This document shows positions 1 to 64,000 of a DNA stretch of 64,000 nt, one piece after another; the stretch's first letter is position 1; the number at the start of each line of letters is the position of its first letter. The DNA is from Protoeuglena noctilucae (Eukaryota; Chlorophyta; Pedinophyceae; Marsupiomonadales; Marsupiomonadaceae). Location: assembly GCA_958009085.1 (NCBI GenBank), contig OY253689.1:413167-477166 (forward strand), written 5' to 3'. Position numbers and translations under genes: made by a program. Below the pieces are notes generated by a model. The model saw only the letters and a program-made list of their open reading frames with translations. It searched no databases and was not told the origin of the DNA.

Positions 1-3000
1 CACGTAAATGCCCACCAGCCGCAGATGCGAGTCGCTCAGGTGCGGGCGGAGGTGCGTCTCTAAGGCGTCTCCCGCGGCGGACCACAGATCCACGATCGCA
101 AACACCGCGGCTTTGCGCACATCGGCCGACGGATGCGACAGTGCGGGGGACAGCCGGGGCGCCAGCCTTGGCGCCCAGCGCAGTGCGTCCGGCTGCGGGA
201 GTCGCGCGCAGACGCGGCCCAAGCACTTGAGCGTCGCTTGCAGCTGAGAAGGGGCCATGTCCCATTGCGGGGGTGGTGGCGCATCGGCCGTGATGGCGCG
301 AGGGGCGGCGTCGTCTGGCAGGTGGGTCAATATCACGTCGAGACAGCGGCCGGGGGGGGCTTGCTTGACTGCGAGGGAAGGGTGGGGGGTGAGCGTGGGT
401 GCGTTGGGGTGCGTGTGAGCGTGAAAGAAAGAATTTTCGCATCTCCATATATATGTATGAGGATATTCGAATCTGTGCATGCATCTCACCTATGGCATCC
501 AGTGCCTCCTCGGCGAGCGCACAGACCTCCCGCGACCCGTCCCTGGCCGCCCGGAGCATGTCCGGCACGGCCGTTTCAAGCACCGACTCCGCCAGAGGCG
601 CCTGCCAGACACAGAGGTCGCGCATGGCCAATGCGGCGTGCTCGCGGATGCCGTCGTCGCGGTGGGTGAGGAGGGGGCGGATGAGGGAGAATACTTGGGG
701 AAAGAAGGCCGACCAGGCGGGGGGAGGGGCCGCGCGGGCCAACTGGGGGGGAGGGGGGGGGGGGGTAGAAGGGGTGGGGGTGGCAGTGGGGGTGAGCGTG
801 AGGGTTGGCAATAGCAATTGGTGGAGATGAGCAGACTGGCGCTGGTGCGTGGCGACTCTCCAGACAACGCCGTGTCAGTCTGTGTGATCGCATCGATTGC
901 ATGTGTCGGTCATCATTATCAACCCCTCACGACCCCTCACCTCCGATGCCAAAAACAGCTGGTGCATGACCAGCAGCGTCCGCGACCCCTCCGCGTCCCC
1001 CAGCGCCGCCACCATGCGACGGAAGTGCCCCTCCACCACATCCGCCGACCCCATGTCCTGTTTGCGCAGTGGCGTGTAGGGCACAGGGCTGTACGGCGTG
1101 CCGCCCGCCCCATCCGCGCCCATCGCAGCGCCCGTGGGGTGTGCACCGGGAGTGTGTAATGCAGATGCAATTGCTGGGCCTGCTCTTGCTGGCATGGCGG
1201 GGGATGGGGAGGGGGAGGGCGATCGCCTCGCTGCCCCCGCCGCCCCCGCATTGCCCATTCCCATCCTCGCTGCTGGGGAGGGCGACGGTGATTTGCCCGC
1301 CTTATTCGCAACCCCCGCACCTCCCACCACCCCCGCACCCCGCACTGTGCCCGTCGTATACTCAAGCGTGCTTTCGCTCGTCTGCCGTTGCGCCGCTCCC
1401 GCCCCCACCCCACCCTTGCCCCCCACCTCTCCCTCCCCCTCCCCATCCCCCACTCCTTTCATCTCCCTCTCTCTGTCAGACTCGTCCCCCTCCCCCTCCC
1501 CCACACGCACCGCATGTGATCGCAGCCCATCCCCCTGCATCTCCACGTCCCCATCGCTCGCCTCCGCATACCCCTGCCACGCGTACGGCCCCTCCCGCAC
1601 CTCCCGCACCGCCCCCGCACCCGCACCCCCCTCGTCCAAAGCTGGCGAAGCGCCCCGCCCACCGCTCCACCCCTCACCCCACGCCACCCCCGCCCCAGCT
1701 CCCACCCCCGCAGCCGCCGTCTGTTGTTGGTATCCCGGCAGCGCGGGCGCGAGGTGGCGGTGGAGGTTGGCCCGCTCATCGGGCGTGGCGTGGTGTGTGG
1801 CGTAGGCGGCGAGGGCCGACGGGTCAACGGCCTCGTGAATGCGGCACAGCAGAGAGGCAGCTGACGATCTAAGGGGGCGGTCGCGATCGGCCAACAACGC
1901 AGCGGCGCGCTGCACCACGGCGCGGAGGAGCGCGGGCGTCAGGCGGGCGTCTGACGCCGACGCCGCCAGAAACTGCGCCAGCCAGTCGAGTGCCGCGATG
2001 CGCGCGGCGGATCCCCGGGACTTGTCGAGGGCCAGCGCCGCGCCGGCGATGAGGAGGTCGGGGGGGAACGCGGCGGCGGCTGCGGCGAGGCAGCGAGCGG
2101 CGGCGGGGGCGTGGGGCTCGCGGTTGGTGGCGATGTGGCGGAGGAGATCTGGGAGCAGGCGCTCTACCTGAGTGGGAGAGAGAGAATGGAAGAATGGTAA
2201 TGACTTGAATGTGTGGAAGTAGATGGGGCGAGAGGGGGGGCGCTTAATTTGAACAGGGAGAAGGGAGTGACGTGAATGACTGGGTGCAGGGTGCATGCGA
2301 TGGTGAGTCGAGAAGCGGAAGCTGGCTCAATACACGAACATATATATCCGAACCATCCTGCTTAACACCCCCCCGCCCCTCTCACGCCTGTTCGCTCACT
2401 TCCCCCCCCCCCCCATACTCACCTGCATGTCCATGCCCACCCCCAGCCTCATCGCCCCCATCATCACCCCTATCACCCCTCAACGCCCCTAATACTAACT
2501 CACTCCCCCCCATCCCTTACCTGCGTGTCCATGCCCACCCCCAGCCTCATTGCCGCCGTGCATGCCTCAATCGCAGCCAGGCTGACCATGCGGTGCGGAT
2601 CCTGCAATGCGTCGATCAACCACGTCCCCACCCGATCCCCACTCATCGCCATCTCAGATGCAGCGCCGGGGTGCGACAGGCTGCGCGCCAGTCTCCCCAA
2701 CAACTCCACACGCTCCTCCCAACGCTTGCCGGGGCCGGGAGCGCGCGACAGCTCCTCTACTACCCCGCGAGGGTGGGGGGGTGGGGCGGGTGATGATGAC
2801 ACAGGTGCGGGTGCGGGTGCGGATACGGGTGTGGCTGCCCATGCAGGCGGGGGTGCGTGGGCGGGTGCGGAGGCGGGAGTGCGTGCGGGAGAGGGGGCGT
2901 CTGCCCAGTTCGCACCCGCGCCCCTTGCGCTGGCTGCTCTCCTCGCCCTCCCCGCCCCCACCCCCGCTGTCGCATCCCCCGCCCCATCCCCCTCTCCGTC

Positions 3001-6000
3001 CCCCGCCCTCGCCCCCAGTGCCTTGACGCTGACGTTGCGGCGCTCTGCGAGGGGCCCGCGCTGCGCTGCGGGGTCCTGCATTGCGCCGAATTGGCCCAGG
3101 AAGGAGGCCTTGGCGGGGGTGTAGCCGTCGGGCTCTGCTTGGGACCGGAAGGGGGGGGGGAGATGGTGTGATAATGACGATGATCATATGTGGAATGATG
3201 ATATGTGGGAGAGAGAGTGGAGCAGTTGAGAGAGAGTGGGGAAGCTGAGGAAGCGGGGCAGCAGAGAGTGGGGCAGCAGAGTAAAAGGGGCAGACACCGC
3301 AAACAGTGGGCTACGACCAATACCACTATTAACACCCAGAGATCATCACACTTTCACATCCCCTCACCTGCGTGGTAGCTCCCCGGGTGATACGCGCGTC
3401 CCTTGCCACCCGCCCCCTCCTCCCTAACACTGCGGCTCGCACCCACCACACGCCTCGCGCCCCCCGCCAATCCCGACCCAGCCCCCTCCCGCCCCTCACC
3501 CCACGCCACCCTCACCGCACCCGCACCCGCAGCGTTAACCCCGTCCGCACTCGCACCCCCAGCAGTGGGGGTGGGCGTGGGGGTGGGCGTGGGGGTGGCG
3601 CTGGCACTAGGCACGCGAGTGGTGGATGCGGGGCTGGGGTTGCCCGAAGAAGCGGCGGCGCGCGCAGCAGTGAGGGACGCGAGGCTGCTGGGGCGCTTGA
3701 GGGAAGCGGGGGCGTGGCGGGTGGCGAGGGGTGGGTGGGGCGTGGCATGGGCGCGTGACACCCCGCCCTCGCTGAGGGTGGAGGCGACGGCGGCGGGGCG
3801 CGGGCGGTGCGTGGGGGATGCGCGGGACACGGGGGACTGCGCTGTGCCGCCTGGGGAGGGAGATGGGAGGGTGGGGGGGTGCATTGGTGGGTAGGGGAGT
3901 ATGTGAAGCGACTGTGTGGGGTGGGGTGGGACACACGACATCGTTGCATGCGATGCAATCGACAATCAATGATGAGACGCACTAAGTGAACACGAGATGC
4001 AGCTAATCCTCTCATCAACCCTCTCAGCCGCGTTACAACCGCAACCCCCCCACCACTCGTTGCAACTCATCCCCACCCTTCCCCTCCCATCCCACCCCTC
4101 TCACCCCCACCCATCCCCAGCACTCACCCGCGGGCCTATACGTCGCCTCCAACGCCGCCCACTCCCCGGAAGGCGCATACTCCGCACACTCCTGCCCCAA
4201 CCGCCCCTGCAACGCCGGCGGAGCGCGCGACAGCGCCGCAGCTCCTTTATTCCCGGGCGCCCTCGCATGATACGCCGCGAAAGCTTTGCGGCATAGGGCG
4301 CGCGCGCGTGGGTCTGCGTCCTCGCATCCCTTAAGCAGAGTCGTTTCTATTTCTGGCAATGCGCGAGATAGGGCGGGGCGGGTGAGGTCCCATGCCTCGC
4401 ACACCAGCAGGAGCCATGCGGCGGCGGCGGCGCGGAGTTCTCTGTGTTTGTCGCGGAGGGCTTGGGAGAGGAGGGGGAGCAGGCGGGGGCTGCGGGGGGG
4501 GAAGGGGAGGGGTGCGGGTGCGTAGGTGATGGGGATGTGCGTGGAGGGAGGTATGGGGTGAGGGGAGGGGAGGGGTGCACGGGTTTGGGAGGTACTAAGT
4601 GTGGGGAACGCGTTACATGAGACAGACAGAGATGGGGAGCGACACTGAGTGTGGGAGACATTGTATGACATTGCCTCGCACATCATTGTCGCACATCGTC
4701 ACACCCCACGCCCCCCTCACCTGTGGCAGCTCCACAGCACCGCCGCCACGCACTCCCTCGCGCTTTCCGCCATAACCTGCACCGTCAGCACCGCGACGCG
4801 GAACAGCACCGGCAACAGGTGCGACGCCGCCGCCTCGAACCCCGCCCCCGCCGCCCCCGCCATCGCCCCCACCAGCTGCGTGGCCTGCCGGCACACGGCA
4901 GACCGGCGGTCCTGCAATTGCGACTCGAGCGCCCGCGCCATCTCCCGGCAAGCGTCGCCGAAACCATCTATGCTCCCCGCACCCCCCCGCACCACCTCCT
5001 CGAACCGCCCCATCGCCCCACACCGCGCCTCCCAGTCCTCCCCCGTCCCCGACAGCGCCGCGCACGCCGCTTCCACCTCCGCCCGCAGCTGCGCGAGGGT
5101 CTCCACCACCCGCACCGCTCCGCTCGTCGTCGCGTGAGTTGGGGCGGAGGTGGGAGACGGCCCCGTGGCGCGGCGGGACCCCGGGCGCCGCGCCGCGCTC
5201 GCAGAGCCCGACGCGGATCCCTGCGAATGCTCGCTGTGCTCGCGGCGGGGCACGCGGGCGGGCGAGGAGTGGCGGTGGCCGATGGGGGAGGCGTTGCCCC
5301 CACCCAAAGGGGACCCCTCGCCCGTTGCGGCAGCCACGCTCCCCGCCCCGCACGCGGCCTCGATGCGCGCGTGGACGTCCTGCATCTGCGCGGGTCGCAG
5401 CGCGTGTGGCTCGAGCGCCCGCAGCACCGCCGCCGCCCCGACCGCCCCCGCCAACGCGGCCAGCGCGTCGGCTGCCGCGGCCCTGGGCACCGGCGAGGGG
5501 TCGTCGAGGAGCCCCGCGAGACGCGGCACGAGCGCCCGCGCGGCGTAGGCATCGCCGATCGCCTCCGCGCCCAGAGACTCCGCCAGCCCCGCCACCACGG
5601 TCGCCACCCCGGCGCGCGCGTGGTGGCTGCAGTGGGTCCAGGCGCCCGCTGCGTCCATGCGCTCTAGGAGAGTCTGTCCCGGGTGCGGCCCCGGCGCCAC
5701 GTCGCGCGCGGCGAGGTCGGTGAGGGCGTCGATCGCCGCATCGCGCACGGAGGGGGTGGCGGATGCCAGTGGGTCGATGAGGAGGGGGACGAGGGCGGGC
5801 AGGCGGGGGCGGAAGAGGTGAGGGTCGTTCTGCACCGCCGCGCGCAGCGCTGTCAGGCCGTCCGTGGAGGTCTGCGGGAGGGGAGGGGGGGGGGGTCAGA
5901 GGTGAGCGAGGGGGCGGGGGCGGTGGTCCGGCCATCGCAGTTGCTGGGATGTGTAGAGCCGTGCAGTGCGGCGTGCCGGGCGCCGGCAGCGCAGTGCGGC

Positions 6001-6193
6001 GGGACTGCGGTCCAGCGCGGCTCGCCTTCGCGTTGTTATCGGAGAGGCAAAGCCGCACGACATCGATGAGGTCCGACGCCTGCGCTGCGTCCAGGGGGCA
6101 CGACTCCACGTGCGCGATGAGCTCCGATAGGGCCGCCAGACGATCCTTGATCGATCCCCGGCAGCTTTCGACGATCACGTCCCACGAAGCCAT
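1..6193 (-). CDS. CLASP: CLASP microtubule plus-end protein, 3' partial
   Basis: CLIP-associated protein with arrayed TOG/HEAT domains, which stabilises microtubule plus ends. Exons read right to left: 6026-6193, 4721-5871, 4128-4489, 3368-3850, 2521-3134, 941-2167, 490-742, and 368 to beyond base 1; phases close across all of them. The first two exons give the N-terminal TOG region, the end of exon 2 matches the CLASP N-terminal domain, and the last exon matches the C-terminal domain (RCLDVILTHLP, ADVRKAAVFAIVDLW). About 1,540 residues lie in the window, with Ala/Gly/Ser/Pro-rich linkers between TOG blocks. Intron 1 uses a GC donor (AAG|GCGAGC at 6025); the acceptor at 3135 is a NAGNAG. The start ATG opens a MASWDVIVESC segment that aligns with family N-termini. 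The gene is divergent from thermospermine synthase. Family is secure; internal exon limits are hand-made. Confidence 0.9.
2423..2455 (-). repeat. Intronic copy of CLASP exon end and splice donor
   Basis: Thirty-three bases inside the intron repeat the 3' end of the exon whose last bases are at 2521-2553, with the adjoining GT donor, at a 98-base offset and few mismatches. Confidence 0.75.
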
Positions 6194-7326
6194 GGCGGGC
6201 GGCTCGCTAGCGGGCTCTGCGCGGGGAGGGCAGCGATGTGAAGGGGAGGGGGCGCGTGGGACGGCGGAGCAGCTCGGGAATGTACAGCACTGAGGATATG
6301 AGGTAGAGCGGGACGCGGCCAGGCGGACAGCGGGCGCTTGCGAGTGCGGGCAACCCGCGTTCCGGACGCAGCGTTGATGATGCCCTGCGCCTCTCATCGC
6401 GCCAGCGATGGGCCGAGCTGCCAGCCAGTTGGCTCGAATATCGCCCGCGTCACCGTGCGCCACCGTGAGATTTATTCGCCGGCAAAGAGTCCTGCCCCGC
6501 AGCGCGCAACACACCTTGAGCCCCCTCCGCTCCTATCACGCCGTATCCCTGGCGCTCTCACTCACGCACAGCCTGCCATGACATGACAGGATGTGAGAGC
6601 GCCTGTAAGCAACCCTGCCGGGCGACTGGACCAGCTCGGCCGTTCAAATGTCTCGAAAAGGCCGTCAGTGAGCGCAGCCACGAATGCCCGCGCGCCTCTG
6701 AAAACATGCCATTGAATGTGCGCAATCAAGCCCCTGCGCTTGATTTCTCCTTTCCGGCCTGCCAGTGCCAAGCAGTTTTAGTGGATCGTGTGGAGCTCTT
6801 CGCTCGAGAACCACCGCGAGAGCGTCTGCTTGGACCCGGCCGTATCCAGCCCGCGATTCGCAGGCTCTCTGGGTCGGGACCAGTTCGCCGGAGCTCAACA
6901 TCTCGGTCCTGAGCTTCTCCGAGGGAGCGCCGGCAGCGCCAGCCTATCCGCGATCGGGGGTTGGGCTCGACGCAAGCTAGGTGAGCGATCCCGCCCCCGG
7001 CACCGGCAGCCCACAGGTGACGCACATGCTTGTTCGAACGAAGGCCCGGGTGACCGCGTGGGTCCTCTGAGCAACTGAGTCAAGCGTCGACTGTGTCTCG
7101 GCTTTCATTTGCAAGCGCTGGGGATGCGCGCCGTGCCTCAGGCGACGCCGCTTGCGCGCAGAGGGCCCGGCACTTGTCCGACTTTTTGGCCCTGACCCTG
7201 CGTCGCCGGGCGTGAAGCGGTCGCATCCGGCGCCGGCCCGCGAAGCACAATATTTATGCCCTCCTGTTGCGCAGACGCTAGAGGGCGCGGTCCACCCGGG
7301 CGGCGCGAGAGAAGCGAGTTGGCGCG
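6194..7326. other. Intergenic region between divergent CLASP and thermospermine synthase
   Basis: No supported gene. Base composition is balanced GC-rich with many CpG and lacks the long G or C runs of the introns. It should hold the promoters of both flanking genes, but no recognisable element was found. Confidence 0.5.
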
Positions 7327-7379
7327 ATGGGGCTCCTGGGTTTGCTTCGCATGCTCAAGAAGAGCGACACCGAGGCCAG
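7327..7379 (+). other. Candidate first exon of thermospermine synthase
   Basis: An ATG opens 17 codons (MGLLGLLRMLKKSDTEA plus a split codon) ending in AG|GCGAGG, the GC donor consensus seen repeatedly in this window. It lies just before the assembly gap and on the right strand. There is no homology support, so it is only a suggestion. Confidence 0.3.
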
Positions 7380-7399
7380 GCGAGGGGCCGCGAATCGCG

Positions 7400-7599
7400 N
7401 NNNNNNNNNNNNNNNNNNNNNNNNNNNNNNNNNNNNNNNNNNNNNNNNNNNNNNNNNNNNNNNNNNNNNNNNNNNNNNNNNNNNNNNNNNNNNNNNNNNN
7501 NNNNNNNNNNNNNNNNNNNNNNNNNNNNNNNNNNNNNNNNNNNNNNNNNNNNNNNNNNNNNNNNNNNNNNNNNNNNNNNNNNNNNNNNNNNNNNNNNNN
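7400..7599. other. Assembly gap of 200 N
   Basis: Exactly 200 N, the usual placeholder for a gap of unknown size. Sequence to the right begins with long G runs. The 5' exons of thermospermine synthase probably fall here. Confidence 0.97.
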
Positions 7600-7797
7600 G
7601 TGTATGGGGGGGGGGGGGAGGGGGGGGGTGGGAGGGGCTGGGCTGGTGGGGAGCCGTGGAGAGAGCAAGCCCCGGTGGGAATGACCAGTGCCTAGTGCTA
7701 TCCATCTGTACCACTCTTGCTGCCCGTCTCAGCTCAGCCACTGTCGCCACGACATAACCGGACATGACCGCCGCCCTCGTCACTCGCTCGCTCGCAG

Positions 7798-9697
7798 TGG
7801 GGGCGGGGAGGGCGCGACGGCTCGCGAGGTGCTGCGTCACCGGGGCGTGGAGCGTGTGATTATGGTGGACATCGACGAGGTGGTGTGCCGCTTCTGCGCA
7901 CAGCACCTCCCCAAGAACACCGCGGCGTTCAAGGACCCCAGGTGGGGTGTTGGTGGGAAGGGGGTGTCGTAATGTTGTAACGTTAAGTGAAGATTGCATG
8001 TGAGCGTGCGGGGGGGGGGGGGGTTGATGCTGAGTGGGGCTTGTCTCTCTGTGCTGTACACGACGTGCTTGTTTACCACCCAAGTAGTGATGCCACATCA
8101 CTACTTGCGCCCCCACATCAACCTCCCCCTCCCATACCGCCCCCCCCCCCCCCCCCCCCACCCAGGCTCACCCTCATCCACAACGACGCCCGTGCCGAGC
8201 TCGAGCGCGTCCCCGACGGCTCCCTTGACGTGGTCATCGGTGACCTGGCGGACCCCGTGTTCGGTGGCCCCTGCTACCAGCTCTACACGAAAGATTTCTA
8301 TGAGAATGTCGTGAGGCGCAAGCTGGCGCCCGGGGGCATCTTCGTCACGCAGTCGGGGCCGTGCGGGGCCGAGTCGTGCACGGAGGTGTTCACGGCCATC
8401 CACAACACGCTCAGGTGAGCTCAGGTAACAGGGCACAGGACTGTTACACCATCACAGGGTGATACCATCGTCAGCATGGGATCATAGAGCGCAGAGGGCG
8501 CATGGCATTGATGTGTTCCTCATAGAGAGCCGGCTGGGACTCTCTGGCAACCTAGTCCCGTGGCATTGAAGCTCCGTTCAACCCCTAGATTACATCACGG
8601 GGGCTTCGGCCGGTAAGCCCCAGTGATGTAATCTAGGGGTTGTCTATTGGAGCTTTACTGCCAACGGTGCTAGGTTGCCACAGTCCTAGCCGTCGCTCTA
8701 CGAGGAAGGCGTCAATGCTTAGCGCCCACTGCGCTCTATGATCCCATGCTTGCTGACGCTGGGATTACCCTCGACCGCTGACGCAGGGCTAATTCTGCCC
8801 CCTTTCCCAACACCACGCCATGCCATGCCATGTTATCTGCCTCTTCCTCACAACCCCCTCCCCCCCTGCACCCATCCCACACCACGTTCCTCACTCTCAC
8901 AACCCCCTCCCACCCCACCCCACACACCCACACCCCCTGCACCCATGCCACACCATGTTCCTCCCTCTCACGCCCCCTCCCAACCCCATCCCCCCACACC
9001 CACCCCCCCCTGCACCCCCGTGCCATGCTTTGTTCTCGTGTGCTTTGTTCTCACAAGCCCCTCCCACCCCCACACCCTCCACCCAACCCCCCCACCCCCT
9101 CCCCTCACATCCCCCAGGCAAGTCTTCCCCCGCGTTCTCACCTACAAGGTCCCGATCCCATCCTTTGTCGACTGCTGGGGATTCAACGTGGCGCTGTCAG
9201 ACCCAGAGGGCACGCCCGCGCTGGCGGCTGAGGAACTGGACCGTCGGATTGAAAAGCGCATCGAGGGGGAGCTGGAGTATTTGGATGGGGCGTACATCCT
9301 GGGGATGCAGGTGAGAGTTGGGGTGGGGGTGGGGGTAGTGAGGATGGGGGTAGTGGGGAAGATGGTGCGAGGTGTACATCCTGGGGATGCAGGCGAGGGG
9401 GGTGGAGGGGGGTGGGGGCAGTGAGGGTGGAGTGATGGGCATGCTCTAAACCCTCACCATCCGCGTCAGCCCCTCTCTCTCATGCACCCTTATCATCCAC
9501 ATCAGTCCCTTCCATCCACGCCTCACATCCACGCCTCCCATCCCCACCCCTCCCAGTGCACCCCTCCCATCCACACCCCTCCCACAATCACGCAGACGCT
9601 CCCCAAGTGCATCCGGCGCCGCATGGCAGAGGAGACGCACGTCTTCACCGAGGACGCGCCCAGGTACCTCAAGTCGGGGGCAGGGCTCAAGGCCTGA
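7798..9697 (+). CDS. ACL5: Thermospermine (spermidine-type) synthase, 5' partial
   Basis: Aminopropyltransferase that moves an aminopropyl group from decarboxylated S-adenosylmethionine to a polyamine. Exons: 7798-7941, 8166-8414, 9118-9310, 9596-9697; phases close and the last ends in TGA. Visible motifs are GGGEGATARE (nucleotide-binding loop), VDIDE, GDLADP (catalytic acid region), GPCYQLYTKDFY and YLDGAYILG; the C-terminus has ETHVFTEDAPRYL. GDLADP and the CYQLYT segment are closer to plant ACL5-type thermospermine synthase than to spermidine synthase, which is the basis for the name. About 95 N-terminal residues of the family are missing, probably in the gap. A 290-base foldback sits in the second intron, and the exon 3 end is copied in the third intron. 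Confidence 0.88.
8469..8758. repeat. Foldback (inverted repeat) element in an intron
   Basis: A near-palindromic 290-base unit. Outer arms: 8469-8494 against 8727-8758, with a 3-base bulge. Inner arms: 8579-8598 against 8623-8642, a perfect 20-base match. The short loop is GC-rich, and other arm pairs match in between (GCAACCTAG with CTAGGTTGC). It resembles a MITE or foldback transposon, or a hairpin RNA precursor. No clear target duplication was found. Confidence 0.85.
9374..9392 (+). repeat. Intronic copy of thermospermine synthase exon 3 end
   Basis: Repeats the last 19 bases of the exon ending at 9310. The copy is followed by GCGAGG, whereas the true exon end has GTGAGA. Confidence 0.8.
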
Positions 9698-10179
9698 GGG
9701 GTGCGCGTTGTAATGGAAACGCGCGCGTAGCTGCGGCGATAGATGTGGGACTGTGCGGGGACTGCCCACGGGCGGCCCATAGGCGACGTGCCAGTTGCAG
9801 GGGACGCGGCTGTTTGTCATAGGATGTAGGCAGATTAGGACCGGGAGTAATGCTGTTGTCGCGCGAGGCCTTCGGTTTGGCCGCCCCGGCCCAAACGCGG
9901 TTGCTGACGCGCCGGACTGCTGCAGTCAGCTCTCTGGCAGCTCAGCGCCTGGCCGAGTGGTCCGGGTTGAAACCACACTTGACCGAGAGAGATCCGGAGC
10001 TGCCCGCGCTGAGCTACTTCCGCGAAGGGAGCGGTTGCAGGTGCCGAGTGCTTGCGCAGGCGCCTGCAGACACGCCGCGTAGTGCGGACCCGCGGACGCC
10101 ATTGGGATGAGCCCTGTCGCTTTCGATGCAATCGCGGAAGTGCTAATCTCCCTCACTCGATCAATCAGCAGCGCAAACC
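9698..10179. other. Intergenic, no gene seen
   Basis: Lies between two plus-strand genes. A TGTAA sits 12 bases after the thermospermine synthase stop and could act in 3' end formation if this is a green alga. Nothing else was recognised. Confidence 0.4.
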
Positions 10180-12086
10180 ATGGACGTGGCTCAGCGCGTC
10201 TCAGCCGTCGCCGCCGGCTCCTCCGGTGAGCTGCGGGACCTTCGCGGCGCATGGAGATGTGCGAAATTTGCGGACGCGAGCTACTGCTTAAGACGCTGCG
10301 CGCCCGCGGAGTCGCCGGCGGTCGCGGCATGCGCCTACGCTGATCAACGCCCCCGCAGGCGTCTCGGGCGACTGGGACATCGTCTCTTCGCGATATGCGC
10401 GCTACGAGATGACGATACCGAGCGTCGCGTCGTCGCGGCCCGCAACGGGTGGGTCATCGGCCCGCGCTGCGCCCTGGCACGCGCTGCCACCTCCTGCCCT
10501 GCACCCGTGACGCCCGGCCCCGCCCGCAGGCCTCCGCCCGCCTTCGTACGCCGCCTCCTCCATCGCCCCGGCCGACCCCGGCTCCCGGCCCCGCTCGCCC
10601 GACGCCCCGGACATGTGGCACGCCCTGGGCCTGGGCCCGCGCCGCACGCCGTCCCGCCCCTCCCGCGCCGCGCCCCCGAGCGGCCTCTCCGGCCGCGACC
10701 TGGCGTCGACCGAGTACCCCGAGGACGCCCCGCCGCGCTCGAGCGTGCACGCGGGGGCGCGCACGGCCAGCGCCACGAGCGGCCCCCGCCCTTTGGAGCC
10801 CAACCCGGTGCTGGCGGAGCAGCCCCTGTCGGATCCCCGCCGCATGCGCCTGCTGCAGGTGGACGGCTGCCTCGTGGACGACCTCTCCGCGGGCCGCCTG
10901 ACCTCGCTGACCCTGGCTGCGACGCGCGTGTCGGTGCGGCAGCTGGAGATGCTGAGCGAGGGCATCGCGCGGTGCCCCTCCCTCGCGCTCCTCAACCTCT
11001 CCGCGACGAATGCCACGGACGCCCACATGGACGTCCTCAGCCGCGGACTCCGATTCAACCGCTCCATCGCCTCGCTTGACATCTCGGCCAACCTCATCGC
11101 CGACCGTGGGGCCGAGGTCCTCGCGCGCGCCTGCGCGCAGCACGGCACCCTCGAGCACCTCTACTTGCAGGTGACTGCCAGTCGCCGCGGTTGCCAGGCG
11201 CTGGATGGGGTCCTGGTGGTGCCGCCACATGACACCGTTGCGGTTCTGTTCACGCGCGCTAGTTGCTGACGCACCCACCCCCCTCGCCCCGCAGATCAAC
11301 AAGGTGGGCCCGCGCGGCATGTACGCGCTGTGCCTCCACGCCGCCCACATGACATCCCTGCGCTCCCTGGACGTGTCGAACAACCCCCTGGGCGATGACG
11401 GCGTGCGGTGTTTAACTAAAATGGCCGACGAGGCCGCGTTCGACGGGCGCCAGGTGCCCCTGGAGCGCCTGTACCTCAACACGTGCGCGTTCGGCGTCGC
11501 GGGGGCCGAGTCTCTGGCCGCGCTGCTCGAGGCCGGCAAGCTCCCGCGACTCGAGGCCGTGCACGCGTCCGACAACGGCATCCCGGACGGCATGGCCATG
11601 CGCCTGCGCAAGTGGGCCGCGAAAGCTGGCGCCGACGTGCGCCTGGCGACTTCCATGGCCGACGTGGTGGACCTCTCCTGGTGGGTTGACCAGCAGTCGC
11701 CCCCGCCCCTCGACCCGATCGAGCGCGCCCTCCTGGACGGCGTCGTCGACCCCTCCCTCCCCACGCGCGGCCTCGCCAGCCGCCTGGAGGACTTCCCCAT
11801 GCACGACAGCGTCGTCACGGGGCGAGCCTCGGGGGCGGGCGACACGGACGACCCGGGGCCGCTGGGGCTGGGGAGCGTGGCAGGGGAGGGCGAGGGGGTT
11901 GACGAGGGAATGGAGGTGTCGCCGGAGTGGAGGGAGGGGACGGCGCGGGGGAGGCGCAAGACGCACATGGGCGTGGTGCTGGGGGACGGGGGCGGGGCGG
12001 CGGGGGGGGGCAGGCGGAAGACGCACGTGGGGGCCCTGGCGGGGCTGGGGGGAGGGGCGGGGGTCTCGTTCGCCCGGGAAGTTTGA
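10180..12086 (+). CDS. Leucine-rich-repeat (ribonuclease-inhibitor type) protein
   Basis: Predicted 522 residues. Exons: 10180-10225, 10359-10448, 10530-11170, 11295-12086, all with GT donors and closing phase. Residues about 45-125 are Pro/Ser/Arg-rich. From about 140 to 340 are RNI-type leucine-rich repeats such as LALLNLSATNAT, IASLDISANLIADRGAEVL and LRSLDVSNNPLGDDGVRCL. The acidic, Gly-rich tail carries two copies of an RRKTH[MV]G motif about 20 residues apart. These repeats usually bind proteins; I cannot give a more specific function. The start is the first ATG in good context (ACCATGG). The first copy of the 12.1-14.5 kb repeat family begins at its stop codon. Confidence 0.75.
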
Positions 12087-12222
12087 ATGACGATGAGCGG
12101 TTATAATAGACGAGAAGGGTGTGACTCTCAGAGTCACGCTCGGCGGCAGAGGTGCCGTCCCCCAGGGGCAGCTGACATGCTGGGGTTTCCATCGTCGCAG
12201 TGCATATGGCACGTGGCCCACC
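12087..12222 (+). repeat. Dispersed repeat family, copy A
   Basis: Shared features are a GATGAGCG start, a GTGACTCTCAGAGTCAC palindrome at 12121, a GGCAG..GTGCCGTCCCCC..GGGGCAGCTGACA block, then CAGTGCATATGGCAC. The copy starts directly after the leucine-rich-repeat gene stop. Confidence 0.8.
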
Positions 12223-12365
12223 TCTCCGTGAAGCAAAGGGGTCGCCCACCACGGGCACTGGCACCCCCCTTCGCTGCGCCCAAAGGCAGGCCACGCTGGC
12301 CTGGACATCAGGGCGGTGTTGGCGGTCCGAACGCAGACGGCGTTCCTTGGGGGGCGCAGCGTTGC

Positions 12366-12530
12366 GATGATGATGAGCGATTCAACAGTCGAGGGGTGCT
12401 ATGACTCTCAGAGCCACGCCTTGCGGCAGAAGTGCCGTCCCCCGGGGCAGCTGACACCCCGGGGTTTCCATCGTTGCAGTGCATATGGCACGTGGCCCGC
12501 CCCCGCTAGGTTGCCCCACCCGAAGGCAAA
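12366..12530 (+). repeat. Dispersed repeat family, copy B
   Basis: Same order of blocks as copy A, about 280 bases further on, extended by a CCCGCTAGGTTGCCCCACCC segment also shared with copy C. Confidence 0.8.
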
Positions 12531-12630
12531 GGGAGCGTTGCCCCTGGGCGCCCCGCCTCGCCCACGCTGCGCCCCTGAGGGCCGGCTGGCAGGAGTCGGC
12601 TGTGGGAGCCCGGCTGCTTGCTGCGTGTGT

Positions 12631-12810
12631 GAGATGATGATGTGCAGTTCAATAGCTGAGGGTGCTGAGGTCCATCAGGATCCTCGCCGCATGAGCTAGG
12701 CCCGCGCAACAAGGGCGCCTTCCCCCGGGGCTGCCGCACCCCGGGGGTTCCATTATCGCAGTGCATATGGCACTTGGCCCGCCCCCGCTAGGTCCCCCCA
12801 CCCGAAGGCT
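12631..12810 (+). repeat. Dispersed repeat family, copy C (more diverged)
   Basis: Keeps the GATGATG start, TTCAATAGC, CCTTCCCCCGGGGCTG, GCAGTGCATATGGCAC and CCCGCTAGGT blocks, about 265 bases after copy B. Confidence 0.7.
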
Positions 12811-13433
12811 ATGGGGCCGCCGCCCCGGGCTCCAGCGCCCCTAGCCCCTTCGCCGAACCGCCGCCCCTGCCCGGACGAGCAACCGCAGGATGCCACGCGA
12901 GCGGGCCCCCGGGCACAAAAACAACAGCGAAGCAACGAAGCGGAGACAAGCCCCCATGCCGCGGCGCAGAGCACTTTCGCCCCATGCTAACAACGGACCC
13001 CACCCTGGTCCCACCGGCGCGGTCCCCGCGTCCCGCCGGTCGCTCTGCGTCCCCGTCACGAAAGCCTGCCGTCCCTCTGCACGCACACAGCGCGCAGCGC
13101 CCCGAAAGCCCCCCTAGACTCGGGGGCGCGGCTTGTCCCGACCAGCAGAACTCGAGCGCGTCGTGCTGCCGCCTGGCGCCTGCCAGGGGATATGCGACCG
13201 CATCAGCCGTCGCGAATGCACGCAAAACACCCAACCGCACCCCCTCGCCAACTCGCCAGCCTCCGCCTTGGCCAAACCACCACCGAACCACCGCACTGCG
13301 CGCCACCGCGCCATTTTTTGTGAACCGGCTCTTCGTCACCGGCCATAAAGGCGCGGTGTCCAGAGGGCGCCACGAGGAGGCGGCCGGCGGATCGCGCCAT
13401 CGCGCGTCCGAGTCCCCCCGTGTGTGAGAGGTT
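12811..13433. other. Gene-poor stretch
   Basis: No gene supported; open frames in both directions look random. Nothing recognised apart from the end of the repeat cluster. Confidence 0.5.
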
Positions 13434-13502
13434 GGGACCTTAGTCTGGTGGCGTGATTCGTTCGGACCTGAAAGGTCCCGGGTTCGAACCCCGGAGGGCC
13501 CC
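13434..13502 (+). tRNA. tRNA-Pro(CGG)-like gene, possibly degenerate
   Basis: Perfect T arm (CCGGG TTCGAAC CCCGG), seven-base acceptor stem with one A.G mismatch (GGGACCT with AGGGCCC), and a D arm resembling eukaryotic tRNA-Pro (TAGTCTGGTGGCGTGAT). A TTCGGAC loop would give anticodon CGG. The anticodon stem is about three bases short, so it pairs poorly and the total is 68-69 instead of about 72. It may be a pseudogene or unusual. Confidence 0.5.
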
Positions 13503-13540
13503 TACTGCTTGCGCTCAGACGATGATGCCAAAATAGACAC

Positions 13541-13613
13541 GACGCTGGTGGGGTTCGAACCCACGACCTTCTGCTTCGAAGGCAGACGCGCTATTCCACT
13601 ACGCTACAGCGCC
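13541..13613 (-). tRNA. tRNA-Arg(TCG)
   Basis: Full cloverleaf on the minus strand: acceptor GGCGCTG with CAGCGTC, D arm, anticodon stem TCTGC/GCAGA around loop CTTCGAA (anticodon TCG), variable AGGTC, T arm GTGGG TTCGAAC CCCAC. 73 bases, no intron. Confidence 0.93.
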
Positions 13614-14400
13614 TTCACACATGAGGAACATGGCATGGAAATCGCAAGCAATATAGACCCAGATTTTGTCATCGTGGACCAGCAACACCCTGTCGTGGTT
13701 TCCCTCGCTGCCGGGGCAGGGGACGCTGCCGGAGGGTGTGGGCGGCTGTCAGGCTGCGTGTGCCCGTCCCCGTGTCGAGCTCCAATCCCGCTTTTTTTTT
13801 TTTTTTCCGTCCCCCCGGGCTGAACCATTACGCCTCGAGTCTTGGGGGGGGGGGAGGGCGTCCCCGCGGCTGCGTCAGGGCGACCGTGCGGGCCCCTGCA
13901 CGCACGTCGGCTGTGCCTTCCCCAGCCTGAGGGACCCGCCATTACGCCTCGAGTCTTGGGGGGGGGTTGCGACGGGGGACGAACGTCGGGGCAGAGCTGG
14001 CAGAAATGGGTCGAAGGGCTCAGGAAGTGGCGAGAGACGTGGCGCCTGTGGGGTGGAACGCCGGGGATGCCGAGGCAACACCGGCAGTGGCGCAGACCGG
14101 ACCAGGCGCCACAGGGTCAGAGAGCGGCGTGGCTGCGACGAGGCGGGGAGAGTGGGAGCGCAAGCGGGCCGGAGTGCCTGCCTTTGGGAGTCTGTCGAGG
14201 AGGCCCTGCAGGAGAGCAACGGCTGACGAGGGGTGCTGGTGCCGGACACGGCGGCGCTGGCAGGGCGACCCCTCGCACGACAAACAGCAGGGCAGCGGGC
14301 TTCTGGGGGCGGGCGCGATGGCGGCGCGGCAAGAGCGAACGGCAGCGGCGAGAGTAACACAAGGGGCAGCGAGTGGTGTGCGGGTGCATGGGCTGGGCGA
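13614..14400. other. Gene-poor region with a duplicated block
   Basis: No gene supported. CCATTACGCCTCGAGTCTTG followed by a G run occurs at 13825-13850 and again at 13939-13966, 114 bases apart. A run of 15 T lies at 13792-13806. These may be RNA polymerase III related or simple repeats; I cannot tell. Confidence 0.5.
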
Positions 14401-14505
14401 CACAGGGGTGTCAGCTGCCCCGGGGGACGGCATCTCTGCCGCAAAGCGCGTCTTTGAGAGTCACAGCACCTCACCATAGCACCTCTCGTTTGAATCGCTC
14501 ACTCG
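14401..14505 (-). repeat. Dispersed repeat family, copy D (inverted)
   Basis: The reverse complement carries GAGCGATTCAA, GTGCTATG, TGTGACTCTCA, GCGGCAGAGATGCCGTCCCC and GGGGCAGCTGACACC, in the same order as copies A and B. It lies 43 bases beyond the deformylase stop. Confidence 0.8.
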
Positions 14506-14548
14506 TTGACCTACACACATACCCCACATGACAGTCGCGCCCTACCCC

Positions 14549-16070
14549 TCATGCCCCCTTCCTCTCCGTGCGTCGGATCTCCACCCCCGGGTGCGCGGCT
14601 GCATACGCGTCCTCCATCCCCACGTATCGGTCCCGCTGCCTCGCAAACGTCTCCTGTGACAGCATACAGGGACAGCAGGCGCGTGACGAAACGGGGATGT
14701 TGATAACAAGGATAGGCATCTCTCTTTGCGCAGTGTCCCTTGCAAGAACACCCCAGTGCCTCCATTCCCCCTCGCCTGCGTCACCCTGTTCCCACTCCCA
14801 CTCCCCCTCTCTCTCACCTGCGTCACCCTGTCCACCAGCAGCACCCCCTGCAGGTGGTCGTACTCGTGCTGGAAGATGCGCGCCTCCCACCCCCGCACGT
14901 CGAGCACGAAGGGGCGGCCCGTGAGGTCCTGCGCCCGCACCTTGATGCTCGCGTGGCGGGACACGTCGCCCAGGATGAGGCCCTGGGGAGAGACGGAGTG
15001 GAGGGGAATTGAGGGGTGAATGGGGGAACACTGATAGACGCAGCCAAGGCGAGGGGTTGAGTGGGGGAGCACTGAGTGGGGATGGGCAGCGAGTGGAGGG
15101 CTGTTGAGGGGTGAGTGGAGTAATACAGATAGGCGACTGAAAGCGGATCAGGCGTTGGTGGCACAGCCCACCGCACCGTCACCTATGCATCTCTAACTGA
15201 CAGGCACCCCTCCTCGCCCATCTCCATCCGCACCGTCACCTGTGCGTCCTTGAACGACAGGCACCCCTCCTCGCCCATCTCCATCCGCTTGCTCCCCGAC
15301 ACGACCCTCGGGTTCACCAGCACCACCTCGCTGTTGCGCCGCTCCCTCAGACCCGTGGGGTTGAACACCATCAGTCGCACGTTCACGCCCACCTGGGGCG
15401 CGGCCAGGCCCACGCCGTCGTCCATATACATCACCTCGAGCATCTCAGACGCCAGACGCGCCAGCTGCAGGGGGACATGGGTGTGCATGGGTGGGGGACT
15501 GCTGCAGTCCTGGTCCCTATGATAGTGCCATGGGCGTGGATTGGATGTGCTATCCGCATGTGTCACCTTGGCGTCAAACACCCCGATCTTGGCATTCTGC
15601 TGGCGCAGGCGCGGGTCGGGGTACCTCAGGATGCTGTCGAGCGTCAGCGGGCCCTCCCAATCTGTGTGGCACAACACTTGCGGGAAGCGTTGTACCAGGC
15701 CGGCAGGATTGTACGCAGAGAGACCGACCGCCGCTTGCTGTGCGCCTCTCGCCTGGTATCTCCGTCACGGTGGGTGCGTCGTCTTTCTCCTCCTCTTCCT
15801 CCCGCTTGACGGATGCGAGCTCTTTCATCAGGAAGCCCCTGCGCACGGAGCGGCCGCGGGGTCGACGCGGAAGCCAGTGCAACTGGAGCAACGGACGATA
15901 TTTGTAGATCAGACTCACCTGCCAGCCTCGACCGGGCGGCCCCTGCGCTGGGCGCGGCACGCGCGGGCCGCGAACAGCCGCGCGCCCATCCGCAGCGGGC
16001 CGGCGACGTCGCGGCACCGATGGCCGGCGTGCAGCGCACACAGTATTGTCCCTTGCAACGCGTGCGACAT
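14549..16070 (-). CDS. PDF1B: Peptide deformylase, plastid-type
   Basis: Removes the formyl group from the N-terminal Met of nascent organelle proteins. Exons right to left: 15919-16070, 15753-15838, 15567-15661, 15240-15464, 14818-14982, 14549-14653; 275 residues, phases close. All three metal-site motifs are present: GVGLAAPQVG, EEGCLS (Cys ligand) and QHEYDHL (two His ligands). The first 75 residues (MSHALQG..., Arg/Ala-rich) look like a transit peptide, and the mature start YPDPRLR is family-typical. Intron 2 uses a GC donor (CCAG|GCGAGA at 15752) and is only 91 bases; this joint is the least certain. The type 1B assignment is from overall resemblance. Divergent from MLH1. Confidence 0.9.
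14776..14788 (-). repeat. Intronic copy of deformylase exon 5 end
   Basis: Thirteen bases equal to the exon end at 14818-14830, followed by a GC donor form (GCGAGG), 42 bases downstream of the real GT donor. Confidence 0.6.
15183..15230 (-). repeat. Intronic copy of deformylase motif-2 coding segment
   Basis: Forty-eight bases repeat the exon end at 15240-15287 (offset 57). In frame it again encodes MEMGEEGCLS, then runs into a TAG. Confidence 0.85.
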
Positions 16071-16579
16071 GCTGCCAGGGAAGGCGCGGGGCGCGCGGAC
16101 GGCGCGGGTAGGACACAGTGCGTGGCGCGGGCTGGGACGGTGAAAAACAGGCGCGGAAGGCGTCCGTTGCAACTCCGATGCGAGCCTGTGATCCGTTGCC
16201 AGTGAGGGACTGGCCTCCAGGCGCGCCGGACTCGGCACGTGAGCTATTTGCGCCAGAGAAGCACGCAAGACCGGCCGGTGGACCTCCTCAGCCGTGCCGG
16301 CGATCCGCTAGGGGCACTGGTTGTGCGCTTGACCTTCTCGTGTCCTCGTCACATGCATGATTGCTCCGGGGAACTTGCGATTGCTGCTGGGTAAGCCGTT
16401 CTTGAAGTGAGACGGCTGTTTCACGGTGCTTCTGCGGGCTGAGATCGCTCCTTTTGCTTCTTCATACTAATTAAGCTTACTTGTGTCCATCACACCTGTC
16501 TTGGGGCGGAGAGACTCGACGCACGGTTCGCCCGGGCGCAGCGTGCGCAGGCTGCACTGCTGGCTCTCGTCGGGGAGCC
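16071..16579. other. Divergent promoter region, deformylase and MLH1
   Basis: About 500 bases between two start codons transcribed outward. CpG-rich on the left and AT-richer near 16380-16490. No coding or known element seen. Confidence 0.5.
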
Positions 16580-19500
16580 ATGGCGGCCACATCTGGGGCC
16601 GCGCGGCCGGTCCCAGAGATTCGCAAGCTGGATGAGTCGGTGGTCAATCGCATTGCGGCCGGAGAGGTGCGGAGGGCGTCGCGGGGATGGCGTTCCCTCG
16701 CGCAGCTGCAGCAGACCCCTCGGGGCGCTTGCGGGGCCTCATCCATCGCGTTCGCGTGCCCTGCACCTCTATTATATAACCATCCACTTTCTCGCGTACC
16801 TTTCGTCCCCGAATGGTCTCTCGATTCGCCTCGCACATCGCCGCGACGCTGCGCAGGTCATCCAGCGCCCCGCGAACGCCATGAAGGAGATGCTGGAGAA
16901 TTCCTTGGATGCCGGCGCGACGCAAGTGACGATTACGGTGAAGGACGGGGGCCTGAAGCTCCTGCAGGTCCAGGACAATGGCCACGGCATCCGCACCGAC
17001 GACCTCCCCCTCCTTTGCGAGAGATTCGCCACCTCCAAGCTGCGGGCCTTCGAGGACCTCGCGACGGTGGGGACGCTTGGGTTCAGGCGAGCAGCGCGGG
17101 CCTGCGTGTCGCAGAGGAGATGAGTGGGGAGGTGGATGACAGTCCCTGTGTCCGACCCTCACACTTGCCAGCCCTCACCTCACCAGCCCTTGCCTCTCAG
17201 CCCTCACCTCAACACACATGCATAGTTGGCACAATTGTGCGTTCTCTCAGAGGCGAGGCCCTCGCATCCATCTCCTTCGTGGCCCACCTCACCGTCACCA
17301 CCATGACGCACGGGGCGGCCCATGGCGTGCGCGCCACCTACACCGATGGGAGGCTCAACGGCAGCCCCGTGCCATGCGCGTCAGGTGACGATGGTGGTGA
17401 TGGTGATGGTGCCAGCGAACGCCCTGTTTGCGCTTCCCCGCATCGCAACTTTGGACAACACGCTCTCCCTCTCTCTCATGTGCACCCTTTCCCTCCCTCT
17501 CTCTTTCTGCAGTGCCAGGCACCACCATGTTAGTCGAGGACCTCTTCTACAACATGCCCACGCGCCGCAAAGGCCTGCAGTCCCCGGGTCAGGAGATGGC
17601 ACGGCTGCTGGACGTGGCGGGCAAGTACGCCGTGTACAAGGCAGGGGTCGCCATCACCTGCAAACGGCGAGGGGGGGGGGGGGGGGGGGGATGAGGGGCG
17701 TGTGCGATGATGACTATATGACTACATACGGAGTTGTGGCGTCGTCCATGCATAACGCGAGGCACGATTGTTCAAACACAATCACTGTCACTGTCACTGT
17801 CACTATCTCCTCATGCACCCGATGCAACCCACTGTCACCTACTCTCCCCCCGCCCCTTTCCCCTCCAGTCAAGGCGCCCCCAAGCCCGACCTGTCCACCC
17901 AGCCCGGTGCCTCGCGCCGCGCCACCCTCCGCGCCGTGTACGGTGCGGCAGTGGCGAGTGATCTGCTGGATTTGAACACCGAGTGCGGGGAGTGGGGGGA
18001 GGGGGAAGAGGGGCTGCCATCGGAGCTGTGCGTGAGGGCGGAGGGGCTGGTGTCGGGTGAGGGGTGGGGGGGGGGGGTGGGTGTGGATGTGGGGTGGGGA
18101 AGGCGGGTGAGGGGGGATGTGGAGAAGGGGTGTCAGTGAGAGTAGGGCCTAGACGCCGCATTTGTCTGCCACCCAACCCCCACTGCCACACTCACCTCCC
18201 ACTGTTTAACCACCCCCCTATCAGGCCTCTCCTACCACGGCAAGCGCTCCATGCTTGTCCTTTTCCTCAACGGCCGCCCCGTCGACTGCTCCCCCCTCAA
18301 GCGCGCCATCGAGGGGGTCTACGGTTCGATTCTCCCCAAGAACGCCAAGCCGTTCGCCTTTTTGGACGTGCGCGTGCCCCCTCGCGCCGTCGACGTCAAC
18401 GTCCACCCCACCAAGCAAGAGGTGAGAGTGGTTGAGAGGGGATGGGGACATGGGGAGTGGAGTGGATGTGCACCCAAGCAAGCAAGGGGTGAGAGAGGGT
18501 GACATGGGGAGAGGGGGAGGGTGGTGCGTGAAGTGAGCCTAGTCAGTACTATCTACCCTTACGCATGCACCATCCCACTTCCTCACCCAAACACTCACCA
18601 GTACACCCCCCCACCTTCTCACCAATGACCTTCTCCCCCCCACAGGTCGCCTTTTTGTTCCAAGACGCCCTCGTCTCCCACATCGCCACCGCCATCGAAC
18701 AACTCCTATCGAATGCCAATGCCACCCACCACATCCCCACCGCCAGAGTCGCACCCACCGCCATCGCCTATGCTGGTCAGGATGGGAGGGGTGGCACGCA
18801 GGGGGGTGGCGGCGGGGGCAAGCGGGGGAGGGGCGGTGCGAGTGGGGATGAGGGAGATGAGAGGGAGGGGGAGGGGGGGAGGAGGGGGTCGGGGGCTGGG
18901 GTATCGGGTGAGATGGTTGGAAACACGGGGGGGGGGTTTGCGGTGCGGTGGGATTGGCGTGTGCGGTGTTAAGTGGCATGGACAAAGCAACGAATAAATG
19001 TAATGCTATTGCTCGTAGCTGTTTACTAGTATCTTAGCGCATGTCGACTGTCATCCGACGCTCGCCACTGCCACCCATCGCTACATGCAGCACACATCGC
19101 CATTACTCTCACCGCCACCGCTCCCACCGCTCCCCCTCCCTGGTGACATGCCACGTCATGTCACCCCCACATCCCAGTCAACTCAGTCCCCCCCTGTGTC
19201 TGTTGTCCCATAGGCAAAGCCCCCTATCGTCCCAACAAGCTGGTGCGCGTGGATGCCCGTTCTCAGCCATTGGAGGCCTTCCTCCACCACGCGCCGGATG
19301 AGGGGGCCGTGAGGGCGGCGGGGGAGGGGGGGTGAGTGGGGGGGGGGGAGTGAGTGAGGGAGGGGGGTGAGTGAGGGTGGAGAGATGGGGTTGAGTGGGT
19401 GGGGATGGAGGGGGAGGCATGGGGGTGATTGCGGGGTGGGAAGAGGGGGTGAGCTGGGGGTGGGGATGGGTTAGGTATAGCGGTGAGCCTGTGTCAGTCC

Positions 19501-21696
19501 CTGCCACATTGTTACTTTGCCCCATTGTTACACAGCCATGCTGCCGCACTGCCCACTCACAATCCCCTTGCCTCTCCCCTTCCCCCCCAGCACTGTGCGT
19601 CGCCCCCGCCGTGGCATGACAGCTGGGGGCATGGGATTGGCCACGTTGTTAACAACAACAACAGATGTTATGGGGATAACAGAGGGGGCCACACAGGGGC
19701 GGGGTGATGGCATGGAGGGGGGGCAGATGCAGGGCGGTGGGGTGGGGGGTGGTGCGGATGGCGGTGGGGGCGATGAGAGGGCGGGCGGTGGTGGGGATGC
19801 AAGCGGTGCGGGTGCGGGTGCGGGTGCGGGTGCGGGTGGCAATGCGGGTGCGGGTGCGGCTGCATTGGGTGAGCTGGCAGCCATCCGTCGTTCGGTGCGT
19901 CAGCGGCGGGGGGCGGGGGGGGAATCGACGCAGCTGACGAGTGTCAGAGAGCTGCTGAGGGATGCGGGTGAGGGATGGGTGGGGATGAGGGATGCGGGTG
20001 AGGGGTGGACAGCAATCACCATTGCCACTGCCATCACCGCTACCGTCGCCCCCACAGCCACTCCCTCACCCTCCCACCCTCCCCCCCTCTCACCCTCATC
20101 CTCACCCTCACCCACTCTCAACCCCCTCCCATCCCTTCAACCCCAGAGCACCCCCCCCACCCGGAGCTGTCCGCCGTCTTTGCGCAATGCACGCTGGTGG
20201 GCCTCATTGATCCCGTCGCGGCATTGGCACAGCACGGCACGCGGCTGCTGGTGCTGGACCTGTCGAGCCTCACCCGGGACCTTTTCTTCCAGCTGGCGCT
20301 GCGGGGATTCGAACGCCACCCGCGCGTGAGGCTGGGGGAGGGGGTGGGCGTGGACGAGGCGGTCGAGATGGCGCTGGTGAGAGTTTGTGAATTGTGGATG
20401 AGGAGTAACGTGGAATGGGATGCAGTGTGGGTGTGAGGGATGGGTGGAGATGGGAGGGGTGATGGTGCTGGTGAGAGTGGGTGTGGACGGGGGTGGTCGA
20501 GATGGCGCTGGTGAGAGGAGTGGATGGGGTGTGAGGGGTGTTGGTGAGGTGTTGCGTGCAGTGTTGCGAACGTGTTGCTCATTGCACTTCACGCGCCAGC
20601 ACTCACCCACTCTCACTCACTCACTCCCACTCACCCACACCCACACCCACACCCAAACTCACTCACCCACACCCACCCAACCCGTCCCCCTTCCCCCCCA
20701 GTCCCTCCAGCACTCTCAGGGCTCCTGGTCCCCCCCCTCCCCCACCGCCACCCCCGCCGCCCTCGCCGCCCTCGCCCGGCAGCTGCTCACCCGTAAGCGC
20801 GACCTGCTGGGATCGTGCTTCGGCATAGACATCACCGATTGCGGCAGGATCGTCTCCCTGCCGTTGCTGCTCGATCGATACCACCCGGATTTGGACAGGC
20901 TGCCGGGGCTGGTGTTGGATCTGGCGACGAGGGTGGAGTGGGGGGAGAAGGCGTGTTTTCGGTGAGGGTTATGTGGGGGGTGGGGGTGTTTCTGGGTGTT
21001 GTTGATGTGAGTGGGTAAGAGTGGTGGAGTGGTGGAGTGGTGGAGTGGGGGGAGGAGAAGGCGTGTTTCCGGTGAGGGGGGGGTGGGTGGGGTGTTGTGT
21101 GGGGTGCATTTAAATGATGGAGTAGTGTGTTGGGGATGTTAAGGAATGCTGTTGATATGATTGGTTGACGTGGTTGCGAGGGTGGAGTGGTAAGATGGTG
21201 GGCATCAATCAAGCACGCATCGCCCAGCATCGTGCTGTGCTGTCCGTGTCAGCAGCACGATCGCGGAGGCGCTGGCGGACTTCTACCGCCTGCAGCCGCC
21301 GATGGGGGAGGAGGGGGGTGGGGGAGAGGGGGGTGATGATAAGGGTCAACATGATAAGGGACATGATGAGGGACAGCAAGGCCAGGGAGTGAATGAGGGA
21401 CACGAGAAGGGGCGTGAGGGCGTGGCGTTGCCTGGTTGGCGGAGGGACGGGCGGCGGGAGTGGGCGGTGCGGCACGTGGTGATGCCGGGTGAGTGGATGA
21501 GATGGGCAGTGAGGGAGTGGATGGTTCACATATGTAGCAGCAGTACATATGTGATATCATTCATCATTCCAACACCTCTCTGCCCCTTGCAGCCCTCCGC
21601 TCTCTGTTCAAGCCCCCCGCACATCGTGGCAGGGACGGCACTGTGGTGGAGGTGACGAGGCTGGAGAAGCTGTACCAGATATTCGAGAGGTGCTGA
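16580..21696 (+). CDS. MLH1: MLH1 DNA mismatch repair protein
   Basis: MutL homologue that couples mismatch recognition to strand removal and resolves meiotic crossovers. Exons: 16580-16666, 16857-17086, 17251-17384, 17513-17666, 17869-18056, 18225-18421, 18646-18907, 19214-19331, 19591-19967, 20147-20376, 20702-20961, 21253-21488, 21593-21696; 858 residues. The GHKL ATPase region is intact: NRIAAGEVIQRPANAMKEM, DNGHGI, TSKL, GFRGEALASISFVAHL. FLNGRPVDC and DVNVHPTKQEV follow. The C-terminal domain is complete and ends in FERC, the conserved terminal cysteine. Insertions relative to the family are a Gly-rich linker with a GGTGCG repeat (19804-19865) and a His/Asp/Gln-rich loop (21316-21420). 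Introns 2 and 4 use GC donors. Longer than the human protein (756) because of the linker. Confidence 0.96.
19982..20004 (+). repeat. Intronic copy of MLH1 exon 9 end
   Basis: GGATGAGGGATGCGGGTGAG-type segment repeating the exon end and donor at 19958-19971. Confidence 0.6.
20461..20510 (+). repeat. Two intronic copies of MLH1 exon 10 end
   Basis: The exon end at 20346-20376 with its GTGAGAG donor recurs at 20479-20510 (GTCGAGATGGCGCTG kept, donor GTGAGAG). A shorter copy lies at 20461-20478. Confidence 0.8.
21040..21071 (+). repeat. Intronic copy of MLH1 exon 11 end
   Basis: Repeats 20933-20961 and the GTGAGG donor with a 3-base insertion. It lies in a short GTGGAGTG tandem array. Confidence 0.8.
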
Positions 21697-21892
21697 CAAT
21701 TGAATAAGGGTGTTAACATGTTTGAGTGAGCACATGTGCTTGTGGGTATCTTCAAACATCCCCATGCCAAATGCGAGGCCCTCGCTGACACTGCATCGCT
21801 CGGCACGGCCGCCCTTGAAACACCACGCGACGAGGGACGGCAGGAGTGTATTGCTAGAACTGTCATCCCCTTCTGGTCTGTGCCTCCCCCCC

Positions 21893-24800
21893 TCACATCC
21901 ACTCCCTCATGTGCTGGAACACCCTCGCCAGGTTCTTGAGGTTGCCTAAGATGTGGCTGTGCTCTAACTCGGCATCTGGGGGAGAGGGAGGGGCACACAG
22001 CAGGTGACACGCCTTCATCGCACACTCTCCCCCCACCTCACACACAACGTCGCGCCAAGCCCACTCTCTCTAACCACACGCGCACATCCAGTATCATACC
22101 AAACACACACACACACACACTCTCCCTCCCCATCTCTCACCGTATATGCACGTGATGTGCTTCCCATACTCCTCCATTTGCTTGCGGATGGCCTGGTGTG
22201 GCAGCAGCACGTCACGACCACCCACAAACACCACCGCACCCTCGGGGATGTCCTGGGGGGGGGGGAGATTGGATATGAAAATTCAAATAATATATCTATG
22301 CATTTAAACATGGACTTGGTATGCGATGACACTGAAAAAGAACAGGCATCAGCACACACGCCCCGGCCCACACCCACACCCGCACCCGCACCCGCACCCA
22401 CTCATCCACTCTTACCTCCGGCCACAGGTTGAGGGCGTGCCAGTAGAACTTGCGGCACATGGTGGCGGCCAGGCAGGGGTCTCTCCTGCCGATCAGCCTC
22501 ACGCTGTCCTTTAACAGCGACATGAGTGACTCGGAGTGGGGGCGCTCGTAGATGAACGCGAACTGGGGGAGGTGGATAGCGATAGATATCAACAGTCGAT
22601 TGATAAGTGATGCTGTCTATCCCAACCACATTCACATTGCAATCACCCTCATGTCCCCCTCACCAGCAGCTGCGGTGCCGCCAGCATCAGGCACGCCGGG
22701 TCGAGCATCACGACGTTGTGCACCGCGGATGGGAACCGCTTGACGATGCGGGCGAGCACGAACGTGCCGTAGGAGTGGGCCACGAAGACGGCACGGGAGA
22801 AACCCTTGCGCTTCAAGTCCCAGACTGGGGATGGGGGACGGGGGGGGTGGTAGTGGTGAGTGGTGGGTGGGGGAGAGGGGTGGGTATGAATGATGGGCGA
22901 AAGATAGTGATGAAAGCATGCAGTGGTGCGCAGCAGGTGTCATGTTGAGCAGTCACTGCAATCCCCTCACCCACATGCACCCACATTCATGCACTTACAT
23001 GCAACCCCCTCTCCCCTCCCTCACCACTCCACTCCCCCACATTCACTCACAACATCCAATCGCATCTACACCCCCTCAACCAACCATCCCTCACCGATCC
23101 TCTCAGCCACCTCGTCCGGCGTGGGGACCCGGCACACCCTCAGCGCGACCCATGGCATCTCCAGCGTCAGAATGGGGTGGCGGGGGAAGGCGCGCGACAG
23201 GCGGCGCAGCAGGGGGAGGTAGGGGAGAAGGCCGACGCCGATGCCATGAAGGAACACTGAAAGAGGGATGGGGTGAAATGTTTGAATAGGGATGCACCGC
23301 ACCAATTACGCTCCCCCACCCATCCCATCCCATATCATCCACCGCATCCACCCCATCCCACTCACCAATCGTCAGCCCCCCCCTCTCTCTACCGCACCCA
23401 TCCCATCCCATCACCCACCCCCTACCCAACCCATCCCACTCATCCCCATTCCATCCCAACCCCCCCCAACCCATCCCACCACCCATTCCCACTCACCAAT
23501 CGGCAGTTTCTCCGCCACAGGCTTCCTCCTCCGCCACCCCGGCTCCCCCGCACCCATCCCCCCGCCCCCACCCATTGCACTCACAGGCGTCCCCGCCGCA
23601 CCCTCCCCCTGCCCCTCCCCACCCCCAAGCAGCCGCGCCACCAGTCCCCCGTCCCCCCACATCGCCGGTAACTGCGGCAGGGATCCAGTCAGCGACCCCA
23701 GTGACCCCAGTGCCCTCCCACCGTGCGCCTCGTAGTATCGCCTTGCGTATGCCTCCGCCATCGCCGGCGCCCCACGCAGCCTGGCTGCAATGCCGCCCCT
23801 CAGCGCCGCGCTGCGCTCCAGCGTCGCACCCCACGCCTCCCGCATGTGCCGCCGGCTCAGAGACTCCTTGCGGCTGAAGAGCTGCCCGGGGGGGCGCGAG
23901 CCGGCCACCGCGAACGCGCCGGATGTGATAAATCCGTCCAATGACGCAGACGAGGCAGTCGATCGCGGGGAGTCGCAATTGTCATCGGCACAGTCACAGG
24001 CGCCCTCACAGGGACAGTCTGCGTGGCTGTTACCGTTGCCATCAACACCGTTGCTTTTGCAACCACAGTCGCCATCGCAGCGACACTCGCCCCTCTGTTT
24101 GCGCATGTGGATGGGCGAGGAGGGCAGCGATGGGTGCAGGGGTGTTTGGGTCTCCTGGCACCGCCGACCCGGCAATGCGTCACTTGCTATGGGAAGCATG
24201 GCTGCTGTTGATGGGGCGTGCGATGCACCATCGGTGTTGGCCGTCGCGTTGACCGCCCCATCTGCTCCCCCCATCGCACCCCCCATGTCATCACCACTCT
24301 CCCCCTCCTCTGCAGACGCATACTCCCACCACTCATCCACAGACAAGCGGGGAGGAGTGGAGGGGTTGTTGTTGTTGTTGTTATGAGGGGAGATCAGGCC
24401 ACCGACATTGCTCGTTGCACCGTCCTCATGCGCGCCCCCATTCCCCACCCCACCCGCACCGTGCTTGGCATGCCCCACCCCATTCCCATTCTCACCCACC
24501 CCCTGCCCCTCATCCCCCACCCCATTCCCACTCCCCACCCCATTCTCCGCCCCCTCCTCCCCCACCCCATTCCCATTCCCATCCTCACCCACCCCATTCC
24601 CCGCCCCATTCCCCCCGCTCTCACGCACACCTTGCCCCTTCCCATTTTGCCTGGGCGGCAGATGCCAAACTTGGTAATCACCGCTCTTATGGAAACCGTA
24701 GATGTGGAGGTGGAAAGAGGACCACAGACCGCAGAGATAGCTGCGGGGGGAAGGGAGAGGGAGGGGGGGTTAGTGTGAGTGGTGCGAGAGGGTGGGAAGG

Positions 24801-25508
24801 GGGAGCTTGTATGAGTGGTGCAAGCGGGGTGCAAGCGGGGTGGGGTGGGGGGAGGGGCAAAGCTGGGTAGCTGGGGTGTGAAGCTGTGGTGTCTGGAGTC
24901 AGTTGCATGGCTCTCTCTTAATCAACAACCATCTCACCTGAACAGGTACAGCAGCAGCGTGTAGTGCCGCGTCCGCAGTGGCTCCCACGTGTGCATGCGG
25001 ATGCGCAGGTCGGGGTTCTTCCCCGGGGGGAGGGTAATGCCCCACGTCGCCAGAATGTCGTCGGTCCAGTGCTCCAGCTCGTCCCCGTAGCCGGCCCTGG
25101 GGTTGGTGCGGGGGTGGCAATGGGATAAATGGATAGGGTTAGTTGGACATGTTGGTCAATTGCACATGTGTCATCGCAAGTCCGGAGTCATGAAAAGCCA
25201 TTGTCAATCGTTCATATCCCACTCGCCCGCACAGCTGCTGTGCACTTGCCACCCACTCCACCCCTCACCTCACCTGTACACCTCTCCCACACACCCACTC
25301 CTCACCCCTCTCCCTCACTCTCACCTGTACAGTTCCTCCGTAGTGCAATAGAACCCCCCGTATGCGATCAGATCCCGGAAGTTGTCCCTCTTCATGGCCG
25401 CACGGTCAGCGTGATAGAACCACGGCAGGATGAAGTCCCACGGATCCATCACGCGGCCTATCATGTAGAGATTCTGAACATTGCGGGCGCCGTCCGTGTT
25501 GAGAACGA
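21893..25508 (-). CDS. Alpha/beta hydrolase with large low-complexity insertion, 5' incomplete
   Basis: Serine hydrolase fold, substrate unknown. Exons right to left: 25325-25508, 24938-25096, 23497-24740, 23095-23256, 22664-22824, 22416-22562, 22141-22252, 21893-21975. Likely catalytic features: VFLHGIGVG (oxyanion loop), AHSYGT (nucleophile Ser in GxSxG-like context), GGRDVLLP (acid), EHSHILG (His). Exon 23497-24740 encodes about 330 residues of insertion: (N/G/V/E)-rich repeats, a run of Asn, and a Cys cluster with CRCDGDCGC and CPCEGACDC. The N-terminal exon could not be joined with certainty; a membrane-spanning segment at 25755-25966 is a candidate. Convergent with MLH1, 196 bases between stops. 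Confidence 0.78.
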
Positions 25509-25754
25509 CTGGGGGGGGTGGGGGGGAGGTGGACAGGGTGAGGGGTGAGGAGAGGCGAGCGTGATGAGTGACGGGGGTGGGGGGGGTGACGTGGGCGACA
25601 AGCATAAGGGGTGAGAATGCCAGTGACCATGACAATGACTATTGCGATGAGGTACATAGCAGTGGTGCAGACGACGACAGTTATGGTGAAAGGCAGAACC
25701 AATGACAGCGCAACACAATGGGCGTGACAATCGTTGGCATCCGCGCCGCGCGTC

Positions 25755-25966
25755 TCAGCTCATGTCCGGGGGGTGGGACTGCGCCGGCTCCGACAAGAGT
25801 TCGACTCTCGCGAGGTACACCAGGAAATGGGCGGCCTCGGCCACCGCCCACACCGCCAAGGTGCCCGCCACGCCCAGCGCATAGAGCAGGGCGAACAGCG
25901 TGGCGTTCCATATCCCCAGGATGAACACAACCATCAGGTGCGTCCAGTTAGCGTCCGAAACGGGGG
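25755..25966 (-). other. Unassigned segment encoding a transmembrane helix
   Basis: Reading leftward, an open frame gives PVSDANWTHLMVVFILGIWN and then a long hydrophobic stretch to LVYLARVEL, ending in TGA at 25755-25757. It has an acceptor-like AG on its 5' side. It could be the 5' exon of the hydrolase or the end of another gene. I found no GT or GC donor in the phase the hydrolase needs. Confidence 0.4.
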
Positions 25967-27199
25967 CGTGGAGGGCTGCGGGGGTGGAAGTCGCACGGCA
26001 TGGGGCGCTCGGCTGACGGTTGCATAAGCGCAGGGGCGCGAGGCTGGGTGCCGCACGCTGGGCGCGCCGGCCCCGATGCGCGTGCGATCGACGAATCCGT
26101 CGACGTAAATTGATTGCAATTCATCAGAAACCCCGCCGCAATCGCACCGGCGGCGATGTCGGGAGCGTCTGAAGCGTCGCCATCCGCGGACGCCGCGGAC
26201 ACCGAGGGAGACGTCGCGGGGACCTTCTGGGCATCCCCGTTGATGCAAGATGCTTTTGCGCGCGTGTCGACGGCGCGAGGGGATCCCGGGGGCGGGCGGT
26301 CGGGGACGGCGGGGGCCATGCGCGCGGGGACGGGACCCGCCGCGTCGCCGGGCTCGCTGGCCCCGGACCTCGACGCCGCCGATCCCATCGTCCGTCACGA
26401 CGAGATTCGGACGGCGCGACCGGCACGCGCGGCGCAGGGAGGGGCGGGCGCGGCACGCCTTGCTGTCAGGCCTGCGGGGAAGGCCGACGCCCCGCTCGCG
26501 CCGTGCGCGTGCCCACGAGCAGAGAGGCTGGGAACATGGCACTCTACCGGTAGCAGCCGATGGCGAGGGGACGATCGCGCTGCGCTGCGCGGGACCCCAA
26601 AGCGTGTTAATGCGGACACAAATGCCCGCTGCATCGCGCCGCGTACACCATCAGCCTGTGCGCGCCGCGACAGCCATTTGACGTCTGTCACCTATCGCAG
26701 GCAGCCCTACGAGCCCCCCAGGCTGTCACGCTCCCCCAGATCCCTCGACCGGAGGGCGGAGACCGTTGTGCACCAAGCGGCGAAAAAAGATCGCGAGAAG
26801 GTACGCCAGAGCGCTTTTCCGGGTTCGCGTTTGCGAAAAAGAGGAGGGCTTATCGGATCACCTCGCGCAATTGGCCGCACTGGCGATGGGGGCAACCCTC
26901 CGCTGACCGGGCTCCCAGCAAGCTCCGGCTTGTAGCTTTTGTCCTGACGCCTTCGTGCCGCGCGTACCTTTGATGCGAGCACTTGGATGCGGGCTGTTGT
27001 GTGGGCGCTAGCCGAAGATTAGCCGCAGTACTTGCGTGTGACGTCTTCCGGTGCGACACCGCTTCCGTGAAACTGTCAGCGCTCGCCTCGCCGCTTCGGC
27101 GAGCTTGTCGGTTGTCCGATGACACGGGGAGGGCCCGCCACGGCCACCGCCGGGCCCCGCGCGCCGCGCATCGGGGGCGCTTGCCGCGAAGGACGGGCG
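25967..27199. other. Divergent intergenic region before the GNAT gene
   Basis: Open frames on both strands near 26110-26550 are Ala/Arg/Pro-rich and overlap each other, as expected from GC bias. No homology recognised. Promoters for both flanking genes are expected here. Confidence 0.4.
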
Positions 27200-28656
27200 A
27201 TGCGGTCGTTCGAGCAGGCTCTCTCGTCGCTGTTCCGCGTCACCGATCGCGGTGGGTGGTCTCGTGTCGCGGCCATCCGATTGTCGCGCACCCGACGCGT
27301 GCTTGAGGCCACGCCATGCCCAACGCTGCATCATGCCTCTCCCGCGCGCCCTCCGCAGGCTTCCTCGGCCCTCCAATCGGTCGCCGCATCCGTGATTCTC
27401 GATCTTGTTGGGCTGCGGCACTGGACGGGGACGGGGCTGCCGCTTCTTCCAGCGCGGCGCTCATCAACCGCGAGCCGCTCGCCGACCCTTCCCGCGACGC
27501 GGTGAGTCGTTAGTAAACCTGGCAATAGACGCAGATAAGCATAATATATAACTAAGATGCTCGATAGCTTGCTCATGGGCTCTCTTTCTGCCTCAGCACC
27601 TCGCAACATATGGCCTTTAACGCCCTTCGCAGTACGTGGTCCTTTCGCGTTACCTGGACCCCTCGGGCCGCTACTCGGTGTCGCCGGTGGAGCCGGGGAT
27701 GGTGTCGGAGGCGGGTGCGCTGCAGGGAGAGAGCTTCCACGAGCCCATGACGGGTCTGCTGGGCGCATTCGACGGCATGGCGCGAGGTGAGCGGTGGGGT
27801 GGTTGTTAGTAAGGGATGAGATGAGATGAGATGGGATGGGATGGGATGAGCTTAGCTACAAGTCATGGCTCTATTCGTTTGTGCATCATCTCTACCCACG
27901 TCTACCGCCGCGTTTGTCTCACTGCCCACCCATGCTTCGCCTCACCACCTCTACCCACGCATGCCTGTACACATCCCTTTCTCTTTTTCCCCCCAGCTTC
28001 CTTCACCGCGGAGGTCCTCGGATCGCTGACTCAGAAACTCCGCTACAACCGGCACGACCAGTTCGCGTGCCTGGTGGCGACGGCGGTGGGGGGGGCGGCG
28101 GGGCAGAGGGACGGGGGAGCGGGTGAGATGATGAGTGTGGGGTGATGGGGTGTATGGTGCTGCCATGTGCGTGCCACTGTGGATGTTCATGCGGATGATC
28201 GTGCATCTACGCAAACACACCAACGCCCCTCACCCCCACCACCACCCCTCTCCCCCCTCCCCACCCCCAGCCTCCCCCATCCTCGGCGTTGTGGAGCTCT
28301 CTCAGCAAAGCGACCCCACCGTAATCGCATCCGCCCGCCTGCCCCCCACCTCCGTTTACGCGTATGTCGCATGCATGGCGGTGCGATCCTCACATCGCAG
28401 ACAGGGTGTGTCACAGGCACTGCTATCCGCATGCGATTATCTCGCTAGTGCGTGGGGCATCGCTTGGCTGGCGCTGCATGTGGATGCGGATAACGCAGCG
28501 GCTGTGGGGGCGTATCGCAAGGCGGGGTTTGCAGAGGTGGCGGCTACGGGTGGGGGGCTGTTTGGGGGCAGGAGGCGGTTGCTGATGGTGCGGCGAGTGG
28601 GGGCGGGTGAAGTTGGGGGGGAGGGGGGGGGTAGGGGAGCGCCCTTGCTGCCGTGA
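27200..28656 (+). CDS. GNAT-family N-acetyltransferase, probably plastid
   Basis: Transfers acetyl from acetyl-CoA to an amine, probably on proteins. Exons: 27200-27251, 27359-27501, 27633-27786, 27997-28122, 28271-28656; 286 residues, phases close. The catalytic fold is in the last exon: AYVACMAVRSSHRRQGVSQALL (beta4 and motif A, with R-R-Q-G-V-S in place of the usual Q/R-x-x-G-x-G/A), LALHVDADNAAAVGAYRKAGF (motif B). The first 50 residues are Arg/Ser/Ala-rich and could be a transit peptide. It resembles plant plastid GNATs in layout (a long N-terminal half before motif A). The first exon was chosen because its phase fits and the ATG gives a plausible targeting sequence; this start is uncertain. 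Confidence 0.75.
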
Positions 28657-28925
28657 GGGCGGTGGTGGTAGTAGTGGGTGACGGTGCGTGCTTTCACATT
28701 CATAGTATCATCCATAGCGACTGAACGATGGAGTTGCTTCGATCTGTCCGTGCCAATTGCGATGCGATTTCAAACTCGACGCTGCATTTGAAAGACCCAA
28801 CGGGCAGTGCCGGCGCTTGCATGTGTGGTAGATCCCGCTGCATGCGACCCTCGCCATCCGTCTCATGAGTATCACTATCGTCACCCTCCCATCCATCGCC
28901 ATCGCCCCATCTATCGCCGCTCCCC

Positions 28926-31900
28926 TCACATGGGCAGCAGGTCCTCCCCCAGCGTCCAATCCTCCTCCTCCCCCTTCCCCCGCCCCCTCCGCTCCCCGTC
29001 CCCCTCCTCCTGCACCTTCACCCCCACGTTTACTGACACGGGCGCCAGGGGCTCCTCTCCCCTCGCCTTGCCCCTCTTGCCCGGCCCCGACTGCGCCTGC
29101 TCAGCTGCGTCTGCCTGCGCCTGGGCACGCTGGGCCTTGGCCAGCTTGTCTGCGATTGACGGGGGGGTGTGTGCGAGGGTAAGATGGCGAGCGAGTGGGG
29201 TGGGGGAGAGGTGGGGCTTGGCGATGTCGGGATGTCTGCAGTTAGTACCCTTAATAACAGCACTTCCACGCTTGTCATTGCGTATTGAGCCTTATGTTAT
29301 CCAACAGCCCCACACACACACCCAATCCTCTCTCACCCGCGTACTTTGCCTCGTCGTTGGTGAACCCCAATTCTCTCCCCAGATCCACCAGATACCGCAA
29401 ACATTCCACATTATCCGCGTGTCTGGCGTGGATGGCCTGGTAACGGCGATAGGCGCCGGGGAGGTCGCCGGAGCGACTGGGGGGGGGTATAGGGGGGGAG
29501 GGGTGTTGGTAGATGTGATATGGGAGAGGGAGAGATACAATTATCGTCAATTACTGGCACGAGCGTACATATGTCATCTACTCTCGCATTCCCATCCACT
29601 CATACCCCCACCCCACACACCCCACCCCTCTCTCACCGAATGCACGAGGCCGCCATCAGCTCCCACTCACTCACACACACCACCACACCCACTCCACACC
29701 CACATCATTCTCTCACCGGATGCACGACGCGGCCATGAGTTATCACTCACACCCACTGTCGCATCTCTCACCGAATGCACGAGGCCGCCATCAGCTCCCA
29801 CTTGGCCTCCGCCGGCTGCAGCTGCGCAAGGATTTCGAAGAACGGCAGCGCGTCCGCGTAGGCGTTGTTCTTGACGTAGTAGACCCCCAGCCACACCGCC
29901 ACGTCCATCGACGCGGGGAACACGCGGTAGGCGTCCTGAATGGGGGGAGAGGGATGGGTGATGATGGTGGGGTTACATGATCAAATGACTGTGGCAACAC
30001 ACTCATGGCACGTGGTGGGCGTCCTGGGAAAACACAGCGATGGGATTATGATTATAATTGTGTTGGTGTTGGGTTTATAAAGGGTGTATTGTCGTGCGGT
30101 AACACTCGTCGTTGTGCCATACACACGCACAGTGCTCTCCCCTTCCCCTCTCATTGGCATATGCACGTCCACACACCCCCACATCCACCCACTCACCAGG
30201 AACATCCTCAGTGCCTTCCCCTCGTCCTGCTGCGCTGCGTGGATGCCCCCCAGCTTGACCATCAGAGAGGGATCGGCACCCAGGAACATCTGGGCAGACG
30301 CCTGCTCCAGCCACTGCGGATGAGAGATGGGAGTAAGGTGTATATTGAGAATGGTTATAGCAAGTGATGGTCGCCCAGAGGGATCGGCACCCAGGAACAA
30401 GGGATGGGTCTCAAGTGACACGGTGGGTTGAGGGGGTGTAGAGAGTAGAGTGGGACCGCGAGAGCGTGGCTGACAGTGAGGGGGGTGTACACAGAGTAGT
30501 GGGGTGAGACAGAGCGAACCCCAACACTGCACCTGCAACCCACACACGCACCCCCACCCCTCCCTCACAACACCCCCACACATGCACCCCCCCCCCACAC
30601 CCCACCCCACACCCCACCCCCCTTGCCTTGACGCACGACCGCACCCCCTGCCTCCTCCTCTCCCCTTCGAACTGCGTCAGCTCATAGCATAAAGCGATCT
30701 GCACGTGCACGTCCGGCGCGTCCGGCATCAGCAGGGCGAGCTTCTTGAAGCGGCCCATGGCCTCGCGGACGCGGTCGCTGCGCCACTTGTGTTCAAGTGA
30801 TGTCCAGTCGATGGCCGCGGGGTCCAGCTGGGGAGGGAGAGAGGGGGGTAAGATTGAGGGGTGGTAACAAGTGAGGCAAAGGCAATGGTAGCTGTATAGG
30901 TCTGTCACCCCACCCACCCCACCCCTTGTGCACCGCCCCATCTCACATCCATCGCATCCCCACCCACCATGCACATCTCCCTCTCTCCCATTATCCCTCA
31001 CCTCCCCCCCGCTGGACAGGTCCCTCAGCGCCAGTTTCCTGGCCACCAGCCCCGCGTTGTAGAGGGCATCGGCACAGTCGGCCTCCACCTCCAGCGCACG
31101 CTCGTACTGACTGAGAGTGGGGAGAGAAGGGGATGTGTTGATGTCATTGTCTGCCACCTCCAGCGCACGCTCGTACTGGCTGGGGGGGGGGGGGGGGAGA
31201 GTGATGAAGGAAATGTGTTGCTATGCTTCTCATCCATGCTTACCGCAGCGCCTCCTCCAGCTCCCTCATTCACCACACACAACAACAAACACAGCCACCA
31301 TTTATCACCCCATCTCTCCCCTCACCGCAGTGCCTCCTTCAGCTCCCCTCACACACTACACACAACACCTCCCCTCATACACACAACACATCACCCATCC
31401 CTACCCCCTCCCTCACCGCAGCGCCTCCTCCAGCTCCCCCCCCGCGGCCATCACGTTCCCCCTCGCCACCAGCGCCTGGGCGTTGTAGGTGTCAGCCGCC
31501 AGTGCCAGATCGGCGTTTCGCCTGGCAGCGTCCAAATCGCCCTCCATGAAAGCAATGGAAGACAAGGAGCCAGCCGCACGGGCGCGGAGGTCCTGGGGGG
31601 GAGAGCGGGATGGGGGGTGTTCAGTGAATGGGAGGTTGTGATGCGAAGATGTGACACTTTCTGAATGCAATTGAAGACAAAGAGCCGGCAGCGCGGGCGC
31701 GGAGGTCCTGGGGGGGGGAGAGGGGGGTAAGGGCGGTGATGTGGGTGAGTGAGTGAGTGAGTGAGTGAGTGAGTGAGTGAGTGAGTGAGTGAGTGAGTGA
31801 GTGAGTGAGTGAGTGAGTGAGTGAGTGAGTGAGTGAGTGAGTGAGTGAGTGAGTGAGTGAGTGAGTGAGTGAGTGAGTGAGTGAGTGAGTGAGTGAGTGA

Positions 31901-32990
31901 GTGAGTGAGTGAGTGAGTGAGTGGGTAAGTGAGTGAGTGAGTGAGTGGGTAAGTGAGTGAGGCTGGAGGTGACTTGTGGTGGGGATGCGTGTTACACTCC
32001 CGCCCATGCACACCCATCCACATCACCACCCATCACTCGCCTTGTCCTTCCTCTCGAAGCTCTTGAGTATCTCCACCGCCCCCGCAAAGTCCCTCCCCCC
32101 CAGCAGCGCCTCCGCCTTGCACAGCTCCACCTCCCCCGCAAGCCGCGCCATCCCCATCTCCCGCAGCTGCCCCGCCGCCCACTCGAACCCCGCAGCGCGC
32201 GTGGGGCCGAGCGCGGGCGCCAGCACCCTCGCCGCACGCAGCACGGTGGCAGAGACCGCCATGCGCCTGCGCACCAACTCTTCACGCAACGAGTCGACGG
32301 CGTCTGGGTCAAAGGCCGTCTCCTCGCTCTCCTCGTCCAATGCAACGTCCACGGGGTCCAGGCCCTGGGGGGGAGGGATAAGGGGGTGGGTTGATGTGGG
32401 TGGGGGTGGGGGTGACATGAGTGGTGAAATTGGGGTGACATGCGACCCGCGAATGTGTATGTTTGTACATGTGCATATGTGCACATGTGCATGCATGTGT
32501 GTGTATAAGCGTGTCTGTGCACCATGCATCTATCACTCTCCCCCCTCATCCCCACTCCCCCCATCTCACCCTGAGCAGCATCTGGAAGGCCGCCTTCATG
32601 CGCTCCTTGTCCCCCGCCGCGTACGCGCACACCACCAGGTTGAACCCCGCTACGTGACTGGGGGCGTGCTCCATGGCCTGCTCGAACTGCTGCAGAGCGT
32701 CGCCCATGTGACCCGCACGCACGAACGCCAGCGCGATGTTTCGCTGCACCTGCCCCCGCAGCTCCTTGGAGGTGTTGGGGAGCTGGTCGACGGCCATGCG
32801 CCACATCTGGGGTGGGAGAGGGGGAGAGGGGTGCGGGTGTGTGTGTGTGTGTGTGTGTTGGGGAGCAAGGGGATAGTGGTTGTACATGATCAAGAGAAGT
32901 AGAGACGCTATGGCGACCTTAATTTGACACAATGCATTCGTCACACATCACCCATATCCTCTCGCATTGCGAAGTGCACCTATCACACAT

Positions 32991-33046
<56 letters not shown>

Positions 33047-34388
33047 ATGCACCCCATCTCCTCGCCTTGATGGCCTTGGCGTACTCCCGCTGCTCAAAGA
33101 GCGCCCATCACACATCATACACCATGCATCCCCATCTCGCCTTGATGGCCTTCACATGATCGGAACATGCATTATGCACTTAGCTCCCCCCCCTTTCCCA
33201 TCTCGCCTTGATGGCCTTGGCATACTCCTGCTGCTCGAAGTGCACGTTCCCCATGTTGATGCGCACGCGGGCGGGGTGCTGGAAGGCCTTGCCCTCCCTT
33301 AGCATCTGCGTGTACACCGACAGCGCCTCCCCCAGCAGGCCGTTGCGGTGCAGGCAGTCACCCAAGTGGAACTGCACCGCGAATGTCAGGTCCGTGTTCT
33401 GCATCGCCTCCGCTAGGCCCTTCTCCTGGGGGGGTAATGGGGTGGGGTGAGGTGGGGGCGACTTGCGATGTGAGCGGGGCAAGGGTATGAGGGGGGAGGG
33501 GGGTGCGGTGGGTGCGTTGCGGTTAATCAGTCTCCACACAGCACCTAGGAACTGTAAACTAACCACCCTGTCCAAGCACTGCACACACCCATCCCCCCTC
33601 ACCTCTAAGAACCGCACCAGCGCCCTCTCCCTCTTCACCGCCTCCTTCGCCTTGTCGAGCGCCCCAGCCAGATTGCCCTGCCCCGCCAATGCAGCGCTCT
33701 CCTCGAGTGCCTCGTTTGCCGCCAGCTCCATGTCACGCGCACGGGCCTCGGCGCTCCTCTCGATGCGGGGGGCGCCCACGCCGCCGCGAGCGCCTGGGGG
33801 TTGGGGGGGTGGGGGGGGTGGGTAGGGGTGCGGCGGTGGTGGGGGCGGTGGTGCGAGGGCTGGACTAGCCACTGTTGCTTGGCTGAGCCGGTCAACGCGA
33901 GAAAAGGCTAGGCCAATCCAAGTGTGCACCCTGGTGATGTGCCCACCTACCCCCTCCATCCCTCACCGAGTGCCATGGGGTCGAACGCCGCCCTGCCGCC
34001 CGGTGCCGCGAGTGCCCCCGTGGCGGGGGGGCGGCTGGTGTACCCAGCGCCGCGGTTGGACGTCATCGGACGGCCGCCCCCGAGACCGCCTGACCCCGTC
34101 ACGTCCGCATGCCTGGCCATGGCGCTGGGCGGAGGGATGAAGCCGCCGCCCGGCTGCACGCGGGGGGCGCCCGCGGCGGTGCCCAGAGGCGGGCCGCGCT
34201 TGCCGGCGAACGCCGTGGCGCCGGGGTCCGGGGAGGGCGTCGTGGCGTCGTACCCCGCGTAGAGGTCCTCGTCCCTCTGCGAAAACGAAACGAAACAAGC
34301 GGGAGTTTGCAGCGCATTTATTTCTGCAACGAACGGCGACGCGCGCGGAGGATGCGACACTGCGGGGACTCGCCGTGGTGCCTGCCAT
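28926..34388 (-). CDS. IFT88: IFT88 intraflagellar transport protein (IFT-B)
   Basis: TPR-repeat core subunit of the IFT-B train, needed to build cilia. Exons right to left: 34374-34388, 33967-34276, 33603-33793, 33207-33425, 32570-32806, 32041-32364, 31417-31592, 31002-31110, 30627-30827, 30197-30313, 29772-29935, 29337-29476, 28926-29149; 808 residues, close to the family norm. Strong family matches: DEDLYAGYD at the N-terminus, NLAGALDKAKEAVKRERALV, RINMGNVHFEQQEYAKAIK, AGFNLVVCAYAAGDKERMK, VWLGVYYVKNNAYADALPFFE, AYRRYQAIHARHADNVECLR, and an acidic C-terminus EEEDWTLGEDLLPM. Four introns use GC donors (34373, 33206, 32040, 30626). The 15-base first exon (MAGTT) rests on phase and a GC donor only. 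Convergent with the GNAT gene. Confidence 0.93.
29637..29745 (-). repeat. Two intronic copies of an IFT88 exon end
   Basis: The exon end and donor at 29767-29802 recur at 29632-29668 (nearly exact) and 29712-29745 (diverged). Three equally good donors result. Confidence 0.85.
31153..31180 (-). repeat. Copy of an IFT88 exon start in the upstream intron
   Basis: Repeats the coding bases 31081-31109 (exon 31002-31110) with its own AG acceptor. Confidence 0.8.
31244..31347 (-). repeat. Two intronic copies of the IFT88 exon end at 31417
   Basis: CGCAGCGCCTCCTCCAGCTC at the exon end (31417-31436) recurs at 31244-31263 with a GTAAGC donor and, with two changes, at 31326-31345 with a GTGAGG donor. 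Confidence 0.85.
31669..31708 (-). repeat. Copy of the IFT88 exon start at 31592
   Basis: Forty bases repeat the exon start at 31554-31592 with acceptor, about 115 bases upstream in the gene. Confidence 0.8.
31746..31965. repeat. (GTGA)n microsatellite in IFT88 intron
   Basis: About 54 near-perfect copies of a tetranucleotide, with two GTGGGTAA interruptions near the right end. The plus strand reads as back-to-back GTGAGT, but the gene is on the minus strand. Confidence 0.97.
32994..33045. repeat. (CA)n microsatellite in IFT88 intron
   Basis: About 26 CA units. Confidence 0.95.
33065..33152 (-). repeat. Two intronic copies of the IFT88 exon end at 33207
   Basis: CGCCTTGATGGCCTTGGC plus following bases at 33204-33242 recur at 33062-33100 and, shorter, at 33138-33152. 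Each keeps the GC donor form (AAG|GCGAG). Confidence 0.85.
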
Positions 34389-35671
34389 GGTGGAGCAGTG
34401 GCGTAGCCCTGCTCAGCGGAGGGACCACGACGCCTATCCCGTAGCGGGAGGTGCTGAGAAATGACTTCTGCGACGACGGAGAGCGACGCGGGCGGGGGTC
34501 GTCGCTCAGGCTGCGCGACGCGTCTCGCAGCGACATTTTGCACAGGCGCGGTCCCCCCGGCGCGCGAGGGCGGATTGCGGGCTGGTTACCTGTGCTCGAT
34601 GCGTCGTCTGTCCTAGCTTGACTGCCGCAGAGGTCACGCCCAGGTGCTGCGGGAGAGGAAGCGAATCCTGGTTCGCATCTCCCGAGCAAACTCATGAGGC
34701 GCGCGAGGGCTCCCGGGACACCCTAAGGTCGTCGCGGCGAGCCTGCAGCGTCGCTATCGAGCAAACTCTGCTATCGACCGCTAAGCGCGACGCATCTGGC
34801 CCGGAAGCCCACGCGGCAGTCAAGCGCAGGCATGCGCAATTGACAAGGGCCCCAGCGGAACTACGTGGGGGAGCGCTGCCCCTGCCGGACGCGGGATCGA
34901 CATTCACGTGTTTGGGAGCACGAGAATCCAATCCCCGGCGAGGCTCAGCTCGATGAAAATGGTCAGCTCGGTCTCACCCTTGGACCCACGATACCACCAC
35001 GCCCGGCAAACGCAATTTCGCCACCCTGTCGCGGATATGCGCCTCCCATCTGCAGAGCTCCATCACATTCGCGACCCCGCGTCCTGCTGTCAGACTGACA
35101 GCTTCAAATGCGCAGAGAAATTGTGCAGGCTGCTTGCCTACTTCAATCTATGTTGAACCTCGCGCATCTCGGGGCGGCTGGGCTGCGTGTCGCCGAGCCG
35201 CTGCCTGATTCCGCGCCATTCCGCCGACCCGGCGCACCGCGGGTGGCGTACATAGGCGCATCTGAGTGTCGAGTGGCAGGAAGGGTCCGCCGTCGCGCCT
35301 GCCGTGCACGTCCCGCGCGGCGGGGCCCCCAGATTGGCGGCGTGCCTTGCGTCCCTTTCCCGCGGTGAGGCCGCGGTCTCGATCCCTGGCTGCCCTCCGC
35401 AGCGCATATCTGCATCTTGCGGAACTGTGCGTTGCCTTGCTTTACGCTCCCGCCGCCCACACGCGCCGTGCGGGCTCCATCACATGGGGCGAGGTCACAA
35501 GCATGGAGTTTGAGCGCGAGCCCCGCAGGGGTGATCCAAACACTCCTGCGGCCTTCTTCCTGTTATCAGCTACCGAGGGCAGCCTGGCAGCCCCGCACGG
35601 ATGCCGCCACCGCACACCAATCAGTCGCAGCGTCTTTGCGACGCGGTCCACGTCCCCCGCCGCCCCAGGAG
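34389..35671. other. Divergent intergenic region, IFT88 and membrane protein
   Basis: About 1.3 kb without a supported gene. CpG-rich, balanced composition unlike the introns. Open frames at 35266-35811 and 35442-36074 on opposite strands are bias artefacts. Confidence 0.45.
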
Positions 35672-38600
35672 ATGAGCAAGACGCACCCGGGACACCCCAC
35701 GCGGTCGGGCGCGCCCAGTCGCGCCGAGGACCTCGAAGCAGGGCTGAAGGCGGAGCAGCAGAGGCGCCAGGCGAGGGACGCGCGGGTCTCGCATCGATCC
35801 CCCTGCGCTGACGGCCCGCTGCGTCCCCCCGGATCGTTCGTGCGATTGCGACACTGCATATGCGTCCCATATCCGCAGGCCATGTGGCTCCGCCTCGGCA
35901 AATGGCTCGTCGTCGTCTCCCTGGTGTGTCCCGCGCTCGCCCTCCTCTTTGTGTATCCGACCCCGACTCTCGCGTTTGCTCTTCTCTGCCTACCGCTCTT
36001 TCACCCCTCTGCCCCCTCTTGCCTGCCCAGGTCGGCGTGGCTGGCTTCGCCTTTGCCACCGCCATCCTCAGCACGGGGCTCTACGGCCCAGGTGACAGTC
36101 CCGAAGTAACATGACCATTTCAATCATATATTACATCATCTCTGTCGTTCGCTATACCATAACACTCCCCACCCCCCTCCCCTCTCCCCCAGTCAAGATC
36201 GCCCATGACGAGAACCACCGCCCCCCCGTCCTGATCGACGACTACGAGGAGGCGTGGTGCGAGCTGGACATGTTCAGCATCCCCTACGCATTCGAGCAAG
36301 TCACCTCGATTCCCAACCAGTGCTGCAACCTCCAGGGACAAACCTGGGACATCAAGTACGACTGCTGCGACATGTACGTCAACGTGTGGCCCGCCTACAA
36401 CGAGACGGACTTCGCCAACTACCTCGGGTACACCTCCATCCGCAAATTCAACTGCAGCCGGCAGCCCACGACCTTCGTCGAGGTCCCAAGCAACTACGCC
36501 CCCGTACCGCAGCCCACGGGGACGTTCACCTACAACGGAACCTCCATCAACCCCCAATCCCTCCCGCCCCTCGCCCCCGCCAACGCCACCCCGCGGTCCA
36601 CCGTCCCCGTCGATCCCCTGGGCACCCCCACGCCGCCGCAGGGCACCCGCGCAGCCACGGGGCCGGGGGGTGGCGGTGGTCCCGCACCCACCACGGCGGC
36701 CGGCGCACCGCAGCCCGGCGCCCCGCAACCCGGCACCCCTCACCCGGCCACGCCCATGGGTGGAGCGGGCACGCCCGCCCCCGGGGCCCTGCCCCCAAGC
36801 ACCGCTGCGCCCGGCGCCCCTCACCCGGCCACACCCGCCCCAGGGCCTCAGACGCCCGGGCCGCACCCCCTGCCCACGCCCGCTCCCACCGCCCGGCGCA
36901 TGCTTCGTGGCAATTCCGAGAACGAGAATCCCGATACCCCCGGTCGCTCCCTTCGCTTCCTCCCGTCCCAGGACGCGGGTCAGTGCACGGCCGGCCACCC
37001 CTGCGCGTGCACCGAGTGCGTGTTTGGGTGGGTGACGGCCACGGGCGCCTTCCAGGGCGACTGCGTGACGTGCACCAAGGATGTCGCCTACGCGACGCGG
37101 TGAGAAGGGAAATGAATGGAGATGTGGCTGCAGTACACCATGCGACAGCAGTCACGCTTCCATCTCACCCATACGCTACTGACAGGGTCTCAGGGTCAGT
37201 GTCCTTCCCTGTCCATACCATCACCCCCATGAGATGCGCCGTCATCAGATGCACCATGCATTTCAGACACTACTCACACACCCAGTGCCATCACCCCCCC
37301 GCAGCCGCGAGTGTCGACGTCGTCCCAGGTCCAGCCGGCCTGCAACGCCGCGACCGACACGTGCACGTGTGGTGCGTGCGTCTACACAGACACCTACGAC
37401 CCCGTCACGGGCAACTACGCGGGCAAGCAGCTGTCGTGTCAGGCGTGCACGCGCGTGGCGGACGTGTTATTCCAGGAGAACAGCCAGGACCTGGCGGCGC
37501 TCGATGCGGGTGAGGGGGAGGGGGGTGGTGGTATGTGATGGGTGGGGCCAGAGGAGCAGGGGTGTGAGGGTGACTGCTGGCATGGGTGATGCGGGTGAGG
37601 GGTGCGGTCGTATGGCAGTTGATGTGGGTGAGGAGGGAGAGCGATTGCCATTTAGCAAGTCCGGCTATCTCACACGTCACGCACCCAGTCACAGTATACT
37701 GACCACTCAGTATACTATGACTAGTCTCTCATCCCCCTTTCCCCCCCAGTGTGCTCTGGCCTCCCCGGCGCCAACTGCGCCTGCGAGTGGTGCGACGACT
37801 GGGGCGGCCAGGACGGGGACGTGCGGTGCGGCCACTGCTACGCGGCAGCCACTCCCGCCTCCGCCCCCGGCCCCGCCCCTGCGCTCTGCTCCGTCGATCA
37901 GCCGTGCTTCTGCTCCAAGTGCGAGGCCGTGGTGGTGCGGCCGGGGGCGTCGGGGACGTACCTGAAGTGCGACAAGCGATACTGCACCACGGCGTCGCTC
38001 GTGGGGGACCCCAACGCACCCACGGGGTTCGTGGTGAGAGCAGGGGGGAGACAGGAGACATGTGCATGGCGAAGGGGCCCTTGCGCGGTCCGGTCGAGTG
38101 TTGATGCGGGCGCTGCGATGGCTGCGGATGTGACAGATGACACGCCCCGACTGCCCCTGCTCTCGCGTAACCCGCCTCTTGCACCATGCTGTGTTACAAG
38201 CGCACCGTCACCTGACATCGCTTGCACCATGCTGTGTCCACGCACCGTCACCTGACCTCGCATATCTCCCTCCTCCCCCCTTCCTCAGAGCACGGAGCTG
38301 CACACCGGCTTCCGCACCATGCTCCCCTGGCGCGTGCGCACCACCAAGGACTCCCCCGGCCTCGAGTACCTCCTCCCCTTCGACTACGCCAACTTCACGT
38401 ACGTGTCGTCCAGCGACGGCAACCCCTGCCTGCCCAGCGGCCTGCTCTCCTACGGGTGGCACCAGCCCACCTACGCGGTGAGGGGGGGGGGATGCGACAC
38501 AGTGGTGTGTGGGTGTGGGTGTGGGTGCTTGGCTGCAAGGTGAGGGAACGCGACTTGTGTGGTGTGTGTGTGTGCTTGGCTGCATGGAGACTCGATTGCA

Positions 38601-41600
38601 CACGCTTTGTCTCATGTCAGTGAGGGTCTAGTCTCGTTCACCTCGCCTCGCCATGTACCAACGCACCATCAACTCAGACCTTGTCGCATCGCACCTCGTC
38701 TCATCCCAACCAACTGACCATACCATCTCACCAGTCTCACGTCCCCTTATGTAACAACCCAGAAAGACTCTCTTGGCCGATTAACCGACACGCTGGAGTG
38801 GGTGGAGTGGACGGAGCAGTCCTTCAAGGCACGCGGCCTCGACACGCCCCTCTCCGGCCAGCGATTCAAATGCATGATCAGCCGCAAGTGGCTCGACCAG
38901 GACCCGGGGGCGTGTGGCATCAGCTACGAGCAGCCCAGGCGAGAGGGTATGGGGTGCACACATGCGACATAACAGACACCGCAGTCAACCGCAGCCCCCA
39001 CAGCTGCCCATACTTCCTAGCGCCATCTCAACCGTCCCTGCATCCACTGCCTCTGCCAAACCCCCGCCTCTCTACCCGTCACCCTGCCATGACCATTCAA
39101 ATCTCCCGTACCCCCCCAGGTGCGGCAACATCAGCGGCCAGGTGGAGCCGTCCCTGTGGTCGGCGTCCCATCGCGGTGACTACATGGTCGAGGAGTGCGC
39201 CCACTACAACCAGTTCCCCGACTGCGGCATTATCCCCCACGAGTCCGCATACTGGGACAAGGCGAGACATGCGGGGATGGATGCATTCTCGCAGATGGCA
39301 TGCTTGCCGCTGATAGTACCTATACGCATGGCCGGCAATCTCACTTATGGACTCTCGCTGATGGCTTTGCGTGCATGTGCGGTTGCCTGCGATCAATGCT
39401 CATGGTCGACCATGCTTTGGTTGGCTCTACTGCTGTTCATTGTACAGTAGTTGAGAGTGCAACGACGGACCCCCCCCCCCCTACCCCACCCACCCAGGTC
39501 AAGCCCGCCAGCGCCATGTCCGGTTGGCACAGGCACGTCCGCTCCATCGATTCGATCCTCTACTCCGCCGTGGCCATGTACGTGCTGGGGGGGGTCAGCC
39601 TGATGTGCGCGTACCTGGTGCATAGGTACTGGGTCGAGAGAGAAGTGGGGTTCGAGGTGAGGGGGGAATGGGTCGAGATGGTTGGGTTACGTATTCCCGC
39701 TCCTATTCCCACCTAGAGCAGCATTGCAGCAGTGGGTGGTTCATGCCCTCATCCGCCCCTCACCCACCCCGCCCCACTGTCCCACTGTGTGAATGCTTAT
39801 TCACAGCATGAGCATGATCGGTGCGTCACCATCTCCCTTCAACTCCGCCCCCCCCCCCCCCCAGCACACGCTGGTGAGCGGCCCCCGTGCCCGTCACGCC
39901 AACGTGGTGCCCAAGCTGCAGGAGGCGAAGCACGAGGAGGTGTTTGATATTAAAGAGGGGTACCTGGTGAGTGATTGCAATGCATGGAGTGGATGGCAAT
40001 GTGCATGAGTAGGGATGATGTGTGTTTGACATCAGAGAGGGGTACCTGGTCAGTGGACGTGATGGGTGGGGAAAGGGGATAGAAAGAGTGATGTGTGCAG
40101 AGACTCGGTTGGAAGATCGTTGTCCCCACCGTCACCCCCTCTCCCTCTCAACCCCCCTCACTCCCTCCCTCCTCCCCCCCTTAGTCGTACCTGGATGGCT
40201 GGGAGGAGTCGGTGCAGATAGTGAATCTGACGAGCATGGACGTGGACGTGCGCATGATCGACAACGACGTGGGGGACGCGGATGACGACGAGAGGGAAGT
40301 CAGCTGCGGGGTCGTGGGGGCGGGGGGGACCATTGATGCCAAGCTAGCACAGGTGAGGGGGGGATGTCATGCATTGTGGGTGTTAAGCAAGCACAGGTGA
40401 GGGGGGGGGGGGATGTAATGCACTATGGATGCCAAGCTAGCGCAGGTGGGGGGGGGGGGGCTATGGGAGGTGAATGGCAAGTTACTGCAGGTGAAAGAGA
40501 CAGTAACGACCATACAGGGTAGGGACGACCATGCATGCGCAATCCCTCCTCTTCTCTCTTCCCTACCCTCGCATCCCCGGATCCATCCAACCCCTCCCAT
40601 GCCACCCTCTTTCCTCTCCCACCACTGCCCCACCACCCGTTTCCACCACCCTCCCCACCACTTTCCCAACCACCTCCCCCCCCCCCCCCCCAGGGCGTCT
40701 GGATCCGCGCCCGCACCGTGGACGGCACCCGCGCGACGCTCTTCTTAACCGAGGCATTCGCGTACACCTCCACCTACGCGCGCATACTGGGTAGAGACCG
40801 GCTGCCCCTCCCCTGCGAGCCGCGCACGGCCTGGATGTGCCCGCTTGTGCACTACGATACCTACCGAGTCATCGTGTCCATCCACCAGCTGCAGCCGGGG
40901 CAGAGGTGACGAGTTAGATGAATAAGTCGAATGGGGATTAGTAAGTGGAATGGGGATTGTAGTTGTTTATGTTCATCGTATGCGCCTCTTCTGCCCCCCC
41001 CATCTCCTTGCAGCCCCGCCCCTCACCCACCACACTCATTGTCAACATCGCCGCTGCACCCCCCGCCACTCCCATTACCCTCTTCTCCCCACCATAACAC
41101 ATAACACCTTCCCCTTTCCCCCCGCAGCCTCACCCCCGCGAACGTGGACACGGTGGGTCAGATCCACGCCATGCGCAAGGACAAGAGAGTGCGTGCGCTG
41201 ATCGCTAAGGCACGCGCGGTGGGGGGCATGGCACTCGCGGGCAAGGCAGCCAAGGACTACAGGCACAAGGTGGAGGCGGCGAAGGTTACCGCGACCAAGG
41301 CGCCCAGCAGCAAGGGTGAGGGGAGGGGGGGCGGTGGGACAGGGGAGGTGGGTGATGTTCAGTGACGGTGGATGCAGCGACGGTGGGATGACCGGCGATG
41401 CCCGATGCGCCCTCTCATGTCGCTGTTGCTCTCTTCTCCTTTTCTCTCGTCTCCAACACACCTCCCCCTTCCTTCTGAACCCTATGCACCTCCTCCACCC
41501 TCCCCTTCCCTCTCATCTCCCCCACCCTCGTCCCCCCACCCTCCCCTTCCTCTCATATCCCCCACTCTCCCCCTCCCCTCATATCCCCCCACTCCTCCTC

Positions 41601-44600
41601 CTCCACCCCTTCTCTCATCTCCCCCACACGCAGCCCCCCGCACCGTGTCCCTCTCCACCACCGCCGCCACCCACGGACCCCCCTTGACGGACCACCGCGA
41701 CCGCCCCCGCCCCTCCCGCAAGCCGAGGGGAGCATCCGAGTCATCCAAAGGGCAGTGGGCGCTCTCCCCCGCGCTCACGTGGGTGTGGGTGGAGCCGGGC
41801 ATGCCGGGTTACGATCGCGTGACTGCCCTGGATTCCCGGGGCCGCCCCGCCCCCGATTCGCGCCCCGCCGATGCGGCGCTGATGGGCGCGGGGGACGGGC
41901 AGGGATTCGACGCCCTCGGCAACTGGGCGAGGGTGGAGGGGGAGTGGGCGTGGGTGGGGCGAGAAGACCCCAGGTGGGGGGCGGAGGGCGATGTATATAC
42001 ATTTGATATTGGATGTTAAGTAGTACTGTCATAAATAGTCCCACTCACACGGTCGACAACCTGTAAACACTCTCAGTCTCCTTCGCCATGAACACACCAT
42101 GCGCACCCTCAGTCCCATTCACTCATCGACATGCACATGACGCGCCAGATGTACGCCCATGCACCTCTCTCTCTCTCTCTCCCGCAGGTGGAGTTCGCTG
42201 TTCCCGCCCATGCCAGCCGCGATGGAGGCCACGGACACTGATTTTGACGAGGAGGGTGACGCGGGGGCGGAGGAGGGGGCGGTGATGGATGAGGACGTGG
42301 CGGTGGGGAACGTGCCGGTGAGTGGGGTGGGGGTAGGGCAATCGATGGGTGCATTGCGGACATGGATAAGACTGTGGATGAGGAGATGAGCAGAGGGGTT
42401 ATATATGAGAGGCGAGCAGAGGGGCGGCAGGGTGCTGGGTGATGTGATGTGATGAGAAGGGGTGGGCTGGGTGTGGATGACCGTGGTGTGACTATGGGAG
42501 ACGTCAGGTAGAAGACAGAGGGTGGTTGCGTGCATGTGTGGCTGTCGCCTCATGCGATTGGTTGTGTTCTCTCTCTCCCCCCCAGCACAAGGCGGGGTCG
42601 TGGGTGATGCGTGCGGGTGACTGGGTGTGGAAGGAGGTGGGGGAGGAGTGGCCGGACGCACAGGAGCCCAGGCACGCCGTGTACACGCAGGCAAGCACAT
42701 AAGCATATGGGGGATCGTGATGGGAGATGGATGAGCTGTTGGTGTACCATGGGACTGCCACTGCCGCGACTGCCACGATTGGCTGCCTCTGCCACCCTTG
42801 CCACCATACCTGCTACCGTCCCCACTGCCACCCCACTGCTAACCCCCCTGCCCCCCCCACCACCACCCCCACAGCCACCCCCACTGCCACCACCCCAATG
42901 CCACCACCCCCACCCCCCCTGCCCCCCTGTCCCATCTCCACACCACCCCCCTCCCCCCCCACTCCCCCAGTCGGACATGCGTCGCCCAGAGGTGCTGGAC
43001 GTCAGCCCCGTGGCCTCCCCCGACGCTGAGCCGGGCCGCCCCGTGTCTCTGCTGGTCGCCAATGCCGAGGGGGTGGTGGTGCGGCTGTCGGCCGTCACGC
43101 CCGACGGATCCATCGCCGAGCTGCAGACGCTGGTGAGGGGGGGGAAGGGGGGGCGCGAGTGCGTTTGATCTGGGATGTTCGATCTATCTAAGATGGGGAT
43201 GCGCTATCAAACACATTAGAAAGACGCAGTCGCTATGTGTGTGCGTATGTGTGGCTCTCGCTCAGTGCACCCATGGCATCGCCTTTGCCTCTGCCTCTCT
43301 AACAAACACACTGAGCTGTGGACCGATGCACGCACTCGTCACCACTAGTGTCAATTAGTGTCAACTATGCTGCCCTCTAACCCTTTTCATACGCAGAAGC
43401 CCAAGCGTCGTGCACTCGTTACCACTAGTAGTACTGACTATGCTCCCCCCCCTCATTGTCATGCGCAGAAGCCCAAGCGTCGCTGGCGAGGCGAGGTCCC
43501 TGCGGGCACGTGGCTGGTGGCGGACAACCTCTCCGATGACCACGACCCCCTGTTCTTCGAGGAGACACTCGTGCCCGTGGCGGCGGGGCTCAGGGGGAGG
43601 GTGAGGGGGGGGTATGGGGGGGTGGGGGTGTCGCTTGTTGCACAGCGAAGGGCGTGGGGGGGTAGAGGGGTGCAGGGGTGTCGCTCGTTGTTCAGCAGAC
43701 GGTGTCGCTTGTTGCTTTGCAGATGACGTTGCTCGTTGCATAGCGAAGGGCGTTGCATAGCAGGGGTGTCGTTCGTCGCATGGCGGGGAGTATGACAGTA
43801 TCACTGTCATAAGCGACACTGTTTACTTAGTAAACAGTATCGCTCATGACATCCATCGGGCAGCCAACATCGTCCCCCTCACTATCCACCCCACCCCCGC
43901 AGAAGGACCACCCGTGGGGCGTGAGTCGCCGCACCAGCTGGATGGTGCCCTTTGACACGCACAGGGGGTACGACATCCGACTGGAGATGAGACTCGTGTC
44001 GGGTGAGGGGGAGAAGGGGTGGTGATTGCAACGGTGTGGGAGGGGGAAGGGGGGGGATGTGCTTGCAACGCGCGAGCGGGAGCAGGTGCGACTGCGCGTG
44101 AGCGGGAGCGGCAGAGAGGACCGTGTTACGTCGTTCCAGCGCACTGTGGCCACTTCCTCCATCGCTGCTGATACTGACATCTAAACCCCTGCTGATATTG
44201 ACATCCCCCCCCCCCACCCACGCAGCCATCGACGGCCGCCTGCTCCCCCTCTCCCTCCCCCACGCCCCCCTCCACGCCGGCCCCGAGGTCGCCCACTTCT
44301 CCAACGTCAACTCGTCCGCCCAGGGAGAGGGGACGGCCACGGTGCTCATCCGCAACGCGCAGAGGTTCGAGGTGGCGGTGCAGGTGTACGACGCGGAGGG
44401 GCGACCCCACACGCACGCCACGCTGCGGGCGGGGGAGCGGGTGTCGGCCACGCTGCCCAGGGGGGCGTGGATACGGTGAGGGGATGAGCAGCATCGCGTG
44501 TCAATGTGTCGTGACGGTCACGAGAATCGCTCGTCTCCCATCGCATCGCAACAGCCGCATGCTCCATGTTGCATGTTGTCACCAGCCATGTGCATGTCCA

Positions 44601-44935
44601 CCTGGTCATTTCGTGACTCCCATGCAATACCTACCCCCCCCCTCACCTCCCTCCCTCTCCCCCCCAGTGCCGTGGAGGCCAGCGACCCCCAGGCGTCGTT
44701 GAAGCGCCTCTTCTGGGACGAGTCGCTGCACTACGTGGGGCCGGGCATCCCATCGCAGCGACCCAAGGGCGCGTCCCCGCGCGTGCACTGGATGGTGCCC
44801 TACGAGGAGAGGGGGCTGCATGAGACGCGGCTGGTGGTGCGCAACGCAGCGAGTGCCAAGGCCACGGTGGTCGAGGTGGACCTGGCCGCCACGCAGGACC
44901 ACGCGCTGTTGCAGCGCATGATGGGCAAGGGATGA
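35672..44935 (+). CDS. Two-pass membrane protein with Cys-repeat ectodomain and beta-repeat tail
   Basis: Not recognised as a known family. Exons: 35672-35770, 35879-35923, 36031-36091, 36193-37099, 37286-37509, 37750-38033, 38289-38477, 38763-38938, 39120-39261, 39498-39656, 39865-39966, 40185-40352, 40694-40905, 41128-41315, 41634-41973, 42188-42317, 42586-42690, 42971-43132, 43469-43600, 43903-44002, 44226-44475, 44668-44935; 1,480 residues, phases close. Residues 1-33 are a charged N-tail; about 36-67 is one helix; 70-725 has many Cys pairs and NxT/S sites, a Pro/Thr/Gly mucin-like region (about 180-310) and four six-Cys repeats; about 728-748 is a second helix; 750-1480 holds three related beta-type repeats. 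Four GC donors (35771, 38939, 39262, 42691). Probable surface receptor or channel-like protein; function unknown. Confidence 0.75.
40018..40047 (+). repeat. Intronic copy of membrane-protein exon 11 end
   Basis: Repeats 39937-39966 (GAGGGGTACCTG kept) followed by a GTCAGT donor. Confidence 0.85.
40385..40490 (+). repeat. Two or three intronic copies of membrane-protein exon 12 end
   Basis: GATGCCAAGCTAGCACAG with donor at 40335-40352 recurs at 40427-40444 (one change, GTGGGG), in part at 40385-40396 (GTGAGG), and as a weak copy near 40474-40490 (GTGAAA). Confidence 0.75.
43332..43482 (+). repeat. Tandem duplication across a splice acceptor
   Basis: About 75 bases ending in GCAG|AAGCCCAAGCGTCG occur twice, 43332-43410 and 43409-43482. 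The second copy is the used exon start at 43469; the first ends at 43397-43410. Confidence 0.85.
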
Positions 44936-45509
44936 CGCGTGGTGGCTGAGGGATGAGCGAGGCCGAGCAGCACAGCCACGCAATGCTGCAGCGCATGATA
45001 GCCAAGTGAGGCCGAGGGACGCGTGGCTGCGCAGAGGCTGGCCCCTCGCGACATGCGATATGTGACCTGTGACCTGCGACCCTCCCGCCACGACGCCTGC
45101 CACGACTGGCTGTCGGGGTCGCCGCATCAGTCACCGTCGTGCCACACTCTGCAGCACGGCGTGTTTCTGATGCAAGCGCTTTACCCCCCTTTGATTTGTG
45201 ACACGACCTGATCTCTTGCATGCCTTCCCAGCCACCTCGGCCCTGTGTTCTCTGTTCCCTGTCTTTGAGCCCTGCCGACGGGTATGGTATGGCTGACCAT
45301 GCCGACAACGCATTCGCGATAGCGGCGCAACGCGCATGTTGCGGCAGTTGAACGACCCTGCATGCGCACGCCCGAAAGCCACTGCAGCTGCCGACCGACC
45401 AGGGCGCGCGCTCGCTCACACGCAAGAACGGGACGGCCGCATCCCCCCTCCCCCTCTCCCTCTTCACTGCTCGTCTGTACGCTCGCGCTAATCCTTCCCC
45501 TGAGCAGTC
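44936..45509. other. Intergenic, convergent gene ends
   Basis: No gene seen. A short imperfect repeat of the membrane-protein coding end occurs at about 44970-45005 (CACGC..TGCAGCGCATGAT..GGCAAG-like). Confidence 0.45.
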
Positions 45510-45994
45510 CTACTGCCCCGAGGGCTTCCCCTTGTCCTTCTTCTTGAGCAGATACGCTGCCAGGTACTCGATGGGGTCGCGGGGCCGCTCCTTGACCAGG
45601 CTCTGCATCGCTTGCATCAATATCGGCACAACCGTCTCCTCCAAGTAGTCGCGTATGGGCACCGCGCCGTCCTGCACGCGCTGGTGCACCTGGGGACCAA
45701 AGACGGATGCGTCGCGCACGGACGCGCCGGCGGGGCGCCTTCACGCAGCCAGCCTCGCGTACTTGGGACAATAAAGCCTCCAAAACTCGCCTGCATGGCT
45801 GCCTCCTCGGCCTCCCGCGCCAGCTGCGGGTTATCAAACTTGGGCTCCGGTGGCATCCCTGCACGAGACGGTGTGGGGCAGGACGTGGCCGGGACAGCGA
45901 CGAGAACGGGCGCTCGGAACAATAGGCAGCCGCGAGCGGTGACGAAAGCGCACAAGCGGCTCACGCCGCGCGGCTTACCCCCGCCCTGCGACAT
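45510..45994 (-). CDS. DPY30: DPY30-domain protein
   Basis: Small dimeric docking protein of Set1/MLL histone H3K4 methylation complexes; related domains also sit in cilium radial spokes. Exons right to left: 45979-45994, 45791-45858, 45510-45689; 87 residues, phases close. The last 50 residues are the DPY30 motif: [20 protein letters not shown] and then [19 protein letters not shown], matching the family closely. The N-terminal part (about 28 residues, acidic, helical) is not conserved. Exon 1 is only 16 bases. Intron 2 uses a GC donor (ATGCAG|GCGAGT at 45790). Divergent from MND1. Whether it works in chromatin or the cilium cannot be told from sequence. Confidence 0.92.
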
Positions 45995-46584
45995 GGTTGC
46001 GTCCTCGAGTGCCAACCACGCTTGAAAGCACGACCGGCGCAGGCGAGCCTGCAATGCAATTGGAGGGCACGCTTGACGTCGCGGAGGCGGCGCGCACTCG
46101 CTTTGCTGCTCAATCTGCCTGGCCCGCATGTGCGAGCCCCCAGCCCAGCGCAGGTGGCCCCAAGTGTCGCCAGCCATGCAGCCATAAACCACCTCCGCAT
46201 CCTCACCCGACGCGATGAACGGCTTGGTGTACAGACGGAGGCTTGTGCGTCTTCCTGGGGGCTTCAAACCACTCCGTACTCCTGCAAGCGGTAGTGGGGC
46301 TGAGACACCGACAGAGTGAGCAAATGAGCGAGATGCGGCGGAATAAGCACGGATGGACTGAACCCCCAGGCCGCGTCAGGGACTGGCGCGTGCGGCACCC
46401 CTTCCTCGCCGTCACGCTCCCATCGCTGCGCATGCTTTGCATCCGTGGCATAACACTGAGCTTTCAGATCCTGCCTGAGACTTGCTTACGCTTCGTGCTC
46501 GCACAGACGCAGCCTCTTTGTGTGTGCCTGCTCCCCTCGTCGCAAATCCCAGGACAATACCCGCGCGTCATCGCAGGGACAATA
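45995..46584. other. Divergent promoter region, DPY30 and MND1
   Basis: About 590 bases between outward starts. No coding signal seen. Confidence 0.5.
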
Positions 46585-47944
46585 ATGAGCAAGAAGAAGG
46601 GGCTATCGCTGGAGGTGCTGGATCGGCACGCTGCTGCAATGGCCGCTCGCACCTCGCGCGGTCGATGTCCGCCCTCCCGGCCCAGCCAAGCAATTCATTG
46701 CCGCGCATTGGATCGCAGGAGAAGCGAGACAAGATCCTAGAGGTGTTCCACGAGTCGAAGGAGGTCTTCATCCTCAAGGTGCGCGAGGGTCGGGTCCTCA
46801 CGCTGCGCGCGGCGTGTGGCTGGCCGCGCCTCCTGCGGCCCAGACCCGGAGCGCTCCGCCGTGTCCTCTGCGCAGGAGGTCGAGAAGAAGGCGGCGGCGA
46901 AGGGCGTCGTGCTCCAGAGCGTGAAGGACGTCCTCCAGACCCTCGTGGATGACGACCTGGTTCACCAAGAGAAGGCACGACCCCGGGCCGCGTGGGCAGC
47001 GGTGCGGGACCGGCCGAGACTTGTCACAGGACTGTGTCTTTGTCTCTCCGCAGATCGGCACCACCAACTTCTTCTGGAGTTTCCCCAGCGAGGCGGGCGT
47101 GAAGCTACAGCAGGAGCTGGGGCGACTGCAGGCGCGAGGGGAGGAGCTGCGGGCGCAGGCGGAGCGGGCAAGAGAGAGCATACGCGCTGAGGTGCGAGCG
47201 GGGCAGTGCGGGGGTCCCTAGCACGGTCCCTGCTGGTCTGGTAGCAGGCTGTTGGGCCCAGCGTGACCGTACCATAACGGTTCACACATTCCATCATGCG
47301 TGCCGTGCCTGGCTGTTGTCGCAGGGACAGGGGAAGGAGGACTCGGAGGAGCGGAGGAGACTGGTACAGGTGTGGTGCAGCCACGGCTGCCAGCTAGATG
47401 CCGCACCCATGCGTGCGTTGACAAGCCCGCGATCCCCACAGTGCCGTGCCCAATTTCGACACCAACACCCTTTCTCCCGCCTTCATCGCAGGACCTGGAG
47501 ACCCTCCGCGCCGAGCACGCCTCCCTGCGCGCGCAGCTGCAGGCGTTGGCGGAGAGTGACCCCGAGGCCGTGGATGCGATGCGTGAGGCGACGCGGGTGG
47601 CTAGGGACGCGGCCAATCGGTGGACCGACAACATATGGTGCCTGGCCAGCTGGGTGAGGGGTCGGTGGGTCATGAAGTGCGTGGTTAATGGATTGATTGG
47701 TTGCCTGGCCAGCTGGGTGAGGGGGCGGGTCATGAATTGCATGGTTAGTGGAATGAGTGGTTGCATGAGTGGTTGCTTAGCTGCGTTGAGGGGCAGTTAG
47801 GGTACAGGTATCGCGGAGAGAGTCACACTCTGCCTTTGCTGTGTTATCCCGCAGTGCAAGCGCAAGTTCCAGGGCCGGGAGAAGGAGCTGGAGAAGTTCT
47901 TCGAGCAGAATGGCATCACGGATGCCCTCGATTACGTGGAATGA
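46585..47944 (+). CDS. MND1: MND1 meiotic recombination protein
   Basis: Partner of HOP2; the pair stimulates DMC1/RAD51 strand invasion in meiosis. Exons: 46585-46614, 46719-46778, 46876-46974, 47054-47191, 47325-47369, 47492-47653, 47855-47944; 207 residues, normal family length. N-terminal MSKKKGLSLEEKR with winged-helix residues (SVKDVLQTLVDDDLV, GTTNFFWSFPSEAG), a coiled coil (about residues 85-165), then the conserved ANRWTDNIWCLASW and a C-terminal helix ending DALDYVE. Intron 3 uses GC (GAGAAG|GCACGA at 46975). A copy of the exon 6 end lies in the next intron. Its presence argues that the organism is, or recently was, sexual. Confidence 0.96.
47701..47716 (+). repeat. Intronic copy of MND1 exon 6 end
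   Basis: TGCCTGGCCAGCTGG|GTGAGG at 47638-47659 recurs here with the same donor and about 30 bases of similar intron after it. Confidence 0.8.
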
Positions 47945-47963
47945 GATGCCATGCTGACTGTGG

Positions 47964-47969
<6 letters not shown>

Positions 47970-48012
<43 letters not shown>
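47970..48012. repeat. (TG)n microsatellite
   Basis: About 21 TG units in the 280-base gap between the convergent MND1 and SepSecS genes. Confidence 0.95.
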
Positions 48013-48013
<1 letters not shown>

Positions 48014-48224
48014 AGTGAGTTGGGCGATACTGCGGGGTTCGCCGCTTGGGTCCAGTCCATGCGTTCATGCACACGACTGCGCTTTGCCTCGCGCTTTTCC
48101 GTATTGAATTTAAGCGCCGCCGCTGCCTTGGCCACTGCTCATGGCTGCCTGCGGAGCGACCCAGACCGTCTACGCAAAAGCCCCTCTCTCAACTTGCTCG
48201 CTCCCCCACCCCGCACCGCCGCTG

Positions 48225-51200
48225 CTAGCTGTCCCCCGCGCCCCACATGGCCGCCACCACCACCGAGTCGTCCTCGCCCCCCTCCCAGTCCCCATGATCC
48301 AAGTCTCTCTCCCCCTCCCCCTCCTCCTCCCCCTCTTTGTCGTCGTCCACCCCACCCTCGGGCATCAGGGCCGGGAGTGACGTCGACGCGGCATGGGACG
48401 CCTTGAGACGCTCGTACTCCCGCGCCAGGCGCTGTGAGGGCAGAGGGCGATGCATGGTGCGTATGGGCGCGAGGCCATACAAAACCAAACGCGCCCATCA
48501 CTACCGCGTCCCATACCACCCCACACACCACAACTGCCCACTGCCCCCCTCCCCCTCACCTCCACGAATCAATCCACCTCCTCCATCTACCCACTGCCCA
48601 CTGCACTGCTTGCTGAGCACTGCACTGCTAAGTGCCCACTCCCACCCCCTCCCCCCCTCACCTCCACGAATCGGTCCACGTCCTCCCTCTGCCCCCCCAG
48701 CGCCGCCGCTGCCGTCACGTACACGTGGCCGTACCCCGCCCGGTGCGCCCCGTACCCCTCCAGCCGCACCCCGCCCACCGTGGCGTCCTTGCCCACAACC
48801 ACGCGAGCCCCGGACACGCGGCGGAGGAAGAGGCGGGACCCCAGCATCGTGGCTGAGGCGGCCTGCGGGTGAACAGAGCGAGCATCCCGGGGCTATCGGC
48901 TCAGCGCATGGCACGCGGCTGCCGGGGTGCGTGTTGGGGATGAGCCCTGCTAGGCCTGTGGCACCCTAGCCCGTTTGCATGGAAGCTCGGTAGTCGCCTA
49001 GATCACAACAGTGCGAGGGCGGCTGCGTTATCTCCGACTCGCCTGCATGACGTCCAGCGTCATGGCCACGGATATGGGGTTGCGTGGCGTCACCAGCACA
49101 CGCTCCCCCAGGTGCTCGGCCACCGCCTGCGGACAACGACGCAACACGGCATGCGTCAGAGTCAAGAGCCATTAATCAGTCCCCATCTGTTCCTCACACC
49201 CCCTTCATCTCACCTGCACCCGCTCTGTGCATCACACTCCCCACCCTCACCCCCCCCTCACCCCCACCCTCACCTGCATCTTCTCCGCCAAATAGTCGTA
49301 GAGCTCTGCCCGGCTCTGCCGCACCGCCTCCCACCCCGCGCGCCCCCAGTGCAGCAGCGTCATGGCCAAATCCAGCACCGGAGACATGCCCGCGCGGCCA
49401 GGCCACAGCTGCTTCACCGCCTCCACAGCACCTGGGGGGGGGAGGGCAGGGAGCGCGTGTGCTGGCATGCACTTGCCTAGCCCCCTGAGGTGCTTCCCTC
49501 TCCGTCACTCATCACTCCGACCCACGCACAGTACCCGTGCAAAGCACTCAACTCGCAGCACCCCGGATCCCTCGCGCCGCCCAACATCCCCACTTATCAC
49601 CCGCACAATGCTCTCGCACCCCAGCCTACCCCAACCCATCCCACCCCACCACCCCTCGCCTTCCTGTCCCTCGAAGTCGCACACCAGCGCCCCCCCCACG
49701 GGAACCATGAAGTTTTTATCAGTGCTCTGAACACCAGCCGTGACCGTGCCGCGTCGCGCGGCGGTCCCCAGCTGCTGGCACAGCCACGCGCTCTGCACGC
49801 CGTATGCGTGGTTGACCACGTGCATGGTGCCCAGGCGGCAACACATCCTGGCCACCTGCAGAGAAAGGGCAGGGGCGGGCACACGTAACGCACCACCACC
49901 GCAACTGCGCACGGGGGTCGCCGCGTGCAGGACTTGGGAGGTCCTATCTCGAGCAGTGCACGCAGCAAACACAATTAGACCCCTCCCTCACCTCCACCAC
50001 CAGGTCGCATCCCCGGGGAGCGAAGCAGCTCGTCGTGGTCACCACGCAAAGCACGTTGTCGACGCTGGGGGGCGAGAGCGAAGCGGAAGGGGATGAGTCA
50101 AAGACAGAACAGCTGAGGGAGTGCTGGAGTCTTAGCCATGCCAGCTTAGCAGCCGCGCACCCGAGGTCGGCGATGGCCTTCTCGATCCCTGCCAGGTCCG
50201 TCACCAGCTCATCGCCCTGCAGAGAGGGGGAGGGGTCGTGGGAGCGTCACGACTGACACGGCACGCGAGTGTCATCGTCAAAGGCCGAGACACAACATTC
50301 AGCAACAACCACTTAGGCCATCAGCCACTAAGTTATAAGCCAGCCAGCCGAATCTGTGTGTGTGTCATTCCCTCCTCTTTAAGTGTCCCTCGCCTGCATG
50401 ACGGGCTCCACGACGCATACCTCGAGCCCCGCGCTGAGTATGGCCTTGAGGCACGTCTTCTGGTCGATGCGGCTCCACACCACGAACCGCGCCCCCGGCC
50501 GCATGGGCCGCAGCGCCAGCAGCACCATCATCATGGCCACGCCCGTGGCGGCAGGCAGCACCACCGACGACGCCACCTCACGCATCCCAGCTTCACTGCG
50601 GGCGGGGGGGGCGCACGGGCACGGCTGGTGACCAACGGTGCTTGCCCTGCCTCATTGCAGACGCTTGCCGCGCCAAGACCGTCGCAGCCGCCCAGCCATC
50701 GGCTCTTCACAGTCGACCCCACTGCCGTCGACACCACTAAGCACACAGCACCCCAGGCAGCTCCCCCACACTCCTGCCCCATCCGCGCGCCCAGGCGCGC
50801 ACCGCAGCGCGTCGGTGGCCAGCAGCGACGCGACCTTGAGCAGCAGCGACGAACCCGCCGCCTTGGGCTGCTCCGCTGCCACGTCGCCGCTGCGGCCGAT
50901 GCCGTGGGCCAGACCCAGCGAACGCGCCCGCACCAGCGGGCACGCGATGCGGCCCTCGCGCTCCCCGACCCCGGCGTTTCCTGTCGCGAAGGGGAGAGCG
51001 AGGTGAGTTGGACACATGCGATCCAGCGAAATCGTCGCCGCAAGCCGCGGTGGCGACGGCGCACGATTGGCCATCCCCCTGTGGCCTTGGGTCGTGGGAC
51101 GGGCTCCCGTCCAGGCACCTGGGAAATTGTTCGAATCCATCGCCGCGCAATCCCGGACGAACGCCTCGATCGCGTCATCCGGCCATCCCGTCTCGGGGAG

Positions 51201-51606
51201 CCTCCGCTGGCTGAGGAGCGTCTTGACCAGCCGGTTGCGCTGCATGCACCAAGGGGGGATGGCGTGCGCGCGATAGCCGTACGGGACAATCCGGCCGACC
51301 AGCGCTGCCGATGCGCATGTTGAAAAGACGACCGATGCAACTGCGTCCGCGCCCCTCGCGCCGGAGGAGTCACGCAGCGCCCGTCCGGGTTGCAGAGAGG
51401 ACCCGGAGCGCCGCGCACGCACTTTGCGCCGATTGCCGGGGCAGGCAAGACGACTCCCGGCACGCAAAGTTTCGGCCGCTGATCCAGCCTAGCCGCCGTG
51501 CCCGGGGCGTGCGCCGGGGCCCCACCTGGATTAGCGCATCCCCTCCCTGCCGCACATACGTGAGCCCGACGAGTCCGGACGCCAAAGCGAGATTCTCAGC
51601 ATCCAT
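48225..51606 (-). CDS. SEPSECS: O-phosphoseryl-tRNA(Sec) selenium transferase (SepSecS)
   Basis: PLP enzyme that turns phosphoseryl-tRNA(Sec) into selenocysteinyl-tRNA(Sec) using selenophosphate. Exons right to left: 51526-51606, 51119-51239, 50803-50980, 50394-50595, 50161-50216, 49992-50064, 49660-49855, 49274-49431, 49043-49126, 48662-48862, 48225-48431; 518 residues, close to the human 501. Matches run the full length: GLTYVRQG, AMDSNNFPG, GNAGVGEREGR, HGIGRSGD, QPKAAGSSLL, VVWSRIDQKTC, TTTSCFAPR, VVNHAYGVQS, STDKNFMVPVGG (PLP lysine), ERVLVTPRNPIS, RRVSGARVV. The C-terminal 60 residues are acidic and not conserved. Three GC donors (50393, 49659, 49042). Confidence 0.96.
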
Positions 51607-52131
51607 TCCCGATGCAAGCACCGCGCCCGCCTCGCGCGGGCCCCGTTGCCTCGCGCCCCGGGCGCCCTGGTTCCTCTGCGGTGCCCGTGCGCGCAGGGCC
51701 GGGGGCTGCTTCGACAAGTGCCCGACGCAACGTAATTCAGATTTGATCACGGATGCCCCAGCACGTCATGGCTCTCGGGATCGTGAAGCGCCTCGGAGGC
51801 AATTGCCCTTCCAGCGAGCAGCCAAGACGCCCGCCCCAATTAGAGCCCACACGATTGCAGTGGCACGTGAACCGGACCACATCATGGAATTAGAACAGGC
51901 GGGTGCAATGACAACCGCATTTGAGCCATTGGCCAAACAGTTCCCCGCTGCTGGCCTCACGTTGCGCAGAGATCTGCCACCAGGGAGATCCCGATTGGGC
52001 GCAAATCAGGATCAGAGGCCACATTGATCGAATTCCGCTTCCGTAGGATTCAAAGGTGCTCATTTCTTTTGAGGGACGCCCGAGGGGGGTCATCCTAGGA
52101 AAATCTCGACTTCACTCGACGGCTCCCAAGC
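51607..52131. other. Intergenic between tandem minus-strand genes
   Basis: No gene seen; the right part (51740-52130) is less GC-rich. The SepSecS promoter is expected here. Confidence 0.45.
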
Positions 52132-53726
52132 CTAGTAAGGGATGTAGGAGGACCCCTCCGCGTACACCCGCACGGGCACCAACGCGCGCTCGGCAGGCAC
52201 CGTGGCGCCACCGACGCGGCTGCGGGGAGAAGCGAGCGTGGGGCGCGTGAGCGACACGAGCGGCGCCCATGGGAAACACCAACTCCATAACCGTGCATCC
52301 CGCCCCTCACCGCGTGGCCCTGTCCAGCAGCACCTCGAGCTGCTCCCGCATCCCCCCCGGCACCCGCGCCCGCCTCTCCCGCATCTCCTCCCTCCTCCGC
52401 AGCCTCTCCGCCCTCGCGTCGTCCTCCCCCGCGTTCGCCAGATCCTCCGCTAAGTCCCGCGACCCCACCAGGGACGAGAAGAAGGCCCCCCCGAACACGC
52501 CCATGCCCTCGCGCATCTTGTCGGCCGCCGCCTTGCGCCGCGCCGCGTCCTGGGCCGGCGACCACTTCCGGGCCTCGTTCATCTCTGCGGGCGGGGGAGA
52601 GAGCATCGTTGACCTAAGCGTGTGCCAAGAGGGAGCACCCGCGCTGGTGGACCTCATCCAGCAGCCAACAGCCGCCCCCTCTCCCTCCCCGCCCCCCTCA
52701 CCCTTCTCTCTCCTCTGCCGCGCCTGGGAGAACCTCGTGGCGGCGTCGAACACGTCCTGCACCCCCCCGCCCTGCCCCGCCATCATGACGCCCACGTTGG
52801 TGCGGTCCACCAGGTACCGCATGGCGTACTCGAGGTAGGGCAGCTGGGAGGAGGACACCCAGTGGATGCACGACACGGGACACGAATCGATCGCAGACGT
52901 GATCTCGTCCTCCGAGTTGAGCCATTGGGCAAACACGCGGGACCGGCCAAAGTCGGGCTCGATGCGGAACATGGCGGGGGCCACCCACACGCACTGCTTG
53001 CACCCGATGCAGGAGTTCTCGTCCACGAACACCGCGCGGTCGTCGCCCTCCGGGCGCTTGCTGCGCTTGTCGCCCACCCACTGCACAGCAGGGACATGGC
53101 TGACCGTGGGGCTGCCCTCTCCTGGGACACTGACGCGCCCACGCAGCTGCTCAAGGCTCACGTCAAACAGTGAAAGTGTCGCCTAACCCTATGCTCTCAC
53201 CTTGGACAGCGGCTGCCCCGTAAACCCCGCCCCCTCGTCCTCCAGGTGCGCGTCGAGCGCCTGGTCGTACAGCCGGCGGAGGGAGGGGCTCGACAGCACG
53301 TCGTACGCCTCGTTCAGCAGGATGCACAGGTTGTGCCCCGCGTCGCCCGTGTAGTCGGGGTGGCACGCCTTGGCGCGCTCCCGGTACGCCGTCTTGACCT
53401 GCCCCTCCGTGGCGTCGTCGGGGATGCCCAGGACCTCGTAGTAGTCCACGAAGTTACCCTGAAGAGGAGAGACGAGACGCGTGGGTGAAGTGAGCATCCC
53501 CGGCATCAGGGGTGGCACAGCTGGCTGCGCGGCATGGCTTCGGACCCCGCCCCACCTGCGAGTCCAGCCCCAGGCCCGCCGCCCCGCAGCGCACGTCCTT
53601 CGCGCGGCGCGGCGAGGGTGCGGGGACCCACGCGCGGCGTGCGATCCTCTGCCGCGACGCAGGGCCGGCGGAGCAGGACGCGGCGTGGGCCAGCGCCCCG
53701 GGGGCGCCCAGCGCGAGGTTCCTCAT
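52132..53726 (-). CDS. Plastid DnaJ-ferredoxin fusion protein (DJC76/77-like)
   Basis: J-domain protein fused to a 4Fe-4S ferredoxin-like domain, as in the plant plastid DJC76/DJC77 group. Exons right to left: 53556-53726, 53201-53458, 52702-53080, 52311-52584, 52132-52219; 389 residues. Residues 1-57 (MRNLALGAPG..., Ala/Arg-rich) fit a transit peptide. The J domain follows (VDYYEVLGIPDDAT, CHPDYTG with the HPD motif, LNEAYDVLSS). The cluster domain has CIGCKQC and SCPVSC, with RVFAQWLNSEDEI between. The C-terminal 120 residues include a helical, Arg/Glu-rich stretch. Another in-frame ATG at 53924 exists upstream; the shorter start was chosen because intron and targeting sequence fit. Divergent from MutS2. 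Confidence 0.9.
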
Positions 53727-55272
53727 CTCCCGCCGCTTCGAATCCGCGTCAGGCCGGCGTCCCTGCAGATGAGCAAGAGGGGCGGGGACTCGGTGCGCGC
53801 CCCGCCGCGCCCGTCTGCCGCGCGTCGCAGCTGCCCGCGCGAGCAGACCGGCGTCGCTGTCGAGGCCCCGCGCGCCACGGTCGACGGCTACCCCGCGAAG
53901 CGAGCGGGACGGACAGGAGGCCGTCATGCACACGGACGCGGGGGAGGGACGGGGGGGCGCGCGAGTGAGCCGGCGGGGCCCGGCGAGCCCAGATTTTCTA
54001 GTAATTGGGAGGCCCGGGGCGAGCGCGCGGGAGGGCCCGGAGGCGCGGAGCGTGCAAATACGGCACCACATGTGACGTGGAAGAATCGGCAAGGGAGAAA
54101 TCGCGCCGTGGGAATGCCGACGGGGCCTGCCTCCGACGAGGGCGCGGGTATGCGCCCGGGGCGACTCCGCCGCGTCCCCTCGAGGCAATCCAACATCGCC
54201 GGACATCGAATCCGGTCACCAAGATCAGGGTGAGGTGACCAGGCCCCCCAAACGCCCCCCATTTCGGAACGAAACGGCCGCGTCGAGGCGGGGAGCCCGC
54301 CGACGCGCCTATTCAGCCCGCCGCGACTCACCAGAGCCTGATTGCGAAAACCAAACGACCAACCGCGAGATCGGCGCCCCTCGAGCACTGCTCAGCGCGC
54401 GAGGGCTCAAATTCCCTCAAATTGGTAGCACGTCGTGCTGTATACCGCGGATGAGTCTGTGGTGTTGCCCACGTAGCAGAGGTAGGCGCTGTAGCGGCCT
54501 GGGATGCCGCCATTTCCTCCGCGCCTCTTGGCGTCCCCTGTGTCATGACAGATGCGGGGTTTCAGGGATCGTTTGCGCAGTGCCAGGCGAATCATTGTCG
54601 GTCATCGTGTGAAGGATAAAACACATGCCGCGCCGGCGTGTTGGGGACTGCACGCCAGGCATCGGTAGCCCTTGCGGGAGTGGATGCGGCCATCGCAGCC
54701 GAGCTCAGTGACGTGGGGGCGTCGCTGAAGGATTTGAGTGCCCGCGTCTCAAGGTAACGTTGACAGCTTGTCATGCCGATTGCAGTGGCAGCGCGCCCCA
54801 GCCCAATCCTGCGCGCGGGCGGGGAGCGCTACGGACCACGCAGTTGGCGAGGGCCAGGCGTCCGCGAGGGCCGCGCCGGGCGGACCGCAGCAATGACGGT
54901 CATTCTGATGCTCGCTTTGCACATGCAGATCCCGTCCACGCGGCGCCATCGCCTCTCAGTCGCAAAGGCCATCCCTTCCAGACAGTGACGCGCGATGTCC
55001 GCGCGCATCTGGGCCTCCCCGGGCTCCGCAGCCGCGCTGTCACAACTATCGTTTGCCGCTAGTCGTCGACACACGGCCCTCATCCTCCGCGCCTCCTCGG
55101 AGCGGCGGAGGGGCGACGTGGCTGCACCTGGCCAGGCACGGGGACAGGCAGGCAACGAGGGGGGATCGGGCGAGGGGAGGAGCGGCGGCCGGCAGCGAGA
55201 TCCGGGGAGCAAGCGAGGTACGCAGAGACAACCGGGGCGCTGCCGCTGATACGCTGCCTTGCATCGATTGCC
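53727..55272. other. Divergent intergenic region, DnaJ-ferredoxin and MutS2
   Basis: About 1.5 kb, CpG-rich, no supported gene. Open frames on both strands at 53480-54230 are shadows of composition. Confidence 0.45.
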
Positions 55273-58200
55273 ATGGCACACTGGGCTGCGTGCCACCCTT
55301 CCCGTGCAGGGCCGGGGGGGGTCTCTCTTGCGGGCGGTAACGGCGCTCCTACCCCTTCAGATGCGTTTGGAGCATTTGAGGATGAAGAGGTGGGTGTAAG
55401 GGGGTTGACAGGCTGGCTGGGGGTCGCGTGCAATTGCGGCGTATGGGCTGTCCTGTTACCTGTGCCTCCCATCACCTGTGCCTGCACGGGTCGATGGTGC
55501 GTGTAAAAGTGGTCTACGCATGTGTTGCAGGTCTCACGCTTCCTGTCCGGCGCGCTTGATGCGAGGGGCGGTGTGGGGCGGGGGCGCGGGGGCCGGGGCA
55601 TGAGGGGGCGGGGCGGGGGCAGAGGGGCCAAGGGCGGGCGCGGCGGTCGCAGTGGCGGTGGCGGTGGCGGCGGTGGTGGCGGGCAGCGGGAGGCGCGTCG
55701 CGGTGGCAGGGGTGGCGGTGAGAGAGGAGACGCGGGCGTCGCGAAGAGGGGAGGGAGAGGGATGAGTGGGCGTGAAGAGGTGAAAGAGGAGGGGGGGAGG
55801 GAAAGTGAGGAGGATGAGGTGGAGGGGACGGGTGGAGAAGAGGAGACGGTGGTGGAGCAAGGCCGGGGGGTGGATCACGACGCGGGCGATGATGCGATCG
55901 CGGGAGAGAGGGAGGGTGAGGTAGCAGTGGAGGCATCGAGCGTGGGTGCAGTGGCGACGGGCGAGGTGCCGGGCAGCATGCCGGGCATGGATGGCGCGCC
56001 CCCTGCCCCTCTGAGCGTGGAGGACGAGTCGCTTGTGTCGCTGGGGTGGGCGGGGGTGTGCCGGCAGGTGGCGTTCTTCTGCCAGACTCCGAGGGGGTTC
56101 CTGGGGGCGCTGGGGGGCGGGGTGCGGGTGGGGAGGACGCGGGAGGAGAGCGAGGCACTGCTGGGGGAGACACGGTGAGGGGGAGAGGGAGGGAGTGCGG
56201 CATTGTTAGGGAATACTAGTTGTGCAATATGCACCCCTCCTCTTGGTGAGTCTCATGACACAACTCACCGCGTCCCTTGCCCGCCCCCTCTGCGCAGAGA
56301 GGCCATGGCAATGATGGCAGCAGTCAACAGCGCCCCCCTCCCCCTCCACGCCCTGTCCTCTGTGCTTGACGTGGCGCCGGCATTGCGGGCGGCGCGTGCG
56401 GGGCGCGTCTTCACGCCGCGGCAGGCGCAGGGGGTGGCAGACACAGTGGCGGCACTGGCGGAGGTGGCGGGGGCGGTGATGGCCGCGAGAGGGGCGCTGG
56501 CGAGGGGGGCGGAGGTGGCGGGGGTGGCCCTTGGGGACCAAGAGGCGAGGGCGCGATGCGTGGCATGACGCATGAATCGATGGTGGAATGGCATGGGTCA
56601 TGGGTTGTGCATCGCATGCTGTATGTACGGGGTGGTTAAGCGGTAGCAGCACGCAGTTGGTAATCTCTCCCTCCACACCCCACGCCCACCCATTCCTCCC
56701 TCCCCAGGTCGCGTCCCTCTCTCGCCTCGCCTCGTCTCTGTCGCGGTGCGTGTCGGGGGGCCGCGTGGCGGATGGGGCGGACCCATCCCTGCCGACGGTG
56801 CGGGGGGAGCGGAGGGCCAACGCAGAGGAGCTGAGGAGGAAGGCGACAGAGATGGCACGCGCACTGTTCGCCACAGGTGAGAGGATGCGGTTGATGAAGG
56901 GATGTGTTGTTTGGCACCAGTGGAAGCATGTGTTGAGGTGGCGTGATGATGGGGGGGAGCGATGCGGTGGTGACGGCCACGTCATGTCGCAGACTGTATG
57001 GCCCAGTTCCCTCGCTGCATCATGAAACGCTCTCCTCCCTTCCACATTATACACAGTATGCTATCAAAGCCTTCGTTGCCCCCCTCTTTACTCCCCCCAG
57101 GTGCCCTGGAGCGCCCCCAGGTGGTGCAGCGGGAGGGGCGGTCGTGCCTGGCCGTGCGCAGTGGGCGCATGGGGGAGCTGTCCAGGGGGGCGGTGGTGCT
57201 GGGGACGTCGAAATCGGGGCAGACGCTGTTCGCGGAGCCGCCGGAGCTGGTGGAGAGGAACAACAGGGAGCAGGGTGAGTGGAGATGGCATGCGGTGCGG
57301 ATGAGCGATGGCACCGACGACGGAGGACAGGTGCTGTTACGTGCTGTGGCGCTATCAGATATTGTCACTTCATGCCTCACTTATGCTCTCTGCCCATGCT
57401 CTGTGCCCATCCTGCCACCCGATGCCTCACTTACGCTCTGTGCCCATCCATCATTCCAGACCTGTCGTCGATGGAGGCGGAGATCGAGGAGAGGGTGCTG
57501 AGGGGAATGACGCGCGACGTGGACACGCACGCGGACCTGGTCGTGAGACGCGGGGTGCGGGGGATGCATTTGTCCATCGCGGTCACCTTGGCTGCAGGGC
57601 AGGATGAAGTGCAGCTGCCTCGTCCCACTGCACCACCCCTGTGCACCACCCTTGCGCACCATGCCCCACTGTGCCACCCCACTGCGCCCCATGCCTCACT
57701 CCTAACCCACTCTCCCCTCTCCCCCAGCTCCGCGCCGTGTCTCTCGCTTCCCACGTGGACATGGCCCAGGCGCGCGCCCGCCACGCCGCGTGGATGCGGT
57801 CCTCGGACGTGCGACTGTGCGGTGCGGGGGAGGCGCCGCTGCACCTGCCCGGGTGCCGGCACCCCGTCATGATGGAGGCGGGGCTGCCACCGCTGCCGCA
57901 GGCGAGGGGGAGAGAGAGGATCGCAGCACATCGCAAGCACCCTGGCTCACCAACAGACGCGGTCAGCTCCCAGCACGCATGCTCGGCGCTTCCCCTCATT
58001 CTCACACGCGCGTGATGTCTGCTCCCCCAGGCACCCCCCTCTCTGCTGATGGAATTCGAGTCGGATTACCTGGGACCCGTGGGGACGCTCGGTGGCCCCA
58101 AGGGGGCGGATGGGGAGGGGCGGGAGGGTGCGGCAGGGGGGCAGTGGGACGAGGCGCGGATGCCGAGGCCGGTCGACTGGGTGGTGCCGGAGGGGACGCG

Positions 58201-60574
58201 GTGAGTGAGTGGAGATGACTGCATGGTGGGACGGGTGGCGCGACGGAGCGGGGTGCGCTGGTCGCCGCCTGCATGAGGGCCGCTTGCAACACTAAACCAC
58301 CCCCCAACCCCTGCTTGTCTTCTGCAGCGTCGTCGCCATCACGGGTCCCAACACGGGCGGCAAGACGGCCTCCCTCCTCGCCCTGGGCCTGGCGTCCCTC
58401 ATGGCGCGCGCGGGGCTCTTCCTGCCCTGCTCCGCCAGCATGGGCCTGCCCCGCGTGCCGTGGTTCGACGCGGTGCTCGCGGACATCGGAGACTCCCAGT
58501 CCCTCGAGCAGAGCCTCTCCACCTTCTCCGGACACGTGCGCAGGTGAGCACACCATGCGACGTGACGTGTGACACGTGTGACTGCGCGCGCTTCCTTGCT
58601 GAGTCCATGACCATGCACCCGCGTGTCTCTCTGGTGACTGCGTGCGCTTCCATGCTGCTTTGCATGACCGTGCACCCGCGTGTCTTTCCGACCCAGGTGC
58701 TCCCGCATCCTCTCCCGCGCCACTCCCCAGTCCCTGGTGCTGCTGGACGAGGTGGGGTCGGGCACGGACCCAGACGAGGGGGCAGGTGAGAGGGGGTGCT
58801 GTGGATGTAAGAGTCAGAAGTGGGTCTGCCTTGTCGCAGTCTGTCTGTAGGGGTCGCGAGTGGGTCTACTTTGTCGCATCTGTGATGCAACCACGCATCG
58901 CGTTCCCCCCGCAGCCCTGGCTTGCAGCATCCTCCTCCACCTCCGCGACACGGCCGCCCTCACCGTGGCCACCACGCACCACGCAGAGACCAAGGCCATG
59001 GCTGGCAGCGAGGCGAGTGGCAGGGGCAGGTCGTGTTGTCACCCATGCACCTGCGACTGCGTCTGGCCCAACCATGCTATGCTCTGTCTCCCCAGCCCGG
59101 CTTCGCCCGTGCCAGCGTAGGCTTCGACACGCAGACCCTGCGCCCCGCCTACGCGCTGCTGTGGGGCACGGCGGGCGCCAGCAATGCCCTCGACATCGCA
59201 CAGGCGCTGGGATTCGACCCGGCGGTCGTGGAGGTGAGCGGTGGAACGGACACACGCTCGTGTGGATGTGAGCGGTGGGGGTGGGCGTTGGACTGGACAC
59301 ACGCTCGTAGGGATGTGAGCGGGGGGCAAGTGTTAACACCGTGGCATCGGGATACGACAACCCCTCCCACTCTATCGCTGCAAGACCGTGGCATGTCGAC
59401 GACAACCCGCTTTCGCTCCTCCCCCTTCAGGAGGCGCGGGCGGTGGCGGCGGGCGTGGGGGTGCGCGCGCTGGCAATGGGCAGCTCTGGCGCGAGGGGGG
59501 GGCTGGCTGCTGAGGTGGCGGAGGCGCAGCAAGAGGCAGAGGCGGCCAGGGGGCGGCTGTCGGCACTGCACGCGGCGTTGGATGAGACGCGGGCGCGGAG
59601 GGCGGAGGTGGAGGGGTGGGACGCGGGGGCGGCGGCGGAGAGCGTGGCGGGGGAGGTGGGGGAGGAGGCGGCACGGTGGGTGGCAGAGGCAGAGGTGAGC
59701 GGCGGGGAGTGGTGGCGCGGCAGGCCGTAGCGCGTATGGCTGCGTCCCGTGTAGCTGCGGTGTGCTGGTGAGTAATCACGCATGCAGGTATGCGTGTGCA
59801 TGGCCGTGCCCGTCACTGCCCCTATCGTCGCCCACACCGCAGCGGGGCCAGGTGTCCGTGGATGCCGCGATAAGCGCATTGGCGGCGATGGCGGGGGAAG
59901 CACGGGAGCGGGTGGCAGCCGCGGCGCCAGAGTGGGCGAGGGCGGGAGGGGACGGCGTGGATGGCGCGGGCGAGGCGGGCGGCGGGAGGGAGGGGTGGCG
60001 CCCGTCGGTCGGGCAGCGGGTGCTCGTGGCGGGTGCTGCGGGCGCCGAGGGGGTGGTGCGCGCGGTGGGCGACGCGTGGGCGGTGGTGGCGATGGGTGCC
60101 GTGGAGACGCGGGTGGGCAAGGAGCGTCTGCGGCCGTGGGACCCCCAGGGGGCAGAGGGGGCGCGGGGCGGGGGGGGAGCGGGGGGAGGGCAGGCGCGGG
60201 GGAAGGGGCCGGAGCGCCTGGCCGCCGCGGCAGAGGCAGTCAAGCAGCGGTGGAAGTGGGCGGGGAGGGGGCGGGCGGGCGGGGCGGTGGCACTGGCGGG
60301 GGCGGGCGGCGGGGGCGGCGGGGGCGGCCCGGCGATCGCCACGTCCCGCAACACGGTGGACGTGCGCGGCATGGGCGCCGAGGAGGCCGCGGAGGAGGCG
60401 GCGCGCGCCGTGGGGGCGGCGGGGGCGGGCGGCACGGTGTTCATCGTGCATGGGGTGGGGACGGGGCGCGTGCGTGACGCGGTGCGGGAGCTGCTGGCGA
60501 GGGACGCTCGCGTGGCCAGCGTGGCGTACGAGGAGGGCAGCCAGGGGGGCTGCTCCGTGGTGACCCTGGCGTGA
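55273..60574 (+). CDS. MUTS2: MutS2-type ATPase with Smr nuclease domain
   Basis: MutS-family ATPase with a C-terminal Smr domain; bacterial relatives act on recombination intermediates or collided ribosomes, and plant copies are organellar. Exons: 55273-55389, 55531-56174, 56298-56544, 56708-56876, 57101-57274, 57460-57542, 57728-57901, 58031-58200, 58328-58543, 58697-58785, 58915-59012, 59096-59233, 59431-59694, 59843-60574; 1,104 residues. After a Gly/Arg-rich region comes the MutS core ([47 protein letters not shown]). ATPase: GPNTGGKT (Walker A), [13 protein letters not shown] (Walker B), TTHH. Smr end: TVDVRGMG and [17 protein letters not shown] donors at 56545, 57902, 59013. The first exon and start are less certain. 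Confidence 0.9.
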
Positions 60575-60649
60575 GGGTCGCTCTATGGGACGAGTAAGCG
60601 TGGGTGGCGCACCGCAGTGTTTGCCGGTTTTCATCTAGTCCGTCGTTTT

Positions 60650-61767
60650 TCAAAAGTCCACGTGCAGCCTCACTCGCGCGATGTCCTTCACCCCGATCGA
60701 CACCACCTCCTCCCTCTGCCGCCGCGTCAGCCCCGCCCGCCCCTTGCCGCGGTTGGCACGCACGTCCGCCAGGTGCCAGCGGGTGCACTCCGCGTCCCAC
60801 GACACGACGCTCAGCACCCTGGAGTCCGCGCGCCCCTCCCCGTCCACGTAATCCACCCGCATGGGCAGCTCCCTGCGCAGCCACGAGAAGTGCCGTCCGT
60901 CCGTCACCCCACTGCCCCCTCACCGCTCTTGTTGGTCACCTCACGCCCCACACGCGCCTCGCCCTCACCGGAACCTCTCCAGGTCCCTCGGCACCTCCAC
61001 CTCCCTCTCCGCCCCCGGGGACGACACCTCCACCTCCAGCGACCCCGCCGCCTCCTCCCCCAGCAGCGCCGACAGCCGCTGCGACAGCTCGCGGGAGAAA
61101 CGCTCGATGTCGTCCAGAGAAGGCGACCCGTACTTGTCCGCCATACTCTCCAGCCGAATGTCCAGGCGGGACTGGGGGGAGGGGTCACGCATGCGTCACG
61201 CTAGTGCTGCGCAGGGCTGGGTCCCCAAGTGCGCCTGGGCCATCAGAGACTCGCCTGCTGCGGCACGGCGCGGAACGAGTAGAGTCTCAGGTGGTCGGCG
61301 CCGTCCTCGGCCAGGGCATCCCGGGCGGCACGGAGGGCGGACTCCGCCCAAGGCAGGCCCCCCGTCTCGACGCTGCGGGCCGCGGCCTCCTCGACCTCCT
61401 CGGCGACCTCCAGCTCCGCCGAGTCCTCGTCGTCGCCGTCGCCATCGGCGGGGCTGGCACCGCCCGCGGCCTGCTGGGAGGCGGGGACGGAGGTCGGGTG
61501 CACAGGCGCCCAGGCGTGGCGGGCTGGCCGCGATGGAGCAGCAGCCGACGAGCGAGGGCTTACCCACTGCTCGCCATCTGCCGGCTGCGGCGTGCGCGGC
61601 CGCTGCTTGCCGGCCGCTGCGCACACGGAGCACGGCCGCCGAAGGGCCGGCCAGCGCGGCAGGTCGGGAACCCGCTGCGAGGGGCCGGGACCTCTCCCCC
61701 GTGACGGCAACACGGACGATGCGACCCGCGCCATGTCGGCGAGCGATGCACAGCGCGCACCGGACAT
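60650..61767 (-). CDS. RIMP: RimP-like ribosome maturation factor, plastid-type
   Basis: Assists 30S (small subunit) assembly. Exons right to left: 61564-61767, 61255-61473, 60969-61171, 60650-60872; 282 residues, phases close. Residues 1-68 (MSGARCASLADMARVASS..., Arg/Ser-rich) fit a transit peptide, followed by an acidic linker. The RimP N-domain includes SLDDIERFSRELSQRL and LEVEVSSPGAEREVEVPRDL; the SH3-like C-domain ends VKDIARVRLHVDF. Intron 2 uses a GC donor (CAGCAG|GCGAGT at 61254). Its stop is 75 bases from the MutS2 stop (convergent). A second in-frame ATG lies at 61734. Confidence 0.88.
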
Positions 61768-62303
61768 GGGGACGGGCCGCAGCGCTTTGAGCACCCCGTG
61801 CCGACCCGTGCGCGTGTATCGGCAGCCAATACTCAGGCTGGTGCACCACGTGTCCGTCCTCGCCAACTCGCGAGTGCGACTGCGCGCAGTCGCTTTGAAT
61901 CCCCCCCACACCGGGTCTGGCACGCCAATTCCGACGCGAGTGCGTCGCACCCTTCCCAAAGCAGGCGTCAAGCGCGCAGATGCGCTTATATGTTGCCATC
62001 AGGAAGAGACTCGGCCCATCTGCTCGCCTAGGGAGGGTGCCATCGCATTCCATCGCACCCGAGGCGTCCGAGGCGCCCTCTCGCAGCGCCCTTCGACTCC
62101 GTAGGAGTTCTCTGAAGCGTGGTCTGGCTCGGCGTCCCGCCTGGATCGTGGGGATGGCGGTGGGGCGGGGAGCCACAGGCGTGCGAGTGATGGCTTCGGC
62201 ACAGCGGTGAAAGCGGCTTATGTTCGAGGCCCTCACGGAGCTTATAGGGTATTTCGCCGGAGCAGCTGCCTCCTCGTGCGCCCCGGCCTTCCGATCGGGC
62301 AAG
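61768..62303. other. Divergent promoter region, RimP and Got1
   Basis: About 535 bases, no other gene seen. An in-frame upstream ATG for Got1 is at 62220. Confidence 0.5.
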
Positions 62304-63151
62304 ATGGTGACGGACTACCAAAGTGAGCCTGGGTGGCCCGGACGGCGCACGATGCGCCGCGGCGTGCGGGCAGATCCTGCGTCAAATTCGCAGACGCACT
62401 CGCGGGGCAGCGGGGCTCGCCCCTCGCCTGGGGAAGGCGTCGCCGTGGCACTTTTGAGCGCTGCACGTTCCCATCGCAGAGATCGGCCTCGGCCTGACCG
62501 TCTGCGGGTTCTGCTTCGTGTTGCTGGGTGTCATGCTCTTCCTTGACCGAGGGTTCATCGCCCTGGTGAGGGCGGCTTGGCGCGGTTTTCACACCGGACC
62601 GCAACAACGTCGCCCTTTCCCGCACTCCGGCCGCGAACGATGCCTCTTCCCCCGCGCAGGGGGACGCGATGTTCTTGGCCGGCGTCACGCTCACCATCGG
62701 GGCCCAGGCCACGTACAGGTTCTTCACCCGGAGCCGCAACTACAAGGGGTGAGGAGGCATGGCGCACGGTGCGCCGTGCCGCCCCGGGCCTGTGTTCCCG
62801 TCGCCGCCGTCGCCTGCCAGTGCTCAGAGGCATCCTCGGCGCCGATCCCGCGCCAATGGTCCCCCTTTGTTCCCCTCGCTCTGCATGGAACCCCCCTCCG
62901 CGTGCCCCCTCTCCCCCAGGACGGCCTTCTTCTTCGGCGGCTTCCTCCTCATCCTCTTCAGCCGCTTCCGCATCCTCACGGCCGTGGGCATGGCACTCCA
63001 AGCGTACGGCTTCTTCTGCCTCTTTGCCGGGTTCGCCCCCACCGCCCTCCACTTCCTGCGGCAGGTGCCCTTCCTCAGCAAGGCCCTCGACACCCCCGCG
63101 GTCAAGAACGTCGTCAACAAGGTCGCGCCGCCAGACTCCCTCCCCATGTGA
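62304..63151 (+). CDS. GOT1: Got1-family Golgi vesicle transport protein
   Basis: Small four-helix membrane protein of ER-Golgi traffic. Exons: 62304-62322, 62480-62565, 62660-62748, 62920-63151; 141 residues, matching the family (about 138). Start MVTDYQKIGLGLTVCGFCFV resembles known N-termini; helices lie at about 9-29, 33-52, 66-85 and 91-115. Conserved points: LGVMLFLDRGFIAL, LAGVTLTIG, TAFFFGGFLLILF, RQVPFLSKALDTP. The upstream ATG at 62220 would add 28 residues not typical of the family. It is the last gene before the telomere, 0.6 kb away. Confidence 0.93.
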
Positions 63152-63734
63152 CGCGCGCGTGCACACGGTGGCATAGAGCATGCAGGGCCCCCGCGCTGGC
63201 CGGCCCGCGACAGTGGCGGACGTTGGTCGTGCCATTGCCACTGCGATGGGGGCTGGTGTGTGTGTGCGTGCTCAGCCCTGACCCCGGCGTGCTTCAGGAA
63301 TTGCTGGGCCACAGTCGGCGTGCCGCATCGGATTTCCAGCCACGCCTGCCAGACTCCTGGGGGGACTCATAGGCCGGTTGCTCTTCTCGGGGATCGCTGG
63401 GCCTACGTGTGTTATGCGTCGTCGTGCCGGCGGATAGCTTGGAAGGGGTTCTTGAACTCGCAATTTGCTTCACAGACACTTTCTGAGGCCAGCTCTGGCG
63501 TCTTCCTCCTTACGCCGACCGCTGGTAGATTGCGAAGCCGTAGAAACACTCAAATCGCACTAGGCGCCGCGCAAGGCGCCCGCCCCGCGCGCCCTGGAGT
63601 TGTCACGGCACAGGTACGAACCGTCTCCCGCTTGCCGCGCCCCGCGGGGCGCTCTGACGCGGCCAACACATTCGCGTACTTCTTGGCGATGTGTTGGGGT
63701 TGTGGCAATCCCTGTCCAGCGTTTGAACATCGCG
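63152..63734. other. Subtelomeric stretch
   Basis: No gene seen; ordinary mixed sequence with no tandem array before the telomere-like motifs begin. Confidence 0.5.
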
Positions 63735-64000
63735 AATGGGGCCAGGTTTTAGGGTAGGTAGGGTAGGCAGGTTAGGGTTAGGCTAGGCTCAGGTAGGGTT
63801 AGGTTAGGGTTAGTTTTAGGGTCACTTTTTAGGGTTAGGTTAGGGTTAGGTAGGTTTAGGGTTAGGGTTAGGGTTAGGGTTAGGGTTAGGGTTAGGGTTA
63901 GGGTTAGGGTTAGGGTTAGGGTTAGGGTTAGGGTTAGGGTTAGGGTTAGGGTTAGGGTTAGGGTTAGGGTTAGGGTTAGGGTTAGGGTTAGGGTTAGGGT
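63735..64000 (+). repeat. Telomere, TTAGGG repeats with degenerate inner part
   Basis: 63735-63860 holds variant units (TAGG, TAGGG, TTTTAGGG, TTAGGC, broken by GTCACTTTT). From about 63862 to the window end are perfect TTAGGG units, about 23 copies. The G-strand runs toward the window end, as at a right chromosome end. Confidence 0.98.

Follow-up and report, generated by a model that had tools for sequence, protein, structure and literature searches.

Exon ends recur as local direct copies in the introns of the green alga Protoeuglena noctilucae, a possible result of template switching

In several genes on a 64,000-nt stretch of the Protoeuglena noctilucae genome (the window), the end of an exon seems to recur with its splice site inside the neighbouring intron. 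This raises the question of whether such copies exceed chance, what process generates them and what they mean for splicing. The first-pass annotation, made from the letters of the window, ascribed them to a common process that makes or lengthens introns by short tandem duplication across splice sites. This interpretation is partly supported.

The genome of this green alga comprises 26.3 Mb, of which 344 kb on 12 contigs were sampled. Introns were predicted by a self-trained, home-made gene finder. Stretches with N or at block ends were left out, and 644 of 647 were usable. The last or first 40 nt of each exon were compared with the adjacent intron at a score of at least 15. Exons shorter than 25 nt were skipped, leaving 626 exon ends and 618 exon starts of the 644.

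The copies are real and beyond chance. Of 626 exon ends (40 nt each), 40 recurred in the adjacent intron, with 0.65 expected from either shuffled introns or swapped introns of similar length. For exon starts, 24 of 618 recurred (expected 0.3 with swapped and 0.05 with shuffled introns). Control pieces located 50-90 nt inside the exon gave 1/542 (expected 0.1) and 1/542 (expected 0.55). Within the window, a match to the own intron at score 15 was seen for 12 of 112 exon ends and for 2 of 113 starts; its dinucleotide-shuffled introns gave 0.00 at this score (mean of 20). In the 344 kb sampled, the self-alignment of introns against flanking exons, proposed earlier as a genome-wide check of the claim, shows an excess over shuffled introns. 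At a score of at least 15, the matches were direct in 34 (ends) and 22 (starts) of 589 and inverted in none of 589 for either. Inverted copies at score 14 numbered 1 and 1 (expected 0.8 and 0.2). Only 2 and 1 of 499 pieces matched the other intron of the exon. The copies at score 15 are direct and local, as short tandem duplications would be.

All 12 coordinate pairs reported earlier, which represent 10 junctions (nine donors and one acceptor), have near-copies. Realigned against the gene models, the copy ends exactly at the last base of the exon in eight of the nine donor junctions, as described for an exon terminus copied with its donor; the following motif is GTGAG, GCGAG or GTAAG in seven and GTCAG in one. 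The copies in the window are compiled in Table 1.

Table 1. Copies of exon ends and exon starts in introns of the window
Feature	Position	Strand	Splice sites, intron and domain
CLASP exon, last 37 nt copied	2423..2459	-	Decoy donor GTGAG; real donor 2520/2521; intron 2168-2520
(Thermo)spermine synthase exon, last 22 nt copied	9371..9392	+	Decoy GCGAG; intron 9311-9595; Spermine_synth domain
Next deformylase exon, 14-nt copy of its end	14776..14789	-	Decoy GCGAG; intron 14654-14817
Peptide deformylase, 57-bp head-to-tail duplication across donor	15171..15288	-	Real donor 15239/15240
MLH1 exon, about last 33 nt copied	20477..20510	+	Decoy GTGAG; intron 20377-20701
Next MLH1 exon, about last 30 nt copied	21039..21071	+	Decoy GTGAG; intron 20962-21255; absent from first-pass list
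Alpha/beta-hydrolase exon end, three partial copies	24431..24533	-	Intron 23882-24538
IFT88 exon end, perfect 31-nt copy (39 nt including donor)	29637..29667	-	Intron 29477-29771
Second copy of the same IFT88 exon end, 77% identical	29717..29747	-	Decoy GTGAG
IFT88 exon-only copy (exon bases +25 to +40)	30385..30399	-	Inside intron 30314-30626; splice site excluded
IFT88 exon, last 22 nt copied	31244..31265	-	Decoy GTAAG; intron 31180-31416
Second copy of the exon end at 31244..31265	31326..31348	-	Decoy GTGAG
IFT88 acceptor-side copy, first 40 nt of exon after CAG	31668..31707	-	Intron 31593-32040
IFT88 exon, last 37 nt copied	33066..33102	-	Decoy GCGAG; real donor 33206/33207
Second copy (12 nt) of the exon end at 33066..33102	33141..33152	-	Decoy GCGAG
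Large membrane-protein gene exon, last 27 nt copied	40022..40048	+	Decoy GTCAG; intron 39967-40184
Same membrane-protein gene, exon-end copy	40422..40445	+	Intron 40353-40693; absent from first-pass list
Acceptor-side copy, 14 nt of exon start	43397..43410	+	Unit about 80 bp; intron 43133-43468
MND1, 60-63-bp head-to-tail duplication across donor	47639..47764	+	Real donor 47653/47654; decoy GTGAG after 47716
SepSecS gene exon-end copy	48560..48592	-	Decoy GTGAG; intron 48432-48661; SepSecS domain; absent from first-pass list

The individual copies differ in their fit to the junction. In MND1, the copied exon end (47702-47716) finishes at the last base of the exon, and the acceptor-side copy at 43397-43410 begins exactly at the first base, preceded by GCAG. 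The best piece at the deformylase donor 15240 (15199-15222) ends 16 nt short; the whole unit has 90% identity. The three hydrolase copies each end 9-21 nt before the exon end when aligned to the gene model, and this region, strictly aligned, resolves into an 84-bp duplication that spans the donor with its units abutting. At the perfect IFT88 copy, 96 nt of other sequence separate copy and original. The exon-only IFT88 copy extends to 23 identical nt by strict alignment, and the membrane-protein copy at 40422..40445 sits in a 49-bp tandem array (40335-40460).

An artefact of gene models or assembly is scarcely credible as the source of the copies. The gene finder did err: it called the intronic IFT88 copies at 33066-33149 exons and put small extra exons into a metalloprotease gene on contig C4. 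These known errors hide copies rather than invent them, and a copy divergence of 10-30% is hard to produce by assembly error. Solved homologues cross copy-bearing junctions without insertion (IFT88 at residue 721, MND1 at residue 206): IFT88 8bd7 aligns across the junction of the copy at 29637..29667, and Mnd1 4y66 has no gap at the MND1 junction. The 11 extra residues that the copy at 33066..33102 would add are absent from 8bd7. Four junctions (121, 182, 255 and 718) of a presequence-protease-like gene on C4 are likewise aligned without insertion. The Mlh1_C match (571-857) spans the MLH1 junction of the 20477..20510 copy at residue 659. The deformylase junction is partly supported: the relative P0001 matches without insertion, and four residues are missing in five other relatives and in the solved 3cpm. 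The CLASP_N domain covers the N-terminal part of its gene, with the junction of the copy outside the match, and the Abhydrolase_1 match of the hydrolase gene is just under the cut-off. A protein search with an arbitrary stop-to-stop frame gave no match.

Removal of repeats at one place and of matches beside exons shorter than 20 nt reduced the 72 matches to 61 strict copies, of which 49 cross a junction, 7 are exon-only and 5 intron-internal. Local duplications were also counted irrespective of exon ends. After 56 low-complexity loci were removed from 187, 131 were counted. They are concentrated in introns, with 0.96 loci per kb vs 0.08 in intergenic DNA (111 in 115.2 kb vs 6 in 74.2 kb, where 71 were expected; P 1.4e-17). 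In five duplication-rich blocks, picked after the shares were seen, 96 lie in 77.7 kb of introns and 6 in 32.1 kb of intergenic DNA. Selection against intergenic duplications could contribute to this concentration. The proposal of one recurring process in unrelated genes agrees with non-low-complexity intron duplications on 10 of the 12 contigs; none were found on C5 and C10. A recognisable local duplication is present in 112 of 644 introns (about 17%). The genes are strongly heterogeneous (chi-square 148 vs 72 ± 12 shuffled, 0/1000). Regional recombination was rejected as a cause: the duplication share correlates weakly with GC3 (rho -0.20, P 0.07). Splice sites had been seen as the target. 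The excess is indeed highest in donor-straddling windows (9.9 per 100 windows), but intron interiors (3-7) are duplicated too; acceptors have about 4-5.

The term 'tandem' applied to the copies earlier holds strictly (gap of at most 5 nt) for 13 of the 49 junction-crossing copies, with 7 more at gaps of 6-14 nt; the remaining 29 have gaps of at least 15 nt, and the group as a whole is not arranged head to tail. Under lenient alignment, 36 of 49 are near-abutting: the gap closes in 16 of the 29 spaced copies, and 13 are still spaced. Some of these 16 may be decayed tandem units. Beside the 29 spaced copies, no counterpart of the DNA lying between copy and original could be detected (Fisher P 0.30, median 0.49); residual similarity reached P ≤0.05 in 6 of 38 cases against other introns and in 1 of 29 against shuffles of the same stretch. 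This test speaks against a decayed-tandem origin, on aggregate only. Among the 12 copies with an identity of at least 0.90, 11 are spaced by strict and 8 by both scorings. The idea that all copies are tandem duplications with a decayed intron part had rested on lenient alignments and was rejected, since the strict and dinucleotide-shuffle tests do not support it on aggregate.

These arrangements bear on random tandem duplication throughout the genome by fill-in of staggered breaks and end joining, with selection clearing exons and no special intron chemistry. This explanation accommodates the 20 copies with gaps below 15 nt, 13 of them head to tail, and the 36 that abut nearly under lenient alignment. 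Exon interiors are almost empty, as under selection, and the lenient tandem loci (donor 29, interior 25, acceptor 16) are not far from the random 0.59 : 1 : 0.59. Of 20 clean tandem units with an identity of at least 0.8, a single one aligns over more than two periods, the surplus being 1 nt; therefore no microhomology is visible, as this explanation would have it. However, it predicts duplications in intergenic DNA, where loci per kb are lower by a factor of about 12 (about 7 in the five rich blocks). Spaced copies at 90-100% identity without a counterpart of the intervening DNA are not tandem units, and donor-straddling duplications are about twice as frequent as acceptor-straddling ones. 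We consider random duplication rather unlikely as an explanation of the copies. Short tandem duplication through filling-in and joining of broken ends may still account for the abutting subset. Few tandem copies look young (6 of 83 at ≥90% identity); the copying may thus have slowed down or occur in episodes, a point that weighs against the template switching favoured below.

Of 'makes or lengthens introns', the lengthening is borne out: introns with a duplication have a median length of 245 nt, those without 140 nt. The copied unit mostly holds a donor and intron sequence already, and the copy distance equals the intron length only in the weak case C8+129; therefore nothing shows intron creation. 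A head-to-tail duplication model with such a distance is described for other organisms in the available part of PMC3443670. Head-to-tail duplications touching exons do exist in the alga, but this model fits just 2 of the 72 matches loosely, both in C8+129 (period 256-259, intron 256, 66% identity). A further case, C8-19314 (period 120, intron 110), adjoins a doubtful 9-nt exon. The copy distance contradicts the model for the bulk of the copies, and its application here is extremely unlikely. Nested double splicing was also rejected: the introns C8 12738 and C8 13267 hold donor- and acceptor-side copies, which by estimate is about chance pairing.

Composition points to where copies begin. From 5' to 3', introns change from 46 to 15% G and from 14 to 47% C. 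The outer boundary of spaced donor copies in the exon is G-rich and intron-like (mean rank 0.25, n = 20, KS P 0.0006). This exceeds alignment creep: 260 simulated spaced copies had a mean rank of 0.51, and P for a mean of 20 at or below 0.251 was printed as 0.0000. The mean rank is 0.24 (n = 9) for copies spaced under both scorings, 0.26 (n = 11) for other spaced copies and 0.49 (n = 10) for abutting copies. The abutting copies lack this preference, so the set may combine two mechanisms. Tracts that match at the outer end, as template switching would use, are seen for spaced donor copies only, judged by composition (n = 20). On the acceptor side, the boundary tests are weak, with no more than a trend for spaced copies (n = 9, combined P 0.087) and P 0.11 for abutting ones (n = 10). 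Beyond the effect of length, a G/T-rich 5' end is a predictor of duplication (560 introns, coefficient 0.50, interval 0.20-0.83); when introns were stratified by length, the G/T difference had P < 0.05 in a single stratum of four, which held 4 duplicated introns. Two related ideas were discarded. Pairs of nicks, on the top strand in G-rich and on the bottom strand in C-rich tracts, predict a G-to-C trend across units, of which the end composition of 38 clean tandem units gave no sign. Duplications as creators of the gradient were dismissed, since duplication-free introns show it too.

In 14 of 20 spaced donor copies, the inner end falls between +3 and +20 past the donor, and copies mostly end in the G-rich start of the intron. 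Introns start G-rich generally, so this is not an independent test of matching tracts at the inner end. It would also suit a splicing-linked process that copies junctions as such, for example RNA- or R-loop-associated repair at nascent transcripts in which the stretch occupied by the splicing machinery is copied back into the intron DNA, as would the crossing of a junction by 49 of the 61 strict copies and the concentration in introns. The 7 exon-only and 5 intron-internal copies, the duplicated intron interiors and the outer ends that track G-rich patches speak against such a process. The highest-GC3 genes have fewer affected introns (9.3% vs 16-21%), with GC3 only a proxy of expression. Copying linked to splicing is improbable.

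We favour, with about even confidence, local template switching while DNA is synthesised; G-rich and C-rich intron tracts would promote it, and selection would follow. Serial replication slippage and microhomology-mediated template switching, known mainly from human rearrangements, generate direct spaced copies bounded by short matches through back-and-forth switches. We know of no account of them as an intron-wide habit. In the alga, short stretches in and around introns would be copied locally and in direct orientation during synthesis or repair. A growing strand that slips back some 40-150 nt and re-copies the DNA it has passed would leave a head-to-tail duplication; slipping back and then forward again would leave a copy spaced from the original. 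In spaced donor cases, the back-switch would land on a G-rich, intron-like exon patch. The copy usually ends in the G-rich intron start, which would carry the splice junction along. The polarity of these events is inferred. The gradient, with a G-rich 5' and a C-rich 3' half, would supply the matching tracts, which may be why introns are affected and intergenic DNA much less. Events after which the outermost splice sites continue to be used would be retained by selection, and these sites are probably the ones spliced. The intronic copy would later decay without sign of constraint, and the exon copy would be constrained.

The decay is visible in the 47 of 72 matches retained under further crossing conditions. 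Mismatches between copy and exon are 9.4, 10.6 and 17.3% at codon positions 1-3, and the exon part of the copies is less diverged than the intron part. The intronic copy decays like unconstrained DNA and the exon copy is constrained. The decoy splice sites said to be left behind are present. At aligned junctions, to which these counts refer, 27 of 30 decoy donors have GT and 3 have GC, and 18 score at least as high as the real donor. Decoy acceptors keep AG in 17 of 19, and 5 of 19 match or exceed the score of the real acceptor. Such motifs would be expected if selection kept the copies as alternative splice sites in actual use or as small alternative exons. However, splicing at the decoy would keep the reading frame and meet no stop in just 7 of the 30 donor and 7 of the 19 acceptor cases; in general, the copies do not offer in-frame alternative products, and the deformylase decoy would run into TAG. 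Retention in the codon-position set (GT 24/29, AG 15/18) is about what one-sided decay at 10% per site predicts (0.81, by arithmetic). No copy is included in solved homologues, where aligned. Functional alternative sites are very improbable.

Single duplications across splice boundaries are published. In the available part of PMC4974935, a tandem duplication across an intron-exon boundary of the potato RdRp gene includes the splice signals. It is a single acceptor-side case that made a new intron, whereas the alga has dozens of copies, mostly donor-side and many spaced, and an existing intron grows. Novel intron positions in Drosophila arose via tandem duplication or sliding (PMC2891723, in part). 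Local duplication interacts with splice sites in both; in Drosophila, coding sequence with proto-splice sites was duplicated and introns were created, and in the alga exon end and donor are copied inside existing introns. Fill-in by Pol alpha-primase and end joining yields small tandem duplications with less microhomology than those of Pol theta (PMC8355091, in the section seen). They are direct, local and short like those of the alga and fit the abutting class. The model as described there does not predict spaced copies, the concentration in introns or G-rich outer ends. Introners change intron content on a genome scale (available text of PMC9860276); they are dispersed families, while the copies in the alga are local. 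The one stretch searched against the 26.3-Mb genome (29700-29900 of the window, with 72 nt of intron) matched only itself and the local copy. A genome-wide habit of copying exon ends into introns was not found in the literature searched, and the accessible portions of PMC12574857 and PMC8469720 hold nothing on this pattern.

The finding bears on two open questions: the growth of introns, and the ability of spliceosomes to pass over nearby splice sites that are equally good. For those donor copies whose junction aligns with a solved homologue, it is the upstream donor that yields the conserved protein, although 18 of 30 decoys score at least as high as the real site. With its graded series of natural decoys, the genome lends itself to tests of splice-site choice, and a local duplication process concentrated in introns can be measured in it. 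The process lengthens introns. If splicing-linked copying were true, the introns of the alga would grow by re-copying their own splice junctions.

Exon-edge copying, the recurrence of an exon end or start with its splice signal in the adjacent intron, is real and statistically strong in a sample of 1.3% of one genome. The sample of 344 kb comprised 280 kb of further sequence and the window, which spans positions 413167-477166 and closes contig C22 on the right. The genome has 26.3 Mb in 26 contigs, and at the nucleotide level the DNA of this genome alone was used. The window and the stretch L013 each contain 200 N. Among the contig ends listed, further TTAGGG telomeres are present at both ends of C1 and C2 and at the left end of C3. 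A gene finder trained unsupervised on the 344 kb predicted 645 introns with a median of 165 nt and exons with a median of 163 nt. According to this self-trained model, donors are 78% GT and 21% GC, and acceptors are C-rich and end for the most part in CAG.

The first-pass annotation had described copies of exon edges in introns, and all 12 of its coordinate pairs were present. At a score of at least 15, the own intron carried a copy of the exon end in 40/626 cases and of the exon start in 24/618. Swapped introns gave expectations of 0.65 and 0.3, shuffled introns 0.65 and 0.05. Control pieces 50-90 nt inside the exon yielded 1/542 (expected 0.1) and 1/542 (expected 0.55). The copying is direct and local: at the same score, 34/589 ends and 22/589 starts had direct copies versus 0/589 and 0/589 inverted ones, and the exon's other intron carried a copy in only 2/499 and 1/499 cases.

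Gene models were supported by Pfam or solved structures for Mnd1, deformylase, spermine synthase, DnaJ plus ferredoxin, Mlh1, CLASP, SepSecS, IFT88 and a presequence-protease-like gene on contig C4. The best named relatives of the deformylase are for the most part green algae. Solved homologues cross copy-bearing junctions without insertion at residue 721 of IFT88, 206 of MND1 and 121, 182, 255 and 718 of the C4 gene. At deformylase junction 159, relative P0001 has no insertion, while four residues are missing in relatives P0002, P0003, P0007, P0014 and P0025 and in the solved 3cpm. The crossings without insertion indicate that in these cases the conserved protein is made from the upstream donor (or downstream acceptor). 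Model errors were found in IFT88 (table) and in the C4 gene, which has extra predicted pieces of 2 and 14 residues compared with homologues. That the copies themselves are an artefact is barely credible.

Features located in the window (window coordinates)
Feature	Position	Remark
56-copy GTGA array	31736-31961	donor-like word, in IFT88 intron
Extra predicted piece of IFT88	33066-33149	model error, 11 residues versus homologues
DnaJ and ferredoxin-type domains	52135-53726	in one gene
TTAGGG telomere repeat	63770-64000	

Duplication is concentrated in introns. When 40-nt windows were compared with the 160 nt alongside, the excess was about 3-7 per 100 in introns, up to 9.9 across donors and 4-5 across acceptors. 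Exon-interior windows mostly had 0.0-0.8 per 100, one had 2.4 (n=163), and those up to 60 nt from a junction had 1.2-1.6. Intron sequence (115.2 kb) held 111 duplication loci without low complexity, versus 14 in exons (154.3 kb) and 6 in intergenic DNA (74.2 kb); intergenic stretches were taken from the gene model and screened for missed genes through open frames only. Short repeats (period up to 12) were similarly distributed, covering 7.1% of intron, 1.8% of exon and 1.0% of intergenic bases. Stop-codon regions (2/74) and start regions (1/73) rarely had such copies, numbers too small to distinguish them from splice sites. A process linked to splicing itself is improbable as the source of the copies.

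Median intron length was 245 nt with duplication versus 140 nt without, for an affected set of 148/644 that includes low-complexity loci (112/644 without them). Affected introns were clustered by gene, and their share per block ranged from 0% (C5, C10) to 42% (C8). The extreme block, C8:100001-120000 (stretches L017-L018), has low GC and nearly no intergenic DNA in the model. Its long predicted gene (C8:106894-120000) presumably resembles a multi-repeat PLAT/LH2-type protein.

Two forms of copy occur. The 61 strict alignments in hit introns comprised 49 junction-crossing, 7 exon-only and 5 intron-internal ones. Gaps in the junction-crossing copies were at most 5 nt (abutting) in 13, 6-14 nt in 7 and at least 15 nt in 29. 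In these 29 spaced copies, the intervening DNA had no detectable counterpart beside the copy; lenient scoring closed the gap in 16/29 and left 13/29 spaced. Copies in C8 (44/44 identical, 83 nt between) and IFT88 (39/39, 96 nt) were spaced under both scorings, and that at C22+17717 (38/38, 36 nt) had a lenient gap of only 18. Plain tandem duplication as the source of all copies is rather unlikely. Duplication by end joining probably gave rise to the abutting form.

Similarity in spaced donor copies stopped 3-20 nt beyond the donor in 14/20. On the exon side, these copies end in G-rich, intron-like sequence, with a mean rank of 0.25 (n=20) in what is a composition test only. The rank was 0.24 (n=9) for copies spaced under both scorings and 0.26 (n=11) for the rest, versus 0.49 (n=10) for abutting copies and 0.51 in an alignment-creep simulation. 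Acceptor-side ends showed a trend only (0.38, n=9). In introns of the 344-kb sample, G falls from 46% in the first fifth to 15% in the last while C rises from 14% to 47%, a near mirror image seen with and without duplications. GC donors, about one in five (138/644, self-trained model), were rarer in duplication-bearing introns (18/148 vs 120/496, P 0.001). The spaced form would arise by back-and-forth template switching on G-rich tracts at the donor side and perhaps on C-rich tracts at the acceptor side. Selection would then weed out protein-changing events. The donor bias may reflect tolerance, since the first donor stays intact when a donor is duplicated, or may be due to the G-rich tract.

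The intronic copies decay without visible constraint. In 47 hits, divergence was 13.9% (donor) and 9.5% (acceptor) in the exon part and 19.4% and 15.2% in the intron part; differences between copy and exon at codon positions 1, 2 and 3 were 9.4, 10.6 and 17.3%. This pattern is what would be expected if the exon copy is under constraint and the intronic copy is not. Decoy donors were GT or GC in 30/30, matched or exceeded the real donor in strength in 18/30 and, if used, would be in frame and open in 7/30. Decoy acceptors retained AG in 17/19, reached at least the real strength in 5/19 and were in frame and open in 7/19.

Intron-creating duplications are described in work on intron gain (PMC3443670, PMC2891723, PMC4974935), and small tandem duplications through break repair in another study (PMC8355091). 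Among the matches listed by a literature search that covered few of the subscription journals, and is thus weak as evidence of absence, no account was found of exon ends being copied together with their splice sites into introns on a genome-wide scale. We file exon-edge copying as a variant of local duplication and take it as new.
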